A DNA stretch of 64,000 bases from Sphingosinithalassobacter tenebrarum (lineage in GTDB: Bacteria; Pseudomonadota; Alphaproteobacteria; Sphingomonadales; Sphingomonadaceae), in contig NZ_CP049109.1 of assembly GCF_011057975.1 (NCBI RefSeq), positions 1,519,001 through 1,583,000 on the forward strand, written 5' to 3'. The notes under the pieces were generated by a model that did no database searches, had not been told where the DNA came from, and saw only the letters and a list, made by a program, of their open reading frames with translations. Made by a program: the position numbers and the translations under genes. Shown in pieces: positions 1 to 64,000 of the stretch; positions within the stretch are counted from its first letter, which is position 1, and each line of letters opens with the position of its first letter.

Positions 1-2
1 AC

Positions 3-2057
3 AGCCGCGATGATCTGCGATCACAGCTCGATCGCGCATCGGGCGGGGTAATCTTCACGACGATCCAGAAATTTGCCGCGGCGGAAGGGGACGACGTCCT
101 TGCACCCGTCAGCGAGCGGCAGAACGTGGTCGTTATGGTGGACGAGGCGCACCGATCGCAATATGGCTTTCGCGCGCGCATCGATCCGAAGACCGGTAAA
201 CGGGCTTATGGACACGCGAAATATCTTCGCGATGCGCTGCCTAATGCCTCGTTCATCGGCTTCACCGGAACGCCGATCGAGAAGGATGATGTGAACACGC
301 CCGCCGTTTTCGGCGACTATGTCGACATCTACGACATCAGCCGCGCTGTCGAGGACGGCGCGACGGTGCCGATCTATTACGAAAGCCGGCTCGCGCGGAT
401 CGAGCTGCCGGAAGATCAGGTGCCGCTGATCGACGCCGAGGTCGAGGAGCTGACCGAGGACGAGGCGGCGTCGGACCAGGAAAAGCTGAAGGCGCGCTGG
501 GCTGCGGTCGAGCGGCTGGTGGGGGCAAAGGCGCGGCTGCAGCTTGTCGCGGCCGATCTGGTGGAGCATCTCGAACGGCGGCTCGAAGCACTCGACGGCA
601 AAGCGATGGCCGTGTGCATGAGCCGCCGCATTTGCGTTGCACTCTACAATGAGATCGTTGCGCTCCGCCCGGAATGGCATTCCGACGATGTGTCACAGGG
701 CGCGGTCAAGGTGGTGATGACCGGGAGCGCCTCCGATCCACAGGAATGGCAGCCTCATATCGGCGGCAAGGCGCGGCGCGATGCGCTGGCGAAGCGCGCC
801 AAGAACCCGGATGATCCGCTGAAGCTGGTGATCGTACGCGATATGTGGCTGACGGGCTTCGACGCGCCGTCGATGCACACAATGTATATCGACAAGCCAA
901 TGCGCGGGCACGGCCTCATGCAGGCGATCGCTCGCGTAAACCGCGTATTCCGCGACAAGGAAGCGGGCCTTGTCGTCGACTATATCGGCATCGCCCAGAA
1001 TCTGAAGGCGGCGCTTGGGATCTATTCACCGTCCGATCGCGAAAAGACAGGCATCGACGAGAAACTGGCGATCCGGGTCATGCGCGAACGGTTCGAAATA
1101 GTGAGTGCCATGTTTCATGGCTTTGACTGCGAACCCGGCATGCACGGCACCGCCAGCCAGCGGCTCAAATGCCTCGCCGAAGCTCTTGAATGGATTCTCG
1201 CGCGCCAGCACGAAGCCGCGCAGAAGGAAACCAGCGACGACGCGAAGCGGGCAGCACACCGGCGCTTTCAGGACGCAGTTCTCGCACTCAGCAAGGCTTT
1301 CGCGCTGGCGGCGGCCAGCGATGCGGCGAAAGCGATCCGTGACGAGGTTGCGTTTTTCCAGACGGTTCGCGCTGCGCTGGTGAAGAGCAACGGTTCGGGC
1401 AAATCGATGAAGGACCGGGAACTGGCGGTTCAACAATTGATCGACCGTTCGGTAGTCTCGACCGAGATCGTCGACATCCTTCAGGCTGCCGGCATGGAAT
1501 CGCCAGACATCTCGATCCTGTCCGACGAGTTTCTCGCCGAGATGCGCGACAGTGAGCGTCCGAATTTGGCGTTGGAAGCTCTGAAAAAGCTGCTGACCGA
1601 CAAGATACGATCACGGTCGCAATCGCATGCTGTCGAAAGCAGAAAATATTCGGAACGCCTAACGGCCGCGATCGCCCGCTATCACACTAACGCCATCAGC
1701 ACTGTCGAGGTGCTCCAGACGCTGATCGACCTCGCCAAGGAAATCCGCGAAAAGATGGCGCGAGGCGATGAGGAAGGCCTGACAGACGAAGAAATCGCGT
1801 TTTACGAGGCGCTTGCCGACAATGAGAGCGCGGTCGATGTGATGGGCAACGACAGCCTGAAGGTGATCGCGGCCGAGTTGGTGAAGAGTTTGAAAGCCAA
1901 CGCGAGTGTGGACTGGGCGCATCGGGAAACTGCACGTGCGAGAATGCGCGTTCTGGTGAAACGCATCCTGCGGAAATATGGCTACCCGCCAGACCTGCAG
2001 GATGCTGCTGTCCAGACCGTTATCGAGCAAGCTGAACTACTTGCCGCTGCGTGGTAG
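3..2057 (+). CDS. hsdR: Type I restriction endonuclease subunit R, 5'-truncated by the window
   Basis: ATP-dependent motor and restriction subunit of a type I restriction-modification complex. The frame is open from base 3, so the N-terminal nuclease domain and Walker A region lie upstream of the window. Visible are [11 protein letters not shown], the DEAH box at 141-152 followed by RSQYGF, the motif III-like GFTGTPI near 258-278, and the motif VI-like [10 protein letters not shown] near 919-948, then a long helical C-terminal tail that would contact HsdM. These are hallmark HsdR helicase motifs. No intact hsdM or hsdS lies downstream; only an antisense hsdM remnant follows, so the partner genes must be upstream if the system works. 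The restriction family is near certain. Confidence 0.93.
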
Positions 2058-2083
2058 CCATTACGCTTGAGCGGGTCTGCTCG

Positions 2084-2227
2084 TTAAACCAGCTGGATAT
2101 CGTCGATGCGCCTGGCGAAGCGCAGCTAGATGATCTGTTCGACGCCGGTCAGCGGGTTGGACACGCCGTTGGACCATAGGGAGACGCGCAGCTTGTCGAT
2201 CTGGCTGCGGACGGTGCCGGTGAGCAT
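2084..2227 (-). pseudogene. Remnant of an HsdM N-terminus, antisense to hsdR
   Basis: Reading the minus strand from ATG at 2227 gives MLTGTVRSQIDKL, then SNGVSNPLTGVEQII, a stop at 2126-2128, and in the same frame LRFARRIDDIQLV before a second stop at 2084-2086. This follows the start of type I methyltransferase subunits, which typically read MLTG-x-LRSQIDxLW-x-x-FW-x-GGISNPLxxxEQITYLLFxRRLDD. The reading frame is unbroken except for the nonsense codon where Tyr would be. Nothing of the methylase catalytic domain follows; the hsdR stop is 27 bases away. It is a broken gene fragment, most likely from a second type I system or from an inversion. Confidence 0.75.
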
Positions 2228-2293
2228 GGGTTAATCTTGCTCGAATTCTTCAGGGATCTGCCACAGTTGCGCCCGGAAGCCGGGTTTAGCTGT

Positions 2294-2458
2294 ATGAAAA
2301 ACAATCGAATATCTACGGAAGCTTTCAGTCGTTCTGCGCAAGTATGGTTTGGGCGCGCTATTATGCCGGTATTTGTATTTATTGTCGCAATTTGTAATTT
2401 AATTACAGGTATTGATCCATGTTATACTGAAGCATACTTCGCATTAGTAATTTGTTAA
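2294..2458 (+). CDS. Small AT-rich open frame, doubtful 54-residue membrane peptide
   Basis: Starts MKNNRISTEAF and contains a hydrophobic stretch (IMPVFVFIVAICNLITG) that could span a membrane. The stretch from about 2285 to 2460 is clearly richer in A+T than its surroundings and uses codons unlike the neighbouring genes, so it looks acquired. No good ribosome site was seen (GTTTAGCTGT precedes ATG). Apart from this and the hsdM remnant, the 500 bases between hsdR and the PilZ gene hold nothing I recognise. Confidence 0.2.
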   Translation: MKNNRISTEAFSRSAQVWFGRAIMPVFVFIVAICNLITGIDPCYTEAYFALVIC

Positions 2459-2556
2459 GACTCGTCGTTGGATATGGATATCGAGACGACCAATGAAAGT
2501 CGCAGGGGTCGCAGTGGCCAAAACGTAAGTTTGACCGTTTGCGAAGGATCACGGAA

Positions 2557-3249
2557 ATGGATCGGGATGCCAGCCGCCCCCGGGGTGGCGAAATGACGCC
2601 CGGTATGAAGCTTGCGGTGCCTGAGCGGCGGTCGACGTCGCGGCATCTGACCGTCTATCGTACCGCGCGTATGCGGATCGGCAATGTTCAGCGGCTGATC
2701 CTCGTCAAGAATCTGTCCGCCGGCGGCCTAAAGGCGCGGGTGTACGAAGCGGTGCCGGTCGGCTCGGCAATCTGTGTCGAACTGACCGGCGACAACCGGA
2801 TCGACGGCATGGTCGTCTGGGCCGATCCGCCGCATATCGGCGTGCGATTCGACCGCGAGATCGATGTTTCCGAAGTGCTCAACCCGCCCTTCATGGCGTC
2901 CCCGGCTGCCGAGCGGCTGCGCTTTCCGCTACTCGATATTCCGACGACGGGCGTCCTGCGCTGTTCGCAGGAAAGCGCGTCGGTTGCGGTGCACAGCGTC
3001 GCCACGACGGGCGCCCGGTTCGTCTGGCCGGCGCTGCGTTGCGAAGAAGACATGTTCCTCGAGGTGAGCGGTCTCGACAATCATCGCGGCCATATCCTGT
3101 GGCAGGGCGAGGGCATGGCCGAGATCGGCTTTTTCCGCCCGATTGCCTTTGCCACGCTCGCGCAATGGGCAGTGGCGCGCCAGCCGCTGGATGTCCCGCT
3201 GACCGTTGCGAACGGGGAGCCGCCGCTCCAGCAATATCTCACCGCGTGA
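2557..3249 (+). CDS. PilZ-domain protein
   Basis: Probable cyclic-di-GMP effector of 230 residues. The N-terminal part has the PilZ pattern: an arginine-rich patch (ERRSTSRH) giving R-x-x-x-R, then about 30 residues later NLSAGGL matching [D/N]-x-S-x-x-G, and GVRFDREID closing the small barrel. A second, more divergent barrel-like half follows (residues about 115-220). The start chosen is ATG 2557 with GAAGGA 7 bases upstream rather than the in-frame TTG at 2539. The gene converges on and overlaps the tetR stop by 11 bases. The window also has a GGDEF-EAL protein and the flagellar region, which are usual targets of this messenger; the actual partner is unknown. Confidence 0.8.
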   Translation: MDRDASRPRGGEMTPGMKLAVPERRSTSRHLTVYRTARMRIGNVQRLILVKNLSAGGLKARVYEAVPVGSAICVELTGDNRIDGMVVWADPPHIGVRFDREIDVSEVLNPPFMASPAAERLRFPLLDIPTTGVLRCSQESASVAVHSVATTGARFVWPALRCEEDMFLEVSGLDNHRGHILWQGEGMAEIGFFRPIAFATLAQWAVARQPLDVPLTVANGEPPLQQYLTA

Positions 3250-3799
3250 GCGCGGGCGTGACGACCAGCTGATCGAGGATCTTCGCGACTTGCTCGACGG
3301 GCATGTCCGGCCGGTCGCGCAGCCACCAGCTGATGATCACCAGCATCCCCGAAACGCCGAAAATGACCGACAGATCGGCCGGCAGCCAGCTCTCCTCGAT
3401 CGGTTCGGGTGGCTGGATGCTTCCCGCCTGGCGCAGCAGTTCCTCGCGCAGCGCACCCGCCGCGCCGCCGGTGAGCAGCGCGGCCCACAGCTCGCGCCGA
3501 TGGCCGACATATTCGCACAGCGTCCGGCATGCCTGGCGCGTATCCGCTTCGAACAGCACCGGCACGGCCTGAGTCAGCAATTCGCTGATCTCCCCGGCGG
3601 CCAGATCGCTGAGCAGCTCCTGCTTGTCCTTGTAGTGGCGAAAAAAGGTCGCGTATCCCGCCGACGCCTGCGCGACGATATCGCGCACGGTGATCTGATC
3701 GAAGGACTGGTTTTCGAGCAGCGTCAGCAACGCCCGGCGCAATGCTTCGCGCGTGCGGACCACGCGGGCGTCCTGACGCGTTGACGCGGGGTCGGTCAT
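3239..3799 (-). CDS. TetR-family transcriptional regulator
   Basis: About 186 residues. The N-terminal helix-turn-helix reads RREALRRALLTLLE-like helix 1, then ITVRDIVAQASAGYATFFRHYKDKQELL, the classic TetR DNA-binding segment (T-V-x-x-I-A-x-x-A-G-x-x-x-x-x-F-Y-x-H-F-x-x-K-x-x-L). The C-terminal ligand domain is generic. It is divergent from the cytochrome P450 gene, and an inverted repeat covers the gap, so it probably represses itself and the P450 until a small ligand binds. ATG 3799 was preferred to GTG 3814, which lies inside the palindrome. Confidence 0.88.
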   Translation of the reverse strand: MTDPASTRQDARVVRTREALRRALLTLLENQSFDQITVRDIVAQASAGYATFFRHYKDKQELLSDLAAGEISELLTQAVPVLFEADTRQACRTLCEYVGHRRELWAALLTGGAAGALREELLRQAGSIQPPEPIEESWLPADLSVIFGVSGMLVIISWWLRDRPDMPVEQVAKILDQLVVTPALTR

Positions 3800-3804
3800 G
3801 ATTA

Positions 3805-3825
3805 TATGATACACCCTATATCATA
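3805..3825. promoter_or_regulatory. Palindromic operator between tetR and the P450 gene
   Basis: Perfect inverted repeat TATGATA-N7-TATCATA (arms 3805-3811 and 3819-3825) in the 43-base divergent gap. The size and position fit a TetR-family operator overlapping both promoters. The binding itself is inferred. Confidence 0.6.
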
Positions 3826-3842
3826 ATTATGGACAACGCAGC

Positions 3843-5030
3843 ATGAGCACCGCGCCGGAAACGCAAGCCTGCCCTATTGCAGCAAATCGGGACGACCGTA
3901 AATCGGCGCCGCTGGCCGATCGCTTTGCGCGTCCCGATGCGGGCGCGCAGCGGATCGGCAATCTCGCCTTCGCGCGTGATATCCTGCGCAGCCCGGTGGC
4001 GCGGCAGGCGGGGGCGGGGGCGGAATTTGTCGATACCGGCAATCCCGAACATGCCCCGGTCTTCTATCTCGACGGTGCGCCGCACCGGAAGAAGCGTGCT
4101 GCGATCGCGCGTTTCTTCACGCCCAAGGCGGTTACGACGCGGCATCGCGCGGTGATGGAGCGGACTACCGAGGCACTGATCGGCGAATTGCGCGCGAACG
4201 GCCGGGCGCAGCTCGATGAAATCAGCTTCCGGCTGGCGGTCGCGGTTGCGGCGGAGATTGTCGGGCTCGCCGATGGCGACCTCAAGAAGCTTTCGCGGCG
4301 GATCGAGGCGAGCCTGTCGGCGGCGACCGCCAATCGCAAACGCGGACTGGCGGGCGCGATCGCCGGGATCGGGACCGCGTCGAAGACTGCGGTCTTCTAC
4401 TGGACGGAAGTCCGCCCGGCGATCCGCGCGCGGCGCAAGGAACGGCGCGATGACGTCATCTCGCATCTGATCGACGAAGGCTATTCGGATCGGGCGATCC
4501 TGATCGAATGCATGACCTATGGCGCGGCGGGCATGGTGACGACGCGCGAATTCATCGTGATGGTCGCTTGGCACCTGTTCGAGCGGCCCGACCTTGTCGA
4601 ACGCTATCTGGCGAGCGACGATGACGGGCAGATCGCGATATTGCAGGAAATTCTGCGGCTCGAACCGGTCGCCGCGATGGTGCACCGCCGCGCGACCGAG
4701 GCGATCGAGACGCCGAATGGCGAACTGGAGGCCGGCGCGCTGGTCGCGCTCGATATCCGCGCCTCGAACACCGATGCTGCGTCGGTGGGGGCCTGCCCCT
4801 TCGCGATCGATCCCGACCGTGCCGAGCGCGTGAAGGGCAACGGCAATTTCCTGAGCTTCGGCGATGGCGGGCATACCTGTCCGGGCTGGCAGGTCGCGCT
4901 GCACGAAACGCGGATCTTCATCGACGCGCTGATGCGCGTGCCGGGCCTTAAGCTTGAACGCGCGCCCGATATGACGTGGAACAGCGCGCTGATGAGTTAC
5001 GAGCTGCGCAATGCGATCGTGGTGTGTTAA
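3843..5030 (+). CDS. Cytochrome P450
   Basis: Heme-thiolate monooxygenase of 395 residues, soluble bacterial class. The heme-binding loop is FGDGGHTCPGW with the axial cysteine at residue 346; the ExxR pair of helix K is seen in EILRLEP; the I-helix region reads GAAGMVTTREF, where the usual acidic residue before Thr-Thr is replaced by Val, so oxygen activation may differ from the textbook. The alternative PERF-region arginine lies before the heme loop (DPDRAERVKG). No ferredoxin or reductase gene is adjacent. The upstream TetR gene and operator suggest induction by a substrate or related compound. Substrate cannot be named from sequence. Confidence 0.9.
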   Translation: MSTAPETQACPIAANRDDRKSAPLADRFARPDAGAQRIGNLAFARDILRSPVARQAGAGAEFVDTGNPEHAPVFYLDGAPHRKKRAAIARFFTPKAVTTRHRAVMERTTEALIGELRANGRAQLDEISFRLAVAVAAEIVGLADGDLKKLSRRIEASLSAATANRKRGLAGAIAGIGTASKTAVFYWTEVRPAIRARRKERRDDVISHLIDEGYSDRAILIECMTYGAAGMVTTREFIVMVAWHLFERPDLVERYLASDDDGQIAILQEILRLEPVAAMVHRRATEAIETPNGELEAGALVALDIRASNTDAASVGACPFAIDPDRAERVKGNGNFLSFGDGGHTCPGWQVALHETRIFIDALMRVPGLKLERAPDMTWNSALMSYELRNAIVVC

Positions 5031-5041
5031 ACTTAGCATGC

Positions 5042-5174
5042 CGTCGCCCCTGCGCAGGCAGGGGCCCATGTCTGTACCGTAATGACCTGCACCTTGACAC
5101 AATGGCGGAGCTGTCCGTGTCAGGCGTTGCGCAGAAATCGGCAGAAATAGGCCCCTGCCTGCGCAGGGGCGACG
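5042..5174. repeat. Long inverted-repeat intergenic element (sphingomonad REP-like)
   Basis: Perfect 25-base inverted repeats at 5042-5066 and 5150-5174, each built around the inner palindrome CCCCTGCGCAGGCAGGGG. They frame 83 bases with no open frame. It sits between the P450 stop and the convergent stop of the molybdenum hydroxylase operon. Repeats of this appearance are dispersed in sphingomonad genomes. It could act as a bidirectional terminator. Confidence 0.75.
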
Positions 5175-5194
5175 CTTAAGGCGTGCGACACCGG

Positions 5195-7507
5195 TCAGCC
5201 CGCACCCTCCATCGCCGCCAGTATCTTCGACGGCGTCAGCGGCAGATCGAGCAAATCCGCCCCGAACGGCGCCAGCGCGTCGTTGATCGCATTCACCAGC
5301 GTCGGCGGGCCGATGATGTTGCCGCCTTCGCCCGCGCCGCGAAAGCCGCCTTCGGCTTGCGAGGGCGTGGTGATGTGGTGGAATTCGAGCACCGGGACGT
5401 CGGTGATGCCGGGCAGCATATAATCCTTGAACGTCGCCGCGGTCGGATTGCCGTACGCATCATAAGCGAGGTTTTCGAGCAATACCTGCCCGATCCCCTG
5501 CGCGACGCCGCCGGCGACCTGTCCCTCGACCACGGCGGGGTTGATCACGACGCCGCAATCCTCGGCGACCACCCAGCGCTTGATCTCGACGAAACCGCTC
5601 TCGGCGTCGATTTCGACGATGCAGCCATGCGCGGCGCTGGCGAAGACCATCGCCGGGCCCTTGTAGCGATATTGCGCCTCCAGCCCCGGCTCCATGCCCT
5701 CGGGCAGGCGGTCGGGCTCGTTATACGCGATCTCGGCAATGTCGGCGAGGTTGCGGGTCATTTCCTTGGTGCCGGAGACGATGACCTTGCCGTCCTCGAT
5801 GCGCACATCGTCGGGCGTCGCGTTGAGCAGATGCGCGGCGAGGCGCTTGATCTTCTCGATCAATATGTCGGCGGTTTTGATCGCCGCGCCGCCGCCCGCC
5901 ACGGCCTGACGGCTGCCCGCCGCGCCGGGGCCGAAGCCCGCGCGCGTGGAATCGCCTTCGAACACGGTGACGTCCTCGAACGGCACGCCGAGGTGATCGG
6001 CGATCACCTGGGCCATCGTCGTCTGCGTGCCATGCCCCTGCGAGAAGGTGCTCATCATCGCGCTCACCTTGCCGGTGGGCTCGATGCGAAGCTGCGCCAT
6101 TTCGCTCGCCATCACCGGGACGGCGGTGGAGCCGGTCGGCTCGATATAGGTCGCGCAGCCGAAGCCGAGATAGCGGCCAGCCTTGCGTGCCTCGGCCTGT
6201 TCCTTGCGGAAGGCGGGGACGTCGATCTTCTCGAGCAGCAGTTCGAGGCATTCGGCGGGCGTTACGTCTTCCAGCGGGATGCCCATCGACGAGAAAGTCG
6301 GCTGATCGGCGCGCGTCACGATGTTGCGGCGGCGCAATTCGATCGGATCGATCTTCATCCTGCGCGCGGCGATGTCGAGCGTCGTTTCACGCACCAGCGA
6401 TTCCATCGCCCAGGGGCCGCGATAGGCGGCGAGCCCGCCGGTATTGCTGTGCCAGCCGCGCGCGATGAAGCCGAGCCGCGGCATCTTGTACGGTGCCCAG
6501 AGGAACATTGGGACCGCGAGATTGGCGTCGGGCGAATGCGGATAGGCGCCGTTGTTTACAGCGTAATCGACATGGCTCGCAACCATCACGCCATTCTCGT
6601 CGAACCCGGTGCGCAGCGTGCAGATCTGTTCGCGCGCGGGGCAGGCGGCGGTGAGGTTTTCGAGGCGATCCTCGATCCACTTCACCGGGCGTCCGATCAG
6701 CATCCCCGCCGCCATCGCCGCGATTTCCTCGCGCCACGGCTGGACCTTGAGTCCGAAAGCGCCGCCGACATCCTTGGCAAGCACGCGAATGCCCGTTTCG
6801 GGCAGGCGGAACGCCATCGCCACATAGCGCGCGACCATGTGTGGGCTCTGGCAGGCGATATGGATGGTGATGTCGCTGCCGTTCTGCGCGAAGACGACGC
6901 CGCGCGTTTCCATCGGCGCCTGCGCGATGCGCTGATGCCGGACGGTGCCGGTGATCAGATGCGCCGCGCCCGACAGCATTTCCTCAAGGTCTTCGTCTTC
7001 CTCGACTCCCGCTTCGGCGGCGACGTTCGTCTCGACATCGGGGTGGACGGGGGCGCCGCTTTTGGCGTCCTCGATCGTGACCACGGGCGGTTCTTCGTCG
7101 ATATCGACGAATACGGCGGCGGCGGCATCCTCCGCCAGCGCGCGGCTGTCGGCAACGACCATCGCCACCGGATCGCCGACAAACGCGACGCGGCCGTTTG
7201 CCAGCGCCGTCACTTTCGGCCCGGGCGGTGGCGAGACGAGGTAGAAGCTCACCATTTCGATGTCGAACTTCGCGATATCGTCATAGGTGTAGATCGCCCG
7301 CACGCCGGGCATCGAGCGCGCGGCATCGGTGTCGATCGACTTGATCGTCCCGCGCGCGACATTGCTGCGCACGAAGGCGATGTGGAGCATGCCGGGATAG
7401 CTGACGTCATCGACGAACACGCCCTTGCCGGTGAGCAGGCGCTTGTCCTCGGTGCGCGGCATGCGCTGGCCGACGAAGCGCGCGGCGGCGACCTTGGTCT
7501 CGCTCAT
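5195..7507 (-). CDS. CO-dehydrogenase-like molybdenum hydroxylase, large subunit
   Basis: Catalytic molybdopterin-cytosine-dinucleotide subunit of the xanthine dehydrogenase superfamily, 770 residues. It begins MSETKVAAARFVGQ and shows VGQRMPRTEDKRLLTGKG, the aldehyde-oxidase a/b hammerhead, the molybdopterin segments GGAFGLK and GHGTQTTMAQ, and near the end GFRGAGEGGN with the active-site glutamate. The active-site loop reads AYRGPWAMES; true form I CO dehydrogenases have AYRCSFR with a catalytic cysteine, so CO oxidation is unlikely and an aldehyde or N-heterocycle hydroxylase is a better guess. Start overlaps the small-subunit stop (ATGA). Substrate unknown. Confidence 0.9.
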   Translation of the reverse strand: MSETKVAAARFVGQRMPRTEDKRLLTGKGVFVDDVSYPGMLHIAFVRSNVARGTIKSIDTDAARSMPGVRAIYTYDDIAKFDIEMVSFYLVSPPPGPKVTALANGRVAFVGDPVAMVVADSRALAEDAAAAVFVDIDEEPPVVTIEDAKSGAPVHPDVETNVAAEAGVEEDEDLEEMLSGAAHLITGTVRHQRIAQAPMETRGVVFAQNGSDITIHIACQSPHMVARYVAMAFRLPETGIRVLAKDVGGAFGLKVQPWREEIAAMAAGMLIGRPVKWIEDRLENLTAACPAREQICTLRTGFDENGVMVASHVDYAVNNGAYPHSPDANLAVPMFLWAPYKMPRLGFIARGWHSNTGGLAAYRGPWAMESLVRETTLDIAARRMKIDPIELRRRNIVTRADQPTFSSMGIPLEDVTPAECLELLLEKIDVPAFRKEQAEARKAGRYLGFGCATYIEPTGSTAVPVMASEMAQLRIEPTGKVSAMMSTFSQGHGTQTTMAQVIADHLGVPFEDVTVFEGDSTRAGFGPGAAGSRQAVAGGGAAIKTADILIEKIKRLAAHLLNATPDDVRIEDGKVIVSGTKEMTRNLADIAEIAYNEPDRLPEGMEPGLEAQYRYKGPAMVFASAAHGCIVEIDAESGFVEIKRWVVAEDCGVVINPAVVEGQVAGGVAQGIGQVLLENLAYDAYGNPTAATFKDYMLPGITDVPVLEFHHITTPSQAEGGFRGAGEGGNIIGPPTLVNAINDALAPFGADLLDLPLTPSKILAAMEGAG

Positions 7508-7977
7508 GCCGCTTCTCCCGCCAGACGCTGCGCGACGCGGAGGATTCCCTGATAGCCGGTGCAGCGGCAGATATGGCCGGTAAGCGCGTCCTTGAGCGCA
7601 TCCTCGGCTGGTTTGGCCCCATCGGCGGTCAGCGCGGCAAGCGTCATCACGATGCCCGGCGTGCAGAAGCCGCATTGCAGGCCGTGCTCGTCGCGCAATG
7701 CCTGCTGGACGGGGTGGAGCGTGCCGTCGGGATCGGCGAGCCCCTCGACGGTGGTGATCGCAGTGCCGTCGGCCTGTACCGCGAGCATCAGGCACGCGCG
7801 CACCGGCGCGCCGTCGACGATCACGGTGCAGGCGCCGCATACGCCATGTTCGCAGCCGAGATGGGTGCCGGTCTGCCCCAGTTTTCCGCGCAGGAAATCG
7901 GCGAGCGTTTCGCGCGCCTCGACATGCGCGGCCACGGCCTCTCCGTTGACCTTCGTTTCGATGCGATGCTCGCTCAT
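7504..7977 (-). CDS. CO-dehydrogenase-like small subunit, two [2Fe-2S] clusters
   Basis: Electron-transfer subunit of 157 residues starting MSEHRIETKVNGE. The plant-ferredoxin-type cluster is CEHGVCGACTV with a further Cys in VRACLML, and the second cluster is in QCGFCTPG and CRCTGYQ. Length and motif spacing match the small subunits of molybdenum hydroxylases. It passes electrons from the molybdenum centre to the FAD subunit. Its start overlaps the FAD-subunit stop and its stop overlaps the large-subunit start by ATGA, so the three are translationally coupled. Confidence 0.94.
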   Translation of the reverse strand: MSEHRIETKVNGEAVAAHVEARETLADFLRGKLGQTGTHLGCEHGVCGACTVIVDGAPVRACLMLAVQADGTAITTVEGLADPDGTLHPVQQALRDEHGLQCGFCTPGIVMTLAALTADGAKPAEDALKDALTGHICRCTGYQGILRVAQRLAGEAA

Positions 7978-8843
7978 GCCGCCTGCCTCACATTCAGCGT
8001 TTCGGTGAGCGCGCGGGCGAGCGCGCGCTTGGCCACCGTTCGGCGATAGTCGGCGGTGGCGTGGTGATCGTCGAAGGGGTCGGTGTCGGCGACCGCCAGT
8101 TCGGCGATGCCGGCGAAATCGAGCCCCTCGGGTGCCTGGCCGATCAGTGCGGCTTCGGCGCGATAGGACTTCATCGGCATCGGTCCCATGCCGAACCAGG
8201 CGATGCTGGCGTCGGCGACTTTGCCGTTCGTGACACAAATTGTGCCGACCAGCCCGACCAGCGCGAAATCGCCCGGCCGCCGCGCGATTTCGCGGAAGAA
8301 GGGCTGGGTGCCGGGCTTGAGCGTCGGGAAATGCACCGCTGTCACCAGTTCCTCGGGTTCGAGCGCGGTGGTGTAGGGGCCGTAATAAAGCTCCTCGGCC
8401 GGGATCATCCGCCTCTCGCTCGCCGAGCGCACTTCCACCGATGCGCCGAGCGCCACGGCAGTCGCAGGCAGTTCGGCTGCCGGTTCGCCGAGCGACACCG
8501 ATCCGCCGATCGTCCCGCGTGCGCGCGTCTGGACATGGCCGACATGGGAAATGGCGTGGGCGAGGATCGGCAAATGCTCCGCCACCGTCGCGTCGCCCAG
8601 CGCCGCCGCCTGCCGGGTCACTGCGCCGACCTTCAGCCCGTCAGTGCCATGCGAGAAGCCCTGCAACTCGGCGATGCCGTTGATATCGACCACCAGCGAC
8701 GGCGTGCTCATCCGCAGCGCGAGCAGCGGCAGCAACGTCTGCCCGCCCGCGAGGATCGCCGCCTCCGGTCCCGCCTGCGCGAGATGTTCGAGTGCTTCCT
8801 CGAGCGTTTCGGGCTTCACATAGTCGAACGGTGCGGGTTTCAT
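7974..8843 (-). CDS. CO-dehydrogenase-like medium subunit, FAD-binding
   Basis: FAD subunit of 289 residues. The N-terminal FAD motif is AAILAGGQTLLPLLALRM and the second is TRARGTIGGSVSLGEPAAELPA, matching the AGGxSLxPxL and TIGGxxxxxxPxxD/E patterns of the family. The C-terminal CO-dehydrogenase flavoprotein domain follows. It re-oxidises the iron-sulphur subunit and hands electrons to a quinone or other acceptor. Third gene of the coupled operon, overlapping the CoxG-like gene upstream. Confidence 0.93.
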   Translation of the reverse strand: MKPAPFDYVKPETLEEALEHLAQAGPEAAILAGGQTLLPLLALRMSTPSLVVDINGIAELQGFSHGTDGLKVGAVTRQAAALGDATVAEHLPILAHAISHVGHVQTRARGTIGGSVSLGEPAAELPATAVALGASVEVRSASERRMIPAEELYYGPYTTALEPEELVTAVHFPTLKPGTQPFFREIARRPGDFALVGLVGTICVTNGKVADASIAWFGMGPMPMKSYRAEAALIGQAPEGLDFAGIAELAVADTDPFDDHHATADYRRTVAKRALARALTETLNVRQAA

Positions 8844-9580
8844 CGGCGCGGCTCCCCGGGCGCGTTGCGGCGCCCGAGTTCGAAGGCGAGCGCGGCCGCC
8901 GCGATCACCGTCACGGCAATCGCCAGCCCGGCCCAGTCGCCGGGCGCCTCACCGGTGGCGCGCCCGAGCAGGAAACCGAACACCAGCGTGCCGAGGATCG
9001 CGAGGATCCAGCCGACCGGCAGGCTCTGCGTCGTCGGCGCCGGGATGGGCGGGCTCGGCGGACGGGTTTCGTGATTGACGATGTCCCCGGTGCTTTCGGG
9101 TGCCGGGGCGGGGGAGGGAGCGGCTTCCTCCTGCGGCACGCCTTCCTCCAGCACCGCACCGAATTTCTTGAAGAACTGCCCCGCCAGCCGCTTCGCCGTC
9201 GCGTCGATCAACGCGCCGCCGACCTGCGCCAGCCGACCGCCGACCTGCGCGTCGACATCATAGGCAAGGAGCGTCCCGCCATCGGCTTCGTCGAGCCGCA
9301 CCTTGGCGCCGCCCTTGGCAAAGCCCGCGCCGCCGCCCTGGCCCTCGCCGGTGATGGTGCAGCTTTTGGGCGGGTCGAGGTCCGAAAGCGCGATTTTGCC
9401 GTCGAATTTCGCGCCGATCGGACCGATCCTGATCGCCACCGTCGCTTTGTACTCGGTGTCCGACAGCTTCTCGACCGACTGACAGCCGGGAATGCATGCT
9501 TTCAATATCGCCGGGTCGTTAAGTGCCTCCCAAACCCGCTCGCGAGGCGCGGAAATCCGCTGTTCCCCCGTCATCTGCAT
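8840..9580 (-). CDS. CoxG-like SRPBCC protein with C-terminal membrane anchor
   Basis: 246 residues. The N-terminal 150 form a CoxG domain (MTGEQRISAPRERVWEALNDP, then LKACIPGCQSVEKLSD and VDAQVGGRLAQVGGALIDATAKRLAGQFF), known in CO dehydrogenases to recruit the enzyme to the membrane. A Pro-rich linker leads to two hydrophobic segments (LPVGWILAILGTLVFGFLLG and a second near residue 220), so here the protein carries its own anchor. First gene of the operon; its ATG faces the PQQ dehydrogenase gene across a 160-base gap that should hold both promoters. Confidence 0.88.
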   Translation of the reverse strand: MQMTGEQRISAPRERVWEALNDPAILKACIPGCQSVEKLSDTEYKATVAIRIGPIGAKFDGKIALSDLDPPKSCTITGEGQGGGAGFAKGGAKVRLDEADGGTLLAYDVDAQVGGRLAQVGGALIDATAKRLAGQFFKKFGAVLEEGVPQEEAAPSPAPAPESTGDIVNHETRPPSPPIPAPTTQSLPVGWILAILGTLVFGFLLGRATGEAPGDWAGLAIAVTVIAAAALAFELGRRNAPGEPRR

Positions 9581-9740
9581 ATTGTTTCCCTCACCCGGTT
9601 ATGAGACACAGTGGCTTATATTTCGCTTGGCTACACCGTTTGCCGAGCTTAGGGCAACAGCCCGAAACAGGATAATCCGGGCGGTCGGGAAGCATCGCCC
9701 GGTCGGTGCTTGCCACCGGAACAGGAGTGGGGAGGGGAGT

Positions 9741-12173
9741 ATGGTTTCGCTGCGCCGCGTTCGCGACGGGCTGACGCGCCTTGGAGGCATCGCGCTGATC
9801 GCATCGGCCGCGCTGGCACTTGGCAGCTGCGGCGGGGCAAGCGCACCGCCCGAACCGACGGCGATGGGCGATGCCGACAATTGGCCCGTCTGGGGCCGCA
9901 CCGACGGCGAGCAGCATTACAGCCCGCTCGACCAGATCGACACCAAGTCGGTCGATCGGCTGAAGCTCGCCTGGCATGTCGATCTCGACCCCGAAAACAC
10001 GCTGACCGAGCCGGTCGCCGCCGACGGCAAGCTGTTCGTCACGACCGGCCATAGCCATATCCGCGCGTTCGACGCGACCAACGGCGAATTGCTGTGGGAC
10101 TGGGATTCGAAGACGCGCGAACAGTCGGGCATCGAGCTGCGCATGGGCTGGGGGCCCAAGGGCATCGCCTACTGGAACAACCGCGTCTTCGTCGCGACGC
10201 AGGACGGGCGGATCGTCGCACTCGATGCCGAGAGCGGCAACCCGATCTGGACCAAGCGCGACTTCCCCGAAGGCGAGATGCGCTACATCAACGGCCCGCC
10301 GCGCATTTTCGACGGCAAGCTGATCATCGGTCATGGCGGCGCCGACGTCAGCGCGATCCGCGGCTATGCCTCCGCCTATGACGCGATGACCGGCGAGCGC
10401 GTGTGGCGTTTCTACACCGTCCCGGGCAGCCCGGAGGAGAATAAGGGCGATCCCGCGCAGGAAATGGCGGCGAAGACGTGGAATGGCGAATGGTGGAAGC
10501 TCGGCGGCGGCGGTACTGCGTGGAACGCCTTTACCTATGATCCCGAAACCGATCTGATCTATATCGGCGTCGGCAACGGCTTTCCCTATAACCAGGCGCT
10601 GCGCAGTCCGGGCGGCGGCGACAATCTCTTCCTTGCCTCGATCGTGGCGGTGAAGGCCGATACCGGCGAATATGTCTGGCACTATCAGGTCTGCCCCGGC
10701 GAGCAGTGGGACTGCACCGCGACGCAGGACATGACGCTCGCGACGCTCGAAATCGACGGTGAAGAGCGCAAGGTCATCATGCAGGCGCCGAAGAACGGCT
10801 TCTTCTATGTGCTCGACCGCGCGACCGGCGAATATATCTCGGCCGAAAAGATCGCCAAGGTGACCTGGGCCGAGCGGATCGACGAGAATGGCCGCCCGGT
10901 CGAAAATCCGGGCATCCGCTATCACGGCAAGCCGGGGATGTTCGAACTGTGGCCCGGGCTGCGCGGCGCGCATAGCTGGCTGCCGCAAAGCTACAGCCCG
11001 CGCACCGGGCTGGTCTATATTCCGGTGATCGAGGGAGGATCGCTGATCGGCGACGAAAATGTGCCGATGACGACGCCGACCGGGCTGGGCGATTTCAAGG
11101 TCAATGCCGTGCCCGATCCCGATCTGGAGGATGGCCGCGCCAGCTATCTCAAGGCATGGGATCCGGTGACGCAGACCGAGGCGTGGCGCGTCAAGCTGCC
11201 CGGCAACTGGCCGGGCGGGACGATGGCGACTGCGGGCGACCTGGTCTTCCAGGGGCGGATCGACGGCCAGTTCGTGGCCTATGACGCGAAGACCGGCGAG
11301 CAGCTCTGGAGCTTCGCCACCCAGTCGCCGGTGGTGGCGCCGCCGATCACCTATCGCGTGAACGGCAAGCAATATGTGACGGTGATCACCGGCAGCGGCG
11401 CATCGGGGGGCGGCATCCTTTCCACCGGTCTCGCCAATTACCGCACCGACTATCGCATGCCGCGCCGCATCCTCACCTTCGCGCTCGACGGCGAGGACAG
11501 CGTGCCCGACTTCGAACCGGCGCCGCTCGAGCCGGTCGCGGACCCGGACTATGCGCCTGACCCCGATCTCGCCGCGCAAGGCGCGGTTGCCTACGGGATG
11601 AAGGGCTGCATCGCCTGTCACGGCTGGAACGCTGTCGGCGGCGGCAGCGCGCCCGATCTACGCCAGTCGCCTTATATCACCGACGCCGATGCCTTTGCCG
11701 CGGTGGTGCAGGAGGGTGCGCTGCTGAGCAGCGGGATGCCGGGCTTTCCCGAGCTGACCGATGGCGAGGTTGCCGCGATCCGCCAGTTCCTGCGTGCCCG
11801 CGCGCAACAGATGCCGGCCGAGCTGGCCGCGGCGCGCGAAGCGGCGAAGGAGGAGGCAAGGAGGGGCAACGGCTCCTTCGCCGGCAGTTGGGACCTGTCG
11901 ATCGACTCTCCGGTGGGCGAGCAGAAGGCGGTGGCAAATCTGAGTGTCGACGGCAATCGCATCACCGGGACTGTGGCGGCGTCGCAAGGATCGCTCGATG
12001 TCTCTGGCACCGTCGAAAACGGGCGAGCCAAGTTCTCGGGCAAGAGCAATGTGCCCTTCCCGATGACCATCGAATATGACCTGGTGGTCGATGGGGACAG
12101 CCTGTCGGGCAAATCGAAAAGCGGGCCCTTCGGCACTTTCCCGGTGTCAGGCACGCGCAAGGAAGAGGAATGA
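9741..12173 (+). CDS. PQQ-dependent quinohemoprotein alcohol dehydrogenase lipoprotein with an extra C-terminal domain
   Basis: Periplasmic quinoprotein of 810 residues. The signal ends in a lipobox (LALGSC, Cys30). The eight-bladed propeller shows repeated tryptophan-docking motifs (NGELLWDWD, ESGNPIWTKR, TGEYVWHYQ, TGEQLWSF) and the WHYQVCPGEQWDC segment holding the presumed catalytic Asp. A cytochrome c domain follows with CIACH (Cys623, Cys626, His627). Residues 711-810 are additional: SFAGSWDLSIDSPVGEQ onward to GPFGTFPVSGTR, a domain not usual in this family and homologous to the next gene. Start chosen at ATG 9741 after GGGGAGGGGAG. It faces the molybdenum hydroxylase operon and may share electron acceptors with it. 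Confidence 0.92.
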   Translation: MVSLRRVRDGLTRLGGIALIASAALALGSCGGASAPPEPTAMGDADNWPVWGRTDGEQHYSPLDQIDTKSVDRLKLAWHVDLDPENTLTEPVAADGKLFVTTGHSHIRAFDATNGELLWDWDSKTREQSGIELRMGWGPKGIAYWNNRVFVATQDGRIVALDAESGNPIWTKRDFPEGEMRYINGPPRIFDGKLIIGHGGADVSAIRGYASAYDAMTGERVWRFYTVPGSPEENKGDPAQEMAAKTWNGEWWKLGGGGTAWNAFTYDPETDLIYIGVGNGFPYNQALRSPGGGDNLFLASIVAVKADTGEYVWHYQVCPGEQWDCTATQDMTLATLEIDGEERKVIMQAPKNGFFYVLDRATGEYISAEKIAKVTWAERIDENGRPVENPGIRYHGKPGMFELWPGLRGAHSWLPQSYSPRTGLVYIPVIEGGSLIGDENVPMTTPTGLGDFKVNAVPDPDLEDGRASYLKAWDPVTQTEAWRVKLPGNWPGGTMATAGDLVFQGRIDGQFVAYDAKTGEQLWSFATQSPVVAPPITYRVNGKQYVTVITGSGASGGGILSTGLANYRTDYRMPRRILTFALDGEDSVPDFEPAPLEPVADPDYAPDPDLAAQGAVAYGMKGCIACHGWNAVGGGSAPDLRQSPYITDADAFAAVVQEGALLSSGMPGFPELTDGEVAAIRQFLRARAQQMPAELAAAREAAKEEARRGNGSFAGSWDLSIDSPVGEQKAVANLSVDGNRITGTVAASQGSLDVSGTVENGRAKFSGKSNVPFPMTIEYDLVVDGDSLSGKSKSGPFGTFPVSGTRKEEE

Positions 12174-12177
12174 GGGT

Positions 12178-12477
12178 ATGAGTTTCGAAGGCACCTGGGA
12201 AATCGTGATCAACGCGCCTGTCGGCAAGCAGACCGCGACGGCCGAATTCAGCGTGGCGGGCGATGCGTTGAAGGGGACGCTGTCGGCCTCGCAGGGTGCG
12301 ATGGAAGTCGAGGGCACTGTCGATGGCGATCACGCCCGGTTCAAGGGCAAGTCCAAGATCCCGTTCCCGATGACGCTCGAATATGACGTGGCGCTCGACG
12401 AAACCGGCGACAGCTTCTCGGGCAAGTGCAAGAGCGGACCGTTCGGGACGTTTCCGATGACGGGAACGCGGCGCTAG
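12178..12477 (+). CDS. Stand-alone copy of the dehydrogenase C-terminal domain
   Basis: 99 residues, MSFEGTWEIVINAPVGKQ to GPFGTFPMTGTRR. It aligns end to end with residues about 711-806 of the preceding protein with a single 2-residue gap and somewhat over half identical positions by eye, including the blocks ASQG, KFxGKS-like, PFPMTxEYD and KSGPFGTFP. Predominantly beta-strand pattern with alternating hydrophobics, probably a small barrel. No signal peptide, so unlike its fused relative it is expected to stay in the cytoplasm. Starts 4 bases after the dehydrogenase stop, so it is co-transcribed. Function unknown. Confidence 0.85.
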   Translation: MSFEGTWEIVINAPVGKQTATAEFSVAGDALKGTLSASQGAMEVEGTVDGDHARFKGKSKIPFPMTLEYDVALDETGDSFSGKCKSGPFGTFPMTGTRR

Positions 12478-12505
12478 GCGGCGTTGGCAGCCAAGTGTTT
12501 TCGTC

Positions 12506-12634
12506 ACCCTGAGCTCGTTTGGCCTTTATCCCCTTCGGGACACGTAGGCGGAAATTCTGTCCTCCCCTTGGCGGGGGACGATGAAACCGGGCTTTACATA
12601 TCCGAAGGGGATAAGTGCCAACTTGTTTCAGGGT
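12506..12634. repeat. Long imperfect inverted repeat between convergent genes
   Basis: Left arm 12506-12538 (ACCCTGA-N6-TTGGC-N2-TTATCCCCTTCGG) pairs with right arm 12602-12634 (CCGAAGGGGATAA-N2-GCCAA-N6-TCAGGGT); 25 of 33 positions are complementary. The interior holds a further short hairpin of C and G tracts. The ACCCTGA / TCAGGGT ends resemble a palindrome dispersed in sphingomonad genomes. It lies between two converging stops, so it could terminate both transcripts. No coding potential in 12478-12735. Confidence 0.7.
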
Positions 12635-12735
12635 CCACCGCGCCGCTGGCGAAGCCCGCGATTGTTGCACGGTGGATGCGGAGACGAGTCCAGCATGACG
12701 AGTTCACAGGCGATGTGAGCGCGACTTGCCGCCGG

Positions 12736-15000
12736 CTAGGCCACGATCCGCACCGGCACCGATTTCGACGCGGGCGTCTGCGCCAGCTTGTCGTGATGCG
12801 ACAGCGGGATCAGCGGATTGAGCTCGGGATAATAGCCCGCGACGCAACCGCGCGGCAGATCGAACGGGGTGACGGCCAGCCCGCCGACTTCGCGGTGAAT
12901 GCCGTCTTCCGCGTCGCTGACCAGGGACACCAGCTGCCCGGCGACCAGCCCGGCGGCCTCCATTTCGGCGGGGCTGATCAGCAGCACGTCGCGCGTACCC
13001 TCAATCCCGCGCAGCCGGTCCGAATAGCCATAGATCGTCGTGTTGAACTGATCGTTCGAACGGAGCGTCATCAGGCGATACCGGCCCGGCGCGTCGGCAA
13101 AGCCGCAGCTGTTCAGCCCTTCGGGCATCGTGATTTCCAGCTTGCCGCTGTCCGTTTTCCAGATCCGCTCGCGCGCGGCATTGCCCCGGAAAAAGCCGCC
13201 GGGCTGGTACATGCGCGTGTTGTAGTCGGCGAACATGTCGGGATAGGTCGCTTCGATCAGGTCGCGGACCTTGCCGTAGTCGGCGGTCCATTCGTCCCAT
13301 TTGATTTCGTCCTTGGGCGGCAGCGTCGCCTTGGCGATACCGGCGATGATCGCGATTTCGGATTTGAGGAACGCGCTCGCGGGCTTCGCCTTGCCGATCG
13401 AGGCATGGATCTGGCTCATGCTGTCTTCCATCGAAACGACCTGCGGCCCGCCCGCCTGAACATCGGCTTCGGACCGGACGAGGCAGGGGAGCAGCCAGGC
13501 GCTCTTGCCGTTGATCAGGTGGCTGCGGTTGAGCCGGGTCGCGATCTGAACGGTCAGCGCCATGTTCTGCCACGCCGCTTCCATCCGTTCGGTTTCGGGG
13601 ATGGCGCGCACGAAATTGCCGCCCAGGCCGATAAAGGCCTTCACCTTGCCCGAAATCATGCCTTCGCACGCTTCGACTGTCGCCAGCCCCGGTTGCGTCG
13701 GCGGATCGAAGTTGAAGATGCTCCGCAAGCGGTCGAGCGGCACCAGCTCGGGCTTTTCGGAAATGCCCACGGTGCGCTGGCCCTGCACGTTGCTGTGTCC
13801 GCGGACCGGCGACATGCCCGCGCCCTCGCGCCCGATATTGCCGCGCAGCGCGAGCAGATTGACGAACATGCCGATGGTTTCGAAGCCGCGGACATGCTGG
13901 GTAACGCCCATGCCATAGACGCCTATCACGCGATCGGCGTTGCAATAGACATCCGCCGCCTGTTTCAGATCGTGGCGCGACAGCCCGGTTTCGGCCTCGA
14001 TATCTTCCCAGCTGGTGGCTTCCACCTTTGCGCGGAATGCCTCGAATCCCGTGCAATGTTCTTCGAGAAACGCTGTGTCGAGCAGTGCGCCGTCCTTCTC
14101 GGCGATCACATATTTGCAGATGCCCATCATTACGGCGATGTCGCTGCCGGGCCGTGGCTGAAAATAGAGTTCCGATATCCGCGTCTTGCCGCCGGCCAGC
14201 ATTTCCATCGGGCTTTGCGGATTGCGGAATTCGATCAGCCCCTTTTCGCGGATCGGATTGAAGGTGACGATCCGGCAGCCGCGCTTTGCTGCCTGGCGCA
14301 GCGGATGGAGGAGACGCGGGCTGTTGGTCCCCGGATTTTGACCGAAGAAGAAGATCGCGTCGCATTTGGTGAAATCGTCGAGCGAGCACGTGCCGACCGC
14401 CGAGCCGGTGACTTTCTTAAGTCCCACCGACGTGGTTTCGTGGCACATGTTCGAGCTGTCGGCGAGATTGTTGTGGCCGTAGAGCCGGGCGAACAGCGCG
14501 TAGAGATAGCTGGTTTCGAGGCTGGCCCGCCCAGAGGCATAGAAGATCGTCGATTGCGGATCGAGCGCCTGCAACGCCTTGCCGATCTGCGCGAACGCCT
14601 CTTCCCAGCCGACGGGGACATATTTGTCGCTTGCGGCATCGTAGCGCATCGGGTGCGTCAGTCGCCCGGCCTGCTCCAGATCATGGTCGCTCCACTCACG
14701 CAGTTCGGTGACGCTGTGGTTGGCGAAGAATTCGGGCGTGCAGCGCCGGCTGGTCAGATCCCACAGAGTCGCCTTGGCGCCGTTTTCGCAGAATTCGACG
14801 ATGTGCGTGTCGGCGGGGCGGGTCCAGGCGCAGGAGGTGCACATGACGCCGCCCGGCTTGTTCAATCGCCGCAGCGTGTCGAGCGCATCGGAGGAGGGGC
14901 GTTCCTGGCGCGCGATGCTGGCAATACCGCGCATCGACCCCCAGCCGCCGACCGGGCTGTCATAGCCGGCCGTCTCCCGTCGCTTATCCCGATCACGCAC
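12736..15000 (-). CDS. ydeP: FdhF/YdeP-family molybdopterin oxidoreductase
   Basis: 754 residues, close to the length of E. coli YdeP, of the formate-dehydrogenase-like family without the other subunits. GVMCTSCAWTRP near residue 55 is the reduced iron-sulphur motif typical of YdeP. SNMCHETTS near residue 185 supplies the candidate molybdenum-ligand region, followed by FFFGQNPGTNSPR and GHSNVQGQRTVG, both molybdopterin-guanine-dinucleotide contacts. The C-terminal dinucleotide-binding domain begins near LMTLRSNDQFNTT. GTG start at 15000 with GAGG 7 bases upstream. YdeP contributes to acid resistance in E. coli; the reaction is not established. Divergent from an ArsR gene, which may control it. 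Confidence 0.88.
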   Translation of the reverse strand: MRDRDKRRETAGYDSPVGGWGSMRGIASIARQERPSSDALDTLRRLNKPGGVMCTSCAWTRPADTHIVEFCENGAKATLWDLTSRRCTPEFFANHSVTELREWSDHDLEQAGRLTHPMRYDAASDKYVPVGWEEAFAQIGKALQALDPQSTIFYASGRASLETSYLYALFARLYGHNNLADSSNMCHETTSVGLKKVTGSAVGTCSLDDFTKCDAIFFFGQNPGTNSPRLLHPLRQAAKRGCRIVTFNPIREKGLIEFRNPQSPMEMLAGGKTRISELYFQPRPGSDIAVMMGICKYVIAEKDGALLDTAFLEEHCTGFEAFRAKVEATSWEDIEAETGLSRHDLKQAADVYCNADRVIGVYGMGVTQHVRGFETIGMFVNLLALRGNIGREGAGMSPVRGHSNVQGQRTVGISEKPELVPLDRLRSIFNFDPPTQPGLATVEACEGMISGKVKAFIGLGGNFVRAIPETERMEAAWQNMALTVQIATRLNRSHLINGKSAWLLPCLVRSEADVQAGGPQVVSMEDSMSQIHASIGKAKPASAFLKSEIAIIAGIAKATLPPKDEIKWDEWTADYGKVRDLIEATYPDMFADYNTRMYQPGGFFRGNAARERIWKTDSGKLEITMPEGLNSCGFADAPGRYRLMTLRSNDQFNTTIYGYSDRLRGIEGTRDVLLISPAEMEAAGLVAGQLVSLVSDAEDGIHREVGGLAVTPFDLPRGCVAGYYPELNPLIPLSHHDKLAQTPASKSVPVRIVA

Positions 15001-15171
15001 AACTGCACCTCATCTCGATATATAACCTGGATCAATCGCCGCAATTTCGCGGACTAGCGTGGGTTTCGGCGAGGCAAAGCGCGCCGGATTTGTCACGGCA
15101 GAGAAATATCTTTCGTTTTCGGTAAGATAGCCTGTTGCCTGAATGCGATTCACCGAATAGCTCTGCCGCCC

Positions 15172-15465
15172 GTGACAGAAGAACTGCAATCCAATGTCGA
15201 CCGCGCGTCGGCTTTTCTGAAACTCATCTCGGGCCGCACGCGGCTCGTTCTTTTGTGTCTGCTGCGCGATGGCGAGCGTTCCGTAGGGGAACTCGCGGAA
15301 TTGAGCGGCGTGCGCGATACCGCCGTCTCGCAACAGCTCGCATTGTTGCGGCGCGACGGGATTGTCGCCGCCCGGCGCGCGGGGCAGACAATCTATTATT
15401 CGCTGGTCAGCGAGGATGCGATCGCGACGCTGAACCTGCTCGACCGGCTCTTCGGCTGCCCTTAG
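15172..15465 (+). CDS. ArsR-family winged-helix regulator
   Basis: 97 residues from a GTG start. The winged helix reads FLKLISGRTRLVLLCLL, SVGELAELSGVRDTAVSQQLALLRRDGIV and ARRAGQTIYYSL, the standard ArsR/SmtB layout. The metal-binding ELCVCDL motif of ArsR is replaced by SVGELAEL with no Cys, so sensing of metal through helix 3 is not supported; residues near the C-terminus include a single Cys (LFGCP). It is divergent from the ydeP gene over 171 bases, the most likely target. Confidence 0.85.
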   Translation: MTEELQSNVDRASAFLKLISGRTRLVLLCLLRDGERSVGELAELSGVRDTAVSQQLALLRRDGIVAARRAGQTIYYSLVSEDAIATLNLLDRLFGCP

Positions 15466-15476
15466 GTCGCGGCGCT

Positions 15477-16403
15477 TCATTCCACTTGCGCCAGCAGGCG
15501 TTCGAAATCGTTGCGATGTACCAGCTCGGTCGCCGGTGTCAGCAGCGCGGCGGCGCCTGCCGCCATACCGTGGCGGAATGCCTCCTCGACCGGCAGGCCG
15601 TGGGCCAGCGCCAGCGTGATCGCGGCCACCATCGAATCGCCGGCGCCGACCGCGCTGAAGACTTCCACCTTCGGCGCGCGATAGCGGCGGCTCTCCTTCT
15701 CGGTTACGAGCATCGCTCCGTCAGCGCCCAGTGACAGCGCAACCGTGGTCGCGAAGCCGCGCGCGATCAATTCGCGGCAGCCGTCGATCCATGCCGTTTC
15801 ATCCGGCAGTTCGCGGCCCAGCAGATCCTCCATCTCGCGCTGGCTGGGCTTGACCAGCCAGGCATCGCAACCCTCCGAGGCGGCCAGCGCCGCGCCCGAG
15901 GTATCGAGGATCATCCGTGCGCCGATGCGGCGGCACAGCGCCCCGATGATGCAATAGAAATTGTCGCTTACTCCTGCGGGCAGGCTGCCGCTTGCGACGA
16001 TGTAGGCGGGTGGAGCGGGCTGGTTTTCCAGCGCCGCCACGATCGCCTGCCGCTCGGACGGTGTCAGTTCGGCACCGGGCAGTACGAAACGATACTGATC
16101 GCCGGTGGCCGCCTCGTCGACCGTGAAGCTCTCGCGTGTCGCGCCGGCGACGGGAACCGGCGCGATGGTCACTCCGATCGCGGTCAGCAGCTGCTTGAGC
16201 TTCTCGCCGGACGGGCCGCCCGCGGGGAACACCGCCGTGGCATCGCCGCCCAGCGCATGGATGACGCGCGCGACGTTGATTCCGCCGCCGCCCGGATCGA
16301 AGCGCGGGGTGGTACAACGCAGCTTGTGAGTCGGTCGTACGTGATCGGTCCCGGTCGTGACGTCGAGCGCGGGGTTCATGGTGAGCGTGACGATCGGCTG
16401 CAT
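15477..16403 (-). CDS. pfkB: 6-phosphofructokinase II (PfkB family sugar kinase)
   Basis: 308 residues, nearly the length of E. coli PfkB (309). It resembles that protein more than generic PfkB members: TLTMNPALDVTTGTD, KLRCTTPRFDPGGGGINVAR, ATAVFPAGGPSGEKL, DQYRFVLPGAELTP, VKPSQREM and the signature SAVGAGDSMVAAITLALA with the catalytic Asp. It phosphorylates fructose 6-phosphate in glycolysis, although some close relatives prefer fructose 1-phosphate or tagatose 6-phosphate. Followed after 13 bases by the convergent ArsR stop. Confidence 0.88.
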   Translation of the reverse strand: MQPIVTLTMNPALDVTTGTDHVRPTHKLRCTTPRFDPGGGGINVARVIHALGGDATAVFPAGGPSGEKLKQLLTAIGVTIAPVPVAGATRESFTVDEAATGDQYRFVLPGAELTPSERQAIVAALENQPAPPAYIVASGSLPAGVSDNFYCIIGALCRRIGARMILDTSGAALAASEGCDAWLVKPSQREMEDLLGRELPDETAWIDGCRELIARGFATTVALSLGADGAMLVTEKESRRYRAPKVEVFSAVGAGDSMVAAITLALAHGLPVEEAFRHGMAAGAAALLTPATELVHRNDFERLLAQVE

Positions 16404-16444
16404 GGTGCAGGAGCTAAGGGGCGGTAGCCCGTGGGGTCAAGCGA

Positions 16445-17995
16445 TCATCGCCTGCGCCGCTCGAGGAATGCGCGCGCCGCCTGTGCTACGATATCGAGCG
16501 GTCGGTTGGCACGCAGCCGCAGCCAGCTTCCCAGATCGCCCACCGATTTGCGCGATTGATCGCGCGCGACTGTGGGTCCGGCGTCGGAGGCGTCGCCGCT
16601 GCGCACCGAAACGCGCGCGATGCGTTCCTGTTCGGGTGCTTCCAGCCAGATGCCGTGAAAGGGCACGCGATCGCGCTCGGCAATCATCTGCGCGACCTCG
16701 CGTTCGCTGCGGCTGGAAAAGACCGCGTCGAGAATCACGCTGGAGCCGCAGCGCAGATGGTCCTCGGCCGATTCGAACAAGGCTTCGTAGGTGTGATCGG
16801 ACGCGGCGGCGGTATAGCTTTCGGGGGGCAGCCGGGTTTCGGGCGACACGCCGGCCAGCCGCTTGCGGAACACGTCGCTGCGCAGCACCCGCGCGCCGGG
16901 CGCCCGGCCGATCCAGGCGCCGATCAGCCGCGCGACCGAGGATTTGCCGGTCCCGGAAAGGCCGCCCACGGCCACCAGCCGCGGTGCCGCGGGCGCGAGT
17001 AGATCGGCGGCGAGGCGACAATAGTCGCGTGCTTCGGCAATCTTTGTCTCTTCTCCGGTCGATCGCGCCGCGGCGGCGGCCACATGGCCGCGAATTGCCG
17101 CCCGGATCGACAGGAAAAGCGGCAGCAGGCTGTATCCGCCGGCTCCCTGCGGGCTGACGTCCAGATAGCGGTTGGCGACGATGTTCGCATCGATCCGCTG
17201 GCCGCGATGCCACAGGTCCATCAGCAGGAACGCCAGATCGTAGAGGACGTCGACCGTAGCGAGCTCGGCATCGAATTCGAGGCAATCGAACAGCACCGGC
17301 GCGCCATCGATCAGCGCGATGTTGCGCAGATGCAGGTCGCCATGTCCGTGCCGGATGCGTCCGGCGCGCGCCCGGGCATCGAGCCGGGCGGCACAGCGGT
17401 CCAGCTCCGCGCGCTGCAGCGTGTCGAGCGCCTGCGCCTGCTCGGCCGGAATGACATCCGCCACATCGGCGAAGCTGCGCCGGTTGCCGTCGAGGATCGC
17501 CGCGATGCGCGCCGCGCCATCACCGCCGGAATAGCGTTCGGCTTCGGCATGGAGCGCGACGATCCGATCGGCGAGCGCTGTCAGCAGCGGTGGTTCGAGT
17601 CCCTTGCGGGCGGCGATGTCGTCGAGCAGCGCATCATCGGGGAAGCGCCGCATTTCCAGCAGCCATTCGACCGGCTCGCCTTCGCCGCCCAGCGCCAGTG
17701 CGCCGTCGGAGCCGCGTGTGACCGGGGCCATGCCGAGATAGAGCTCCGGCGCGGTACGGCGGTTGAGCCGCAATTCGGCTTCCAGTGCCTCGCGGCGGCG
17801 ATCGCGCGTTGAGAAATCCAGATAGGCGTAGTGCGCTGCGCGCTTCATCTTCCACGCGCGATCGCGCGTCAGCAGCACATGCGCGCCGTGCGTATCGATG
17901 CGGCGTTCGACCGGGCCCAGCGGTTCGCCGCCTTCCAGAAAGGCAAGCAGTTCCGCCTGCGGATCGGCATGTTCCTGCGCCTTCGGCGCTGCCAT
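16445..17995 (-). CDS. Aminoglycoside-phosphotransferase-like / P-loop ATPase fusion
   Basis: About 516 residues in two parts. The N-terminal half is a kinase fold with the Brenner loop HGDLHLRNIALIDG and FDCLEFDAELATVDVLYDLAFL. The C-terminal half is a P-loop kinase: VGGLSGTGKSSVARLIG (Walker A), then VILDAVFSSRSERE and IARVSVRSGDASDAG. This pairing is a known conserved two-domain family in proteobacteria whose substrate is not known; it should not be read as an antibiotic resistance gene. ATG 17995 was preferred to 18007 because GGAG lies 7 bases upstream of it. Confidence 0.85.
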   Translation of the reverse strand: MAAPKAQEHADPQAELLAFLEGGEPLGPVERRIDTHGAHVLLTRDRAWKMKRAAHYAYLDFSTRDRRREALEAELRLNRRTAPELYLGMAPVTRGSDGALALGGEGEPVEWLLEMRRFPDDALLDDIAARKGLEPPLLTALADRIVALHAEAERYSGGDGAARIAAILDGNRRSFADVADVIPAEQAQALDTLQRAELDRCAARLDARARAGRIRHGHGDLHLRNIALIDGAPVLFDCLEFDAELATVDVLYDLAFLLMDLWHRGQRIDANIVANRYLDVSPQGAGGYSLLPLFLSIRAAIRGHVAAAAARSTGEETKIAEARDYCRLAADLLAPAAPRLVAVGGLSGTGKSSVARLIGAWIGRAPGARVLRSDVFRKRLAGVSPETRLPPESYTAAASDHTYEALFESAEDHLRCGSSVILDAVFSSRSEREVAQMIAERDRVPFHGIWLEAPEQERIARVSVRSGDASDAGPTVARDQSRKSVGDLGSWLRLRANRPLDIVAQAARAFLERRRR

Positions 17996-18067
17996 CGAAC
18001 GCTCCATCTCCCCGGACGAGCCGACACGCCCGTACCGGGGCCGATATTCACCTCGCGCGCTGCTATT

Positions 18068-19360
18068 TCAACTGTCGGGTGGTGCCGGCGGCTCCTGTCC
18101 GCGAAGCGGCAGTTGCGACAGCGATATCCAGGGATCGGGAACACGCGCCTTTTGTGCACCATAGCGGGTAAGGCAGTTCATGAAGCCCTTGTCGAACATC
18201 ACCCCTCCGCCGGGTTTGACGCAGCCCGCTTCCTCCCATCCGTCCGCCGTGACCAGCAGCAGCGGCCCGCGTGGATGCTCGATCCGCAGCGCCGAGATCG
18301 ATCCGACCTCGAGCTGGTTGACGACGATGCTTTCGGCGCGCAGCGCGGCGGAAAGCGGGCCGGGCTGGTTGCTGATGGCGGGATCGGGCTCGACCGTAGT
18401 GGGTCCGTTGCGAACGACATAGATGGGCAGCCGTGCGTCGCGATCGACCCAGACGCGGTTGTAGAGCGCATCGAGGATCGCGCGTCTTTCGGTCACCAGC
18501 GCCGCGGTATGCGCCACCGAGGCTTCGAATACGGAGGAGCGCACGCCGCCGTCATAATAGGCGACGCCGTTGATCCGCACCTGCTGGAAGAAAACCGGCA
18601 TCGCCGCCGATGCCAGCGCCGCGCCGGTCAGGCAGGTGCGTGCCTCGCGCCGGGGCAGCTGCGCCAGATCGACTGCGTCGACATATTGGAACCGCCCGTT
18701 CTCGGCGTTGACGAAACCGATCAGCACCGTCTTGCGGCCCTTCAGTGCGCGCAGCCCGTCGAGCATGCAATCGCGCGAGGGATCGTCGATCCGGTCGTCC
18801 GGGCATAGCGCGTTTTCGAGCCGCCTTCGCAACGGCTCCAGCCCGGCGAGCGATCCCCGGAACGCGGCCTGCCAGGCAGGGTTGCGATCGACCACGTCGC
18901 TTTCGCGCACCGGATCATAGGCCGCGAGCAGGCCGTCAAAGGCCTCGGTCGTCGCCACCGAGATGAACAGCGATTGCAATCCGCCGGTGCTGACTCCGGT
19001 GATCACGGTGAATTCGGGCAAGTCGCTGCGCAGCCGCAATTCGTTGAGGTAGCCCGCGCCGAAAGCCCCCCATTGCCCGCCGCCGCTCAGCAGCAGCAGG
19101 ATGGGAGTCGGCGTCGGCGCTTCGGGATGGGCGGGGTCATAATCGGACGGCAGCGTGTTTTCGACGCGCTTGGTCAGCTCCGCCTGTTCGGGGGCCGGCG
19201 CGGTCTGCTCGGCGCCCAGCCCGTGAATTTCGCGTTCGAGCTGCGAATAGGGCAGGTCGCGGCGCATCGTTTCGAAGCTCGGGCAATCGATATCGAGCGC
19301 GCCGCGTGCACAGCCGCTCAAGGTGACGAGCATCAGAAGCCCGAGAAATATCGGTCGCAT
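18068..19360 (-). CDS. Patatin-like phospholipase lipoprotein
   Basis: 430 residues. A lipoprotein signal ends with LVTLSGC (Cys17), placing it on the periplasmic side. The patatin fold shows the oxyanion loop LSGGGQWGAFGAG, the nucleophile elbow GVSTG (G-x-S-x-G) and the Asp of the dyad in YYDGGVR. Both catalytic Ser and Asp are present, so it should be an active lipid acyl hydrolase. The N-terminal 90 residues have no match that I recognise. GGGGGAAG precedes the ATG. Confidence 0.9.
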   Translation of the reverse strand: MRPIFLGLLMLVTLSGCARGALDIDCPSFETMRRDLPYSQLEREIHGLGAEQTAPAPEQAELTKRVENTLPSDYDPAHPEAPTPTPILLLLSGGGQWGAFGAGYLNELRLRSDLPEFTVITGVSTGGLQSLFISVATTEAFDGLLAAYDPVRESDVVDRNPAWQAAFRGSLAGLEPLRRRLENALCPDDRIDDPSRDCMLDGLRALKGRKTVLIGFVNAENGRFQYVDAVDLAQLPRREARTCLTGAALASAAMPVFFQQVRINGVAYYDGGVRSSVFEASVAHTAALVTERRAILDALYNRVWVDRDARLPIYVVRNGPTTVEPDPAISNQPGPLSAALRAESIVVNQLEVGSISALRIEHPRGPLLLVTADGWEEAGCVKPGGGVMFDKGFMNCLTRYGAQKARVPDPWISLSQLPLRGQEPPAPPDS

Positions 19361-19517
19361 GACTTCCCCCCAAGGTTGCGGTGCCGGGCCGGCCCATGTG
19401 CCGGCGTCACCGAGCCGGGCGAGCGTCTGACGGCTCGCCTCGTTGCGATGCTTCCCTGAACCCGGGCATAGCCGTTTCGCTACCGTATCGCCAGTCGAAG
19501 CGCCCCCGAAACGGTTG

Positions 19518-20180
19518 TCAGCTCTCGATCGCCGTCAGGATATCGGCGACGATCCGCGCCGTTGGCCGCATCGCGCCGTCCTGGCTTGCCTGAACCACCG
19601 ACCAGCGGCCGAGCAGGCCGTCACGCGCGATCGCTTCGTAATTGGCGCGTACCCGCTGCTGCAGCGCGACGTCTTCCTCGTGCACGTCATAGCTGCGATC
19701 GGTGTAGCTGCGCTGCGCCTTTTTCAGGATCAGCTCACGGGCCAGATCCCAGGGCGTGTCGAGATAGACGTTTAGCGCGGGCGCGGGCAGGGCGAATTGC
19801 CCGGTTTCGAGTTCGAGGATCCACGCCATCAGCGCGCGCGCCTCTTCAGGCGGGACCTTGGCCCCCTGATAGGCCATGTTCGACGCGACATAGCGATCGA
19901 GCACGACGACATCATTGGTGTCGAGCGCGGCGGTGAGCCGGTCGCGCCACTCGAGCCGGTCGAGCGCATAGAGTACCGCAGCCGCGTTCACGCTCATCGG
20001 TACGTCGAGTTCGTCGGCCAGGAACCGGCCGATCGTCACGCCCGCAACGGTTTCGCCATAGCGGGGAAAGGAAATCAGTTCGGCGCTGCGTCCCTGCGCG
20101 ATCAGCGCTTCGCGCAGGGCATTGGCGGTGGTGTTCTTGCCGACACCGTCCGCGCCTTCGATCGCGACGAGCAAACCCAT
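19518..20180 (-). CDS. tmk: Thymidylate kinase
   Basis: 220 residues. Walker A is IEGADGVGKNTTANAL, where Asn replaces the usual Ser/Thr after Lys (GxxGxGKS/T normally); DRY is seen in VVVLDRYVASNMAYQGA, and YLDTPWDLA follows. It phosphorylates dTMP to dTDP in DNA precursor synthesis. The lid region (LKKAQRSYTDRSYDVHEEDV) is longer and more charged than in E. coli Tmk, resembling the variant Tmk found in some alphaproteobacteria and actinobacteria. If this is a second copy, the housekeeping one is elsewhere. Confidence 0.85.
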   Translation of the reverse strand: MGLLVAIEGADGVGKNTTANALREALIAQGRSAELISFPRYGETVAGVTIGRFLADELDVPMSVNAAAVLYALDRLEWRDRLTAALDTNDVVVLDRYVASNMAYQGAKVPPEEARALMAWILELETGQFALPAPALNVYLDTPWDLARELILKKAQRSYTDRSYDVHEEDVALQQRVRANYEAIARDGLLGRWSVVQASQDGAMRPTARIVADILTAIES

Positions 20181-20254
20181 AACTGCGCAGCCTTTCCCTG
20201 ATGATCGCCAGCGGCCGCTCTAGCATGCTCGCGGGGTGAGTCACGCGGGGGCGT

Positions 20255-21904
20255 TCACCCCTTGGCGGCGAAAAGACGGGGGGCAGGAATGCGCGTGGCC
20301 GGGATGGGGTCGGCCGAAGCGCGATGCGCCTGCGGCAGCCGCGGCGCGTGGCGCGCCAATGCTGCGCGCGCATGCTCGAGCGCCGAGCGCGCGTCGCCGG
20401 GCCGGCCGAACAGATAGCCCTGCGCCAACGGGCAACCCAGCGCCTCCAGCGCTGCAGCCTGGCGCGCATCCTCGACGCCTTCGGCCGTCACGGTCAGCTT
20501 CAGTCCCTCGCTCAGCCGCAGGATTGATGCGATGATCGCGCGGTTCTCCTGCGTTTCGATGTTCTCGACAAAGCTGCGATCGATCTTGACGCGATTGAAC
20601 TGCAGTTCGCGCAGATGCTTGAGGCCCGAATATCCGGTGCCGAAATCGTCGAGCGCGATCTGGACGCCGGCATTGCGCAGCGACGTCAGGATCGCGCGCG
20701 CCGCTTCGAAATCGCCGACCAGCCGGCTTTCGGTGATCTCGACGATCAGCCGTTGCGCGGGAAAGCCGGTTTCGCACAGTGTGCGCAAGATGCGTTCGGG
20801 AAGCCAGCTGTCGGTCAGCTGCAGCGGGGAGATGTTGACCGAGAGAGTCAGTTCGGCCGGCCACTCGCGCGCTTCGCGGCACGCCGCGCTCAGGATGGCG
20901 TAGCTCAGATCTTGGATCAGCCCGACATCCTCTGCGATCGGAATGAAGACATCCGGCGAAACGAATCCGCGCGTCGGGTGGCGCCAGCGCGCCAGACATT
21001 CGAAACCGTGCAGCTTACCCGACCGGAGCGAAACAATCGGCTGGAAATAGGGGATGAATTCCCCCCGCTGAATGCCCGCTCGCATATCGATTTCGAGCGC
21101 GGCGCGGTCATTCATCGCCGCATCCATTTCCGGTTCGAAGAAAGCGAACTTGCCCGGCCCGCTGCGCATCGAACGCTCGCCGGCGAACGCGGCCGCGCGC
21201 AGCAAACGTTCCCCGTCCGCCGGGCAGCTGGGCGTGCCGGCGATTCCGATCGAGGCGGTGAGCTGCACCACTCCGTTACGGAACTGAATGGGCCGGGAAA
21301 TCTCGCGCAGCAGGTCATGCGCCAGCTGCTCGATCGTGTTGGTATCCGAGCGATGCGTGAGGACACATGCGAATTCGTCACCGCTGATCCGCGCGGCGAA
21401 CGCGCGGTTCTCGCACAGCTGTTCCAGCCGGCTACCGATCGTCTTCAACGCATGATCGCCGCATGCGTGGCCGTGCAGGTCGTTTATGGGCCGGAACCTG
21501 TCCAGATCGATCCAGAGGACCGAAGTCCGTTCATCAGGTCCGGCTTGGGCGATGGTTTTGGCGATCGCGTCGAGCATCGAGCCGCGATTGGGCAGCCCGG
21601 AGATCGAATCGAACCGGATCAGCCGTGCGACGCTTTCCTCCGCGCGTGCGCGCAACTCCAGTTCCTGCTTGAGCCGTCGGGTTCGCCGCACCAGCAGCAG
21701 GAGATAGATGAGTGCCGTCGCCATCATCGTGGCGAAGAGCGCGTCGACGAGGTGCCAGCCATAATGGGTGGGCACGATGCTCTCGGAGCCGGCAAGGAGA
21801 TGCGGGGCGAAGGTAGCGAAAAGAAGAATCGGCACCGGAACGACAAGCATGAGCTTGTTCTGATGTCGCGCCGCCCAGTTCCCGATCCTGCCCATAGCCC
21901 CCAC
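20255..21904 (-). CDS. Membrane GGDEF-EAL protein, probable cyclic-di-GMP phosphodiesterase
   Basis: 549 residues. Two membrane segments (about residues 17-38 and 50-72), a GGDEF domain (about 95-250) whose signature reads RISGDEF, i.e. SGDEF instead of GGDEF, then an EAL domain (about 265-515). The EAL catalytic set looks complete: FECLARW, SVNISPLQL, IVEITES, LDDFGTGYSGL, VKIDRSF, TAEGVE and AQGYLFGRP. It therefore most likely degrades cyclic-di-GMP, with the GGDEF half weak or regulatory. Linked to the PilZ gene and flagellar region, suggesting control of the motile-to-sessile switch. Confidence 0.9.
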   Translation of the reverse strand: MGAMGRIGNWAARHQNKLMLVVPVPILLFATFAPHLLAGSESIVPTHYGWHLVDALFATMMATALIYLLLLVRRTRRLKQELELRARAEESVARLIRFDSISGLPNRGSMLDAIAKTIAQAGPDERTSVLWIDLDRFRPINDLHGHACGDHALKTIGSRLEQLCENRAFAARISGDEFACVLTHRSDTNTIEQLAHDLLREISRPIQFRNGVVQLTASIGIAGTPSCPADGERLLRAAAFAGERSMRSGPGKFAFFEPEMDAAMNDRAALEIDMRAGIQRGEFIPYFQPIVSLRSGKLHGFECLARWRHPTRGFVSPDVFIPIAEDVGLIQDLSYAILSAACREAREWPAELTLSVNISPLQLTDSWLPERILRTLCETGFPAQRLIVEITESRLVGDFEAARAILTSLRNAGVQIALDDFGTGYSGLKHLRELQFNRVKIDRSFVENIETQENRAIIASILRLSEGLKLTVTAEGVEDARQAAALEALGCPLAQGYLFGRPGDARSALEHARAALARHAPRLPQAHRASADPIPATRIPAPRLFAAKG

Positions 21905-21976
21905 GCCCGGAATTCCTTTCCATCCTCTATCTAGATGGAAAGCCGGTCCCGCGTCAGTTTGGACTTATGCGGAGCG

Positions 21977-23119
21977 CTATTGAAAGGTTGCGCTAACCAC
22001 TGGGGCAAGCCGAGCGGGATCGCAGTCGTCGAGTGCGATCTCGTAATCGGGGTTCAGCGAGAAGCCGGTCATCCCGCCATCCCGGTTCGATTCCACCGCG
22101 AGCAGCCGCCAGCCAGCCTCCTCGCGCAACAGGACGATGCCGCCCGGCGCGGGAGAGCGGGCCGGATCGGCGACCAGCAGCGTGTGGACCGGCAACCCCG
22201 GACCCAGCACCGCGCGGGTCGTCCGCACGGCAAAGGCATCGGGGCCGACCGCGGTGGGCGTACTCGCGCGCTCCGACGTCCTCTCGGGAGCGATCAGTCC
22301 GCCGGGCAGATTACCCGAATAGACCGGAATTCCCGCGACGGCGGCGGCCGGCGGAGCGGCGGCAGGCGGCGGCGCAGGGCGTGGTGGCGCCGTGCGATCG
22401 GGCCGGGTGCCCCCCAGGGCGCTGCCGTCGGTCACTGCTTCGCGCAGTTGCGCGATGCGTTCGCGGCTGCGTGCAAGCCGTTCCTCGGAACTGGATACGT
22501 CGGCAAGGAAATCGTCCAGCTCGCCACGTTCATAACGATCGACAACCCGTGCGCGCAGTGCGGCTTCGTCCCGCACGCCGAAGAGCGAATAGAGCGCTTG
22601 GCGCACCGCCGCGTTCCAGCGCGGGAATGTCTTCTGCGCATTTTCCAGTCGCGACAGATTGACCGGCGGCAGTCCGTGATCGCGTTCGATCGCCGCGATG
22701 GTGAGTGCCGCGTCCTGCGAGCGCAGCGCGCGCACTGCGGCGCCGAGCAGCACCGCGAAGCGTTCCTCGGCAAGATCGACGTCGCTGCTGTCGCGAAACG
22801 GCTCGGCCCAGCGTGCGATGTCGAAATCGGGTGCGCCGATATCAATCAGCAATTCGACCGGGGCAACGCCGAGCGCCGCACCGATCGCGCGCAATTCCTC
22901 CGCTCGCGCGATGACTTCGCCGCGCTCGATCTTGGACAGGCGGATATAGGGAATATCGGGAATCGATGCCGAAAGCGGCAGCAACTTGGGATAGCCGCGT
23001 GAGCGGCGCAGTTCGCGCATGCGATTGGGAAATACGACCGCGCGATACAAATCGATGGGAATATGTGCCGCCGTGACAATGGCGGCGCCATTGTCGCCAC
23101 TGGCCGCGCTGCTCTTCAT
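21977..23119 (-). CDS. Helix-turn-helix (XRE-like) regulator with variable C-terminal domain
   Basis: About 380 residues. Near residue 30-85 there is an XRE-like helix-turn-helix (RMRELRRSRG, IRLSKIERGEVIARAEELRAIGAALGV), and near 150 a second related segment (HGLPPVNLSRLENAQKTFPRW). A Pro/Ala-rich linker (PRPAPPPAAAPPAAA) separates a C-terminal domain of about 130 residues (IPVYSG to the end) that recalls a peptidase S24-like or sensor fold but has no catalytic pair I can confirm. ATG 23119 with GGAGG and GAAGGG upstream was preferred to TTG 23137. Target unknown; it is adjacent to the flagellar region. Confidence 0.65.
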   Translation of the reverse strand: MKSSAASGDNGAAIVTAAHIPIDLYRAVVFPNRMRELRRSRGYPKLLPLSASIPDIPYIRLSKIERGEVIARAEELRAIGAALGVAPVELLIDIGAPDFDIARWAEPFRDSSDVDLAEERFAVLLGAAVRALRSQDAALTIAAIERDHGLPPVNLSRLENAQKTFPRWNAAVRQALYSLFGVRDEAALRARVVDRYERGELDDFLADVSSSEERLARSRERIAQLREAVTDGSALGGTRPDRTAPPRPAPPPAAAPPAAAVAGIPVYSGNLPGGLIAPERTSERASTPTAVGPDAFAVRTTRAVLGPGLPVHTLLVADPARSPAPGGIVLLREEAGWRLLAVESNRDGGMTGFSLNPDYEIALDDCDPARLAPVVSATFQ

Positions 23120-23191
23120 GTCGCCCTTCGCCTCCAATCCCTAATCTATCTTGGAGCGAATTGGTGAACAAGCGGTTCTTTGCGCGCTTCC

Positions 23192-23710
23192 TTAATGGAT
23201 GAGCGAAGACGTGCGTCGGCAGGTCAGCAGCGCGGCGGGCCCGGTTCCGGCAACCGGCCGGATTTCGCGCAACGCGAAGCGGCAGCCGGCCATTTCGCCG
23301 AACCAGCCGGGGGCGAATGGGTCGGGACGTTCGGGAGCGAAGGCGACGCCCGTGCCGTCGGTGATGATGCCCAGTGTCGCCGGAGCCGCCTCTGGCGGCC
23401 AGCGGCCGGCAAGCCAGTCGATCAGGGCGGCGGAGCTGCGCTGGAGCGCGCCTTCGCCGCTGCCGACCGGGCTGAAATCCTCTCGCGATGCATCGATCCG
23501 GGCGACAAGTTCGAACCGGTCGCTCCACCAGCCCAGGCGCAGCGTTTCGCCGGCGCGGGCGGCTCCCAACAGCAGGCGCGGATCGGGTGCAAGCAGTGTC
23601 GCGGCGCTGCCGGCGACGCGCCGGGCGAGCACCGACAGGCGGCGATTGTGGCGGAAATGCCCCGCTGCTTCGAAGGCATCGGCGGCGGGCGTGACTAGGC
23701 GAACCGGCAC
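23192..23710 (-). CDS. Unknown protein, candidate member of the flagellar regulon
   Basis: 172 residues from a GTG start (MPVRLVTPAADAFEAAGHF). No signal peptide or membrane segment and no motif that I recognise; it contains LLLGAARAGETLRLGWWSDRFELVARID and ends in LREIRPVAG with a basic tail. The reason to keep it is its promoter: the motif CCTATAAT that precedes flagellar genes lies 33 bases upstream of the start. It is the last gene on the minus strand before the HTH regulator. Function unknown. Confidence 0.6.
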   Translation of the reverse strand: MPVRLVTPAADAFEAAGHFRHNRRLSVLARRVAGSAATLLAPDPRLLLGAARAGETLRLGWWSDRFELVARIDASREDFSPVGSGEGALQRSSAALIDWLAGRWPPEAAPATLGIITDGTGVAFAPERPDPFAPGWFGEMAGCRFALREIRPVAGTGPAALLTCRRTSSLIH

Positions 23711-23742
23711 TGGTTGGGATCCCTCGGGCTTCTCTTGTTCTC

Positions 23743-23750
23743 ATTATAGG
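23743..23750 (-). promoter_or_regulatory. CCTATAAT motif upstream of the unknown 23710 gene
   Basis: Minus-strand CCTATAAT, 33 bases before the GTG at 23710. No -35 box is evident: the 30 bases further upstream are almost pure G+C. One of twelve occurrences of the motif in this window, see findings. Confidence 0.6.
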
Positions 23751-23789
23751 AGAGTGGCGCGCCGCCGTCCGGCGCCGCGCCTCGGGGGA

Positions 23790-24839
23790 TCAGTGACGCG
23801 TGGCAGCGGCCGGCGCGGCGAAGAGTTCGGAGAAGCCTGCTTCAAGGCCGGCATGCATCGCTGCCTCGGCCGGAAGCGCGGCGGGGTCGATCGCCACTAC
23901 GCGGGTCAGGCGGTTATGCGCGTTGTCGGCGTTCGGCAGGAGCGGCGCGGCCGACTGCTTTTCGGCGGCGCGGCGCGGTTTGGGACGCGCCGGCGCAGCG
24001 GTCTTGTATTCGGCCATAACGGCAAAGCGCGGGTCGGTCGCGGCTAGCTCGGCCATTGCCTTGGTTGCGCGCTTGGTGATCTGGCGCACGCGTTCCTTGG
24101 TCACGCCGGTATCGTTGGCGAGATCGTCGAGCGTTGCGGCTTCGAACACGCGGCGCGCGACGATTTCGCGGTCGCGTTCGAGCTTGGCTTCGAGCTTTTC
24201 CAGCTCCTCGGGGTCGATCCCGTGCGTCGCGAGGCGAAGGCGCGGGCCGTCATTCTGAACGCGTTCGCGGCGCTTGGGACGCGGGCGGCGGCGCAGCTGC
24301 TCCATGCCAACCTTGCGCAGGTGGTCGACATAGGCGTCGACCAGCGCGTCGATGGCGTTGTCGGCCAGGAAATCGGAAGCACCGGCTTCGGTGCGTTCTT
24401 CGGCGAACTCGTCTTCGATCAGCGTTTCGGGCGACATTTCCTCGCCGTCGGCGCTGGTGGCCAGCGCGTTGAGCGAAACGGTGGTGGCCTCGACCTTCTT
24501 CGCCGAGGGGCGCTGGTCGGTCATAAGGCGGAAGCGCAGGCTCTGCAGTTCGCCGCGAAGCTGCCAGTTGATGAAGGTCGTGAACTGGGCCTTGGAAGGG
24601 TCATAGGCCTGAATCGCACGGTGCACTGCGATCGCGCAGCACTGCTCGGCATCCTCCCAATGGGCGGTCAGGCCGTACTGACGGATGAAATGGCGGATGC
24701 GCGGTGCGATCAGCTTGAGGATATCGGCATAGGCGCGGTCCACATTGGCGCGCTGGCGCCGGGTCTGCTCGCCGTCCTTCGGCATGTTTTCCAGAACCGA
24801 AGCGACTGCGGCTTCAAGAGCGATCGTGACTTTGGACAT
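23790..24839 (-). CDS. Divergent sigma-70-family protein inside the flagellar region
   Basis: 349 residues. The region 2-like part (about residues 50-105) reads WEDAEQCCAIAVHRAIQAYD then SKAQFTTFINWQLRGELQS, following the core-binding and promoter-melting helices of sigma factors. A region 4-like helix-turn-helix is at about 240-270: TLDDLANDTGVTKERVRQITKRATKAM. A charged linker without a clear region 3 lies between, and a basic, Ala-rich C-terminal tail of about 75 residues follows. It is neither RpoD, RpoH nor FliA by its motifs. Placed between flagellar-linked genes, it is a candidate to read the TATAAT-type promoters nearby. Role inferred. Confidence 0.7.
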   Translation of the reverse strand: MSKVTIALEAAVASVLENMPKDGEQTRRQRANVDRAYADILKLIAPRIRHFIRQYGLTAHWEDAEQCCAIAVHRAIQAYDPSKAQFTTFINWQLRGELQSLRFRLMTDQRPSAKKVEATTVSLNALATSADGEEMSPETLIEDEFAEERTEAGASDFLADNAIDALVDAYVDHLRKVGMEQLRRRPRPKRRERVQNDGPRLRLATHGIDPEELEKLEAKLERDREIVARRVFEAATLDDLANDTGVTKERVRQITKRATKAMAELAATDPRFAVMAEYKTAAPARPKPRRAAEKQSAAPLLPNADNAHNRLTRVVAIDPAALPAEAAMHAGLEAGFSELFAAPAAATRH

Positions 24840-24932
24840 CCTCTGTCCCCCTGCTTGTTGTCAGCGGCCCCCTGGCTGCCGTTCACAAGCAGGAAATTGC
24901 ACCGGCGCTCCTAAAAGAATCTTAACCGATCC

Positions 24933-24952
24933 TATATGTAGTCCTACATATA
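24933..24952. promoter_or_regulatory. Perfect palindrome upstream of the sigma-like gene
   Basis: TATATGTAG-TC-CTACATATA, 9-base arms, 94 to 113 bases before the sigma-like start and 11 bases past the chemoreceptor stop. It has no T tract, so an operator for the sigma-like gene is as likely as a terminator. Confidence 0.5.
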
Positions 24953-24962
24953 AGTAATCGCC

Positions 24963-26306
24963 TCAGGCCGCACGCAGTTGCGCGAGGAAGGCCTGCACCG
25001 CCTGCGAAAGCGTATCCGCCTGGCCGGCAAGGTGCGAAGCGGAGCCGGACACCTCGCGCGCCGCCCCGACATTGGTTTCGGAGGAATGGCTGACGCGAAC
25101 GATATTCTCGGAAACCTCGTGAGCGGCCTGCGCGGTCTGCTGAACGTTGCGACTGATATCGGCAGTGGCGGCGTTTTGCTGATCCACTGCATTGGCGATG
25201 GTCGCGGCGATTTCGGCCACTTCGTTAACAGTTCCCGAAATCGATTCGATGGCGGCCACAGCCTCGCGCGTCGATTGCTGCAGTTCGCGGACATGGTTCT
25301 CGATTTCGCCAGTAGCCGCCGCGGTTTTGTCGGCGAGATATTTCACTTCGACCGCGACGACGTCGAATGCCTTTCCGGCCTCGCCCGCCCGCGCGGCCTC
25401 GATCGAGGCGTTGAGCGCGAGCATGTTGGTCTTGCCCGCGATCTGGCCGATCAGCGTGACGATCGCGCCGATCCGCTCGGCGCCCTCGGACAGCGCGCGA
25501 ACGATCCTGTCGGTTTCCCGAGCATTCGCAGCGGCGCGTTTGGAAGTGGCCGAGGAATTGGTCACCTGCTCGCGGATCATGTTGATCGAAGCCGAAAGCT
25601 GCTCGGCCGAAGCCGCCGCGGTCTGTAGTCCGGCGCTGGCCTGTTCTGCCGCCGCCGCCACGGTTCCGGCGCGCGTATTGGAATCTGCCGTATTGTCCGA
25701 AACGGTGCGCGCGGATGCTTCGAGCTGGCTCGCGGCCGAAGCGATCTGCCCGGTGACGACGCCGACCTTGGCTTCGAACGCGCTGGCGAGTGCTTCCAGC
25801 TTCCGTCCATATTCGAGTTCATTTTCCTCGAGATAGACCGAGGTCGCCAGTTCCATGTCGATCAGCGCGGCCTGGTTGAGCGCCGCGATCAGTCGCGTAC
25901 ATTTGCGCGAATTGCCGCCGAAACGGCGCGTGCAGCGTTCGCCGACACGCTCGAACATCTCGGCGAGAATGAAGGAATAGCCCCCGATATACCAGCGCGG
26001 GTCCAGCCCGATGCGGCTGTGCATGCGGCCGATCCGGCGCACCGATTCGACATAGGCAGCATCGAATCTGCCCGAAAAGAGCTGGAGCCAGTGCGTTTCC
26101 TGTGCCTTTGCCGCGCGCCGGCTGGCTTCCGCGCTGTCGAACATCGCCTGCAGGCTGGGCCATTCGGCGACATTGGCATAGAATTTCTGTAGCAGCCCAG
26201 GAAGCTCTTCGCGGACCATCGGCAGTGCTTCTGCCAGGATGGCGCGGCGATCTTCGCCAAGTCCGACAAACCGAAGCCGGTCCGCGATTTCGGATTCAAT
26301 CGACAT
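24963..26306 (-). CDS. Globin-coupled methyl-accepting chemotaxis protein (HemAT-like)
   Basis: Soluble aerotaxis-type receptor of 447 residues. Residues 1-175 are a globin-coupled sensor: [12 protein letters not shown], then [20 protein letters not shown], where His96 is the expected proximal heme ligand. The rest is a signalling coiled coil with the conserved hairpin tip [34 protein letters not shown]. No transmembrane segment. It should bind oxygen and signal through CheA/CheW to the flagellar motor. ATG 26306 was chosen; it follows a CCTATAAT motif by 47 bases, so the receptor appears to be switched on with the flagellum. Confidence 0.92.
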
Positions 26307-26353
26307 GCACTGTAACTCCAGACCAGGAACACGGTCATTCAAACCTAAATCAA

Positions 26354-26361
26354 ATTATAGG
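26354..26361 (-). promoter_or_regulatory. CCTATAAT motif upstream of the globin-coupled receptor
   Basis: Minus-strand CCTATAAT followed by an AT-rich stretch and the ATG at 26306. Further upstream is TACGGACCCG (26382-26391), which partly recurs as the palindrome at 45211-45224. Confidence 0.6.
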
Positions 26362-26418
26362 ATGATATACGGAGTTGCGTGCGGGTCCGTAGCTGTACGG
26401 AGATGGTTTACGCGGCGT

Positions 26419-27438
26419 TCATGCCGTGAAGCGGTCGGGCTGGACGCGCTGGGCGATATAGCCGAGCAACCACTGGCGATGCGCCTGTACCGCGCCGCCG
26501 GCATCGGCGATCCGCGCCTGCGCCGCGGCCGAGCCAACCTGAGCGGTCAGCAGCGTGCGCGCACGATCGCTTCCGATCGCATTGCCCAGGAATTTGCGTG
26601 CATCGCCCAGGCCCAGATGATGTGAGAGATAGGCTGCCTTGGCGACCGTTTCGGAATCGAGCCGAACGCGAAAGCCGTCCGACTCAAGCCGGTCGAGATT
26701 GATGCGCGCGAAATCCGCGACGGTGCGGATCGAGGCCTCGGGATCATAGCGAAGCTGCAACAGCTCGGCGCGCGCCTCGGGCCGCACGCGGCCGCTGGCG
26801 TCCAGCCAGCCGCGCTGCGCGGCGACATCGTTGAGCCAGTTCCCCTTGGTCTGCGCCATGTCCTGCCAGGTTCCGCTGAGGAACTGGCCGAGCCCGGCGG
26901 CACTCGAACGCGGATTGCGCGAAAGTGGATTCCAGCTGCCGTCCGCGTGGCGGGCGGATTCGGCGTCGACGATCGCGGCGATGGCAGGGGCGGGAACGCC
27001 GGTGGCCGCAGAGGCCGCCGAGATGGCACCGGCATAACGCTGGTTCGGCCCCAGATCGAGCGTCGCATCGCTCTGCGGCGCGATCGCGCGTGCCGTGTCG
27101 ATCGTGGCGGTGCCGAGCTCGCCCACGCGATTCGGCGTGGGTGCGACTGCGCCGCCGGCGGCATCATCATGCTCGCAGCAACAGCAATGCTGCCGGCCGG
27201 GAACGGCGGCCGCCCCTGTCGTCGCTGTGCCGCCGCCCATCAGCTGCATCAGCGTTTCGACGGGAAAGCCGCTGCCGCCACTGCCCAGTCCATTGGGATC
27301 GCTGTTCCTGCCCTTGCCTTCGGTATCGCCCAGCGCGGCGCGCCACAGCCGGTTCGACATTTCCGACTGAGCGGTACGAAAGATGATCTCCGCCCGGCGC
27401 GCGGGCGGCAGCGAAGCAAGCGTTTCGGGACCGATCAT
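26419..27438 (-). CDS. Flagellar-region muramidase (transglycosylase-like)
   Basis: 339 residues. The C-terminal part (about 125-335) has a lysozyme-like lytic transglycosylase pattern: IAAIVDAESARH with the candidate catalytic Glu, NPRSSAAGLGQFLSGTWQDMA, and a run of helices. In the operon fliI-fliJ-this gene it takes the place of FlgJ, cutting peptidoglycan so that the rod can pass. The N-terminal 120 residues are low-complexity, with the curious cluster HCCCCEHDD at residues 84-92. No classical signal peptide, which fits export by the flagellar secretion system. Start overlaps the fliJ stop by ATGA. Confidence 0.75.
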   Translation of the reverse strand: MIGPETLASLPPARRAEIIFRTAQSEMSNRLWRAALGDTEGKGRNSDPNGLGSGGSGFPVETLMQLMGGGTATTGAAAVPGRQHCCCCEHDDAAGGAVAPTPNRVGELGTATIDTARAIAPQSDATLDLGPNQRYAGAISAASAATGVPAPAIAAIVDAESARHADGSWNPLSRNPRSSAAGLGQFLSGTWQDMAQTKGNWLNDVAAQRGWLDASGRVRPEARAELLQLRYDPEASIRTVADFARINLDRLESDGFRVRLDSETVAKAAYLSHHLGLGDARKFLGNAIGSDRARTLLTAQVGSAAAQARIADAGGAVQAHRQWLLGYIAQRVQPDRFTA

Positions 27439-27872
27439 TGCATCCCCCTCCGTTCGCGGCCGCGTGCGGCCAGGAACCGGGCAGTGCCGAAATCATCGGC
27501 CTGCGCCTGTTCGACGGCGGCATGTTCGCGGTCGATTTCCTCGCGGCGCCGGTTGACCGCTTCCTCGATGGCACGCATCGTGCCGTAACTTTCCGCCGCC
27601 CGGACACGCAGCGCGGTCAAACGGTCGCCCGCTTCCTGGGCATTGCGCGCCAGCCGCGCCCGTTCGGCACGCGCGCGCGCCGCCCAGGCATCGGTCGGCA
27701 TCCAGATTTCGGTGGCGGCCGCGGCGGCCGCGCGTTCGCGCCGTTCCGATTCAAGATGAGCGCGCTGGGCATCGCTCAGCCCGTCGACGCGCTCGATCTC
27801 CACGGTGATTGAAACGCGCAACGCATCGAGTTCGCGCTGCTGGATGCGCAATGCGGTGTTGAGAGCCTTCAT
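27435..27872 (-). CDS. fliJ: FliJ-like flagellar export chaperone
   Basis: 145 residues, almost entirely a charged helical coiled coil ([63 protein letters not shown]). FliJ is recognised by size, coiled-coil composition and position directly after fliI rather than by residue motifs; it would bind the FliI ATPase ring and FlhA. Start and stop both overlap neighbours by 4 bases. Confidence 0.75.
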
Positions 27873-29212
27873 TCCACTGCCTCCTCGACCGGAGCGGGCG
27901 CGACGACGGCACCCAGCTGCGCGAAGGATTCGATCGAATTGCCGCGATCGCCCTTGCCCTGATTGAGCATCGCCTCGATCCGCGGCGCGAGATCGACGGC
28001 GCGATCGACTTCGGGATTGGACCCGCGCTTGTACGCGCCCAGCCGCACCATTTCCTCCATATCGGCATAGGTGGACAACAGGTTGCGCGCGGCGATACGC
28101 GCGTCGTTCTGATCCGCGTCGAGGCAGTGGGGCAGCGTGCGCGACACCGATTTGAGCAAGTCGATCGCCGGATAGCGACCGCGTTCGGCAATCGCGCGGC
28201 GCATCACGACATGGCCGTCGAGGATACCGCGCACCGCGTCGGCGACGGGCTCGTTATGATCGTCGCCATCGACCAGTACCGTGAACAGTCCGGTGATGCT
28301 GCCCTGACCCGGCAGGCCGGGGCCTGCGCGTTCGAGCAGGCGCGGCAGTTCGGCGAAGACTGTCGGCGGATAGCCCTTGGTCGCGGGCGGCTCGCCGCTG
28401 GCGAGGCCGATCTCGCGCTGCGCCATCGCGAAGCGCGTCACCGAATCCATCAGGCACAGCACATTGAGCCCCTGGTCGCGGAAATGTTCGGCGACCGCCA
28501 GCGTGGTCCATGCCGCCTGGCGGCGCATCAGCGCGGGCTCGTCCGAAGTCGCGACAACGACGACGCTGCGCGCCATGCCTTCCTCGCCGAGATCGTCCTC
28601 GACGAATTCCTGCACTTCACGGCCACGTTCGCCGATCAGTCCGATCACCGCGACATCGCAGCGGGTCCAGCGGGCGAGCATCGAAAGCAAAACGGACTTG
28701 CCCACGCCCGAACCGGCGAACAGGCCCAGGCGCTGGCCCAGGCAAAGCGGCGCGAACATGTCGAGCGCGCGCACGCCGGTTTCGATGCGGCCGCCGACAC
28801 GGGCACGGGCGGCGGCGGGCGGGGGCGGGGCCTTGATCGGGTGCGGATCGCCGCCGAGCGGAAGGTTGCCCTTGCCGTCGATCGGGCGGCCCAGGCCGTC
28901 GATCATCCTGCCGAGCCAGCCGCTCGAAGGGCGCAGGCTGAGCTGACCCGCGGTGAGATCGGCGCGCGCGCCGAGCCCCACGCCCTGCGGATCGGCGAAG
29001 GGCATGCACAGCGCCAGATCCCGGTCGAGCGCCGTCACTTCGGTTTCGACGCTGCCGTCATTGCTGGCGATCGCGACGCGGCTTCCGATCTGTGTCGCGC
29101 CGGCCAGCCCTTCGACTTCGATCAGCGCGCCGCGCACGGCGACGACGCGGCCGAACCGATGGTCGGGCGTCTGGGCGCGGATCGCACGGGCTGCGCTGGC
29201 GAGAGTCTGCAT
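27869..29212 (-). CDS. fliI: Flagellar export ATPase FliI
   Basis: 447 residues, the usual FliI length. Walker [18 protein letters not shown] near residue 170, then [14 protein letters not shown], the Walker B region [33 protein letters not shown] and [19 protein letters not shown] are all diagnostic. It energises export of flagellar subunits with FliH and FliJ. Eleven bases after the flbT stop and coupled to fliJ. All catalytic motifs look intact. Confidence 0.96.
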
Positions 29213-29223
29213 CGGACGTGCCT

Positions 29224-29637
29224 TCAGGCCGCCTTGATGGCGTCGCCGGTTTCGGAGCTGTCCGAGCCGGTCTGTTCGATCGCGATCAGTTCGCGCGCCG
29301 AAGCCAGTGCGCGATAATAATCATTGCGCGCCAGGTGATTGGCGAAGCGGACACAGGCGGCCTGCGCGGCGGGCTGCTGCATCTGCTTCAGCACCAGCTG
29401 CAGATCGGACAGGATCCGGTCGTTATGCGCGTCGCGCTGTTCCAGATCGACATAGGCCATCATGCACGTGAAATAGAGGCTGCGCGCGGGCGTGGTGGCG
29501 TCCTCGGGCTGCATCACTTCGCTGCCGCGCAGAATCGATACACGGTTTTCGATCAGCAGCTTGGTGCGACCGATGGCGCGCACAACGGCGCCGTTGATGA
29601 TTGCCTTTTCCCCGTCCCGCAGCGTTATCCGAAGCAT
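29224..29637 (-). CDS. flbT: Flagellin regulator FlbT
   Basis: 137 residues starting [20 protein letters not shown], with [21 protein letters not shown] and [18 protein letters not shown], the FlbT core. In Caulobacter FlbT binds the 5' leader of flagellin mRNA and promotes its decay until the hook is complete. The usual partner FlaF is not in this window. It is the first gene of the flbT-fliI-fliJ-muramidase operon and is preceded 31 bases upstream by CCTATAAT. Confidence 0.93.
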
Positions 29638-29668
29638 GGGCCGTCCTTTTCCAACTGGGTTCGGGATA

Positions 29669-29676
29669 ATTATAGG
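29669..29676 (-). promoter_or_regulatory. CCTATAAT motif of the flbT operon
   Basis: Minus-strand CCTATAAT 31 bases before the flbT ATG. A GGCAAATTTTGCC inverted repeat lies 29 bases further upstream. Confidence 0.65.
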
Positions 29677-29705
29677 AAAGCGTATCCGCAGAGGGGGCGG
29701 CAACC

Positions 29706-29718
29706 GGCAAATTTTGCC
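29706..29718. promoter_or_regulatory. FlbD-like (ftr-type) site GGCAAATTTTGCC
   Basis: 13-base inverted repeat, arms GGCAAA and TTTGCC around one base, in the flbT/flgE divergent gap. The 18 bases CCGGCAAATTTTGCCTAG differ from the fliL/flgF gap copy at only three positions. Resemblance to Caulobacter ftr elements is from memory of their GGCA...TGCC form; binding is inferred. Confidence 0.55.
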
Positions 29719-29833
29719 TAGATCATCGGGACGCCCAGTATTTCCCCTTATAAAATCGGATGAATCGACCGAATTGGCCGTTTTGAGCATTCGCCAGAAA
29801 ATTTCGCAATATGCCGCTTTCGCATGGCAACAT

Positions 29834-29841
29834 CCTATAAT
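29834..29841 (+). promoter_or_regulatory. CCTATAAT motif of the flgE operon
   Basis: Plus-strand CCTATAAT 45 bases before the flgE start, followed by the ribosome site GGGGAG. No TTGACA-like box at the expected spacing. Confidence 0.65.
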
Positions 29842-29886
29842 GTGCGGGAAGGGCTCGTGTGAGCCGTCATCCGGGGAGAAGCAGAG

Positions 29887-31188
29887 TTGAGTCTCTATTC
29901 CGCACTATATGCCGGCGTGTCCGGCCTTGGCGCGCATGCGAATGCGATGGCCGCAGTCGCTGACAATATCACCAATATCAACACCGTGGGCTATAAGGGC
30001 ACCGACGCGCAGTTCCGCTCGATGGTGACTGACGGCCACAGCAAGAGCTCCTATTCGGCCGGCGGCGTTTCCGTCGCGCCGATCGCCACGGTTTCGAAAC
30101 AGGGCCTGTTGCAGGCGTCGTCGAGCAGCACCGACATCGCGATCGACGGCGCGGGCTTTTTCGTCACGCGCAACGCGCCCGATGCCGGCGGCGACGTCGA
30201 ATTCACCCGCGCGGGTTCGTTCCGGCCGGACAATGAGGGCTTTCTGCGCAACGCCGCGGGGCTGTACCTCTATGGCTGGCGCCTCGACGCGCAGGGGAGC
30301 TACACCAACACCGGCAATCTGAGCACGCTCGAACCGGTGCGGATCAGCGACCTGACGGGCACTGCCCAGCCGTCGACCAAGTTGCAGATGCGCGCGAACC
30401 TGAGCTCGGAACAGGCGGCCTTTACCGGCGCCTATGCCGCGGGCGACATGGCTTCGGGCGCCGTGGCGCCGCATTTCTCGCGCTCGTTCGACGTCTATGA
30501 TTCACAAGGTTCCACGCACCGCGTGACCATGTCGTACCTCAAGACGGGACCGAACGCCTGGGAGACGGAAGTCTATGCCGAACCGGCGAGCGACGTGACG
30601 GCGGCGGGCGGCCTGCTCACCAGCGGCTCGATCGCGTTCAACCCGGACGGCAGCCTCGATCTGGCCGGCAGCTCGCCGGCGCCGTTCGCCGATCTGAACA
30701 TCAACTGGACCAACGGCGCGGCCTCCGTGCCGATCAGCTTCGAGCTGGGCGCCGATGGCGGTATCAACGGACTGACTCAGTTCGGCACCGAATCGGCGAT
30801 GATCTCGTCGACGATCGATGGCGGCCTGCTGGGCAATCTCTCGACGATCGAGATCAGCGACGAAGGCATCGTCAACGCCATCTTCGACGATGGGTCGACG
30901 CGTGCCGTGTTCCAGCTGCCCATCGCGACCTTCCAGAACCCGGACGGTCTGACGCGGCTTTCGGGCAATGCCTATGGCATCAGCCAGTCATCGGGCGGTT
31001 TTGCACTGAACGCGCCGGGCTCGCTCGGCGCGGGGGCGATCTCGTCCAACGCGCTCGAATCCTCGAACGTCGATCTGGCGGGCGAATTCACCAACATGAT
31101 CCGCTTCCAGCGCGCCTATAGCGCGTCGTCCAAGATCATCACGACCGTGGACGACATGCTGCGCGAAGTCAGCGACCTCAAGCGCTAA
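29887..31188 (+). CDS. flgE: Flagellar hook protein FlgE
   Basis: 433 residues. The rod/hook N-terminus is SLYSALYAGVSGLGAHANAMAAVADNITNINTVGYKG and the C-terminus is SSNVDLAGEFTNMIRFQRAYSASSKIITTVDDML, both characteristic of axial proteins; length fits a hook protein rather than a rod protein. It is exported and polymerises into the universal joint. Translation starts at TTG 29887, preceded by GGGGAGAAG. First gene of flgE-flgK-flgL. Confidence 0.94.
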   Translation: MSLYSALYAGVSGLGAHANAMAAVADNITNINTVGYKGTDAQFRSMVTDGHSKSSYSAGGVSVAPIATVSKQGLLQASSSSTDIAIDGAGFFVTRNAPDAGGDVEFTRAGSFRPDNEGFLRNAAGLYLYGWRLDAQGSYTNTGNLSTLEPVRISDLTGTAQPSTKLQMRANLSSEQAAFTGAYAAGDMASGAVAPHFSRSFDVYDSQGSTHRVTMSYLKTGPNAWETEVYAEPASDVTAAGGLLTSGSIAFNPDGSLDLAGSSPAPFADLNINWTNGAASVPISFELGADGGINGLTQFGTESAMISSTIDGGLLGNLSTIEISDEGIVNAIFDDGSTRAVFQLPIATFQNPDGLTRLSGNAYGISQSSGGFALNAPGSLGAGAISSNALESSNVDLAGEFTNMIRFQRAYSASSKIITTVDDMLREVSDLKR

Positions 31189-31202
31189 TCACCTTGCCGT
31201 TA

Positions 31203-31229
31203 CCGGGCCGGATCGCTGATCCGGCCCGG
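31203..31229 (+). other. Strong hairpin between flgE and flgK
   Basis: CCGGGCCGGATC-GCT-GATCCGGCCCGG, a perfect 12-base stem with a 3-base loop and no T tract. It may slow exonucleases or attenuate read-through, setting the hook to junction-protein ratio. Confidence 0.6.
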
Positions 31230-31258
31230 ACCGGCGATCGGGCGGGGATCGGAATATC

Positions 31259-33355
31259 ATGATCAACGAGATCCTCAGCAGCGCGGTATCCGGGCTGGCT
31301 GCGTCGCAGGCGGGACTGCGTTCGGTCTCGAACAATATCGCGAACGTCAACGTTGCCGGCTATGCCCGCGAAAAGACCAACCTTTCCACACAGGTGGTCG
31401 GCGGCCGGGTGAACGGTGTGGCGATCGGCGAACCGAGCCGCGTCGCGGACCAGTTTCTCGAAGCAACTGTTTATCGTCGCTCCGGCGATTATGGCCGCGC
31501 CGAAGTGAAGTCCGAATATCTGGACCGTCTCCAGGAAATGCTCGGCGAACCTGGCAGCGAAGTAGGCCTGCCCGCGCGGCTCGATGCGATTGCGGCATCC
31601 GCCGTCGCGATGACCGGCGCGATGGGCACCGAGCAGACCGCCGCCGAATTCACTGCCAATGTCGAGGATGCGCTGTCCTCGATGCAGCGGCTGACCGACG
31701 ATGTCGATGATCTGCGCGGCGACGTGGAAAGCGAGGTCGGCTATACCGTCGACCGCATCAACAGCCTGTTGGTGCGCGTCCACGATCTCAACACCACGGT
31801 TTCGCAGCTTACCGGTCTCGGCCGCAGCACCGGAGGTCCCGCTGACCAGCGCATGAACGCGCTCGAGGAACTGAGCCAGCTCGTTTCGATCAATGTCCGC
31901 GAGCAGCCTGACGGGCGCGTGACGGTCGATGCGGCCAACGGCGCGACGCTGGTCGACAGGAAGCTGCGCCAGCTTTCCTATACCGGTGGCGGCGGGGATG
32001 TCAGCCAGCCCAGCTACCCGCCGATCGAAATCCGATTTGCCGATGCCGCCGGCAATCTCGGCGCGGCGACCGGCGAAAAGCTGGACAGTTCCGTCGTCGG
32101 AGGCAAGCTGGGTGGTCTGATCGACCTTCGCGATCGCGCGCTGCCCGATTTCAACGAGCAGGTGGGGGTGCTGTTCCGCGGCATGGCTGAAGCGATCAAC
32201 ACGGTCTCCAATGCGAACACCACCGTTCCGGCACCCAACGCGCTGGAGGGACGTCAGACCGGTCTCGACGGCATTGATCGCATGGGATTCACGGGCACTG
32301 CGATTTTCGCGGTCACTGGCCAGAACGGCAAGATGGTTGCCCGGACCGACATTGATTTTTCCGCGATGCCGGTCTCTTCCACGATCAAGGATGTCGTGGG
32401 TTGGATCAACAGCGGCCTGGGAGGTCAGGCGACCGCGAGTTTCGTCGACGGAAAGCTCACCATCGCCGCCACCGACAGCCGCAATGGCGTGGTGGTCGCC
32501 CAGGACACCGCCAATCCCAGCGAACGCGCGGGTGTCGGCTTCTCGCACTTCTTCGGCCTCAACGATCTGATCCGCAGCGAGACCAGTTCGCTGGTTCCGC
32601 CCGGATTCGACATTTCCGCCGACCGGCATGGTTTCGCTCCCGGCCAGACGGCGTCATTCGTGCTTCGCGACACCAATGGTCGCGAACTGGCCAGCCATAC
32701 CCTGACGATGGCCGACAACGCCTTCACCGATATCCTCGACGATCTGAACAGCAGCCCGCTGAGCCAATTCGGCAGCTTTTCCTTCGATGATCGCGGTCGC
32801 ATGACGTTCGATCCGGTGGCCTCGGCCGCCGGGGCCTCGATTTCCATCCCGGTCGATTCGACCGATCGTTGGGGGACCGGGCGTACTTTTTCCTCGCTGG
32901 TGGGTCTCACCGGGCGATCCAGCGGATTGAGTACCGCGACGGTCCGTTCCGATATCCTTGCAAATGCGTTGAAGCTGCCCCTGTCGCGACTGCAGCCGGA
33001 CGCCGTGGTCGGTGAGATCGCACTGGGTGCGGGCGACACCCGCGGCGCCAACGGCTTTGTCGAAGGGCTCGATCAGCAGATCGATTTCGGCAAGGACGGG
33101 ACCGCGACACTGCAACGATTCTCCAGCCTGTTGCTGGGAAAGGCCGGCCTGCAGGCGTCGCAGGCGGAGGATTCGCTCGCCGATGCCTCCGCGCGTCGCG
33201 CTGACGCGACCAACCGCCGCGATGCCTATTCCGGCGTCAATATCGACGAGGAACTGGCGCAGATGGTGGTGCTGCAAAATAGCTATGCCGCTTCGGCGCG
33301 CGTGATGAGCACCGCCAGCGAAATGTATGACACGCTGATCGCGATGGTCGGCTGA
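31259..33355 (+). CDS. flgK: Hook-filament junction protein FlgK (HAP1)
   Basis: 698 residues. N-terminus MINEILSSAVSGLAASQAGLRSVSNNIANVNVAGYAREKTNLS and C-terminus SGVNIDEELAQMVVLQNSYAASARVMSTASEMYDTLI are the FlgK signatures. Middle domains are variable beta-rich regions. It caps the hook so the filament can attach. Lies 70 bases after flgE and 14 bases before flgL. Confidence 0.95.
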   Translation: MINEILSSAVSGLAASQAGLRSVSNNIANVNVAGYAREKTNLSTQVVGGRVNGVAIGEPSRVADQFLEATVYRRSGDYGRAEVKSEYLDRLQEMLGEPGSEVGLPARLDAIAASAVAMTGAMGTEQTAAEFTANVEDALSSMQRLTDDVDDLRGDVESEVGYTVDRINSLLVRVHDLNTTVSQLTGLGRSTGGPADQRMNALEELSQLVSINVREQPDGRVTVDAANGATLVDRKLRQLSYTGGGGDVSQPSYPPIEIRFADAAGNLGAATGEKLDSSVVGGKLGGLIDLRDRALPDFNEQVGVLFRGMAEAINTVSNANTTVPAPNALEGRQTGLDGIDRMGFTGTAIFAVTGQNGKMVARTDIDFSAMPVSSTIKDVVGWINSGLGGQATASFVDGKLTIAATDSRNGVVVAQDTANPSERAGVGFSHFFGLNDLIRSETSSLVPPGFDISADRHGFAPGQTASFVLRDTNGRELASHTLTMADNAFTDILDDLNSSPLSQFGSFSFDDRGRMTFDPVASAAGASISIPVDSTDRWGTGRTFSSLVGLTGRSSGLSTATVRSDILANALKLPLSRLQPDAVVGEIALGAGDTRGANGFVEGLDQQIDFGKDGTATLQRFSSLLLGKAGLQASQAEDSLADASARRADATNRRDAYSGVNIDEELAQMVVLQNSYAASARVMSTASEMYDTLIAMVG

Positions 33356-33369
33356 TCGGGGATGATGAA

Positions 33370-34275
33370 ATGACTCGCGTTGCAACCATTCCGCTTCAGC
33401 GCACGATGGCCGATGCCATCGGCCGCTCGCAGGAAAAGCTGGCGATTACGCAGGTACGGCTGTCGACCGGCAAGAAGGCCACTGACTTCGCCGACCTCGG
33501 TACCGAGGCGGTGCGCAACCTTTCGACGCATTCGATGCTCGCCAAGCAGCAGGCCACGGCCAGCGTCGCCAAGCGCGTGGGAACGACGCTCGATCTCTAT
33601 CAGGGCCACATCGAAATGGTGTCGGACACCGCGAGCACGCTGCGTACCACGATCCTGGCGGCGATCGGGACCGGTCAATCGGCCGGTCTGCAGGCGGATG
33701 TCGAAGCGGCGTTCGACCAGTTTCGCAATTCGCTCAACGCTTCCGAGGGCGGCAAGCCGCTGTTTGCCGGCTCGCAAACCGGCAGCCAGCCGTTCCGGCC
33801 GATGCAGCTTTCCGATCTCGACGGGCTCGATGCCGCCGACGCGTTTCGCGACGACGGCGTCATGGCCAAGGCGCGCGTCGACGACAATGTCGACGTGACC
33901 TATGGCATCGGTGCCAGCCAGCTGGGCGGCAAGCTGTTCGACGCATTCCGCACGCTGGCCGAGGGCGGCAAGCTGGGCAGCGAACTGACCGAGGATCAGA
34001 AGACCATGCTGAGCCGCGCGGCCGAACAGCTTTCCCAGGGCATGGAGGAAGTCACCAGCGTGAACGCCGCCAATGGCCGACGCCAGGCGCAGGTCGAAAC
34101 GCTGGCGACCCGCGGCGAAGCGCGCGCGCTGGTGCTGCAGGGCGTGATCGAGGACAATGAAGATGCCGATCTTGGTCAGGTCGCGATTGATCTGGCGCAG
34201 CAAAAGGCGGTTCTCGAAGCGAGCTATTCGGTCTTCTCGCAGCTCTCCAAGCTCAGCCTTCTCAACTATCTGTAA
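33370..34275 (+). CDS. flgL: Hook-filament junction protein FlgL (HAP3)
   Basis: 301 residues, flagellin-related. N-terminus RVATIPLQRTMADAIGRSQEKLAITQVRLSTGKKATDFADLG and C-terminal helix IDLAQQKAVLEASYSVFSQLSKLSLLNYL are as in FlgL. Second junction protein between hook and filament. Last gene of its operon, followed by a strong terminator. Confidence 0.93.
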   Translation: MTRVATIPLQRTMADAIGRSQEKLAITQVRLSTGKKATDFADLGTEAVRNLSTHSMLAKQQATASVAKRVGTTLDLYQGHIEMVSDTASTLRTTILAAIGTGQSAGLQADVEAAFDQFRNSLNASEGGKPLFAGSQTGSQPFRPMQLSDLDGLDAADAFRDDGVMAKARVDDNVDVTYGIGASQLGGKLFDAFRTLAEGGKLGSELTEDQKTMLSRAAEQLSQGMEEVTSVNAANGRRQAQVETLATRGEARALVLQGVIEDNEDADLGQVAIDLAQQKAVLEASYSVFSQLSKLSLLNYL

Positions 34276-34317
34276 CGGATCGGGGCCGCGTTGCCAGCGG
34301 CTCCGGCAACGAAAAAA

Positions 34318-34352
34318 GCCGCCTGTCGGAATTATACGACAGGCGGCTTTTT
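34318..34352. terminator. Bidirectional rho-independent terminator
   Basis: A6 then GCCGCCTGTCG - 8-base loop - CGACAGGCGGC then T5: an 11-base perfect stem that can stop flgE-flgK-flgL on the plus strand and the TPR operon on the minus strand. Confidence 0.92.
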
Positions 34353-34370
34353 CGTGTCCGCAATCTCCGA

Positions 34371-36188
34371 TTATTCGTCCGGCGCTGCGTCGAGCAGATC
34401 GGCGATCCCGCCGGCCGGGCTGGCCGAGGGAATTGCGCCCATCGCTTCGCTCACCGTGGCCGGATCGACCGACCCCACTGCGCGCGTCAACACGTCGAAC
34501 ACCGCCGCGCTGGGCAGTGCCTCGAATGCCTTGCTGTAGCGGTTGCGCAGCGCGACCAGCGCTTCTTCGCGCCCGAGCATTGCCAGCGCGATCGCCTGGC
34601 GCAGGATCTGTGCCTGGTCGGGCGCGTCCAGCGCGCCGGCGCCGGGAAGCGCCGCGCCGTTGGCCGTCGCGAACTGTTCCCAGGCGGCGTCCTTCCATGC
34701 GAATTCGGCGAGCAGCAGGTCCGCGCCGGGCACATCCTCCAGCGCGGCCATTGCCGCTTCGGGCTTGCCGATGATGTGCAACGCGACGGCTTCCACGCGC
34801 TTGCGGTCCCACTGCATGCGGTTCGAATATCCGGCCTGTTCGGTTTCGCGCAGCACCTGGATCGCCTTTTCGGGCTGCCCCGCCAGAATGCGCAGCGACG
34901 CGACTTTCACCGACAGCGGGCCCTGCACCACGTCCTGCGCGCGCGTGCGCAACTGATGGTCGAGCAGATCGGCGGCGCGTTCGTACAGGCCGGCGTCCTG
35001 AAGTCGCCCGGCCAGTCGGGCGACCAGCCGGTCACCTTCGGGCCCGGCCGGCGCGAGATCGCGATAGTCCCAGTACAGTCCCGCCGCCTGCGCCAGCGGC
35101 ACGCTGCTGTCGGGCGCGAGCACGGCGGACAGCGCGGCGCGGGCTTGTTCGAGCAATTCGCCGGCATCGCGGCGCGGTTCGAAATAGGCGATCAGCGTTG
35201 CTGCCGAGCGCAGCGTGGCGGCGGTGTCGTTGCTTGCTACCGCCAGCTTCAGCTCGCGCCGCAACGCGCGTTCCTCCACCGGCCCGCCGCGCCAGCCGAA
35301 GCGGACGGCCTCCAGCTTCTCGATCGCCTGGGCAGGCGACAGCGTTCCGCCGTCAATTTCTCCTTCGAGCAGCGCCAGCCGCGCATCGGCCTGTTGCTCT
35401 GCAGTGCCGTCGAGCAATGCCCGTTCGAGCCGCAATCGCCCGGCCTGCGCCTCTCCCAGCGCCAGATAGGCGCGGCCCCGCAACAGGTTGGCGGCAGGGT
35501 CGCGATCGGTCAGCGGGCCGAGCCAGCGCATCGCCATGCCGGGTCGCCCGGCATTCACTGCCGCTTCGGCCGCGGCGAGCACGAACGGGATGCGCGATCG
35601 ATCGCGGCGCCCGTTGATCGCGGGAAGCGCGCATTCGACTTCGTCGAGCGCCTCGCCGGCGTCGCCGCGCTGCACCAGCGCGCGCAGGCGCCAGGCACAG
35701 GCTTCGGCATTGTCGCGCAGGCCGGGGCCGGACAGCACTGCCAGCGCGTCGCTGTTCCGGCGGAGCATCGCGTGCGCAACCCCTTTCGCCAGTTGAAAGG
35801 CCGGGACGAGCGCGAGATCGGCGTCGTCTTCTTCCATCAGAGTCAGGATACCGAACGCTTCGGCGGCATTGCCCTTGCCGAGCATCGCGCGGGCATAGTC
35901 CCAGCGCGCCGACTGGCGGCGTTCGGCCCGTGCTGCGATCCAGCGATCGCGTGCGTTGCCTTCGACCCGCCAGGCCGTGGCGCCCGCGTAAAGCGGACGC
36001 TGCGCCAGTTCGGCGGCGAAGCGCGGCAAAGTTTGCGATGTCGTGGCGACAGGCCCCGGCGAATGTTCTTCCGTTTCGTTATGCGTGGGACCGGCGGGAG
36101 CGTCATGGACCTCCTTGTCCGGTTCGAACGCCGCGAGCGGCGATCCGGCGGTGAGCGCCAGCGCGACAAGGGAGACGAAGCGCGCCAT
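34371..36188 (-). CDS. Exported TPR-like protein of the flagellar region
   Basis: 605 residues with an N-terminal signal peptide (RFVSLVALALTAGSPLAAF). The body is alpha-helical with repeated tetratricopeptide-like patterns, e.g. ARAMLGKGNAAEAFGIL, LRGRAYLALGEAQAGRL, AGLYERAADLLDHQL and RILAGQPEKAIQVLRE. Such proteins act as periplasmic scaffolds. It is coupled (TGATG) to the preceding small membrane protein and shares its CCTATAAT promoter, which ties it to the flagellar regulon. Exact role unknown. Confidence 0.7.
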   Translation of the reverse strand: MARFVSLVALALTAGSPLAAFEPDKEVHDAPAGPTHNETEEHSPGPVATTSQTLPRFAAELAQRPLYAGATAWRVEGNARDRWIAARAERRQSARWDYARAMLGKGNAAEAFGILTLMEEDDADLALVPAFQLAKGVAHAMLRRNSDALAVLSGPGLRDNAEACAWRLRALVQRGDAGEALDEVECALPAINGRRDRSRIPFVLAAAEAAVNAGRPGMAMRWLGPLTDRDPAANLLRGRAYLALGEAQAGRLRLERALLDGTAEQQADARLALLEGEIDGGTLSPAQAIEKLEAVRFGWRGGPVEERALRRELKLAVASNDTAATLRSAATLIAYFEPRRDAGELLEQARAALSAVLAPDSSVPLAQAAGLYWDYRDLAPAGPEGDRLVARLAGRLQDAGLYERAADLLDHQLRTRAQDVVQGPLSVKVASLRILAGQPEKAIQVLRETEQAGYSNRMQWDRKRVEAVALHIIGKPEAAMAALEDVPGADLLLAEFAWKDAAWEQFATANGAALPGAGALDAPDQAQILRQAIALAMLGREEALVALRNRYSKAFEALPSAAVFDVLTRAVGSVDPATVSEAMGAIPSASPAGGIADLLDAAPDE

Positions 36189-36418
36189 CAGCCGAGCAGG
36201 CCCGAACCGGGGATCAGCGCGATGGCCGTGCCGCCGGCGGCGCAGCCGATCAGAAACAGCCCGCCGAGCAGCAGTTTCGCGCCCATGCCCATCGGCGCCG
36301 GGCCGGTTTCGGCCGGAGGCGGGGGCAATTGCGGGGCTGACGCGGCGTTATCGCGGGCCGGGGCGGGCTTGGCATCCGCCACCAGGCGCATCTTGCCCGG
36401 GCGCTGGTCGTGGGTCAT
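36188..36418 (-). CDS. Small single-pass membrane protein
   Basis: 76 residues: a charged N-terminus, a Pro-rich linker (SAPQLPPPPAETGPAPMG) and one hydrophobic segment (AKLLLGGLFLIGCAAGGTAIALI) near the C-terminus, so tail-anchored. No family recognised. Preceded by a CTATTATAGG promoter motif 26 bases upstream and translationally coupled to the TPR protein, so the two probably act together at the flagellar base. Confidence 0.65.
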   Translation of the reverse strand: MTHDQRPGKMRLVADAKPAPARDNAASAPQLPPPPAETGPAPMGMGAKLLLGGLFLIGCAAGGTAIALIPGSGLLG

Positions 36419-36440
36419 TGGATACTCGCTTAACTTTTAT

Positions 36441-36451
36441 ACTATTATAGG
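36441..36451. promoter_or_regulatory. Bidirectional CTATTATAGG motif
   Basis: Minus strand reads CCTATAATAG toward the small membrane protein; plus strand reads ACTATTAT toward the 36494 gene. One of three divergent gaps with the palindromic core CTATTATAG. Confidence 0.6.
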
Positions 36452-36493
36452 AAGAGATGCGCCGCGACGGCGCCGATCACGGGAGCTGTTTCG

Positions 36494-36898
36494 TTGCGAA
36501 TTCCGGCCGTATTTTCCGCACTGCTTGCGCTTGCGCTTCCCACTTCGGTCGCCAATGCCTCCGGCGACGGCGCTGCGGGTGGGGAAAGCCTGCATCTGGT
36601 GCCGATGGACCGGATCAGCGTGCCCATCACCGATGGCGGGCGGCTCGACGGCAATCTGCGCGTCGCGCTGGTGCTCGACGCCGCTGATGAGGAAAGCGCC
36701 GCGCAGCTCAAGGAAACCATGCCCGAACTGCGCGCGGCGGCGCTGGCTGCCTCGCTCGAATTCGCCCGGCTCCATGCCAGCGGCATGCGGGCGGTCGACG
36801 TCTCGCTGCTCGATCACGATCTCACCGGCGCGCTGCAGGCCGCCAATCACGGCGTCGCGCGCGTCCTGATCGTCGAAGTCGCCGCTTCCCGAAACTGA
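36494..36898 (+). CDS. Periplasmic FliL-like small protein
   Basis: 134 residues from a TTG start with GGGAG eight bases upstream. A signal peptide (RIPAVFSALLALALPTSVANA) is followed by a domain whose pattern (LHLVPMDRISVPITDGGRLDGNLRVALVLDA, LKETMPELRAAAL, and ALQAANHGVARVLIVE at the end) recalls the FliL C-terminal domain: a strand pair, a proline-started helix and a closing strand. Unlike FliL it has no membrane anchor. It would sit near the stator in the periplasm. Similarity is by eye only. Confidence 0.5.
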   Translation: MRIPAVFSALLALALPTSVANASGDGAAGGESLHLVPMDRISVPITDGGRLDGNLRVALVLDAADEESAAQLKETMPELRAAALAASLEFARLHASGMRAVDVSLLDHDLTGALQAANHGVARVLIVEVAASRN

Positions 36899-36940
36899 CA
36901 CTTCGGCGACGAAGCTTTTTCCCCGCCAATGATAGCTGTT

Positions 36941-36962
36941 CGCCCGGGCTTTCGCCCGGGCG
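36941..36962 (-). terminator. GC hairpin just past the motE stop
   Basis: CGCCCGGG-CTTTCG-CCCGGGCG, 8 bases beyond the motE stop on the minus strand. No T tract, so termination is uncertain. On the plus strand CTTCG-GCGA-CGAAG-CTTTTT (36901-36920) is a weak terminator for the FliL-like gene. Confidence 0.45.
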
Positions 36963-36969
36963 ACGGGCA

Positions 36970-37536
36970 TCAGCGTGCCTGCGGCCGCGCGGCGGCCGGC
37001 TGTGCTTCGTCTACCGCGCGCCCCCGGGCCAGCGCCATCGTCAGCTTCGCCGCGCCTTCGGGAGTCATGTTCGCCATGATCAGCGCGGTATTGCGCTCGC
37101 GCATCCGCTTGGCGACTTCGACCTGCACGTCCATCGTGAGCTGTTCGAACACGACGGCGGCGTTTTTCGGCCGCATCGACTGATAGATGCGCGCCAGTTC
37201 GTCATATTGCACGCCTTCGGCTTCGGCCTCCGCCCCGGCGGCGGCGTCACCCTCCGCGGCTGCCTCGCGCTGGCTGGCCATGCTCGCCTGCAGCCGCGCC
37301 TCGGCAGCGACGGCGGCCTGTTCGCGCAGTTGCAGCGAACGGCGGCGCTCCGCCGCCTGCTGATCGCGCTGGGCCATGTCCTGTTCGATCGCCGACCCCA
37401 GCCGCGTCTTGGGCGCAGAGGCCTGGGAGGCGTCCTGCTGCGACGTCTGCGGGGTGGCTGCGGTGACGCCGTTGGCGACCGCGGAAAGCGTCGCGGCGCT
37501 GGCCATCAGCAGCATCAGGGAAGGGCGCGCGATCAT
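36970..37536 (-). CDS. motE: MotE-like motility protein
   Basis: 188 residues: signal peptide (LMLLMASAATLSAVANGVTA), an Ala/Glu/Gln-rich coiled-coil middle, and a C-terminal MgtE-N/FliG-like helical domain YDELARIYQSMRPKNAAVVFEQLTMDVQVEVAKRM. In rhizobia MotE is a periplasmic chaperone for the stator-associated MotC. It ends the fliL-fliM-(next gene)-motE operon, overlapping its predecessor by 4 bases. Confidence 0.75.
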   Translation of the reverse strand: MIARPSLMLLMASAATLSAVANGVTAATPQTSQQDASQASAPKTRLGSAIEQDMAQRDQQAAERRRSLQLREQAAVAAEARLQASMASQREAAAEGDAAAGAEAEAEGVQYDELARIYQSMRPKNAAVVFEQLTMDVQVEVAKRMRERNTALIMANMTPEGAAKLTMALARGRAVDEAQPAAARPQAR

Positions 37537-38153
37537 GCTGCTCGTGCCCCGGCTTCAGCGGAAACCGCCGCGACCAGCGCCGACACCAATGCTTCTTCCT
37601 CGCGCGATTGTTTCGTGCTGCGGCGCGCGCGCGTTTTCGTGGCGGGTTTTTCCGCCGCCTGGCGTGCCGTTTTCGCAGCGGGTTTCGCAGTCGATTTGGC
37701 GGCGGGCTTTTCCGGGGCGCGCGGAACCTCCGGCTTTGCTTCGGCCGGTTTCGTTCTGGCGGGGCGCGATGCTGTCCGCGGCGCGGCCTTGGCCTGCCTG
37801 GCCTCGCGGGCCGGCTTTGCTTCCCGGGCGTTCGCCGCGCCGACGGCCTCGATGATGCGCTCGGCGGTGGAATCCGCGATGCCTATCATCACCGACAATT
37901 CCTCGCGCAGCGCCCTGGCTTCGTTGACGATCCGGGCGTTTTCCGCACAATCGCCGCTCAGCGTCCGCTTCATGTCGGAAAGCACCGCGCGGGCCTGAAC
38001 CGTTGCGACGTCTAGCGCCTTGACCGTGTCGGTCAGCGCGCCGTCCTTCACCTTGCGCAGGCTGCGCATCATCCGAAGGCTCTGCACCAGCACGGCGATG
38101 CACAGCATCATGGTGAGGATATTGGTGGTCACTGCAAAATTCATGGCACTCAT
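37533..38153 (-). CDS. Membrane-anchored protein with histone-like tail (DUF6468-type)
   Basis: 206 residues. ATG 38153 (MSAMNFAVTTNILTMMLCIAVLVQSLRMMRSL) gives one N-terminal membrane helix overlapping the fliM stop by ATGA. A helical cytoplasmic domain follows (DGALTDTVKALDVATVQARAVLSDMKRTL), and the last 85 residues are a Lys/Ala/Pro-rich tail (KPAAKSTAKPAAKTARQ) like histone H1. A protein of this layout is commonly found between fliM and motE in alphaproteobacteria; function not established. Confidence 0.65.
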   Translation of the reverse strand: MSAMNFAVTTNILTMMLCIAVLVQSLRMMRSLRKVKDGALTDTVKALDVATVQARAVLSDMKRTLSGDCAENARIVNEARALREELSVMIGIADSTAERIIEAVGAANAREAKPAREARQAKAAPRTASRPARTKPAEAKPEVPRAPEKPAAKSTAKPAAKTARQAAEKPATKTRARRSTKQSREEEALVSALVAAVSAEAGARAA

Positions 38154-39166
38154 CCCTTGGTCAGTCGGGAAATGCCCGACATCAGCCGTACTGCTACGCG
38201 TCCGTTCCGCTGGCCGATCTGCGCCTGGCCGAGCGCGACATTGCCGCAATGCAATTCCAGCGGGTCATCCGGCCCCTTGTTGAACCGCAACGTCTGGCCG
38301 ACTTCGAGCGACTGGAGCTTTGCCAGCCGCATGTGCTTCTCGCCGAGCACGACATTCACATCGACATGCGTCTTGCAGATTTCGGACGCCATATGGGCTT
38401 CCCAGATGCTGTCGCGGCCGGTCTTGTCGCCCATGAAGCGCTGGAGCAGCTTTTCGCGTACCGGCTCGAGCGTCGAATAGGGCAGCAGCATCGTGAACTT
38501 GCCGCCGCGACCGTCCAGGTCGACGCGGAAGGTGGCCACCGCGCAGATGTTCGACGGACCGGCGATCGCCGCGAAGCGCGGATTGGTCTCGATGCGCTCG
38601 AGCTGCGTCTCGATCGGTTCGATCGGCGCGAACGCCTCGGCGAAATCGTCGAGCGCCAGCGTCAGCATGCGCGACACCAGATTGGTCTCGATGGTGGTGA
38701 AGGCTCGCCCGTCGATCACCAGACCGCCATTGCCCGCGCCGCCGCGGCCGCCCAGCAGCGCATCGACAACGGCGTAGATCAGCCCCGATTCGACCGTGAT
38801 CAGCCCGAAACTTTGCCATTCCTTGACCTGGAACACGCCGATCATCGCGGGCAGCGCGACGCGGTTCATGAACTCGCCGAACCGGCTCGACGTCACTTCC
38901 TCGAGGCTGACGTCGACCGCATCGGAGGAGAGATTGCGCATCGAGCTGGCGAAGGAGCGAACCACGCGGTCGCACACCACTTCGAGCATCGGCAGCCGCT
39001 CATGGCGGATGACCTTGGATTCGATGACGGCGCGCAGGCCTTTCTTGGGCGCGATATCGCCACCCAGGTCACCGAACAGCGCATCGATATCCGCCTGATC
39101 GAACTTGCCGTCGCCACCGCCGGCATCCGCCACCGGCGGATCGGGCAGGGCGAAATCGTCGTTCAT
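38150..39166 (-). CDS. fliM: Flagellar motor switch protein FliM
   Basis: 338 residues. N-terminal FDQADIDALFGD matches the CheY-P-binding peptide (SQAEIDALL). The middle domain (LPMLEVVCDRVVRSFASSMRNL, LPAMIGVFQVKEWQSFGLITVESGLIYAVVDALLGG) and the C-terminal SpoA/FliN-like domain (DVNVVLGEKHMRLAKLQSLEVGQTL) complete the protein. Part of the C-ring that sets rotation direction. Overlaps fliL upstream by 4 bases. Confidence 0.95.
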   Translation of the reverse strand: MNDDFALPDPPVADAGGGDGKFDQADIDALFGDLGGDIAPKKGLRAVIESKVIRHERLPMLEVVCDRVVRSFASSMRNLSSDAVDVSLEEVTSSRFGEFMNRVALPAMIGVFQVKEWQSFGLITVESGLIYAVVDALLGGRGGAGNGGLVIDGRAFTTIETNLVSRMLTLALDDFAEAFAPIEPIETQLERIETNPRFAAIAGPSNICAVATFRVDLDGRGGKFTMLLPYSTLEPVREKLLQRFMGDKTGRDSIWEAHMASEICKTHVDVNVVLGEKHMRLAKLQSLEVGQTLRFNKGPDDPLELHCGNVALGQAQIGQRNGRVAVRLMSGISRLTKG

Positions 39167-39711
39167 TGCTGCACCAGATCCTGGATGAGAACATCGCTGA
39201 CCACGCCCGAACCCAGTGCCTGGTTGGCGCGGACGAGCATCTCTTCCTTGATGCGATAGACCGCCGCCGATCCGGCAAGGTCGACCGGGCGCAATTCGCG
39301 CAGGAACGGCTGATAGCTGTCGAGCAGCACCGGCAGCTTCTCTTCCAGGCCCGCGCCGTTGGGGCCGGGGACGAGCATGAAGTGAATCTTGAGGAACCGT
39401 GCGCCGCCATCCGGCGAGCGCAGGTTCACCAGCATCATCGGAACGTCGATATAGGGCTCGGCGGCGCCTTCGCCGCCGGCTTCGCCATGCCCGCCTTCCG
39501 CGGCGGTCTCGGCCGGGGCGTCATGACCGCCTTCTTCGGCCGCCGCCGCTTCCTCGTGCGTTTCTTCGCCGCCACCGCCCAGCATCATCGCCGCGCCGCC
39601 GCCGCCGCCGAGCAGTACCACGCCCGCCGCCGCGCCGAGGATGATGAGCTTCTTCTTGCTCTTCTTCGGCGCCGGGGTTGCTTCCGTCACCTCTACGATC
39701 TCATCCGACAT
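39163..39711 (-). CDS. fliL: Flagellar stator-associated protein FliL
   Basis: 182 residues. Lysine-rich N-terminus, one membrane segment (KLIILGAAAGVVLLGGGGGAAMML), an Ala/Glu/Gly/His linker, then the periplasmic FliL domain (YIDVPMMLVNLRSPDG, LPVLLDSYQPFLRELRPVDL, VSDVLIQDLVQQ). It surrounds the stator and modulates torque. ATG 39711 after GGGAAG was preferred to 39744. First gene of its operon, 55 bases after the divergent promoter core. Confidence 0.9.
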   Translation of the reverse strand: MSDEIVEVTEATPAPKKSKKKLIILGAAAGVVLLGGGGGAAMMLGGGGEETHEEAAAAEEGGHDAPAETAAEGGHGEAGGEGAAEPYIDVPMMLVNLRSPDGGARFLKIHFMLVPGPNGAGLEEKLPVLLDSYQPFLRELRPVDLAGSAAVYRIKEEMLVRANQALGSGVVSDVLIQDLVQQ

Positions 39712-39762
39712 GTCCGACTTCCCTGGAATTGATCGCACGAACACCGGTCCGGGCGATTTCTT

Positions 39763-39773
39763 CCTATTATAGG
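39763..39773. promoter_or_regulatory. Bidirectional CCTATTATAGG motif between fliL and flgF
   Basis: Perfectly palindromic except at the centre: minus strand CCTATAAT for fliL, plus strand CCTATTAT for flgF. Confidence 0.65.
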
Positions 39774-39783
39774 ATCAACGCCC

Positions 39784-39796
39784 GGCAAAAACTGCC
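39784..39796. promoter_or_regulatory. FlbD-like (ftr-type) site GGCAAAAACTGCC
   Basis: Lies 10 bases upstream of the fliL-direction TATAAT motif and between the flgF-direction motif and the flgF start. Flanks extend the match with 29706-29718 to CCGGCAAA-N3-TGCCTAG. Confidence 0.55.
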
Positions 39797-39828
39797 TAGT
39801 GCGATGATTTTGGAAAACGGGAAGCGCG

Positions 39829-40572
39829 ATGGACATTTCTTCCTATGTGCTGCTGAGCCACGAACAGGCGCTGCGTCGCCGCATGGATGTCGTGTCGAAC
39901 AATCTGGCGAACATGACGACCGTGGGATTCAAGCGCGAACAGCCGCTGTTCCACGAATATATGCAGGAGACCGACAGCATCGTGCGCTCCGCGCAAACGA
40001 CGTCGTTCGTGCTGGATTATGGCACCGTCCACGATACCAGCAACGGCGTGTTCCAGCCGACGGGCAACCCGCTGGACGTGATGATCGACGGGCCGGGCTT
40101 CCTGGCGGTCGAAGCGCCGAACGGCGAAACCGCCTATACGCGTGCGGGTTTCATCAAGGTCCTTGAATCGGGCGAACTGGTGACTTCGGGCGGACAGAAG
40201 ATTTTGGGCGAAGGCGGACAGACCATCGCCGTGCCGCCCGATCAGGCCGCCAATCTGAGCATTACCGAGGACGGTACCGTCATGGGCAAGGACGGGCCGC
40301 TCGGCCGGATCGCCGTGACTGTCTTCGATAATGAAGGCAGCGTCGATCCGCGCGGCGACGGCCTGTTCAACGGCGCCGGCGGTCGCGAGCTGGCGGCGAA
40401 CGAAACCAAGCTGGTCAGCGGCGGAGTCGAGGGGTCGAACGTCAATCCGATCTCCGAAACCACCGACATGATCGAGATTCTGCGCGCCTATCAGGCGAGC
40501 AAGGCGATGTCCGACCAGATGTCGGACATGCGCAAGCGCGCGATCGAACGGCTCGGCCGCCCGGGCGCCTGA
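39829..40572 (+). CDS. flgF: Flagellar rod protein FlgF
   Basis: 247 residues. SSYVLLSHEQALRRRMDVVSNNLANMTTVGFKRE at the N-terminus and NPISETTDMIEILRAYQASKAMSDQM at the C-terminus identify a proximal rod protein; its place before flgG and its length identify FlgF. Starts flgF-flgG-flgA-flgH. Confidence 0.93.
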   Translation: MDISSYVLLSHEQALRRRMDVVSNNLANMTTVGFKREQPLFHEYMQETDSIVRSAQTTSFVLDYGTVHDTSNGVFQPTGNPLDVMIDGPGFLAVEAPNGETAYTRAGFIKVLESGELVTSGGQKILGEGGQTIAVPPDQAANLSITEDGTVMGKDGPLGRIAVTVFDNEGSVDPRGDGLFNGAGGRELAANETKLVSGGVEGSNVNPISETTDMIEILRAYQASKAMSDQMSDMRKRAIERLGRPGA

Positions 40573-40620
40573 TTTCACGCAACCCCCTGATCCAACGCTT
40601 CACATCGAAGGAACGAACAC

Positions 40621-41402
<782 letters not shown>

Positions 41403-41403
<1 letters not shown>

Positions 41404-41852
41404 TGCGCGCGCTGTTGGCCCTCGGCGCGGCGCTGGTCGCGATCGTGCTGCCGCTCGAAGCGGCGGCGCAGGATGTCGAAGTTGCCGTGCTGGTGCGCGA
41501 CGTACCGCGCGGCGAACTGGTCTCGGCAAGCGATTTCGCGGTCGACACCGGCACGCAGGTCCAGGCGCGCAGCGCGCTTTCGCCCGGCGAAGCGGCGGGG
41601 ATGGAGGCGCGCCGCAACCTGCGCGAAGGCAGCATCGTGCGCCGCACCGACATCCAGGAACCTCGACTGGTGCGCCGCGGCGAGCCGGTGACGATCCGGC
41701 TGGTCAACGGATCGCTGGTGATCGCGACGAGCGGTCGGGCGCTGGGCGACGCCGCCGATGGCGAGCTGGTCCGCGTCGTCACCAATACCACCAGCCACAC
41801 GCTCGATGCCGTTGTCGACGGTCCGGGCAGCGTGCGGATCGCCTTGCCGTAA
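41403..41852 (+). CDS. flgA: P-ring assembly chaperone FlgA
   Basis: 149 residues with a signal peptide (RALLALGAALVAIVLPLEAAA) and a SAF domain (VPRGELVSASDFAV, EARRNLREGSIVRRTDI, VTIRLVNGSLVIATSGRALGDAADGE). FlgA helps FlgI form the P ring; flgI itself is not in this window. Shorter than E. coli FlgA, as in other alphaproteobacteria. Confidence 0.9.
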
Positions 41853-41924
41853 CCGGCCGCGGCCAGGCGGACGCCAGATCCGCCCACCGCCATGCAATGC
41901 AATTTTGATCGGAGTATCAGGGAT

Positions 41925-42698
41925 ATGAAACGCGTTATCGCCATTGCCGTGATCGGCAGCATGGTTTCAGGCTGCGGCGCCGTCGGGCGGCTGAGCCAGG
42001 TGGGCAAGGCCCCCGAACTGACTGCTATCCAGCCGGTCGCCGCGCCGCAGGTTCAGCCGTCGATCGCCGCGCCGTCGGATCGTTCGGGCAACGGCTATGC
42101 GCAGCCGGTGCAGGTCGCGCAGGCGCAGCCGCAGGCATCGGGCGCGTCGCTGTTCCGCACCGGCGCGGGCGCGCTGTTCCGCGATCAGCGTGCCTCGACG
42201 ATGGGCGATATCCTCACCATCCGCATTCATATCGACGACCGCGCCAATCTGGGTAACAACACCTCGCGTTCGCGCGGCGGATCGGAAACCGGCGGCATCG
42301 CCGGGCTGTTGGGGCTTCAGACTCCGCTGCAGAATGTGCTGCCGGGCAATCCCGATCCCTCGACTTTGGTCGATACCAGCAGCAATTCGCAGTTTTCCGG
42401 CGGCGGTTCGACTGCGCGTTCGGAAACGATCGACATGACGATGGCGGCGATCGTCACGCAGGTGCTGCCCAACGGCAATCTGGTGATCCGCGGGCGTCAG
42501 GAAGTGCGCGTCAATTTCGAAATGCGCGAACTGATCCTGACCGGCATTGTCCGTCCGCAGGACATCGAGCGCGACAATTCGATCCAGCACAGCAAGATTG
42601 CCGAGGCGCGCATCATCTATGGCGGCCGCGGTCAGCTCACCGACGCGCAGCAGGCGCGCTGGGGCCAGCAGATCTACGACGCACTGTTTCCGTTCTGA
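41925..42698 (+). CDS. flgH: Flagellar L-ring lipoprotein FlgH
   Basis: 257 residues from ATG 41925. Lipobox VSGCG at Cys17 region, then the FlgH core SLFRTGAGALFRDQRASTMGDILTIRIHIDDRA, LPNGNLVIRGRQEVRVNFEMRELILTGIVRPQDI and ARIIYGGRGQLTDAQQARWGQQIYDALFPF. Forms the outer-membrane bushing. Last gene of its operon; a terminator follows. Confidence 0.95.
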   Translation: MKRVIAIAVIGSMVSGCGAVGRLSQVGKAPELTAIQPVAAPQVQPSIAAPSDRSGNGYAQPVQVAQAQPQASGASLFRTGAGALFRDQRASTMGDILTIRIHIDDRANLGNNTSRSRGGSETGGIAGLLGLQTPLQNVLPGNPDPSTLVDTSSNSQFSGGGSTARSETIDMTMAAIVTQVLPNGNLVIRGRQEVRVNFEMRELILTGIVRPQDIERDNSIQHSKIAEARIIYGGRGQLTDAQQARWGQQIYDALFPF

Positions 42699-42742
42699 TG
42701 GTGTGCGGCGGCGCCGGGCGCCGCTGCACCTGGGACGGCATC

Positions 42743-42779
42743 GGGCTGGGCGCATCGGGGGGTGCGTCCGGCCCTTTTT
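42743..42779 (+). terminator. Terminator after flgH
   Basis: GGGC-T-GG-G-CGCA paired with TGCG-T-CC-G-GCCC, followed by T5. It separates flgH from the flagellin gene. The 326-base gap 42699-43024 holds this terminator, the regulator sites below and the flagellin leader. Confidence 0.75.
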
Positions 42780-42803
42780 CTTGGCGGCTTTACCCGGATC
42801 ACA

Positions 42804-42847
42804 GGAAATTATTGCCGTGGCGCAAGTGGCATGCGGAAAAAATTGCC
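42804..42847. promoter_or_regulatory. Two phased FlbD-like sites upstream of flagellin
   Basis: GGAAATTATTGCC at 42804-42816 and GGAAAAAATTGCC at 42835-42847: 10 and 11 of 13 positions agree with GGCAAAWTTTGCC. Their starts are 31 bases apart, three helical turns, so two dimers would lie on the same face. Confidence 0.5.
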
Positions 42848-42860
42848 GGGTTGCTTGACT

Positions 42861-42875
42861 TTAACTAACTGTAAA
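42861..42875. promoter_or_regulatory. CtrA-like box upstream of flagellin
   Basis: TTAA-CTAACTG-TAAA, one mismatch from the CtrA consensus TTAA-N7-TTAA. CtrA controls motility in many alphaproteobacteria; the site is inferred from pattern only. Confidence 0.35.
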
Positions 42876-43024
42876 CCAAGAAAAAAATTCGCATTCTATT
42901 TTGGTCGGCGCGAAACTCTTCCCAAAATGGAAGTGCAGGCACTGGAACACGCCTGTCGCGAGCCGGCGTCTCCGGCTCAACAGGACGCAGAACGCGGCCG
43001 CTTACTCCCAGAAGGAAGATTACG

Positions 43025-43876
43025 ATGGGTTTTTCCGTCAACACCAACACCGGCGCGATGGCCGCGCTGCAGAGCCTGACCGAAACCAACAAGGGCCTGT
43101 CGCAGACCCAGAGCCGCATCAACACCGGCCTCTCGGTCTCGTCGACCAAGGATGACTCGGCTTCGTTCACGATTGCGCAGACGCTTCGCGGCGATCTGGG
43201 CGGTCTGAAGTCGGTGAGCTCGTCGCTCAGCCGCGCCAAGAGCGTGGTCGACGTGGCGACCGCCGGCACCGAGCAGATTTCGGACATCGTCAACGAAATG
43301 AAGGCCAAGGCCTATCAGGCAGCTGACGACGGCATCGATTCTGCCAGCCGTGACGCCATCAACGAGGACTTCAAGGCGCTCCGCGATCAGATCACGACGA
43401 TCGTCGACTCCTCGGAGTTCAACGGCACCAACCTCCTGAAGGCTTCGGGCGGCACCGTTACGGCGCTCCAGTCGCTGAAGGACTCGGACGGCTCCGGCAC
43501 CTGGGACCCCGATTCGCTGAGCGTTGCGAACCAGGGCCTGGATCTGGGCGGTTCGGTTGTGACCGTTTCCGCGAGCGGCGAAATCGACACGCAGGCCAAT
43601 GCGCAGGCGATGATCGACACGCTCGAAACCACGCAGGAAAACCTCAACACCTCGCTCAGCACGCTCGGTGCGGCTTCGCGCAAGATCGACGCGCAGTCGG
43701 AATTCACCAGCAAGCTGTCCGACGTGATCGAGGGTGGTATCGGCAACCTCGTCGACGCCGATCTGGCGAAGGAATCGGCAAAGCTGCAGGCCCTTCAGGT
43801 CAAGCAGCAGCTGGGTGTGCAGGCCCTTGGCATCGCCAACCAGGCCCCGCAGACCATCACTTCGCTGTTCCGTTAA
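43025..43876 (+). CDS. fliC: Flagellin
   Basis: 283 residues, a short flagellin. Conserved D0/D1 ends: GFSVNTNTGAMAALQSLTETNKGLSQTQSRINTGLSVSS and AKESAKLQALQVKQQLGVQALGIANQAPQTITSLF. The small central region (about residues 140-190) leaves little of the variable D2/D3 domains. Strong ribosome site AGAAGGAAGA. Its leader of more than 100 bases is a plausible target for FlbT. Tandem terminators follow. The only flagellin gene in the window. Confidence 0.96.
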   Translation: MGFSVNTNTGAMAALQSLTETNKGLSQTQSRINTGLSVSSTKDDSASFTIAQTLRGDLGGLKSVSSSLSRAKSVVDVATAGTEQISDIVNEMKAKAYQAADDGIDSASRDAINEDFKALRDQITTIVDSSEFNGTNLLKASGGTVTALQSLKDSDGSGTWDPDSLSVANQGLDLGGSVVTVSASGEIDTQANAQAMIDTLETTQENLNTSLSTLGAASRKIDAQSEFTSKLSDVIEGGIGNLVDADLAKESAKLQALQVKQQLGVQALGIANQAPQTITSLFR

Positions 43877-43883
43877 GGGCGCG

Positions 43884-43959
43884 CTCCGCGCTTTGCCCTG
43901 GAAGCGCGGAGGGCACTCTTTTCCGGGCCGGGACGGTACGCCGTTTCGGCCCTTTTTTT
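43884..43959 (+). terminator. Tandem terminators after flagellin
   Basis: First hairpin CTCCGCGCTT / AAGCGCGGAG (43884-43911), then GGGCCG-GG-ACGG-TACG-CCGT-TT-CGGCCC followed by T7 (43925-43959). Confidence 0.9.
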
Positions 43960-44014
43960 GTCGGTGAGCAATCGGTGCTCCGCCGCTGCGATCATGCGGG
44001 GCCGGGCAAATCGG

Positions 44015-44022
44015 TCTATAAT
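44015..44022 (+). promoter_or_regulatory. TCTATAAT motif upstream of the 44045 gene
   Basis: Followed 22 bases later by the TTG start, with AGGAG between. A half site GGCAAAT lies just upstream (44005-44011). Confidence 0.6.
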
Positions 44023-44044
44023 GAAGTAGATTCAGGAGAAACCA

Positions 44045-44446
44045 TTGTTCCCGCGAATTCGAGAGATCACCGATGCGTTCGGCGGCCGCCTGCGGCTCAG
44101 CGTCGAGGAACATCCGTCCGGTGCGCTTGTCGTGATCGAGCGGCCCGACGCTGCGGATCGCGCGCGCGTGTTGCTCGACGGCTATGGCTGCGACGTGCTT
44201 GCCGGTTATGTGATGTCGGCGCGGCTGGCGGTTCCGCACGGCCTTCCCAACGAACATGTCGACGGCAATTTCGGCGCGTCGTTCCGTCTCGATCTGGAGC
44301 CGTGCGCCGCGATCTGCATTGCCGAAGCAAGCGGTGGCGATGTCGAAATTCCTTCGCCCTTCTGGGACCGGCTCTATGCCGAACTCTGCCTCGTATCGGC
44401 GCATGCGCGCGAACTGGCGCGGCGGGCGGAAGCGCGGGTTCATTGA
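44045..44446 (+). CDS. Unknown protein downstream of flagellin (1)
   Basis: 133 residues from TTG 44045 with AGGAG six bases upstream. Soluble, alpha/beta pattern, MFPRIREITDAFGGRLRLSVEEHPSGALVVIERPD, then a middle part that could pack as a small beta sheet (VLAGYVMSARLAVPHGLP) and a helical C-terminus (FWDRLYAELCLVSAHARELARRAE). No family recognised. Its own flagellar-type promoter and position between flagellin and flgD make a role in flagellin assembly or regulation likely, but this is inference. Confidence 0.65.
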   Translation: MFPRIREITDAFGGRLRLSVEEHPSGALVVIERPDAADRARVLLDGYGCDVLAGYVMSARLAVPHGLPNEHVDGNFGASFRLDLEPCAAICIAEASGGDVEIPSPFWDRLYAELCLVSAHARELARRAEARVH

Positions 44447-44585
44447 ACCGCAACGATGGCTGCGATGTCTTCGGGGCAAATACGTATTGGGGCAAAACCG
44501 GAATACCGCAGCGCCGTGCCCGGAAATAGTCAGAAATCATCACGGAGACGCCCGTGACGAATATGAACGAGACTGGGAATTGGGT

Positions 44586-44942
44586 ATGGGATTGCGCTCG
44601 CTGCGAACGGTTTCCGAAAACAATGCCGAAACCACCGAATATCGCATCACGGTGACGCTGGACGTCGTCGATGTGCAGGCATTGTGGAACGCTGCGGCGG
44701 AGCGCGCGCTCCAGGCGCCCGGCATGACGCTGGCCGACGTGCTCGACACGATCGGTCCGCGCGAAGATCCCTCGATCGCCGATTGCCTCGCGATGCTCGC
44801 GGTGCCGACCGCGATCCCCGGTTGTACCCTCGACGACGCGCGTATCCGGTCGAGCGAGGAGGCAGGCGCGGAGCCGATCGCGCTGCCGCGCCTGCCTGCG
44901 ATTACGCCGCTTCGGAGCTGTCCGATACCGGTGCATGCCTGA
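44586..44942 (+). CDS. Unknown protein downstream of flagellin (2)
   Basis: 118 residues from ATG 44586 (MGLRSLRTVSENNAETTEYRITVTLDVVDVQALWNAAAERAL). Soluble. The frame stays open further upstream but there it overlaps the preceding gene, so the true start is uncertain. A middle stretch TLADVLDTIGPREDPSIADCLAMLAVP is helical with a Cys; the C-terminus is Pro-rich. No family recognised. Follows the previous unknown gene by 139 bases and ends in a strong terminator, so it is the last gene of this plus-strand unit. Confidence 0.55.
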   Translation: MGLRSLRTVSENNAETTEYRITVTLDVVDVQALWNAAAERALQAPGMTLADVLDTIGPREDPSIADCLAMLAVPTAIPGCTLDDARIRSSEEAGAEPIALPRLPAITPLRSCPIPVHA

Positions 44943-44971
44943 ACCGATCCGACTTTGTCAGTCGCTCCCTT

Positions 44972-45004
44972 GGACCGCTCCGCCCCCCGGAGCGGTCCTT
45001 TTTT
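44972..45004 (+). terminator. Terminator of the 44045-44942 unit
   Basis: GGACCGCTCC - GCCCCCC - GGAGCGGTCC then T6, a perfect 10-base stem. Confidence 0.93.
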
Positions 45005-45025
45005 GTCCGGGTCAGGGCGCGCACG

Positions 45026-45062
45026 AAAAAAAACGGCAGACCGGAGGGGGGCCGGTCTGCCG
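45026..45062 (-). terminator. Terminator facing the flgD side
   Basis: Minus strand: CGGCAGACCGG - 7-base loop - CCGGTCTGCCG then T8, a perfect 11-base stem. It ends minus-strand transcription coming from flgD or from the candidate small RNA. Confidence 0.92.
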
Positions 45063-45187
45063 TCGATTTCTTGCCTGTTGCCAGGCCAAGGGAAGGGGAA
45101 CCGGGCGGATCGCGAGGGGATCGGTTCGATGATCCGCCCGGTTCTGATTATCTTATAGACGTTTTGATGACGTCGCGTGGCGCGTAA
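45026..45187 (-). ncRNA. Candidate small RNA between flgD and the unknown genes
   Basis: The minus strand carries a 13-base perfect stem AACCGGGCGGATC / GATCCGCCCGGTT (45099-45111 and 45131-45143) and the terminator hairpin at 45034-45062, with no open frame. A TATTAT box (45194-45199) lies just upstream. The alternative is a long 3' untranslated region of flgD. Confidence 0.35.
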
Positions 45188-45190
45188 GTG

Positions 45191-45198
45191 CCTATAAT
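45191..45198 (+). promoter_or_regulatory. CCTATAAT motif downstream of flgD
   Basis: Plus strand CCTATAATAG points into the 3' end of flgD; minus strand CTATTATAGG points at the candidate small RNA. Followed by the palindrome ATACGGGTCCGTAT (45211-45224). Confidence 0.4.
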
Positions 45199-45239
45199 AG
45201 CTAGGGGTTTATACGGGTCCGTATTCGTGCGGTGCCGGC

Positions 45240-45896
45240 TCAGCCGCCGATGCGCAGCAGCCTGTCGGCGGGTACTTCGGCGCCGTTGACGTTGAGCGTG
45301 ACCGTGCCCTCGATCATGTGCACGTCGCGCACTGTTCCGGTGCCGCGCACCGTGATCGGGACGCTGGAGCCGTTGGCGTCGGCGCCGGAGAGTTCCAGCG
45401 TATAGCTGCCCGCCGGTGCGAGCGACCCGTTGGCGCGCATCCCGTCCCAATCGAATCGTCCCGAACTGCCCGGCTGAAGCTGCCCGGTCGCGACGACGCG
45501 GCCATTGGCATCCTTCACCGTGGCGGCAACCGAAGCGACGTTGCGCGAGGCCGACCAGCTCCACGACGCCGGCGCGCTGTCGCTCAACGCGGCGGTCGCC
45601 GAATCGAATTCGACCTCGCGGCCAAGCAGCGACGAGGCCTGGACCAGGTCGCTCGAGCCCATTGCCGAGAGGATCTGCTGCAGCGTTTCGGTCTGCTTGA
45701 TCGATTGCTCGACCTGCGAATACTGCACCAGCTGCTGGGTATATTCGCTGGTATCCATCGGATCGAGCGGGTCCTGATTCTGCATCTGCGAGGTCAGCAG
45801 TTTCAGGAACATGTCGAAATCGGCGTTGAGCCCGGAAAGCGCCGAGCCGCCGGTGGCGGCGGCGGGGGCGCCGGTGCTGGAAGCTACAGTTGTCAT
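45240..45896 (-). CDS. flgD: Hook-capping protein FlgD
   Basis: 218 residues. The N-terminal segment LNADFDMFLKLLTSQMQNQDPLDPMDTSEYTQQLVQYSQVEQSIKQ is the FlgD signature; the C-terminal half holds the Tudor/fibronectin-like domain (ASVAATVKDANGRVVATGQL, SYTLELSGADANG). Scaffold for hook assembly. Ten bases after fliK. Confidence 0.95.
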   Translation of the reverse strand: MTTVASSTGAPAAATGGSALSGLNADFDMFLKLLTSQMQNQDPLDPMDTSEYTQQLVQYSQVEQSIKQTETLQQILSAMGSSDLVQASSLLGREVEFDSATAALSDSAPASWSWSASRNVASVAATVKDANGRVVATGQLQPGSSGRFDWDGMRANGSLAPAGSYTLELSGADANGSSVPITVRGTGTVRDVHMIEGTVTLNVNGAEVPADRLLRIGG

Positions 45897-45906
45897 CGGT
45901 TCATCC

Positions 45907-47880
45907 TCATGCGATCAGGTCGACGCGACCATCGAGGCTGACCGGGCGATAGCCCGCATCGGAATCGACGAAATCGCCGTCATTGGCGGGATTGCCGGTT
46001 GGATTCTGGCGATGCTGGCCGCCATTGCCGCCGCTCCCGCCATTTTGCTGCATCATCTGCTGCTGCTGATTGCCGTCCGAACGGCTTTCGAAGCGGAAAT
46101 TCTGGGGGTCTGCACGCACGCCCGCCTGATCGAGCGCGCGGCCCAGATCGGCGGCGTCGCGGCGCAGCAGTTCGATCGCCGCCTGCGTGTCGGCTTTCAG
46201 CGTTGCCTGGACATGGCCCTTATCATCGAATGCCAGCGTCACTTCCACACGCCCCAGATCGCCCGGGTTCATGCGGACGCGCAGCATGTCTTCGCCGTTC
46301 TGGACCTTGCGCGCGATGGCGATGCCCAGATCGCGGCCGACATGGCCCGAACCGGAGTCGAGTTCGACATCATGCGCCGCGACGGGCGCGGGGGCGGCCG
46401 TCGTGCCGGCGGGCGCCGCCGTGGCGGCCGAAGCCGCGGGCTGGCCGGGGACCGGCATGCGATCGGGCGTCGGCGCAGGCGCGGAGCCGGGCTGAAGCGG
46501 TCGCGCGTCCTGTGATGACACCTTCGAGCTATCGGTGCTCTCGCCGGGAGTAGCCGTCGGCTTGTCGCGCATCAGGTTGGTGAAATCGCGCTCGCCGTGC
46601 GACGCATTGCTGCCGTCGCCGTTCTGGCCGGCGCCGTCGTTGCTCGTGTCGGGTGTTCCGGTGCCTTCCGGGCCCGTTGCAATCTTGAACGAATCCGTAT
46701 TGCCGTTCCGGTCCGTCGTCGCGCTCGGCTCCTGGCCGGTTGCCGGTTCGGCGGCTGGCGATGCGGCAGTGGTGAAGGACTGTTGCCGGGCGTCCTGCGC
46801 CACGGCCGGGACGGGCTCGGCGGGACGCTCGGCGATGGCGGCGGGGGCAATCATCACGGCGGCGTCGGACGCTACCGGAGCCGGGTCGTCAGAAGGTTCA
46901 AGGCCTCTCCTGCCGGTCGGCTCCGCGACCGGGCTTTTCGCTTCGACGTCCGAAGGGCGCGTCTGCGTCGCCGCCGTTGCGGGTGGCGCAGGCGTGTCGG
47001 ACGGCGCCTGCTCCGCCACATTGTCGCCTGCCTGGGTGAGCGGCGATGCGTGTGCACGGCTGTCGACCGGGGCGGCGGTTGTTTCGGTCAGGCGCTTGTC
47101 GCTGCCAGCCGCGGGGGCGGCCGTCGGCGTGGCTGAAGAAGGCGTTCCAGGCACGATCGTCGGCTCGGAACCTTGCGGATTTGTCGCCTGCTGGGTCGCG
47201 GCCGCCGGCTGGCGCGTCGCGATCGTCGCGTCGGGCTGTGGCGCGCCGACCGGGGCTGCGAGCGGTTTCAGGCCTGCGGTCTGCCCGTCAGACGCGGCCG
47301 TTTCGGGCGTCGCGGGAGCAAGCGGCGTTGCTGACGCAAGCGCGGTATCGCCGATCGCCGGCGCGGAGGCAGTCACCGGCATGGCGGTTTCCCCGCGCGG
47401 CATCGCAGGCGAGGCGCCAAGCACGCGCGCGGCGATCGGTGCCGGGACGGATTTGTTCACACCCGTTGCCGCCGTGGTCAGCAGCGATCCGCCGGTCAGC
47501 AGCTCGGGCAGCATCGTGCGGCGCGCGCGGGGCGCGGTGGCCGGCTGGATTGCGGGCATTCCGGCTTCGGCCGGTCGCTGGGGCATGTCTTCGGCGTGAG
47601 CCAGCATGGCGGGGCCGGCCTCGACGGCTGGCGGGAAGCCGGTGCCCGCCGGTTTCGCACCCAGCAGAAGCGTCGCGGCGGCATCGCCTTCGGGCAACAC
47701 CGGCGCTGTTGCGAGCGACGCGGGCCCGGTCTCCCCGAACTTGCTTGCGCCCGGAACCAGGGTGCGCGCGAGGGCATTGCCGGTTTCGACCAGGATGCCG
47801 AAACCGGGGCCGGCATTGGCGCCGGAAGCGAAACCGGGGAGCAGCGAATTGGCGGCGAGGCCGCTATCGGCAACTTTCAT
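45907..47880 (-). CDS. fliK: Hook-length control protein FliK
   Basis: 657 residues. Residues 1-520 are a long Ala/Pro/Thr-rich, low-complexity region typical of the molecular-ruler part. The conserved C-terminal domain reads LRVRMNPGDLGRVEV, LKADTQAAIELLRRDAADLGRALDQAGV, followed by a Gln/Asn/Gly-rich tail (QQQQMMQQNGGSGGNGGQ). It measures hook length and switches export specificity through FlhB. Own TCTATAAT promoter 41 bases upstream. Confidence 0.9.
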   Translation of the reverse strand: MKVADSGLAANSLLPGFASGANAGPGFGILVETGNALARTLVPGASKFGETGPASLATAPVLPEGDAAATLLLGAKPAGTGFPPAVEAGPAMLAHAEDMPQRPAEAGMPAIQPATAPRARRTMLPELLTGGSLLTTAATGVNKSVPAPIAARVLGASPAMPRGETAMPVTASAPAIGDTALASATPLAPATPETAASDGQTAGLKPLAAPVGAPQPDATIATRQPAAATQQATNPQGSEPTIVPGTPSSATPTAAPAAGSDKRLTETTAAPVDSRAHASPLTQAGDNVAEQAPSDTPAPPATAATQTRPSDVEAKSPVAEPTGRRGLEPSDDPAPVASDAAVMIAPAAIAERPAEPVPAVAQDARQQSFTTAASPAAEPATGQEPSATTDRNGNTDSFKIATGPEGTGTPDTSNDGAGQNGDGSNASHGERDFTNLMRDKPTATPGESTDSSKVSSQDARPLQPGSAPAPTPDRMPVPGQPAASAATAAPAGTTAAPAPVAAHDVELDSGSGHVGRDLGIAIARKVQNGEDMLRVRMNPGDLGRVEVTLAFDDKGHVQATLKADTQAAIELLRRDAADLGRALDQAGVRADPQNFRFESRSDGNQQQQMMQQNGGSGGNGGQHRQNPTGNPANDGDFVDSDAGYRPVSLDGRVDLIA

Positions 47881-47920
47881 GCAGCACTCTCATTGCGTGG
47901 CCGCCTGGAGGCCACCTTTC

Positions 47921-47928
47921 ATTATAGA
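47921..47928 (-). promoter_or_regulatory. TCTATAAT motif of the fliK-flgD unit
   Basis: Minus-strand TCTATAAT 40 bases before fliK, in the short gap after flhA. Confidence 0.6.
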
Positions 47929-47951
47929 GGGGTCGCCGCGCGAACGGTCGC

Positions 47952-50033
47952 TCAGCTGATGCTGCCCAGCGCGCGAATGCGGGCGCGGGCGTGAATCTCG
48001 TTCTGCGAAAGCACCACCGTCGCGGGCCGCACGCGTTCGATGATCGAGCGGACGAAGGGGCGGATCGACGGATTGGTCAGCAGGCAGGGGATTTCCCCGT
48101 CATGCGCCAGCTTGTCATAGGTGGCGCGGACCGAACCGATGAATTGCTGCAGCACCGTCGGTGCCATCGCGAGCTGGCGATCATCGCCCGCGCCGACGAT
48201 GCTTTCGGCGAACGCCTGGTCCCATTCCGGCGACAGGGTGACGATCGGGATCGCGTCGCCGCGCATGTTGACCGCCGAAATCTGGCGGGCCAGGCGCGCG
48301 CGGACATGCTCGGTCATCTGCGTCACATTGGCGGTCAGCGGCGCGGCTTCGGCAATGCCTTCGAGGATGGTCGGAATGTCGCGGATCGAAATGCCTTCGC
48401 TCAGCAGATTCTGCAGGATGCGCTGTACAGTCGAAACCGAAACCTTCGACGGAACGATGTCAGCCACCAGCTTTTCCGCCTCGCGATGCACTTCGTTCAG
48501 AAGCTTCTGCGTCTCCGAATAGCTCAGCATGTCGGCGATGTTTTCCTTCACCAGCTCGGTCAGGTGCGTGGTGATGATCGTGCCGCAATCGACGACGGTC
48601 AGTCCGCGGAAGCCGGCTTCGTCGCGCAGCTCGCGATCGATCCAGAGCGCGGGCAGGCCGAACACCGGTTCGGTGGTCGCATCGCCCGGCAGGCCGGTCG
48701 GACCGCCGCCCGGATTGATCAGCAAGAGCTTGTCGAGCCGGATCTCGCCGCGCGCGGCTTCGGTTTCCTTGATGTAGAGGACATATTCGCTCGGCTGTAG
48801 CGACATGTTGTCGATGATGCGGACCGAAGGCAGCACGAAGCCGTAGTCGGTCGCCATTTGGCGACGCAGCGCGCGCACCTGATCGTCAAGCCGCGGCTCG
48901 CGCGTCGAATCGTTGATGATCGGCAGCAGCGCATAGCCGATTTCGATGCGCACGGAGTCGATCGCCAGCGTTTCGCTGATCGGCTGTTCGCGGGTTGCTT
49001 CCTTTTCCTCTGCCTGCGCCGCCATCAGCTTTTCCTGAGCGGCGCGCGCTTCGGCGTTCTTCGTCATCTTCCAGGCGGTATATCCGCATGCCGCCGCGAT
49101 GCTCGCAAAGGGGATGAAGGGCAGGCCGGGCATCAGCGCCAGCGCGCCCATCAGGAACGCGACCATGCCGAACGCCTTGGGGTGACGACCGAGCTGATCG
49201 CCCAGCGCGGTGCCTGCCTTGGTCCGCAGGCCGCCCTTGGAAACGAGCAGACCCGCCGCCACCGACACGATCAGCGCCGGGATCTGGCTGACCAGACCAT
49301 CGCCCGCGGTCAGCACGGTATAGGTCTGGAACGCTTCGCCCAGCGGCACGCCGTGCGAAACCACGCCAATGCCCAGGCCGACGACGATGTTGATCGCGGT
49401 GATCAGCAGGCCCGCGATGGCGTCGCCCTTCACGAATTTGCTGGCACCGTCCATCGCGCCGTAGAAACCGCTTTCGGCTTCCACTTCGGCGCGACGGTTC
49501 TTCGCCTGCTCCTCGTCGATCATCCCGGCGGAGAGGTCGGCGTCGATCGCCATCTGCTTGCCGGGCATCGAATCGAGGCTGAAGCGCGCGGCGACTTCGG
49601 CGATGCGGCCCGCGCCCTTGGTAATGACGACGAAGTTGATGACCACCAGGATCAGGAAGATGGTAAGGCCGATCGCGGTCTCGCCCGCCATCAGGAACTC
49701 GCCGAACGCGCCGATCACATTGCCCGCGGCGTCCGGCCCTTCATGGCCGTGGCCCAGGATCAGGCGCGTCGAGGCCAGGTTGAGGCCGAGCCGCAGCATC
49801 GTCGCGATCAGCAGGATCGTCGGAAAGGCGCTGAGTTCGAGCGGCTTTTCGATGAACAGCGCGGTCATCAGGATCATCACCGAAATGGTGATCGACAGCG
49901 CAAGTCCGATGTCGAGCAGCCAGCCCGGCATCGGCAGGATGAGCATCGCGATGATCGCGACGACGCCGATCGCCAGCGCGAGGTCGCGGCTGGCACCGAT
50001 CCGGTCAAGGAAACGCGCAATGGCTGGGGGCAC
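47952..50033 (-). CDS. flhA: Flagellar export gate protein FlhA
   Basis: 693 residues, GTG start. Seven to eight membrane segments in the first 320 residues, with the FHIPEP signature region (LIATMLRLGLNLASTRLIL, MAGETAIGLTIFLILVVINFVVITKGAGRIAEVAARFSLDSMPGKQMAIDADL) and the long cytoplasmic domain (LTVVDCGTIITTHLTELVKENIADMLSY). Forms the nonameric export ring. One base after the 72-residue gene's stop. Confidence 0.96.
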   Translation of the reverse strand: MPPAIARFLDRIGASRDLALAIGVVAIIAMLILPMPGWLLDIGLALSITISVMILMTALFIEKPLELSAFPTILLIATMLRLGLNLASTRLILGHGHEGPDAAGNVIGAFGEFLMAGETAIGLTIFLILVVINFVVITKGAGRIAEVAARFSLDSMPGKQMAIDADLSAGMIDEEQAKNRRAEVEAESGFYGAMDGASKFVKGDAIAGLLITAINIVVGLGIGVVSHGVPLGEAFQTYTVLTAGDGLVSQIPALIVSVAAGLLVSKGGLRTKAGTALGDQLGRHPKAFGMVAFLMGALALMPGLPFIPFASIAAACGYTAWKMTKNAEARAAQEKLMAAQAEEKEATREQPISETLAIDSVRIEIGYALLPIINDSTREPRLDDQVRALRRQMATDYGFVLPSVRIIDNMSLQPSEYVLYIKETEAARGEIRLDKLLLINPGGGPTGLPGDATTEPVFGLPALWIDRELRDEAGFRGLTVVDCGTIITTHLTELVKENIADMLSYSETQKLLNEVHREAEKLVADIVPSKVSVSTVQRILQNLLSEGISIRDIPTILEGIAEAAPLTANVTQMTEHVRARLARQISAVNMRGDAIPIVTLSPEWDQAFAESIVGAGDDRQLAMAPTVLQQFIGSVRATYDKLAHDGEIPCLLTNPSIRPFVRSIIERVRPATVVLSQNEIHARARIRALGSIS

Positions 50034-50034
50034 G

Positions 50035-50253
50035 TCAGGCTACTCCGAAAACGATCAGGCAGGGCGATCCCGCCAGCACGCCGCGCGATGCGGCCGAATT
50101 GGTCAATCGCAGCGAAGCATCGCGGCGATCGCGTTTGCCGGTGGCTTCCCACCCGGCGGGCTGCCCGCGTCCGCCCCGCAGCACCCAGCGCACCGGCACC
50201 GCGGCGTCACAGTCGTTGGCGGGATGGGGGAGGGCGCGGGCCATGTCGGTCAT
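50035..50253 (-). CDS. Small coupled gene between flbD and flhA
   Basis: 72 residues (MTDMARALPHPANDCDAAVPVRWVLRGGRGQ). Its ATG overlaps the flbD stop (ATGA) and its stop ends one base before the flhA GTG, so it is translationally coupled to both. Basic, Gly/Arg-rich, ending in a hydrophobic strand (GSPCLIVFGVA). No family recognised. The tight coupling is the main evidence that it is expressed. Confidence 0.6.
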   Translation of the reverse strand: MTDMARALPHPANDCDAAVPVRWVLRGGRGQPAGWEATGKRDRRDASLRLTNSAASRGVLAGSPCLIVFGVA

Positions 50254-51584
50254 GCCGCCGGCGACACGGGAATGCCCGCTTCGACAAATGCCTTCAGTTT
50301 GTTGCGCATCGTGCGCACCGAAATGCCCAGGATGCTCGACGCGCTGGTGCGGTTGCCGTGGCAGCGCTCGAGCGTCTGGAGGATCAGCTCGCGCTCGACT
50401 TCCTCGACGGTGCGCCCGACCAGGCTTTCGACATGCAATCGCTCGCCGCTCTCGGCTTCGGCGCTGACGAGGCGGGTGCCGTCGCTCAGCACGAAGTCGC
50501 CCGGTTCGATCTGGGCACCGCGCGAAAGCAGCACGGCGCGATGCACCGCATCTTCCAGCTCGCGGATATTGCCCGGCCAGTCATAGCGGCGCAGCAGCGC
50601 CATCGCGGTGTCGCAGATCGGCTTGACCGCCATGCCGTCCGAAACCGCCAGCCGTTCGGCGAAATGGTTGGCCAGCATCGCGATGTCGTCGCCGCGTTCG
50701 CGCAGTGGCGGCACTTCGATGCGGACCAGACCCAGCCGGGCAAGCAAATCCGCACGGAAGCCGCCTTCGGCGACGCGCGCGTCGAGATCGACGCTGGTCG
50801 AAGCGATCAGCCGCGCCTGAAACGGCACAGGGTCGGTGCTCCCGACGCGCTGGAACCGCTGTTCCTGCAGCACCGCGAGCAGCTTCGCCTGCGTCGCCGG
50901 CGTCAAAGCGCCGATCTCACGCAGCAGTACCGTGCCGCTCTGGGCCTTTTCCAGGCGCCCGATACGGCGGGCGATGGCGCCGGGAAAGGCGCCTTCCTCA
51001 TGCCCGAACAATTCGGATTCCAGAACGTCGGCGGCCACGCCCGCGCATTCGACGACGAGCATCGGATTGGGTCGGCCGGACGCGACATGGATCGTCCGCG
51101 ACATCATTTCCTTGCCCGATCCGCGCTCGCCGGTGATCAGCACCGGCGCGCTGGAAGGCGCGACCGCGCGGGCGAGTTCGTTGGCGCGTTCGAGCGCGGG
51201 ATGTTCGGCCAGCGCTTCGCTCGGGCGCCGCTCGATGACCGACGCGATGGCGGCGGCGATCAGCTCGCGCTGCGGCGGCAGCGGCACATAATCGCGCGCG
51301 CCCGCCCGGATGGCCGCGACTGCGGCCTCCGCCGGCGCATCGATACCACATGCCAGCACCGGTACGGTGAACCGCTCGCTGCGCAGGTTGGTCAGGAAAT
51401 AGGGCACGTCGAGCAGCACGTCGATCATCACCAGGTCGGCGCCGCTTTCGCGCAGCATCGCCAGTGCGTCGTCGCAGCTGTCTGCCATTGCGACTTCGGC
51501 GCCGGCGTCGCGCGCCAGTTCCGCCGCGCGGCGGAATTCGCTTCCCGGAGCGCCGGCAAGCAGCATTCGGATAGGCATTCCCAT
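50250..51584 (-). CDS. flbD: FlbD orthologue with degenerate AAA+ motifs
   Basis: 444 residues. Receiver-like domain (1-120), AAA+ domain (125-370) and C-terminal Fis-type helix-turn-helix (NRTSASSILGISVRTMRNKLK). Local wording such as PVLACGID, IRAGARDYVPLPPQ and GNRTSAS matches Caulobacter FlbD. Walker A GERGSGKE (152-159) is intact, but the sigma-54 contact loop is GAFPGA (198-203) instead of GAFTGA, Walker B is GTVLLRE with Arg222 for the essential Asp, and sensor I is ASTS instead of ATSN. It should bind DNA, but ATP-driven opening of sigma-54 promoters is doubtful. Lies 2 bases after fliN. Confidence 0.92.
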   Translation of the reverse strand: MGMPIRMLLAGAPGSEFRRAAELARDAGAEVAMADSCDDALAMLRESGADLVMIDVLLDVPYFLTNLRSERFTVPVLACGIDAPAEAAVAAIRAGARDYVPLPPQRELIAAAIASVIERRPSEALAEHPALERANELARAVAPSSAPVLITGERGSGKEMMSRTIHVASGRPNPMLVVECAGVAADVLESELFGHEEGAFPGAIARRIGRLEKAQSGTVLLREIGALTPATQAKLLAVLQEQRFQRVGSTDPVPFQARLIASTSVDLDARVAEGGFRADLLARLGLVRIEVPPLRERGDDIAMLANHFAERLAVSDGMAVKPICDTAMALLRRYDWPGNIRELEDAVHRAVLLSRGAQIEPGDFVLSDGTRLVSAEAESGERLHVESLVGRTVEEVERELILQTLERCHGNRTSASSILGISVRTMRNKLKAFVEAGIPVSPAA

Positions 51585-51586
51585 GA

Positions 51587-51952
51587 TCAGATTTCCTGCC
51601 GCACGACTTCGGTTAGGGTGACGCCCAGCGCGCCGTCGATCAGCACGATCTCGCCGCGCGCGATCAGCCGGTCGTTGACGAAGATATCGACCGGTTCGCC
51701 GACGCGACGATCGAGTTCGAGGACATGCCCGGCACGCAGCTCGAGCAGGTCGCCCACCGGCATCCGCGTGCGACCGAGCACGGCCTGCACCTTCACCGGC
51801 ACGTCGAATACGGCTTCCAGTCCTTCGGGGCCGGTGTCGCCGCTAGCTACAGGCTGCGGCTGGGGTTCGAAATCCTCCAGCGGCGGCGGCGCCTGATCGG
51901 CGGCGGGCTCGGTCGGAATGATGTCCTGCGGGTCCACGCTATTCTCCATCAT
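51587..51952 (-). CDS. fliN: Flagellar motor switch protein FliN
   Basis: About 121 residues. Pro/Glu-rich N-terminus, then the SpoA domain FDVPVKVQAVLGRTRMPVGDLLELRAGHVLELDRRVGEPVDIFVNDRLIARGEIVLID. C-ring component with FliM. ATG 51952 overlaps the fliF stop; 51964 is an alternative. Confidence 0.94.
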   Translation of the reverse strand: MMENSVDPQDIIPTEPAADQAPPPLEDFEPQPQPVASGDTGPEGLEAVFDVPVKVQAVLGRTRMPVGDLLELRAGHVLELDRRVGEPVDIFVNDRLIARGEIVLIDGALGVTLTEVVRQEI

Positions 51953-53556
51953 GCGTTCATCCATTGGCGGATCACCGACACCGCTTCGGGCGGGCTGGCG
52001 GAGATCGTTTCGCCGATCTTGTTGAGGGCGGAGACCTTGATGCGGCCATCGACCTGGGCGAGCGCGATTTCCTGGTCGAGCGCGGGGTGTCCGTTCTCGG
52101 CCTGACGTTCCTCGAGCTGATGCATCGCTTCCTCGTCACCGTCCGCCGCGCGCTGGGCCAGTGCCAGCATCTCGGGATCGTTCTCGGCATTCAGCACGCC
52201 GCCGTCCTGCATCGTGGATTCGGCGGCCGGTTTGGGCTTGAGCATCCGCAGCGCGACCAGACCGGCAACGGCGATGATCAGCAGCTGCAGCAGGCCGAAG
52301 ATGCGGTCCATCGAGATCAGCGAGAACAGGCCGCCTTCGCTTTCGGCGAGGTCGTCGACCGGGGCGAATGCCATACTCTCCACCACCACGCTGTCGCCGC
52401 GTTCGGTGTCGTAGCCGATCGCGTTTTCGACGAGGCGGGTCAGCCGCTGGATCATGTCGTCGTCCAGCCCCTTCTCGCCGCCATCGACCATCACCGCGAC
52501 CGAAAGCCGCTTCACTTCGCCCGGTCCGCGCACGGTGACGGTGCGGCGCGAGCTGTTCTGATAGGTGGTGTCTTCCGACGTCTGGTTGGCGGCCGAGCTG
52601 CGGCTCTCGCCCGGCTGGGCGGGCTGGCCGACATTTTCGGGCAGTTCGTTGCCCACCGTGACACCGGCGGGAGCAGGGCCGGTTTCCTGGTCCTGATTGC
52701 CGCTTTCGACCATCACCTGGCGCGCGATCACCTGGATATCGGGATCGTAGATATTGGCTTCTTCGCGAAAGGCGTCGCGGTTGATTTCCGCCGACACCTC
52801 GGCGCGCACCTTGCCCTGGCCGACGATCGGCGAAAGCAGTGCCTCGATCTCGTCGCGCAGGCGCGTTTCGACGGCGGCCTGACGCTCGTCGGCATCGGTG
52901 CTCGCCATCGTCTCGCTGTCACCCGCACGCGCCAGCAGCGCGCCCGACTGATCGACCACCGATACCGCTTCGGGCGAAAGTTCGGGGACCGAAGAGGAAA
53001 CGAGATAGCGGATCGCCTGCACCGTTTCGGCAGGCAGGCGCCCGCGCGTCTTGACGGTAACGGCGGCGGTGGCCTTGCGCGCTTCGGCGGCGAACATGGC
53101 GCGTTCGGGCATCACGATATGGACGCGCGCGGCGGCAACCGCCTGCAGGCTCTGGATCGAACGCGAAAGCTCGCCCTCGACGGCGCGCGTCTCGTTCATC
53201 TTGGCGCGGCTGGAAGAGACGCCGAAACTGTCTTCCTGATCGAGCACGTCATAGCCGATCGGCCCGCCCAGCTTTTCGCCGGCAAGGCTCATCCGCAGCT
53301 CGGCGAGCTTTTCCTGCGGCGCGAGGATCGAGCTGCCGTCGGCTGAGAGGCGATAGTCGACGCCCTGCGCTTCCAGCTTCTCGGCGATCGCCTGCGCGGC
53401 GGTAGGATCGAGATCGGTATAGAGAAAGCCCATCGCGCCGTCGCCGCCGCGCGTCGCAACGAATGCGAGCGAGACCAGCAGGGCCAGCGCCACAGCGCCC
53501 ATGATCATCAGCCTTTTGGCTCCGACCTGGTCGACGAATTTCTTGACTGCTTCCAA
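51949..53556 (-). CDS. fliF: Flagellar MS-ring protein FliF
   Basis: 535 residues from TTG 53556. Two membrane segments (about 18-36 and 425-445) enclose the ring-building motifs: GFLYTDLDPTAAQAIAEKLEAQGVDYRLSADGSSI, LRMSLAGEKLGG, SFGVSSSRAKMNETRAVEGELSRSIQSLQAVAAARVHIVMPERAMF. The C-terminal tail binds FliG. It carries its own CCTATAAT and two GGCAAA-type sites, and is separated from fliG-fliH by an unrelated gene. Confidence 0.96.
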   Translation of the reverse strand: MEAVKKFVDQVGAKRLMIMGAVALALLVSLAFVATRGGDGAMGFLYTDLDPTAAQAIAEKLEAQGVDYRLSADGSSILAPQEKLAELRMSLAGEKLGGPIGYDVLDQEDSFGVSSSRAKMNETRAVEGELSRSIQSLQAVAAARVHIVMPERAMFAAEARKATAAVTVKTRGRLPAETVQAIRYLVSSSVPELSPEAVSVVDQSGALLARAGDSETMASTDADERQAAVETRLRDEIEALLSPIVGQGKVRAEVSAEINRDAFREEANIYDPDIQVIARQVMVESGNQDQETGPAPAGVTVGNELPENVGQPAQPGESRSSAANQTSEDTTYQNSSRRTVTVRGPGEVKRLSVAVMVDGGEKGLDDDMIQRLTRLVENAIGYDTERGDSVVVESMAFAPVDDLAESEGGLFSLISMDRIFGLLQLLIIAVAGLVALRMLKPKPAAESTMQDGGVLNAENDPEMLALAQRAADGDEEAMHQLEERQAENGHPALDQEIALAQVDGRIKVSALNKIGETISASPPEAVSVIRQWMNA

Positions 53557-53608
53557 TTCCCGCCTCGTGGCTTGCCGGATTTGCGGGCGTTCTGCCCCTC
53601 ACACAGGA

Positions 53609-53616
53609 ATTATAGG
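53609..53616 (-). promoter_or_regulatory. CCTATAAT motif of the fliF operon
   Basis: Minus strand, 52 bases before the fliF TTG. Two FlbD-like sites lie directly upstream. Confidence 0.65.
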
Positions 53617-53627
53617 ATGATCGAGGC

Positions 53628-53659
53628 GGCAAGCTTTGCCGGGGTGGGAAATTTTTGCC
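53628..53659. promoter_or_regulatory. Two FlbD-like sites upstream of fliF
   Basis: GGCAAGCTTTGCC at 53628-53640 (perfect GGCAA / TTGCC arms) and GGAAATTTTTGCC at 53647-53659, 19 bases apart and immediately upstream of the CCTATAAT. Confidence 0.55.
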
Positions 53660-53773
53660 GGGGGGGCAGGCGCCTGCCGCGCGTGCGTCACGGTCTGACG
53701 AAGCAGGATTGCAGCACGCCGCGATCATCGCAGAAAGTCGTGCGGGTTCGTTTGGGCGCGCGGGGAGCTGGAA

Positions 53774-55156
53774 TTGACAATCGGGCAACGATGGTGGCGC
53801 GCGCTCGCCTGCATGCTGATGTCGATCGGGGTCCCGGCCTGCGCACAGGGCGACGCGAGGCCGGCCCGCCTGGCGGTTGTCGGTGCGACCGTAATCGACG
53901 GAACCGGGGCGCCGCCGCGCGCCGATATGGCGATCGTGATCGAGGGCGGTCGTATCGCTGCCGTCCTTCCGCGCGCCGACTTCACGCCAGTGCCGGGAAC
54001 AGAATTGATCGACGGTGCCGGCAAGACACTGATCCCCGGCTTTGTCGGGATGCACGACCACACCCATGTGCCGGGAAATACCTTTACGGGCGATGTCGCG
54101 GCGGGGCTGTGGATCGCTGGCGGCGTGACCACGGTGATGACCGCGGGAAGCGCCGAAACAGAACTGGAAATCGCGCTTGCCCGGCAGGTCGCGGAGGGGA
54201 AGCGGATCGGTCCTGAAATCGTCGCAAGCGCGCCCTATATCGGTGGTCCAGGCGACAGCCCTGCCATGTTCCACCCTGCCAACGAAGCGGAAGCGCGTGG
54301 CTTTGTCCGCGACTGGAGCAGGCGCGGCACGCGTTGGTTCAAGCTTTACCGCCACACCGAGCCCGTCATCGCGGCGGCAGTGATTGACGAGGCGCATCGC
54401 CACGGTGGCCGCGTGACCGGTCACCTCTGTTCCATAACCCTCGCTGAAGCCGCAGCGATGGGCATTGACGGAATCGAACACGGCTTGAGTTCGGCAGGCG
54501 ATCTCGTCTCCGGCAAGGCGCCGGGCGCCTGTCGCTCCGCCGTGCCGCTGCTGGATTCTCTTGATATCGACGGCCCCGAAATCTCGGCGTTGATCGCCGC
54601 GCTGGTCGACCATGACGTTACGCTTACCTCGACGCTCGCGATCCTGGAGAGCCGTTTCGCGCATCGTCCGCAGGGCGATGCGCGCAGTCTGGCCGTGCTC
54701 TCGCCTGCCGCGCGGGAGCGGCTGGTGGCATACAGGGAACGGCTCAAGGAAAATGCCGCGACCACAAACTGGACGCCCGCCACGTGGGACAATATCCGCA
54801 TGTTCGAACGGCGCTTCGTGGCGGCCGGGGGAAGGTTGCTGACCGGCCCCGACTTCGGACGGAATGTCGTTCCCGGGTTCGGCAATCAGCGCGGGTTCGA
54901 ATTGTTGGTGGAAGCCGGTTTTACGGTGCCGCAGGCGATCCGCATCGCGACGTCGAACGGCGCGGAAGCGCTTGGCTTTGACGACCGGATCGGCCGAATC
55001 GTCCAGGGTTATGAAGCCGATCTGGTGCTGATCGACGGCGATCTGGCGCGCGATGCCAGCGCCATTCGCGATGTTGATACGGTGTTCGTCAACGGGCAGG
55101 CCATTGCACCGGATCCGTTGATCGAAGCGGCGCAGGGCCGCTTCGGCCCGCAGTGA
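53774..55156 (+). CDS. Exported amidohydrolase, an intruder in the flagellar cluster
   Basis: 460 residues from TTG 53774 after GGAG. A signal peptide (WWRALACMLMSIGVPACAQG) precedes an imidazolonepropionase/prolidase-like amidohydrolase: GKTLIPGFVGMHDHTH (H-x-H metal pair), WFKLYRH (bridging Lys candidate), GHLCS and GIEHGL (two His), TGPDFG (catalytic Asp). A complete metal set suggests activity on amide or peptide-like substrates. It is transcribed against its neighbours fliF and fliH and has no flagellar role I know of. Confidence 0.88.
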   Translation: MTIGQRWWRALACMLMSIGVPACAQGDARPARLAVVGATVIDGTGAPPRADMAIVIEGGRIAAVLPRADFTPVPGTELIDGAGKTLIPGFVGMHDHTHVPGNTFTGDVAAGLWIAGGVTTVMTAGSAETELEIALARQVAEGKRIGPEIVASAPYIGGPGDSPAMFHPANEAEARGFVRDWSRRGTRWFKLYRHTEPVIAAAVIDEAHRHGGRVTGHLCSITLAEAAAMGIDGIEHGLSSAGDLVSGKAPGACRSAVPLLDSLDIDGPEISALIAALVDHDVTLTSTLAILESRFAHRPQGDARSLAVLSPAARERLVAYRERLKENAATTNWTPATWDNIRMFERRFVAAGGRLLTGPDFGRNVVPGFGNQRGFELLVEAGFTVPQAIRIATSNGAEALGFDDRIGRIVQGYEADLVLIDGDLARDASAIRDVDTVFVNGQAIAPDPLIEAAQGRFGPQ

Positions 55157-55258
55157 CTATCGGTTATCGGAGAAAGGTCGAAGACACTTTCTTCGAGGGA
55201 CTCCCAACGGCGGAGCAGATGCGTGGGATCGGAGCTCGGGTTTCCGAAGCACGGTTGA

Positions 55259-55966
55259 TCAAAAGCGCTCGGCGCCCTGTTCCTCAGCGATGATATCCAC
55301 CGCCGGTGCCCGCACCGTCGCCACCGGCAACAGCGTCTCCAGCTCGCTCAGGATCTGCGCGCGCCGCTCCGCCGCGTCGAGCGTCAGGCCGCCCTGGTCC
55401 CACAGGATTTCGGCGTCGCCCATCGCGATCTGATGATCGGCGATGATGGTCACGTTCAGACGGCGGCGGTCGGCGGCCTGCCGCGCGGCAAGCCGGGTTT
55501 CCATGTCCTCGGCCAGATCGGGGTGGACGCGCACCTGAATCTCGGTCCCGCGTGCCACCTGGCGCAGCGTGCGGCCGATGGCGTCGTCGACTGCCTGGCC
55601 CGGTGCGGCCTCCAGCGTGCGCGCGGCGAGAAGTTCGGCGGCGGCGAGCGCGACTTGCGTCGCATCGCCGGTCAGCGCGTCCTGCGCATCCGCATAGCGG
55701 CCGTCGAGTGCCTCGATCCCCGCCTGCATCGCATCGACCGCGCTCAGCAGCGCGGTTTCGCGTTCGGTCCGGGCATGCGCCATGCCCGCTTCGAAACCTT
55801 CGTTGCGCGCCTGCATCTCGCGCGCTTCGGCTTCGCTCTTGAGCAGTTCGAGTTCGGTACGGACGGTCGCCAGCTCGAGCATCAGATCGGACGACGAGGC
55901 GCCGTCATTTTCCGGCCCGTGCGTGAAGACACGGTCGAACGGGAAGGGCTGGACATTCATCTTCAT
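55259..55966 (-). CDS. fliH: Flagellar export regulator FliH
   Basis: 235 residues. Acidic N-terminus, long coiled coil (LATVRTELELLKSEAEAREMQARNEGFEAG) and the conserved C-terminal domain (AAGQ-like APGQAVDDAIGRTLRQVARGTEIQVRVHPDLAEDM, DAEILWDQGGLTLDA). It holds FliI at the base. Ten bases after fliG. Confidence 0.88.
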   Translation of the reverse strand: MKMNVQPFPFDRVFTHGPENDGASSSDLMLELATVRTELELLKSEAEAREMQARNEGFEAGMAHARTERETALLSAVDAMQAGIEALDGRYADAQDALTGDATQVALAAAELLAARTLEAAPGQAVDDAIGRTLRQVARGTEIQVRVHPDLAEDMETRLAARQAADRRRLNVTIIADHQIAMGDAEILWDQGGLTLDAAERRAQILSELETLLPVATVRAPAVDIIAEEQGAERF

Positions 55967-55976
55967 GCCGCCCTCC

Positions 55977-57011
55977 CTACAGGATCATCGCATCGTCGCT
56001 CTTGGGATCGACGAGCAGGATTTCGCCGCGATCGGCGAGGTTCTTGGCAAGGCGGACGAGCGAGGACTGTGCCTCTTCGCAATCGCGCGCGCGGACCGGG
56101 CCCATGCCGGCCATGTCTTCCTTCATCAGCTTCGCCGCGCGTTCGGTCATCGCGCCGAAGAACAGGTTCTTCAGTTCCTCCGGCGCGCCCTTCAGCGCCA
56201 GCGCCATTTCGCGCTTGTCGGCATTCTTGACGATCGTCGCGATCGCGGCGGGCAGCAGGTTCGACAGATCCTCGAACGTGAACATCAGCGCGCGGATGCG
56301 TTCGGCGCTGTCGGGCGCCTTGTCGTCGAGCGCCTTGAGCATCGCTTCCTCGGTCGCGCGGTCGAGCGCGTTGAACATCTCGGCCATCGCTTCGTGCGGG
56401 TCGCGCTTGCTGGTGCGGGAGAGGTTGGTCATGAATTCGGTCTTCAGCGTCTGTTCGACCTGCTGGATGACGTCCTTCTGCACCGTTTCCATCCGCAGCA
56501 TGCGCATGATCACGTCGGTGGCGAATTCGCGCGGCAGCTCGCCCATCACGCGTGCGGCGTGATCGGGCCGGATCTTGGAAAGGATGACGGCGACGGTCTG
56601 CGGATATTCGTTGCGCAGCGCGCCGGCGAGGATCGTCTCGGACACGTTGGACAGCTTGTCCCACATCGTCCGGCCCGAAGGACCGCGCAGATCCTCCATG
56701 ATTTCCTTCACCTTGTCGGGCGGGAGCATGCCGGCGAGCAGGCGCTCGGCGCTTTCATAGCTGCCGTGGAAGGAGGCCATGCTCGAAACCTCGCCCGAAA
56801 ACTGGACGAGCAGATGTTCGACGACATGGCTCGGCACGCGGCCGAGCGAGGCGATCGCCGAGGAAAGCTCCTTGATCTCGTCGACCGAAAGCTGTTCCCA
56901 GATCGGCCCGCCATGCTCCTTGCCCAGCGCCAGCATCAGCGCGGCGGCGCGTTGCGTGCCACTGTACCGCTTCAGTTCGGGCAGGTCGGCGACCGGTGCC
57001 ATCATGTTCAT
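55977..57011 (-). CDS. fliG: Flagellar motor switch protein FliG
   Basis: 344 residues. YSGTQRAAALMLALGKEHGGPIWEQLSVDEIKELSSAIASLGRV begins the ARM-N domain; the C-terminal torque helix contains FFGAMTERAAKLMKEDMAGMGPVRARDCEEAQSSLVRLAKNLADRGEI with the charged residues that face MotA. Complete length. Starts 63 bases downstream of the divergent promoter core shared with the FlaEY-like gene. Confidence 0.96.
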   Translation of the reverse strand: MNMMAPVADLPELKRYSGTQRAAALMLALGKEHGGPIWEQLSVDEIKELSSAIASLGRVPSHVVEHLLVQFSGEVSSMASFHGSYESAERLLAGMLPPDKVKEIMEDLRGPSGRTMWDKLSNVSETILAGALRNEYPQTVAVILSKIRPDHAARVMGELPREFATDVIMRMLRMETVQKDVIQQVEQTLKTEFMTNLSRTSKRDPHEAMAEMFNALDRATEEAMLKALDDKAPDSAERIRALMFTFEDLSNLLPAAIATIVKNADKREMALALKGAPEELKNLFFGAMTERAAKLMKEDMAGMGPVRARDCEEAQSSLVRLAKNLADRGEILLVDPKSDDAMIL

Positions 57012-57071
57012 CCGTTTCGGGCTCCCTGTAAAAAGAATCCGTACCCACGCGCATGTGAGAGCGAACTCCCT

Positions 57072-57082
57072 TCTATTATAGG
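57072..57082. promoter_or_regulatory. Bidirectional TCTATTATAGG motif between fliG and the FlaEY-like gene
   Basis: Minus strand CCTATAATAG for fliG, plus strand TCTATTAT for the 57110 gene. Third palindromic divergent core. A weak site GGTAAATTTTTCG lies at 57115-57127. Confidence 0.6.
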
Positions 57083-57109
57083 ATGGAGGACTGGAGGTTC
57101 GGTCGAGCG

Positions 57110-59917
57110 ATGACGGTAAATTTTTCGAACTCGATGGTGGGGCTGAGCCTGCTGACGGGAAGCAATGTCTTCTCCAGCGGGATCACCGATATCACGTTCG
57201 AAAGCCGTGCCGTGCGCAAGGCCAAGGCGCAGTTCACGATGGAGCCGACCACCACGCCGCCGTGGAAGGAAGAGCCCGACAGCAGCCCGTTGTCGACTCA
57301 GGCCTCGATGATCAAGGCGATGAAGACGATCATCGACAAGGCCGGGACGGGCGTCGATTTCCTGCCCGAGGACGTCCAGACCACCTTCACCACCTACAAG
57401 GCGCTCGATCGCCTGCGCGTGCTCGCCGAAGTCGCCGCCGACAAGACTACGTCGGACGCGCAGCGCAAGGCGCTGCAAAAAAGCTTCGCTGCCGGGATGG
57501 GGGAGCTCAAGGGCTTTCTCACCAGCGCACCGTCCGACAAGGTCAGCCTTTCCTATTTCCAGCCCGCGCGCAATGTGAAGTCGATCGGCATTCCCGCGGC
57601 GGATCAATATACGCTCAAGGGCCCGGCGCTGGTCGACCGGCGCACCGATGCGGTGCCGGGGCTGACCGGGCAGGAACAGTTTTCGATCACGCTGACCAAG
57701 CCGGGCGCGAGCGACACCGTGACCGTCGATCTTTCGACCGGACCGCAGCCGCCCTCGCTCGACGACATCGTCGTGGCGCTCAACGGTGCGATCAAGTCCG
57801 TGCCGCAATATAATGGCGACGGCAGCGTCAAGCTGGACGGGAACGGCGACCCGATCCCGCGCTGGCTGGCGACGTTCGAAGCCGAGAAGGGCGACGATGG
57901 CTGGGGTTTGACGCTCAAGACGCCGAGCGGCATCGAGCGGGTGACGATGGACCAGATCGGCGCGAAGGATTCGCTGATCGTCGCAACCGGCCAGACGCCG
58001 CTCGACGCGCCCAGCGCAACTCAGGTCTTCCGCCTCGATGATCCCGCAGGCGGCAACAGCCGCGTGACGCTCGCCACTGTGTCGGCGCTCGACCGTCAGG
58101 AAACCGAACGCAACAAGCTGCTCGGCAAGACCACCACCGAAACCAACATCGTCTATGACCAGTTCGGCAATCCCGAGCTGGGCAGCGACGGCAAGGTGAA
58201 GCTCGAAAAGATCGAGAAGCCCGACGTTCAGGCAGATACCGATGCCGCCGCCGTAACAACCGACCGGTTCGGCAACAGCTATATCGTCGGCACCACTGCG
58301 GGCGATCTGGGATCGAACCGTTCCGATGGCGACGACAATCTGTTCCTCACCAAGCTGGACGGCGAAGGCAATGTCATGTGGCAGCGCAGCCTCGGCTCGG
58401 GTGGCGCATCGCAGGGCGCGTCGGTGCATGTCGACGATGACGGCAGCGTCACTGTCGCGGGCACCGTGAACGGCGGATTCGACGACATGACGACCGACGG
58501 CGATATGCTGGTCGCCCGGTTCGACGAAAATGGCGACGAACAGTTCGCCACGGTGGTCCGCGCGACCGGCGCCGACACCGCAAAGGCGCTGGCCGTCGCG
58601 GCGGACGGCAGCATCTATGTCGGCGGCCGCGCGGCGAGCGGCGGCGGCGACGCCTTCATCGCCAGGATCGGCGCCAACGGCGTCATCTCCGAACGCCGCA
58701 CGATCAATATCGGCGGCAGCGAAAGCGTGAATGCGCTGACGATCGACAAGGACGGCAATCTGCTCGCCGCGATCAACAAGAGCGGCAATGCCCAGATCTG
58801 GAAGATCGACGGCGCTTCGCTGTCCACCGATCTGGGCCAGATCGATCTCGGCCGCGCCGACGCGCGCGTCCTTTCGGTCGCCGATGACGGAACGATCGCG
58901 GTCGGCGGCACTACCGAAGCGGTGATGACCGGCACGCAGACCAATGGCTTCGCCGGCGCGCGCGACGGTTTCGTCGCGACGATCGACGCGAACCTGACGG
59001 CATCGCGCATCACCTATATCGGTACCGCCGAGGACGATCAGGTCGACAGCATCGCCTTCCTCAACGGCGAGCTGTACGCTGGCGGGCGAACCAAGGGCGA
59101 TCTCGGCGCCACCCGGCGCGGACCGACCGACGGCTTCGTCACGCGCATCGACATGGCCAGCGGCGCGATCCAGTCGACCAGCCAGTTCGGCCAGTCGCTG
59201 CTGCGTACCGAACCGGTGCGGATTTCCGCCGATCCGGGCGGCGCCGCGACGGGGATCAAGGCGCTGGGCTTCGGCCGCGGCACGATCAACCCGGAAAGTT
59301 CCGAGCTGCTGACCTCGCAGACCGCGATCCGCGCCGGCGACACCTTCTCCATCCGGCTCAATGGCGGTGCGACGCGCAAGATCACGATCGACGCCGATGA
59401 AACGATGAAATCGCTGACCGAAAAGCTCAGCAAGATCACCGGGTCCAAGGCCACGGTCACGACTTCGCGGTCCAATGGCGAACGCACGCTGCGCATCACC
59501 GCCAAGGAAGGCAATGCAGTCGATCTGATCGCCGGCGCCGAAGGACGCGACGTGCTCGAAAAGCTGGGTATCGACCCGCAACGCATCGAGACGCCGGAGA
59601 AAAAGGCGGACAACGCGCCCAAGGTGTCGCCCGGCGGCACCTATGGCCTGATGCTCACCGACGCGCTCAACCTCACCACTGCCGAGGATGCCAAGATCGC
59701 GCTCAAGAAGATGAAGGACGCCGTGTCGATGAGCCAGACGGCCTATCGCTCGCTGTTCTGGGACGATGCCAAGGCGACGCTGGTCGATGGCGAAAAGAAC
59801 AGCGCCTACGGCAAATATTCCACCGCGCGCGAAAACGCGCAGCTCAAAAACTACCAGGCGGCGCTCGACCGGCTTTCGGGCGGCGGCGGCGCTTCCACCA
59901 GTCTGATAGGGTTCTGA
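57110..59917 (+). CDS. FlaEY-like flagellar regulatory protein with beta-propeller
   Basis: 935 residues from ATG 57110. N-terminal 400: unclassified, alpha-helical and beta parts with axial-protein flavour (TVNFSNSMVGLSLLTGSNVFSSG). Middle (about 400-700): SBBP-type propeller blades, repeated pattern DRFGNSYIVGTTAGDLG, DDGSVTVAGTVNGGF, ADGSIYVGGRAASGGGDAFIARIG, NGELYAGGRTKGDLG. C-terminal 230: FliD/flagellin-like segment (TFSIRLNGGATRKITIDADETMKSLTEKLSKITGSKATV) and helical end. The size and neighbours match Caulobacter FlaEY, which modulates flagellin expression; this match is from memory. Its stop overlaps flgB. Confidence 0.55.
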   Translation: MTVNFSNSMVGLSLLTGSNVFSSGITDITFESRAVRKAKAQFTMEPTTTPPWKEEPDSSPLSTQASMIKAMKTIIDKAGTGVDFLPEDVQTTFTTYKALDRLRVLAEVAADKTTSDAQRKALQKSFAAGMGELKGFLTSAPSDKVSLSYFQPARNVKSIGIPAADQYTLKGPALVDRRTDAVPGLTGQEQFSITLTKPGASDTVTVDLSTGPQPPSLDDIVVALNGAIKSVPQYNGDGSVKLDGNGDPIPRWLATFEAEKGDDGWGLTLKTPSGIERVTMDQIGAKDSLIVATGQTPLDAPSATQVFRLDDPAGGNSRVTLATVSALDRQETERNKLLGKTTTETNIVYDQFGNPELGSDGKVKLEKIEKPDVQADTDAAAVTTDRFGNSYIVGTTAGDLGSNRSDGDDNLFLTKLDGEGNVMWQRSLGSGGASQGASVHVDDDGSVTVAGTVNGGFDDMTTDGDMLVARFDENGDEQFATVVRATGADTAKALAVAADGSIYVGGRAASGGGDAFIARIGANGVISERRTINIGGSESVNALTIDKDGNLLAAINKSGNAQIWKIDGASLSTDLGQIDLGRADARVLSVADDGTIAVGGTTEAVMTGTQTNGFAGARDGFVATIDANLTASRITYIGTAEDDQVDSIAFLNGELYAGGRTKGDLGATRRGPTDGFVTRIDMASGAIQSTSQFGQSLLRTEPVRISADPGGAATGIKALGFGRGTINPESSELLTSQTAIRAGDTFSIRLNGGATRKITIDADETMKSLTEKLSKITGSKATVTTSRSNGERTLRITAKEGNAVDLIAGAEGRDVLEKLGIDPQRIETPEKKADNAPKVSPGGTYGLMLTDALNLTTAEDAKIALKKMKDAVSMSQTAYRSLFWDDAKATLVDGEKNSAYGKYSTARENAQLKNYQAALDRLSGGGGASTSLIGF

Positions 59918-60339
59918 TGGTCATGGGAAACACCCCCGCGCTCCTCACCGGTATCAAGAACAATATGCACTATCTGGCCGAGCGCCAGCGCGTGGTGGCG
60001 GAGAATATCGCGCATGGCGAAACGCCGGGATACAAGTCGCGCGATGTCGCGCGCCCCAGCTTCGGAGCGCTGGTGGACGGTGGCCCGGGCACGGTGGCGA
60101 CGCCGCAGGTGCAGCTGACGCAGGGCATGCGCAGCCTGGGCGCGGTGCTGCCCGCGGGCGCCGGCAATGTGATCCTCGACACCGATATCGTCGAAACCAA
60201 GCCCGACGGAAACAATGTGACCGTCGAGGACCAGCTGATGAAAATGGGCGAGATCCAGGCCGATTTCACGGCGATGGCCAGCCTCTATCGCAAGCAGCTC
60301 GGCCTGTTGCGCAGCGCGATCGGCAAGAGCGGCGGATAA
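59917..60339 (+). CDS. flgB: Flagellar rod protein FlgB
   Basis: 140 residues. IKNNMHYLAERQRVVAENIAHGETPGYKSRDVARPSF and NNVTVEDQLMKMGEIQADFTAMASLYRKQLGLLRSAI are FlgB signatures. First rod component above the MS ring. Normally followed by flgC and fliE; here a TonB receptor gene follows instead. Confidence 0.94.
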   Translation: MVMGNTPALLTGIKNNMHYLAERQRVVAENIAHGETPGYKSRDVARPSFGALVDGGPGTVATPQVQLTQGMRSLGAVLPAGAGNVILDTDIVETKPDGNNVTVEDQLMKMGEIQADFTAMASLYRKQLGLLRSAIGKSGG

Positions 60340-60540
60340 GGTCCGCAGCCCGAACCGCGATTTCCCCCTTGTCTGGACGATGGGCGCTGCGACCTCGGCG
60401 TCTGTCCGGCGCGGCGGACTCCAGAAAACTCCCCGAGGAAACCCGATATCTGCCGGGTGGCCCGCGCCGGGATTCCTTTGCCCGGAAACATGGTGAATCG
60501 CAAAAAATCTACGCGATTCCGCCAGTCTCGGCACCCGCCG

Positions 60541-60576
60541 TCTATAATGTCCGGTAGCACCGACAGCTGCCTGTCG
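60541..60576 (+). promoter_or_regulatory. TCTATAAT motif and start-site hairpin upstream of the TonB receptor
   Basis: TCTATAAT at 60541-60548 followed by CGACAG-CTGC-CTGTCG at 60561-60576. The 312-base gap 60340-60651 otherwise shows only a weak repeat AATCGC...GCGATT (60492-60515 region) and no gene. Confidence 0.45.
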
Positions 60577-60651
60577 AGAGATGGTCCAGGGCGCAGCGGT
60601 TGAGCTCAGTCTTCAATGGTTGAAACCAATAGCAATCGGAAAATCGGATAA

Positions 60652-63144
60652 ATGAAAAAGGTATTCCTGCTGGGCGCCGCGACGATGGCGTTGGGCCTCC
60701 CGGTCACGGCGCACGCGCAGACGCAAAACGAGACGGAAGCTTCGGAAGGTGCCGCGCAGGCGCAAAATCAGCCGCAGCGTCGCGCAACTTTTTCCACCGG
60801 TGTCGCGCGCGCCCGCGACCTGCTCGACAGCGCCATTTCGACCAGCACGCTTGCGGGTGACGAGATCGTCGAGCTTTCGGCGCGTTCCACCTCCGAAATC
60901 TTCCGCGCCATTCCGGGCATGCGTTCGGAAAGCACCGGCGGCGACAATTTCGCCAACATGTCGGTTCGCGGCCTGCCGATCGCACTGGGCGGAGCCAAGT
61001 TCCTGCAGATCCAGGAAAACGGTCTGCCGACGCTCGAATTCGGCGACATCGCCTATGCGACGGCCGACAATTTCCTGCGCGCCGATCTCAATCTCGCCGG
61101 CATCCAGGCGATCCGCGGTGGCTCTGCCTCGACCTTCGCGTCCAATTCGCCCGGCGGTATCGTCAATCTGATCGACAAGACCGGCGACGTCGAAGGCGGC
61201 ACCTTCCAGCTCACCAGCGGCCTCGACTACGAGACCTATCGCGCAGATTTCGAATATGGCGGCCACATCACGGAGTCGCTGCGCTTCCATATCGGCGGCT
61301 TCTATCGCCAGGGGGAAGGCCCCCGCGAGATCGGGTATGACGGCTACAAGGGCGGTCAGGTCAAGCTCAACGTCACGCAGGAATTCGCGGGCGGCGGCTA
61401 TTTCCGCTTCTACGGCAAGTATCTCGACGATCGTACGCCGCCGACCGCCTATGCGCCGGTGATGGTTACGGGCACCAATTCGGACCCGGTCTATTCGAGT
61501 GTGCCCGGTTTCGACATCAAGTCGGATTCGATGCTGTCGCGATATTATCCCGCGCATCTCGCGCTGGGTAACGACAACACAACGGTCGAAACGCCGTTCA
61601 GCGAAGGTTCGCACGCCAAGATGTGGTCTGGCGGCTTCGAAACCCGCTTCAATGTCGGCGAATGGAGCGTCACCGAGAAGTTCCGCTATTCGGACATTTC
61701 GGGCAACGTCATCCAGCCCTATATCCTGACCGGCACGATGCCGCCGCTGCCGCCTTCGATCGGCAGTGCCTCGTCGCTGATGGGCATGTTCGGCGTGACC
61801 GGCATCGGCTATGCCACCGGCCCCAATGCGGGCCAGATGATCGCCGATCCCTCGACGCTCAACGGCAACGGCCTGCTCGCGATAATGACGACGCCGGCCG
61901 TCAATCTCGACAGCCTCGACAACATCACCAACGATCTGCGCATCAGCCGTGTCTTCGGCATCGGCGATGGCAAGTTCACGCTGACCGGCGGCTTCTACAA
62001 ATCGCGTCAGGAGATCGCGACCACCTGGAAATACGCCACGATGGTCTCCGAAATCCGGGGCGATGGCGAAGCCGCGCTGATCGACATGTTCGCCGGGCCG
62101 ACCCAGCTCACCGAAAACGGGTTCCTCGGCTATTCAGGCGTCCTGATCGGCGGCCAGCGCCACGATCGCTACGACCTGACCTACAATGTCAACGCGCCCT
62201 ATGGCTCGGTCAACTATGCGATCGGCAAGTTCGCCTTCGGCGCCAGCATCCGCTACGACTTCGGCAGCGCCAAGGGCACGCTCTGGGGCTCCTCGCTCAC
62301 GCCGGCGGCGCGGTTCGCCACCAATGACGTGAACGGCGACGGCACGATCACTTTCCCGGAAACGCGCGTCAGCACGCTTCCCTACGGGGATCCGGCGCCG
62401 GTCGACTACGATTATGACTATCTGTCCTACTCGGTCAGCACCAACTTCCGCATGGCGCAGAATTTCTCGTTGTTCGGGCGCTATTCGAAGGGCGGCCGCG
62501 CCAATGCCGACCGCATCCTCTTCGCGGGCTATGTCGATACGACCACCGGCGAGCTGCTGCGCGACGACGCGGCCTATGATCCGGTCCGGCAGTTCGAAGC
62601 GGGCTTCAAATACCGCACCGATGCGCTGATGGTCTTCGCCACGGGCTTCTGGGCCAAGACCAAGGAGCACAACATCAACCTCGATCGCTCCTACCGTGCC
62701 TATGGCCTCGAGCTCGAGGCGGGCTATCGCACCGGCATTTTCAGCATCAGCGGCGGCGCGACCTGGACCAAGGCGGAAATCACTGCCGACGCACTGGACC
62801 CGACGACGATAGGCAACACGCCCAAGCACCAGGCGGATCTTATCTTCCAGGTGATGCCGCGGATCGACACCGACCGTTTCTCGATCGGCGCGGCGGTGCT
62901 GGGCACGACCGACAGCTTTGCCGCGGACAGCAACCAGCTCAAGATGCCCGGATACACGATGGTCAACGCGTTCGTGCAGTATCGCCCGATCGAACATTGG
63001 ACGGTCATGCTCAACGCCAACAACGTGTTCAACGCGCTGGGGCTGGTCGAAGTCAACGACAGCTACATTCCGTCGAGCAACGTCACCACGGCGCGCGTGA
63101 TCAACCCGCGTTCGATTTCCGCATCGGTGCGCTTCGACTTCTGA
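60652..63144 (+). CDS. TonB-dependent outer-membrane receptor
   Basis: 830 residues. Signal peptide (KKVFLLGAATMALGLPVTAHAQ), plug domain (STSEIFRAIPGMRSESTGGDNFANMSVRGLPI, AIRGGSASTFASNSPGGIVNLIDK) and a 22-strand barrel ending in SVRFDF, the C-terminal Phe signal for outer-membrane insertion. Loops are rich in Gly/Asp/Tyr. The substrate cannot be inferred; sphingomonads use many of these for plant and aromatic compounds. Next to flgB and a chemoreceptor, with a TCTATAAT promoter. Confidence 0.92.
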   Translation: MKKVFLLGAATMALGLPVTAHAQTQNETEASEGAAQAQNQPQRRATFSTGVARARDLLDSAISTSTLAGDEIVELSARSTSEIFRAIPGMRSESTGGDNFANMSVRGLPIALGGAKFLQIQENGLPTLEFGDIAYATADNFLRADLNLAGIQAIRGGSASTFASNSPGGIVNLIDKTGDVEGGTFQLTSGLDYETYRADFEYGGHITESLRFHIGGFYRQGEGPREIGYDGYKGGQVKLNVTQEFAGGGYFRFYGKYLDDRTPPTAYAPVMVTGTNSDPVYSSVPGFDIKSDSMLSRYYPAHLALGNDNTTVETPFSEGSHAKMWSGGFETRFNVGEWSVTEKFRYSDISGNVIQPYILTGTMPPLPPSIGSASSLMGMFGVTGIGYATGPNAGQMIADPSTLNGNGLLAIMTTPAVNLDSLDNITNDLRISRVFGIGDGKFTLTGGFYKSRQEIATTWKYATMVSEIRGDGEAALIDMFAGPTQLTENGFLGYSGVLIGGQRHDRYDLTYNVNAPYGSVNYAIGKFAFGASIRYDFGSAKGTLWGSSLTPAARFATNDVNGDGTITFPETRVSTLPYGDPAPVDYDYDYLSYSVSTNFRMAQNFSLFGRYSKGGRANADRILFAGYVDTTTGELLRDDAAYDPVRQFEAGFKYRTDALMVFATGFWAKTKEHNINLDRSYRAYGLELEAGYRTGIFSISGGATWTKAEITADALDPTTIGNTPKHQADLIFQVMPRIDTDRFSIGAAVLGTTDSFAADSNQLKMPGYTMVNAFVQYRPIEHWTVMLNANNVFNALGLVEVNDSYIPSSNVTTARVINPRSISASVRFDF

Positions 63145-63212
63145 ACCGGACTCCGGGCCGGGCCGGGGGGTGATCTCCCGGCCCGGCTCCAACCAATGAG
63201 AAACGGCGACAC

Positions 63213-64000
63213 ATGTTCAAGTCCATGAAAATCCCGCGCAAGCTCGGCCTGTCCTTCGCGATGATCTGCGCCTCGGCGGTCATCGCGATGGGAGTGTTCT
63301 TCGTGAACGTCTCGATGATCCGTTCGGCGACCGAACAGAGCAATCACAGCCAGCAGGTCGATGCGATGGCGCTGACGATGGAAACGCAACTGCTCCGTCA
63401 GAACAGCCAGATGCGCGGGTTTCTCGTCACCGGCGACGAGAATTACCTCAATTCCTATTATGACGGCCGCGACACGTTCGATGCGACCTATGCCGAACTG
63501 GCGCCGCAGATCGAGAACCCCGAGCTCAAGCAGGCGCTCGAAACCTCGCATGCCGAAACGCTGAAGTGGCGCAAGGACTGGGGGGATCATCTGATCGACC
63601 GCGTCAAGTCGGGCGATCTGGCTGGCGCGCAGGCCGAACTGCGCGACGCGGGCAAGGCCGCGCTGGTCAGCAACGCCGTCCTGCCGCTGCGCGACATTCG
63701 CGCCGCCGAGGCGAAGATGATCGAGCAGAGCGGCGAACGCCAGCAGGCCGCGATCGCCACTGCCACCGTCACGCTGATCGTCGGCGGCCTCCTGCTGGTC
63801 GGCATCGCCGTCGCGCTAGCGGTCCTGCTCAGCCGGATGATCGCGCGGCCGATCTCCGATCTCACGAGGACGATGACCGAACTCGCCGGCGGCAACAATG
63901 CCGTCGACGTGCCCGATCGCGATCGCGGTGACGAACTGGGCGACATGGCCCGTGCGGTACTGGTGTTCCGCGACGCGGCGGTCGCCAAGGAAGAAACCGA
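63213..64000 (+). CDS. Membrane methyl-accepting chemotaxis protein, 3'-truncated by the window
   Basis: 262 residues visible. First membrane helix (LGLSFAMICASAVIAMGVFFVNVSM), a CHASE3-like periplasmic domain of helices (QQVDAMALTMETQLLRQNSQMRGFLVTGDENYLNSYYDG, ALETSHAETLKWRKDWG), second helix (VTLIVGGLLLVGIAVALAVLL) and a HAMP domain (ISDLTRTMTELAGGNNAVDVPDRDRGDELGDMARAV). The signalling hairpin lies beyond base 64000. It should sense a periplasmic stimulus and drive the flagellar motor. Confidence 0.85.
   Translation, partial: MFKSMKIPRKLGLSFAMICASAVIAMGVFFVNVSMIRSATEQSNHSQQVDAMALTMETQLLRQNSQMRGFLVTGDENYLNSYYDGRDTFDATYAELAPQIENPELKQALETSHAETLKWRKDWGDHLIDRVKSGDLAGAQAELRDAGKAALVSNAVLPLRDIRAAEAKMIEQSGERQQAAIATATVTLIVGGLLLVGIAVALAVLLSRMIARPISDLTRTMTELAGGNNAVDVPDRDRGDELGDMARAVLVFRDAAVAKEET

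Follow-up and report, generated by a model that had tools for sequence, protein, structure and literature searches.

Within the 64,000-nucleotide stretch of DNA analysed here (the window), the octamer YCTATAAT recurs in front of flagellar and other motility genes. We lean slightly towards reading it as the -10 element of a motility promoter class that is recognised by a sigma-70-family protein, SigX, via its region 2, with the help of a degenerate FlbD protein. The class would need no sigma-54 and would be of the -10-only type, with FlbD acting as an ordinary DNA-binding regulator. It seems that in one group of sphingomonads the usual sigma-54 switch has decayed and that another sigma factor, which may be the uncharacterised one encoded in the cluster, has taken over, hence a box that stands without a second element.

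Distribution and conservation of the YCTATAAT box

The initial annotation had listed twelve YCTATAAT boxes, all of which are exact matches on the strands given there (Table 1). Only 0.20 such sites would be expected, and none of 100 shuffles of the window reached 12 (maximum 2). The exact box lies upstream of 11 of the 21 flagellar-region genes that are preceded by a gap of at least 40 bp, while none of 257 control upstream regions, taken from 20 random 20-kb stretches of the same genome, carries it in the gap (Fisher p 2e-14); when the controls were scanned over a fixed 140 bp, coding sequence included, one exact box was found (1/257). These controls were also used to ask whether the motif is equally frequent before non-motility genes, and it is not. 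The claim that almost every flagellar transcription unit has a box was too strong, as only about half of the upstream regions carry one; fliC, flgK, sigX and some divergent partners have no exact box in their upstream regions in the window. The distance of 22 to 63 bases proposed between box and start codon applies to 10 of 11 sites if the upstream TTG (53556) is taken as the start of fliF, the exception being the TonB receptor gene at 103. No gene is called downstream of the box at 45191 on the same strand. The core CTATTATAG is indeed present in three divergent gaps, at 36442, 39764 and 57073, and a fourth copy lies outside such gaps at 45192.

Table 1. Boxes, palindromes and associated genes, with positions in the window.
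Feature	Position	Strand	Context
CCTATAAT box	23743..23750	-	before 172-aa gene (23192-23710) that directly follows sigX; exact match in both G201 and G196 (2/2 tested)
SigX	23790..24839	-	divergent member of the sigma-70 family, 349 aa; may read the boxes
CCTATAAT box	26354..26361	-	before protoglobin-MCP gene (24963-26306; Pfam); at most one mismatch in only 1/4 orthologs
flbT	29224..29637	-	first gene of the series leading towards sigX
CCTATAAT box	29669..29676	-	before flbT-fliI-(g145)-g339; at most one mismatch in 7/9 orthologs
GGCAAATTTTGCC palindrome	29706..29718	.	distal, ~-42 from flbT box; putative FlbD site
CCTATAAT box	29834..29841	+	before flgE; at most one mismatch in 9/9 orthologs
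CCTATAAT box	36444..36451	-	before g76-g605; palindromic core CTATTATAG; g605 upstream 0/2 orthologs
CCTATAAT box	39766..39773	-	before fliL-fliM; palindrome TCCTATAATAGGA common to divergent flgF; orthologs 3/3 exact
GGCAAAAACTGCC palindrome	39784..39796	.	proximal, ~-23 from fliL box; putative FlbD site
TCTATAAT box	44015..44022	+	before 133-aa ORF (44045-44446), downstream of fliC; same box in L125 and L130
CCTATAAT box	45191..45198	+	between g118 and flgD 3' end; not found in L125 or L130
TCTATAAT box	47921..47928	-	before fliK-flgD; same box in L125 and L130
FlbD	50250..51566	-	GAFPGA replaces GAFTGA; Walker B LREI replaces LDEI
CCTATAAT box	53609..53616	-	before fliF-fliN-flbD-flhA; at most one mismatch in 9/10 orthologs
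GGCAAGCTTTGCC palindrome	53628..53640	.	proximal, ~-24 from fliF box; putative FlbD site
GGCAAAAATTTCC imperfect copy	53647..53659	-	distal in fliF promoter, ~-43; same in G201 and G196
CCTATAAT box	57075..57082	-	before fliG-fliH; core common to divergent g935; at most one mismatch before fliG in 10/10 orthologs and before g935 in 7/7
TCTATAAT box	60541..60548	+	before TonB-dependent receptor gene (60652-63144)

At orthologous positions in relatives, the leader genes flgE, fliG, fliF, flbT and fliL retain a box with at most one mismatch in 38 of 41 cases, compared with 8/257 in the controls and 1/38 before the orthologs of flhA, flgK, sigX and 'flgB?'. These leader boxes are mostly YCTATNAT or YCCATAAT, and all 41 best matches have C immediately before the hexamer and A as its second base. 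Outside this tally, a box with at most one mismatch precedes the orthologs of the 172-residue gene (2/2), flgF (3/3, with one mismatch each on the flgF side of the box shared with fliL) and g935 (7/7); it is poorly kept before those of fliC (0/5), the globin-MCP gene (1/4) and g605 (0/2). Matches that begin after residue 25 or have incomplete upstream sequence were skipped, and none was left for fliK. The p-values are too small because the relatives are not independent: G201 and G196 are close to each other, as are G199, G200, G203 and G204. The choice of G190 was based on its having this type of FliF together with SigX. G053 has an AT-rich genome (GC 0.48), where the box has two mismatches before fliF, fliG and flgD, three before flgE, and one before flhA and flgK.

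Genome-wide, 74 exact YCTATAAT sites stand against 29 for the reversed pattern. Forty of the 62 sites outside the window are intragenic, many of them at Tyr-Asn codons, as one would expect if the boxes were products of chance or codon usage. The window count, the enrichment over control upstream regions and the conservation in orthologs refute that explanation, and we give it practically no credence. Among the other 22 sites outside the window, 12 have a same-strand start within 400 bp, one of which overlaps the box. Here the box precedes motA, a fliN-like gene, three MCP genes, a GGDEF-EAL gene, a BLUF gene and others. Raw YCTATAAT counts were also made in 196 genomes of the order; since codons inflate such counts, they are no test of a regulon and were replaced by the upstream-region and ortholog tests. 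Together, the clean controls and the genome-wide members support the proposal of a lineage-specific motility regulon that extends beyond the flagellar cluster. As for the non-flagellar members named in the initial annotation, the 172-residue gene has an exact box in both orthologs tested, and the TonB and globin receptors are less well supported. The membership of these two receptors rests mainly on this genome, because the former has no convincing ortholog in the relatives' clusters (only a 24% match in G198) and the box of the latter is rarely kept.

Architecture of the candidate promoters

The box consists of a perfect sigma-70-type -10 hexamer, exact at every site because the search pattern demands it, with a preceding YC, and YC precedes TATAAT in 11/11 TATAAT-bearing upstream regions of the flagellar region. 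The absence of a matching -35 element, as proposed beforehand, was borne out by searches for TTGACA, for TAAA and for any shared motif. TTGACA at spacers of 15-19 gave a mean best match of 2.05/6 versus 2.67 at other offsets, no more than 2 of the 22 sites have a TAAA-like -35 (3/4 bases), and an unconstrained search for 6-bp motifs in the -35 zone did no better than shuffles (16.3 versus a null of 8.8 to 18.3 in 12 runs).

Our alignment of 22 sites combines 11 from the window with 11 from outside it; left out were the 40 intragenic sites, 10 sites without a same-strand gene within 400 bp, one that overlaps a start codon and the window site at 45191. The eighth base after the box is a purine in 18/22 sites (A in 13/22), which echoes the phasing predicted for transcription starts. 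The 22 promoters share a phased AT-rich block between positions -45 and -33 relative to the box (mean AT 0.55 versus 0.41 at other offsets); this zone lies about 39 bp upstream of the box, and in several structural-gene promoters it takes the form of a palindrome. An Rfam search of the window at gathering cut-offs gave zero matches.

The perfect palindromes TCCTATAATAGGA in the fliL/flgF gap could suggest that the box is a regulator's operator and not a -10, its palindromic core being a dyad. We consider this improbable: most sites are non-palindromic, start codons lie close to the box, purines are phased downstream of it, and the palindromes occur mainly in divergent gaps (45192 excepted), as expected of shared -10s (PMC12825309).

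In agreement with the earlier statement that the box is of neither sigma-28 nor sigma-54 type, no strict sigma-54 or TAAA/GCCGATAA promoter lies before these genes. The strict sigma-54 element TGGYRYR-N4-TTGCW has no match between 22.8 and 60.7 kb of the window or in the clusters L125-L133; in larger stretches, G202 and G190 contain one match each, over 18 kb away from the closest ortholog of a window gene. In the second flagellar system that this genome encodes, boxes are missing and sigma-54 promoters are present: three strict matches precede a gene for a rod protein (flgB-like), one of the MotA family and an SLT-like one. RpoN is encoded at C1:111911 and also in 11 of 12 relatives, and was not found in G200.

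Sigma-28 promoters combine a TAAA -35 with a GCCGATAA -10. The form xCCTATAA resembles this -10 and has 6/8 positions in common with it, so FliA (sigma-28) of the second flagellar system might conceivably read the boxes. FliA is present in G000 (C1:432299) and exceeds the cut-off in 6 of the 12 genomes searched, falling just below it in a seventh, G199. Boxes are nevertheless kept in G190, G197 and G198, which encode no FliA near the cut-off, yet have this type of FlhA as their sole one. Moreover, most sites lack a TAAA -35 at sigma-28 spacing, TAAA-N14-16-GCCG has no match in any cluster, and no box is found around the FliA-encoding second system. We thus rejected FliA on account of the FliA-less relatives and rate its role as reader very improbable.

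Degeneration of FlbD and the candidate reader SigX

FlbD would be expected to activate sigma-54, but to judge from its sequence, it no longer has the residues that this task requires. Among the best 120 of 7977 FlbD matches, the Thr of GAFTGA is lost in 118/120 and the Walker-B Asp in 120/120, and the Walker-A Lys is kept in 120/120; those with an organism name are assigned to sphingomonads or only to 'Pseudomonadota'. FlbD of other families in the order is intact in 29/29. The AAA+ domain is absent altogether from FlbD of G190 and intact in G053, and the Fis-type HTH is conserved. The distal copy in the fliF promoter takes GGCAA-T-rich-TCC forms in G197-G200 and G202-G204. GGCA-N5-TGCC is not very rare, with 16 occurrences in 400 kb of control sequence versus 4 in the 37.9-kb flagellar region (1 intragenic). 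Since most members outside the cluster have no recognisable FlbD palindrome, FlbD does not define the whole regulon.

SigX exceeds the cut-off for Sigma70_r4 (34.2 bits) and stays below those for Sigma70_r2 (20.2 bits, cut-off 24) and for TIGR02937 over residues 18-245 (38.6 bits, cut-off 42.9). It matches RpoS chains over residues 68-266; with a profile, region 4 carries the match and region 2 alone is weak. Its score against the FliA family TIGR02479 is 27.5 bits (cut-off 189.6), and a pairwise comparison with the FliA that this genome encodes gave nothing significant (E 0.64). Region 2 is invariant at 68/95 positions among 10 orthologs, as compared with 11/54 for region 4, and the region 4 HTH is altered in 7 of 10 cluster orthologs. 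By these alignments, the -10-reading region of SigX is conserved while its -35-reading region erodes.

SigX is present in all ten relatives with a degenerate FlbD that were examined (9/9 named genomes fetched by FlbD, and G190), in addition to G000, and sigX adjoins g339 and fliI in 9/9 clusters examined. It was not found in G053, which has an intact FlbD, nor in 13/13 sampled same-genus genomes. The latter absence had suggested that SigX is unrelated to the box, a reading that was reversed: those genomes have no close FlbD (best matches of only E 1e-56 to 1e-65; 12/13 carry another type of FliF), whereas SigX occurs in 9/9 degenerate-FlbD genomes. Eleven sampled genomes that lack this flagellar system have SigX relatives of 38-48% identity, most of them shorter, and in G138 SigX persists without a match for FlhA or FliF. 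The sigX gene has no box of its own (0/9 orthologs, none in the window). A possible CtrA site was considered upstream of it: TTAA/TTTA half sites form an element there that is conserved in part, varies in spacing and is not clear in all cases. For the short SigX relatives, an exact box lies upstream in G128 and before the FlbT-like/SigX pair of G184, and is missing at 9 other loci; this was too weak to count as autoregulation.

The housekeeping sigma factor, too, has TATAAT as its ideal -10, and hence RpoD could read the box. In that case, the degenerate FlbD, as a sigma-70 activator, or an AT-rich upstream element would offset the missing -35, and SigX would serve some other purpose. The perfect hexamer and the phased AT-rich block fit such a reading, as does the regulation of sigma-70 promoters by GAFTGA-less NtrC proteins described in PMC10274813. 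Against it, TATAAT occurs in just 1 of 257 control upstream regions and is therefore not the -10 generally used in this genome. An FlbD palindrome is missing from several members, and the co-occurrence with SigX would stay unexplained. The C directly before TATAAT, invariant in 41/41 leader orthologs, corresponds to no RpoD feature that we know of. We regard RpoD as a serious candidate whose chances are clearly below even.

For SigX as the reader, we propose that the box is the -10 of a motility promoter class in sphingomonads with a Caulobacter-type (FlbD/FlbT) flagellar system. RNA polymerase carrying SigX would recognise it through the conserved region 2 and, because region 4 erodes, may need little or no -35 contact. 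FlbD, now independent of sigma-54, might help at structural-gene promoters from about -42 and/or -24 relative to the box, and in divergent gaps the palindromic core would serve both strands. The fuller scenario has not quite an even chance in our estimation: as a dedicated flagellar sigma factor of an alphaproteobacterial lineage, SigX would have taken over from sigma-54 throughout the flagellar hierarchy and in the chemotaxis regulon. It would read -10-only YCTATAAT promoters, its -10 recognition being kept while its -35 domain is lost, and an ATPase-dead or AAA+-less FlbD would have assumed recruitment to promoters.

Significance and relation to known systems

We found no earlier report of the YCTATAAT box or of a sphingomonad flagellar sigma factor in the open-licence literature. 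For the present candidate, both the box and the regulon are defined, and the genomes form a gradation: G053 has an intact FlbD and a sigma-54 promoter before flgK, the window clade has a degenerate FlbD and boxes, and G190 has an FlbD without AAA+ domain. The replacement of a sigma-54 circuit could therefore be traced stepwise. The findings also bear on annotation, since many of the FlbD proteins studied here are named sigma-54-dependent transcriptional regulators. In its account of Sphingomonas sp. WG, PMC8921679 assumed Caulobacter-like sigma-54 activation by FlbD; our comparison covered FlbD proteins other than that of WG.

The system has the same gene families (FlbD, FlbT, the fliF cluster) as the FlbD/sigma-54 hierarchy of Caulobacter with its ftr sites, where FlbD is described both as an activator and as a repressor of fliF (PMC3930126) and possesses GAFTGA (PMC10274813). 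Both the window lineage and G053, with its intact FlbD, have the palindrome GGCAAAATTTGCC, or one that closely resembles it, upstream of fliF. Unlike in Caulobacter, the flagellar region of the window has no strict sigma-54 promoter, its FlbD lacks GAFTGA and the Walker-B Asp, and the boxes are of a different type and stand before early and middle genes alike. The GAFTGA-less NtrC proteins of Rhodobacter capsulatus and Caulobacter have, according to PMC10274813, likewise lost contact with sigma-54 and act at sigma-70-type promoters. Here, in contrast, the protein is FlbD, the Walker-B Asp is lost as well, one lineage has lost the whole AAA+ domain, and the change is accompanied by a new class of promoter and by a sigma factor that is uncharacterised.

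In the FliA/FlgM (sigma-28) regulon, one sigma-type box similarly serves scattered flagellar, motor and chemoreceptor genes, but SigX scores far below the FliA cut-off, and boxes stand before fliF and fliG as well, which are the earliest structural genes. Alternative (ECF) sigma factors are tied to flagellar genes in the alphaproteobacterium Azospirillum: PMC12826043 describes RpoE6 as affecting FliC2, FliD, FliS and metabolism and RpoE10 as affecting lateral flagella, thus assigning ECF factors to a minor flagellin and to lateral flagella. SigX, by contrast, would be in charge of an entire regulon of flagellar and chemotaxis genes, and the profile searches made do not place it in the ECF family. 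Lastly, bidirectional promoters of E. coli with a symmetrical -10 likewise share this element in divergent gaps (PMC12825309), whereas the shared element described here is part of a regulon of its own and is retained by relatives, as the flgF and g935 orthologs attest.

Box distribution and conservation

The initial annotation had listed twelve YCTATAAT boxes in the window, and all 12 lie exactly at the positions it gave; 0.20 are expected, and the maximum over 100 shuffles was two. In the whole genome (a single contig of 3,859,475 bp), the motif occurs 74 times and the reversed pattern 29 times, a bare count that is misleading because, of the 62 sites beyond the window, 40 fall within called genes, many of them as Tyr-Asn codons. 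As a fairer test, we scored the box per upstream region, taking genes preceded by a gap of 40 bp or more, and used as controls 257 upstream regions from twenty 20-kb stretches picked at random in this genome. The exact box precedes 11 of the 21 such genes of the flagellar region, but was found in none of the 13 upstream regions of the window's non-flagellar part and in none of the 257 controls (Fisher p 2e-14, flagellar region versus controls); an equal frequency before non-motility genes, which would have refuted the initial annotation, was thus not observed. TATAAT alone is present in one of the 257 controls; in the flagellar region, 11 upstream regions contain it, each time with YC in front. 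For site 45191, no gene was called on the strand of the box, and neither of the two nearest relatives showed a box there. The box is very probably a sigma-54-independent, motility-specific -10 element. Eleven more sites outside the window precede same-strand genes, six of which are motility, chemotaxis or c-di-GMP genes; by our gene calls, the box is distant in two of the 11.

For relatives obtained via FlbD or found in a sample of the order, we scanned orthologous upstream regions of 140 bp and took a box with at most one mismatch as kept. Leader genes kept it in 38 of 41 cases (flgE 9/9, fliG 10/10, fliF 9/10, flbT 7/9, fliL 3/3), which are not independent events since the relatives cluster into few close groups. 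The same scan yielded 0/10 for flhA, 0/9 for flgK, 0/9 for sigX, 1/10 for 'flgB?' and 8/257 for the controls, and the box was poorly kept before fliC (0/5), globinMCP (1/4) and g605 (0/2). With fliL and fliG, their respective divergent partners flgF (3/3) and g935 (7/7) have the palindromic core in common. Among the 41 best leader matches, the C before TATAAT and its second-position A are invariant; the fourth base varies most (A in 30), followed by the first (T in 35).

Promoter anatomy and FlbD

In an alignment of 22 sites (11 of the window, 11 elsewhere in the genome), no column between -42 and -2 exceeds 0.45 bits, and three tests gave no -35 element, which bears out the initial impression that none was apparent. 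T or G is preferred directly 5' of the box, and G or T directly 3'. Position +15 from the box's first base is A in 13 and a purine in 18 of the 22 sites, as would be expected for a start site 8 nt past a -10 element. Between -45 and -33 relative to the box lies an AT-rich block, in phase over the 22 promoters (0.55 versus 0.41 at other offsets). Several structural-gene promoters carry the palindrome GGCAAAAWTTGCC at about -42 and/or about -24 relative to the box, give or take 1-2 nt. It also lies 5' of the boxless fliF of G053, a member of the family whose FlbD is intact, and is a putative FlbD (ftr) site, GGCA-N5-TGCC in itself being not very rare.

In the window FlbD, a degenerate version of the expected sigma-54 activator, GAFTGA has become GAFPGA and LDEI has become LREI. 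Among the best 120 of 7977 homologs, 118 lack the GAFTGA Thr and all lack the Walker-B Asp; all retain the Walker-A Lys. The entire AAA+ domain is absent from FlbD of the relative G190, where receiver-like and Fis-type HTH parts remain. FlbD is intact in 29/29 cases from other families of the order, and a sigma-54 promoter precedes flgK of G053. Judged by these residues, FlbD of the window type has lost those for sigma-54. RpoN is still found in 11 of 12 relatives.

SigX and the reading of the box

SigX, the divergent sigma-70-family protein of the flagellar cluster, would be a reader of the box. Its region 4 scores above the Pfam cut-off and its region-2 match below its own; SigX stays under the cut-off of the general sigma-70 NCBIfam model, matches no named subfamily, and its homologs are annotated in general terms only. 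The gene order flbT-fliI-(g145)-g339-(MCP)-sigX recurs in 9/9 clusters examined. SigX was found in all nine named genomes obtained by FlbD and in G190, chosen since both SigX and this FliF type had shown there; it is absent from G053 and from 13/13 sampled same-genus genomes, whose best FlbD matches reach merely E 1e-56 to 1e-65. Over 10 cluster orthologs, 68 of 95 region-2 positions are invariant, as are 11 of 54 in region 4, whose HTH is changed in seven; such a combination fits promoters that have a -10 but lack a -35 element. Region 4 is retained by many other Sphingomonas SigX homologs, and its intactness in the window SigX and its two nearest relatives speaks against SigX as reader. TATAAT is also suitable for RpoD, which might read the box with help from FlbD; passages of one article describe activity of NtrC proteins without GAFTGA at sigma-70 promoters (PMC10274813). 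Also against SigX are its relatives, mostly shorter, in 11 sampled genomes lacking this flagellar system, its retention in G138, a genome with no FliF or FlhA match, and the missing box of the sigX gene itself. On these grounds, we hold the chances of SigX as reader to be about even, and consider RpoD with FlbD a serious possibility that stays short of that. FliA is ruled out as reader in G190, G197, and G198, because none occurs near the cut-off there while the sole FlhA of each is of this type.

SigX and neighbouring or related features, the second flagellar system, and genes outside the window with a box upstream on the same strand
Feature	Location	Strand	Remarks
sigX	window 23790-24839	-	349-residue sigma-70-family protein
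Element 5' of sigX	window 24840-24940	-	partly conserved; CtrA-like TTAA/TTTA half sites, spacing variable
g339	window 26419-27438		weak match to SLT transglycosylase; neighbour of sigX in every cluster examined; may be a FlgJ-like rod enzyme
g935	window 57110-59917		encodes 935 residues with a weak match to beta-propeller repeats; gene divergent from fliG, sharing a palindromic -10; kept in most relatives' clusters
g339, sigX, fliJ-like frame (G138)	L067 / L243		still present without FlhA or FliF match; apparently left over from a flagellar cluster since lost
FlbT-like gene directly 5' of short SigX relative	L074 873-2082; L076 724-2079		two genomes without FlhA match; suggests a possible FlbT-SigX partnership beyond flagella
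Second, different flagellar system	G000 (same genome) C1:420001-460000 (L241, L242)		own FliA
FliN-like protein gene	outside window		
MotA gene	outside window		
Methyl-accepting chemotaxis protein (MCP) genes, n=3	outside window		one box at 330 bp by own gene calls
GGDEF-EAL protein gene	outside window		box at 188 bp by own gene calls
BLUF photoreceptor gene	outside window		
Winged-helix protein gene	outside window		
80-residue protein gene	outside window		
Alginate-export-type porin gene	outside window		divergent from one MCP gene
Carbonic anhydrase gene	outside window		

Comparison with other flagellar systems

Around the second flagellar system of the genome, no box was found, and strict sigma-54 promoters precede its rod-protein (flgB-like), MotA-family and SLT-like genes; the promoter types therefore differ between the two flagellar systems of one cell. 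In the open-licence literature, we found no earlier report of the YCTATAAT box, FlbD decay or a flagellar sigma factor in sphingomonads. Caulobacter-like sigma-54 control is assumed for Sphingomonas sp. WG in PMC8921679, and a flagellum-specific sigma factor is said to be unknown in Alphaproteobacteria in PMC12826043, which links a minor flagellin to an ECF factor.
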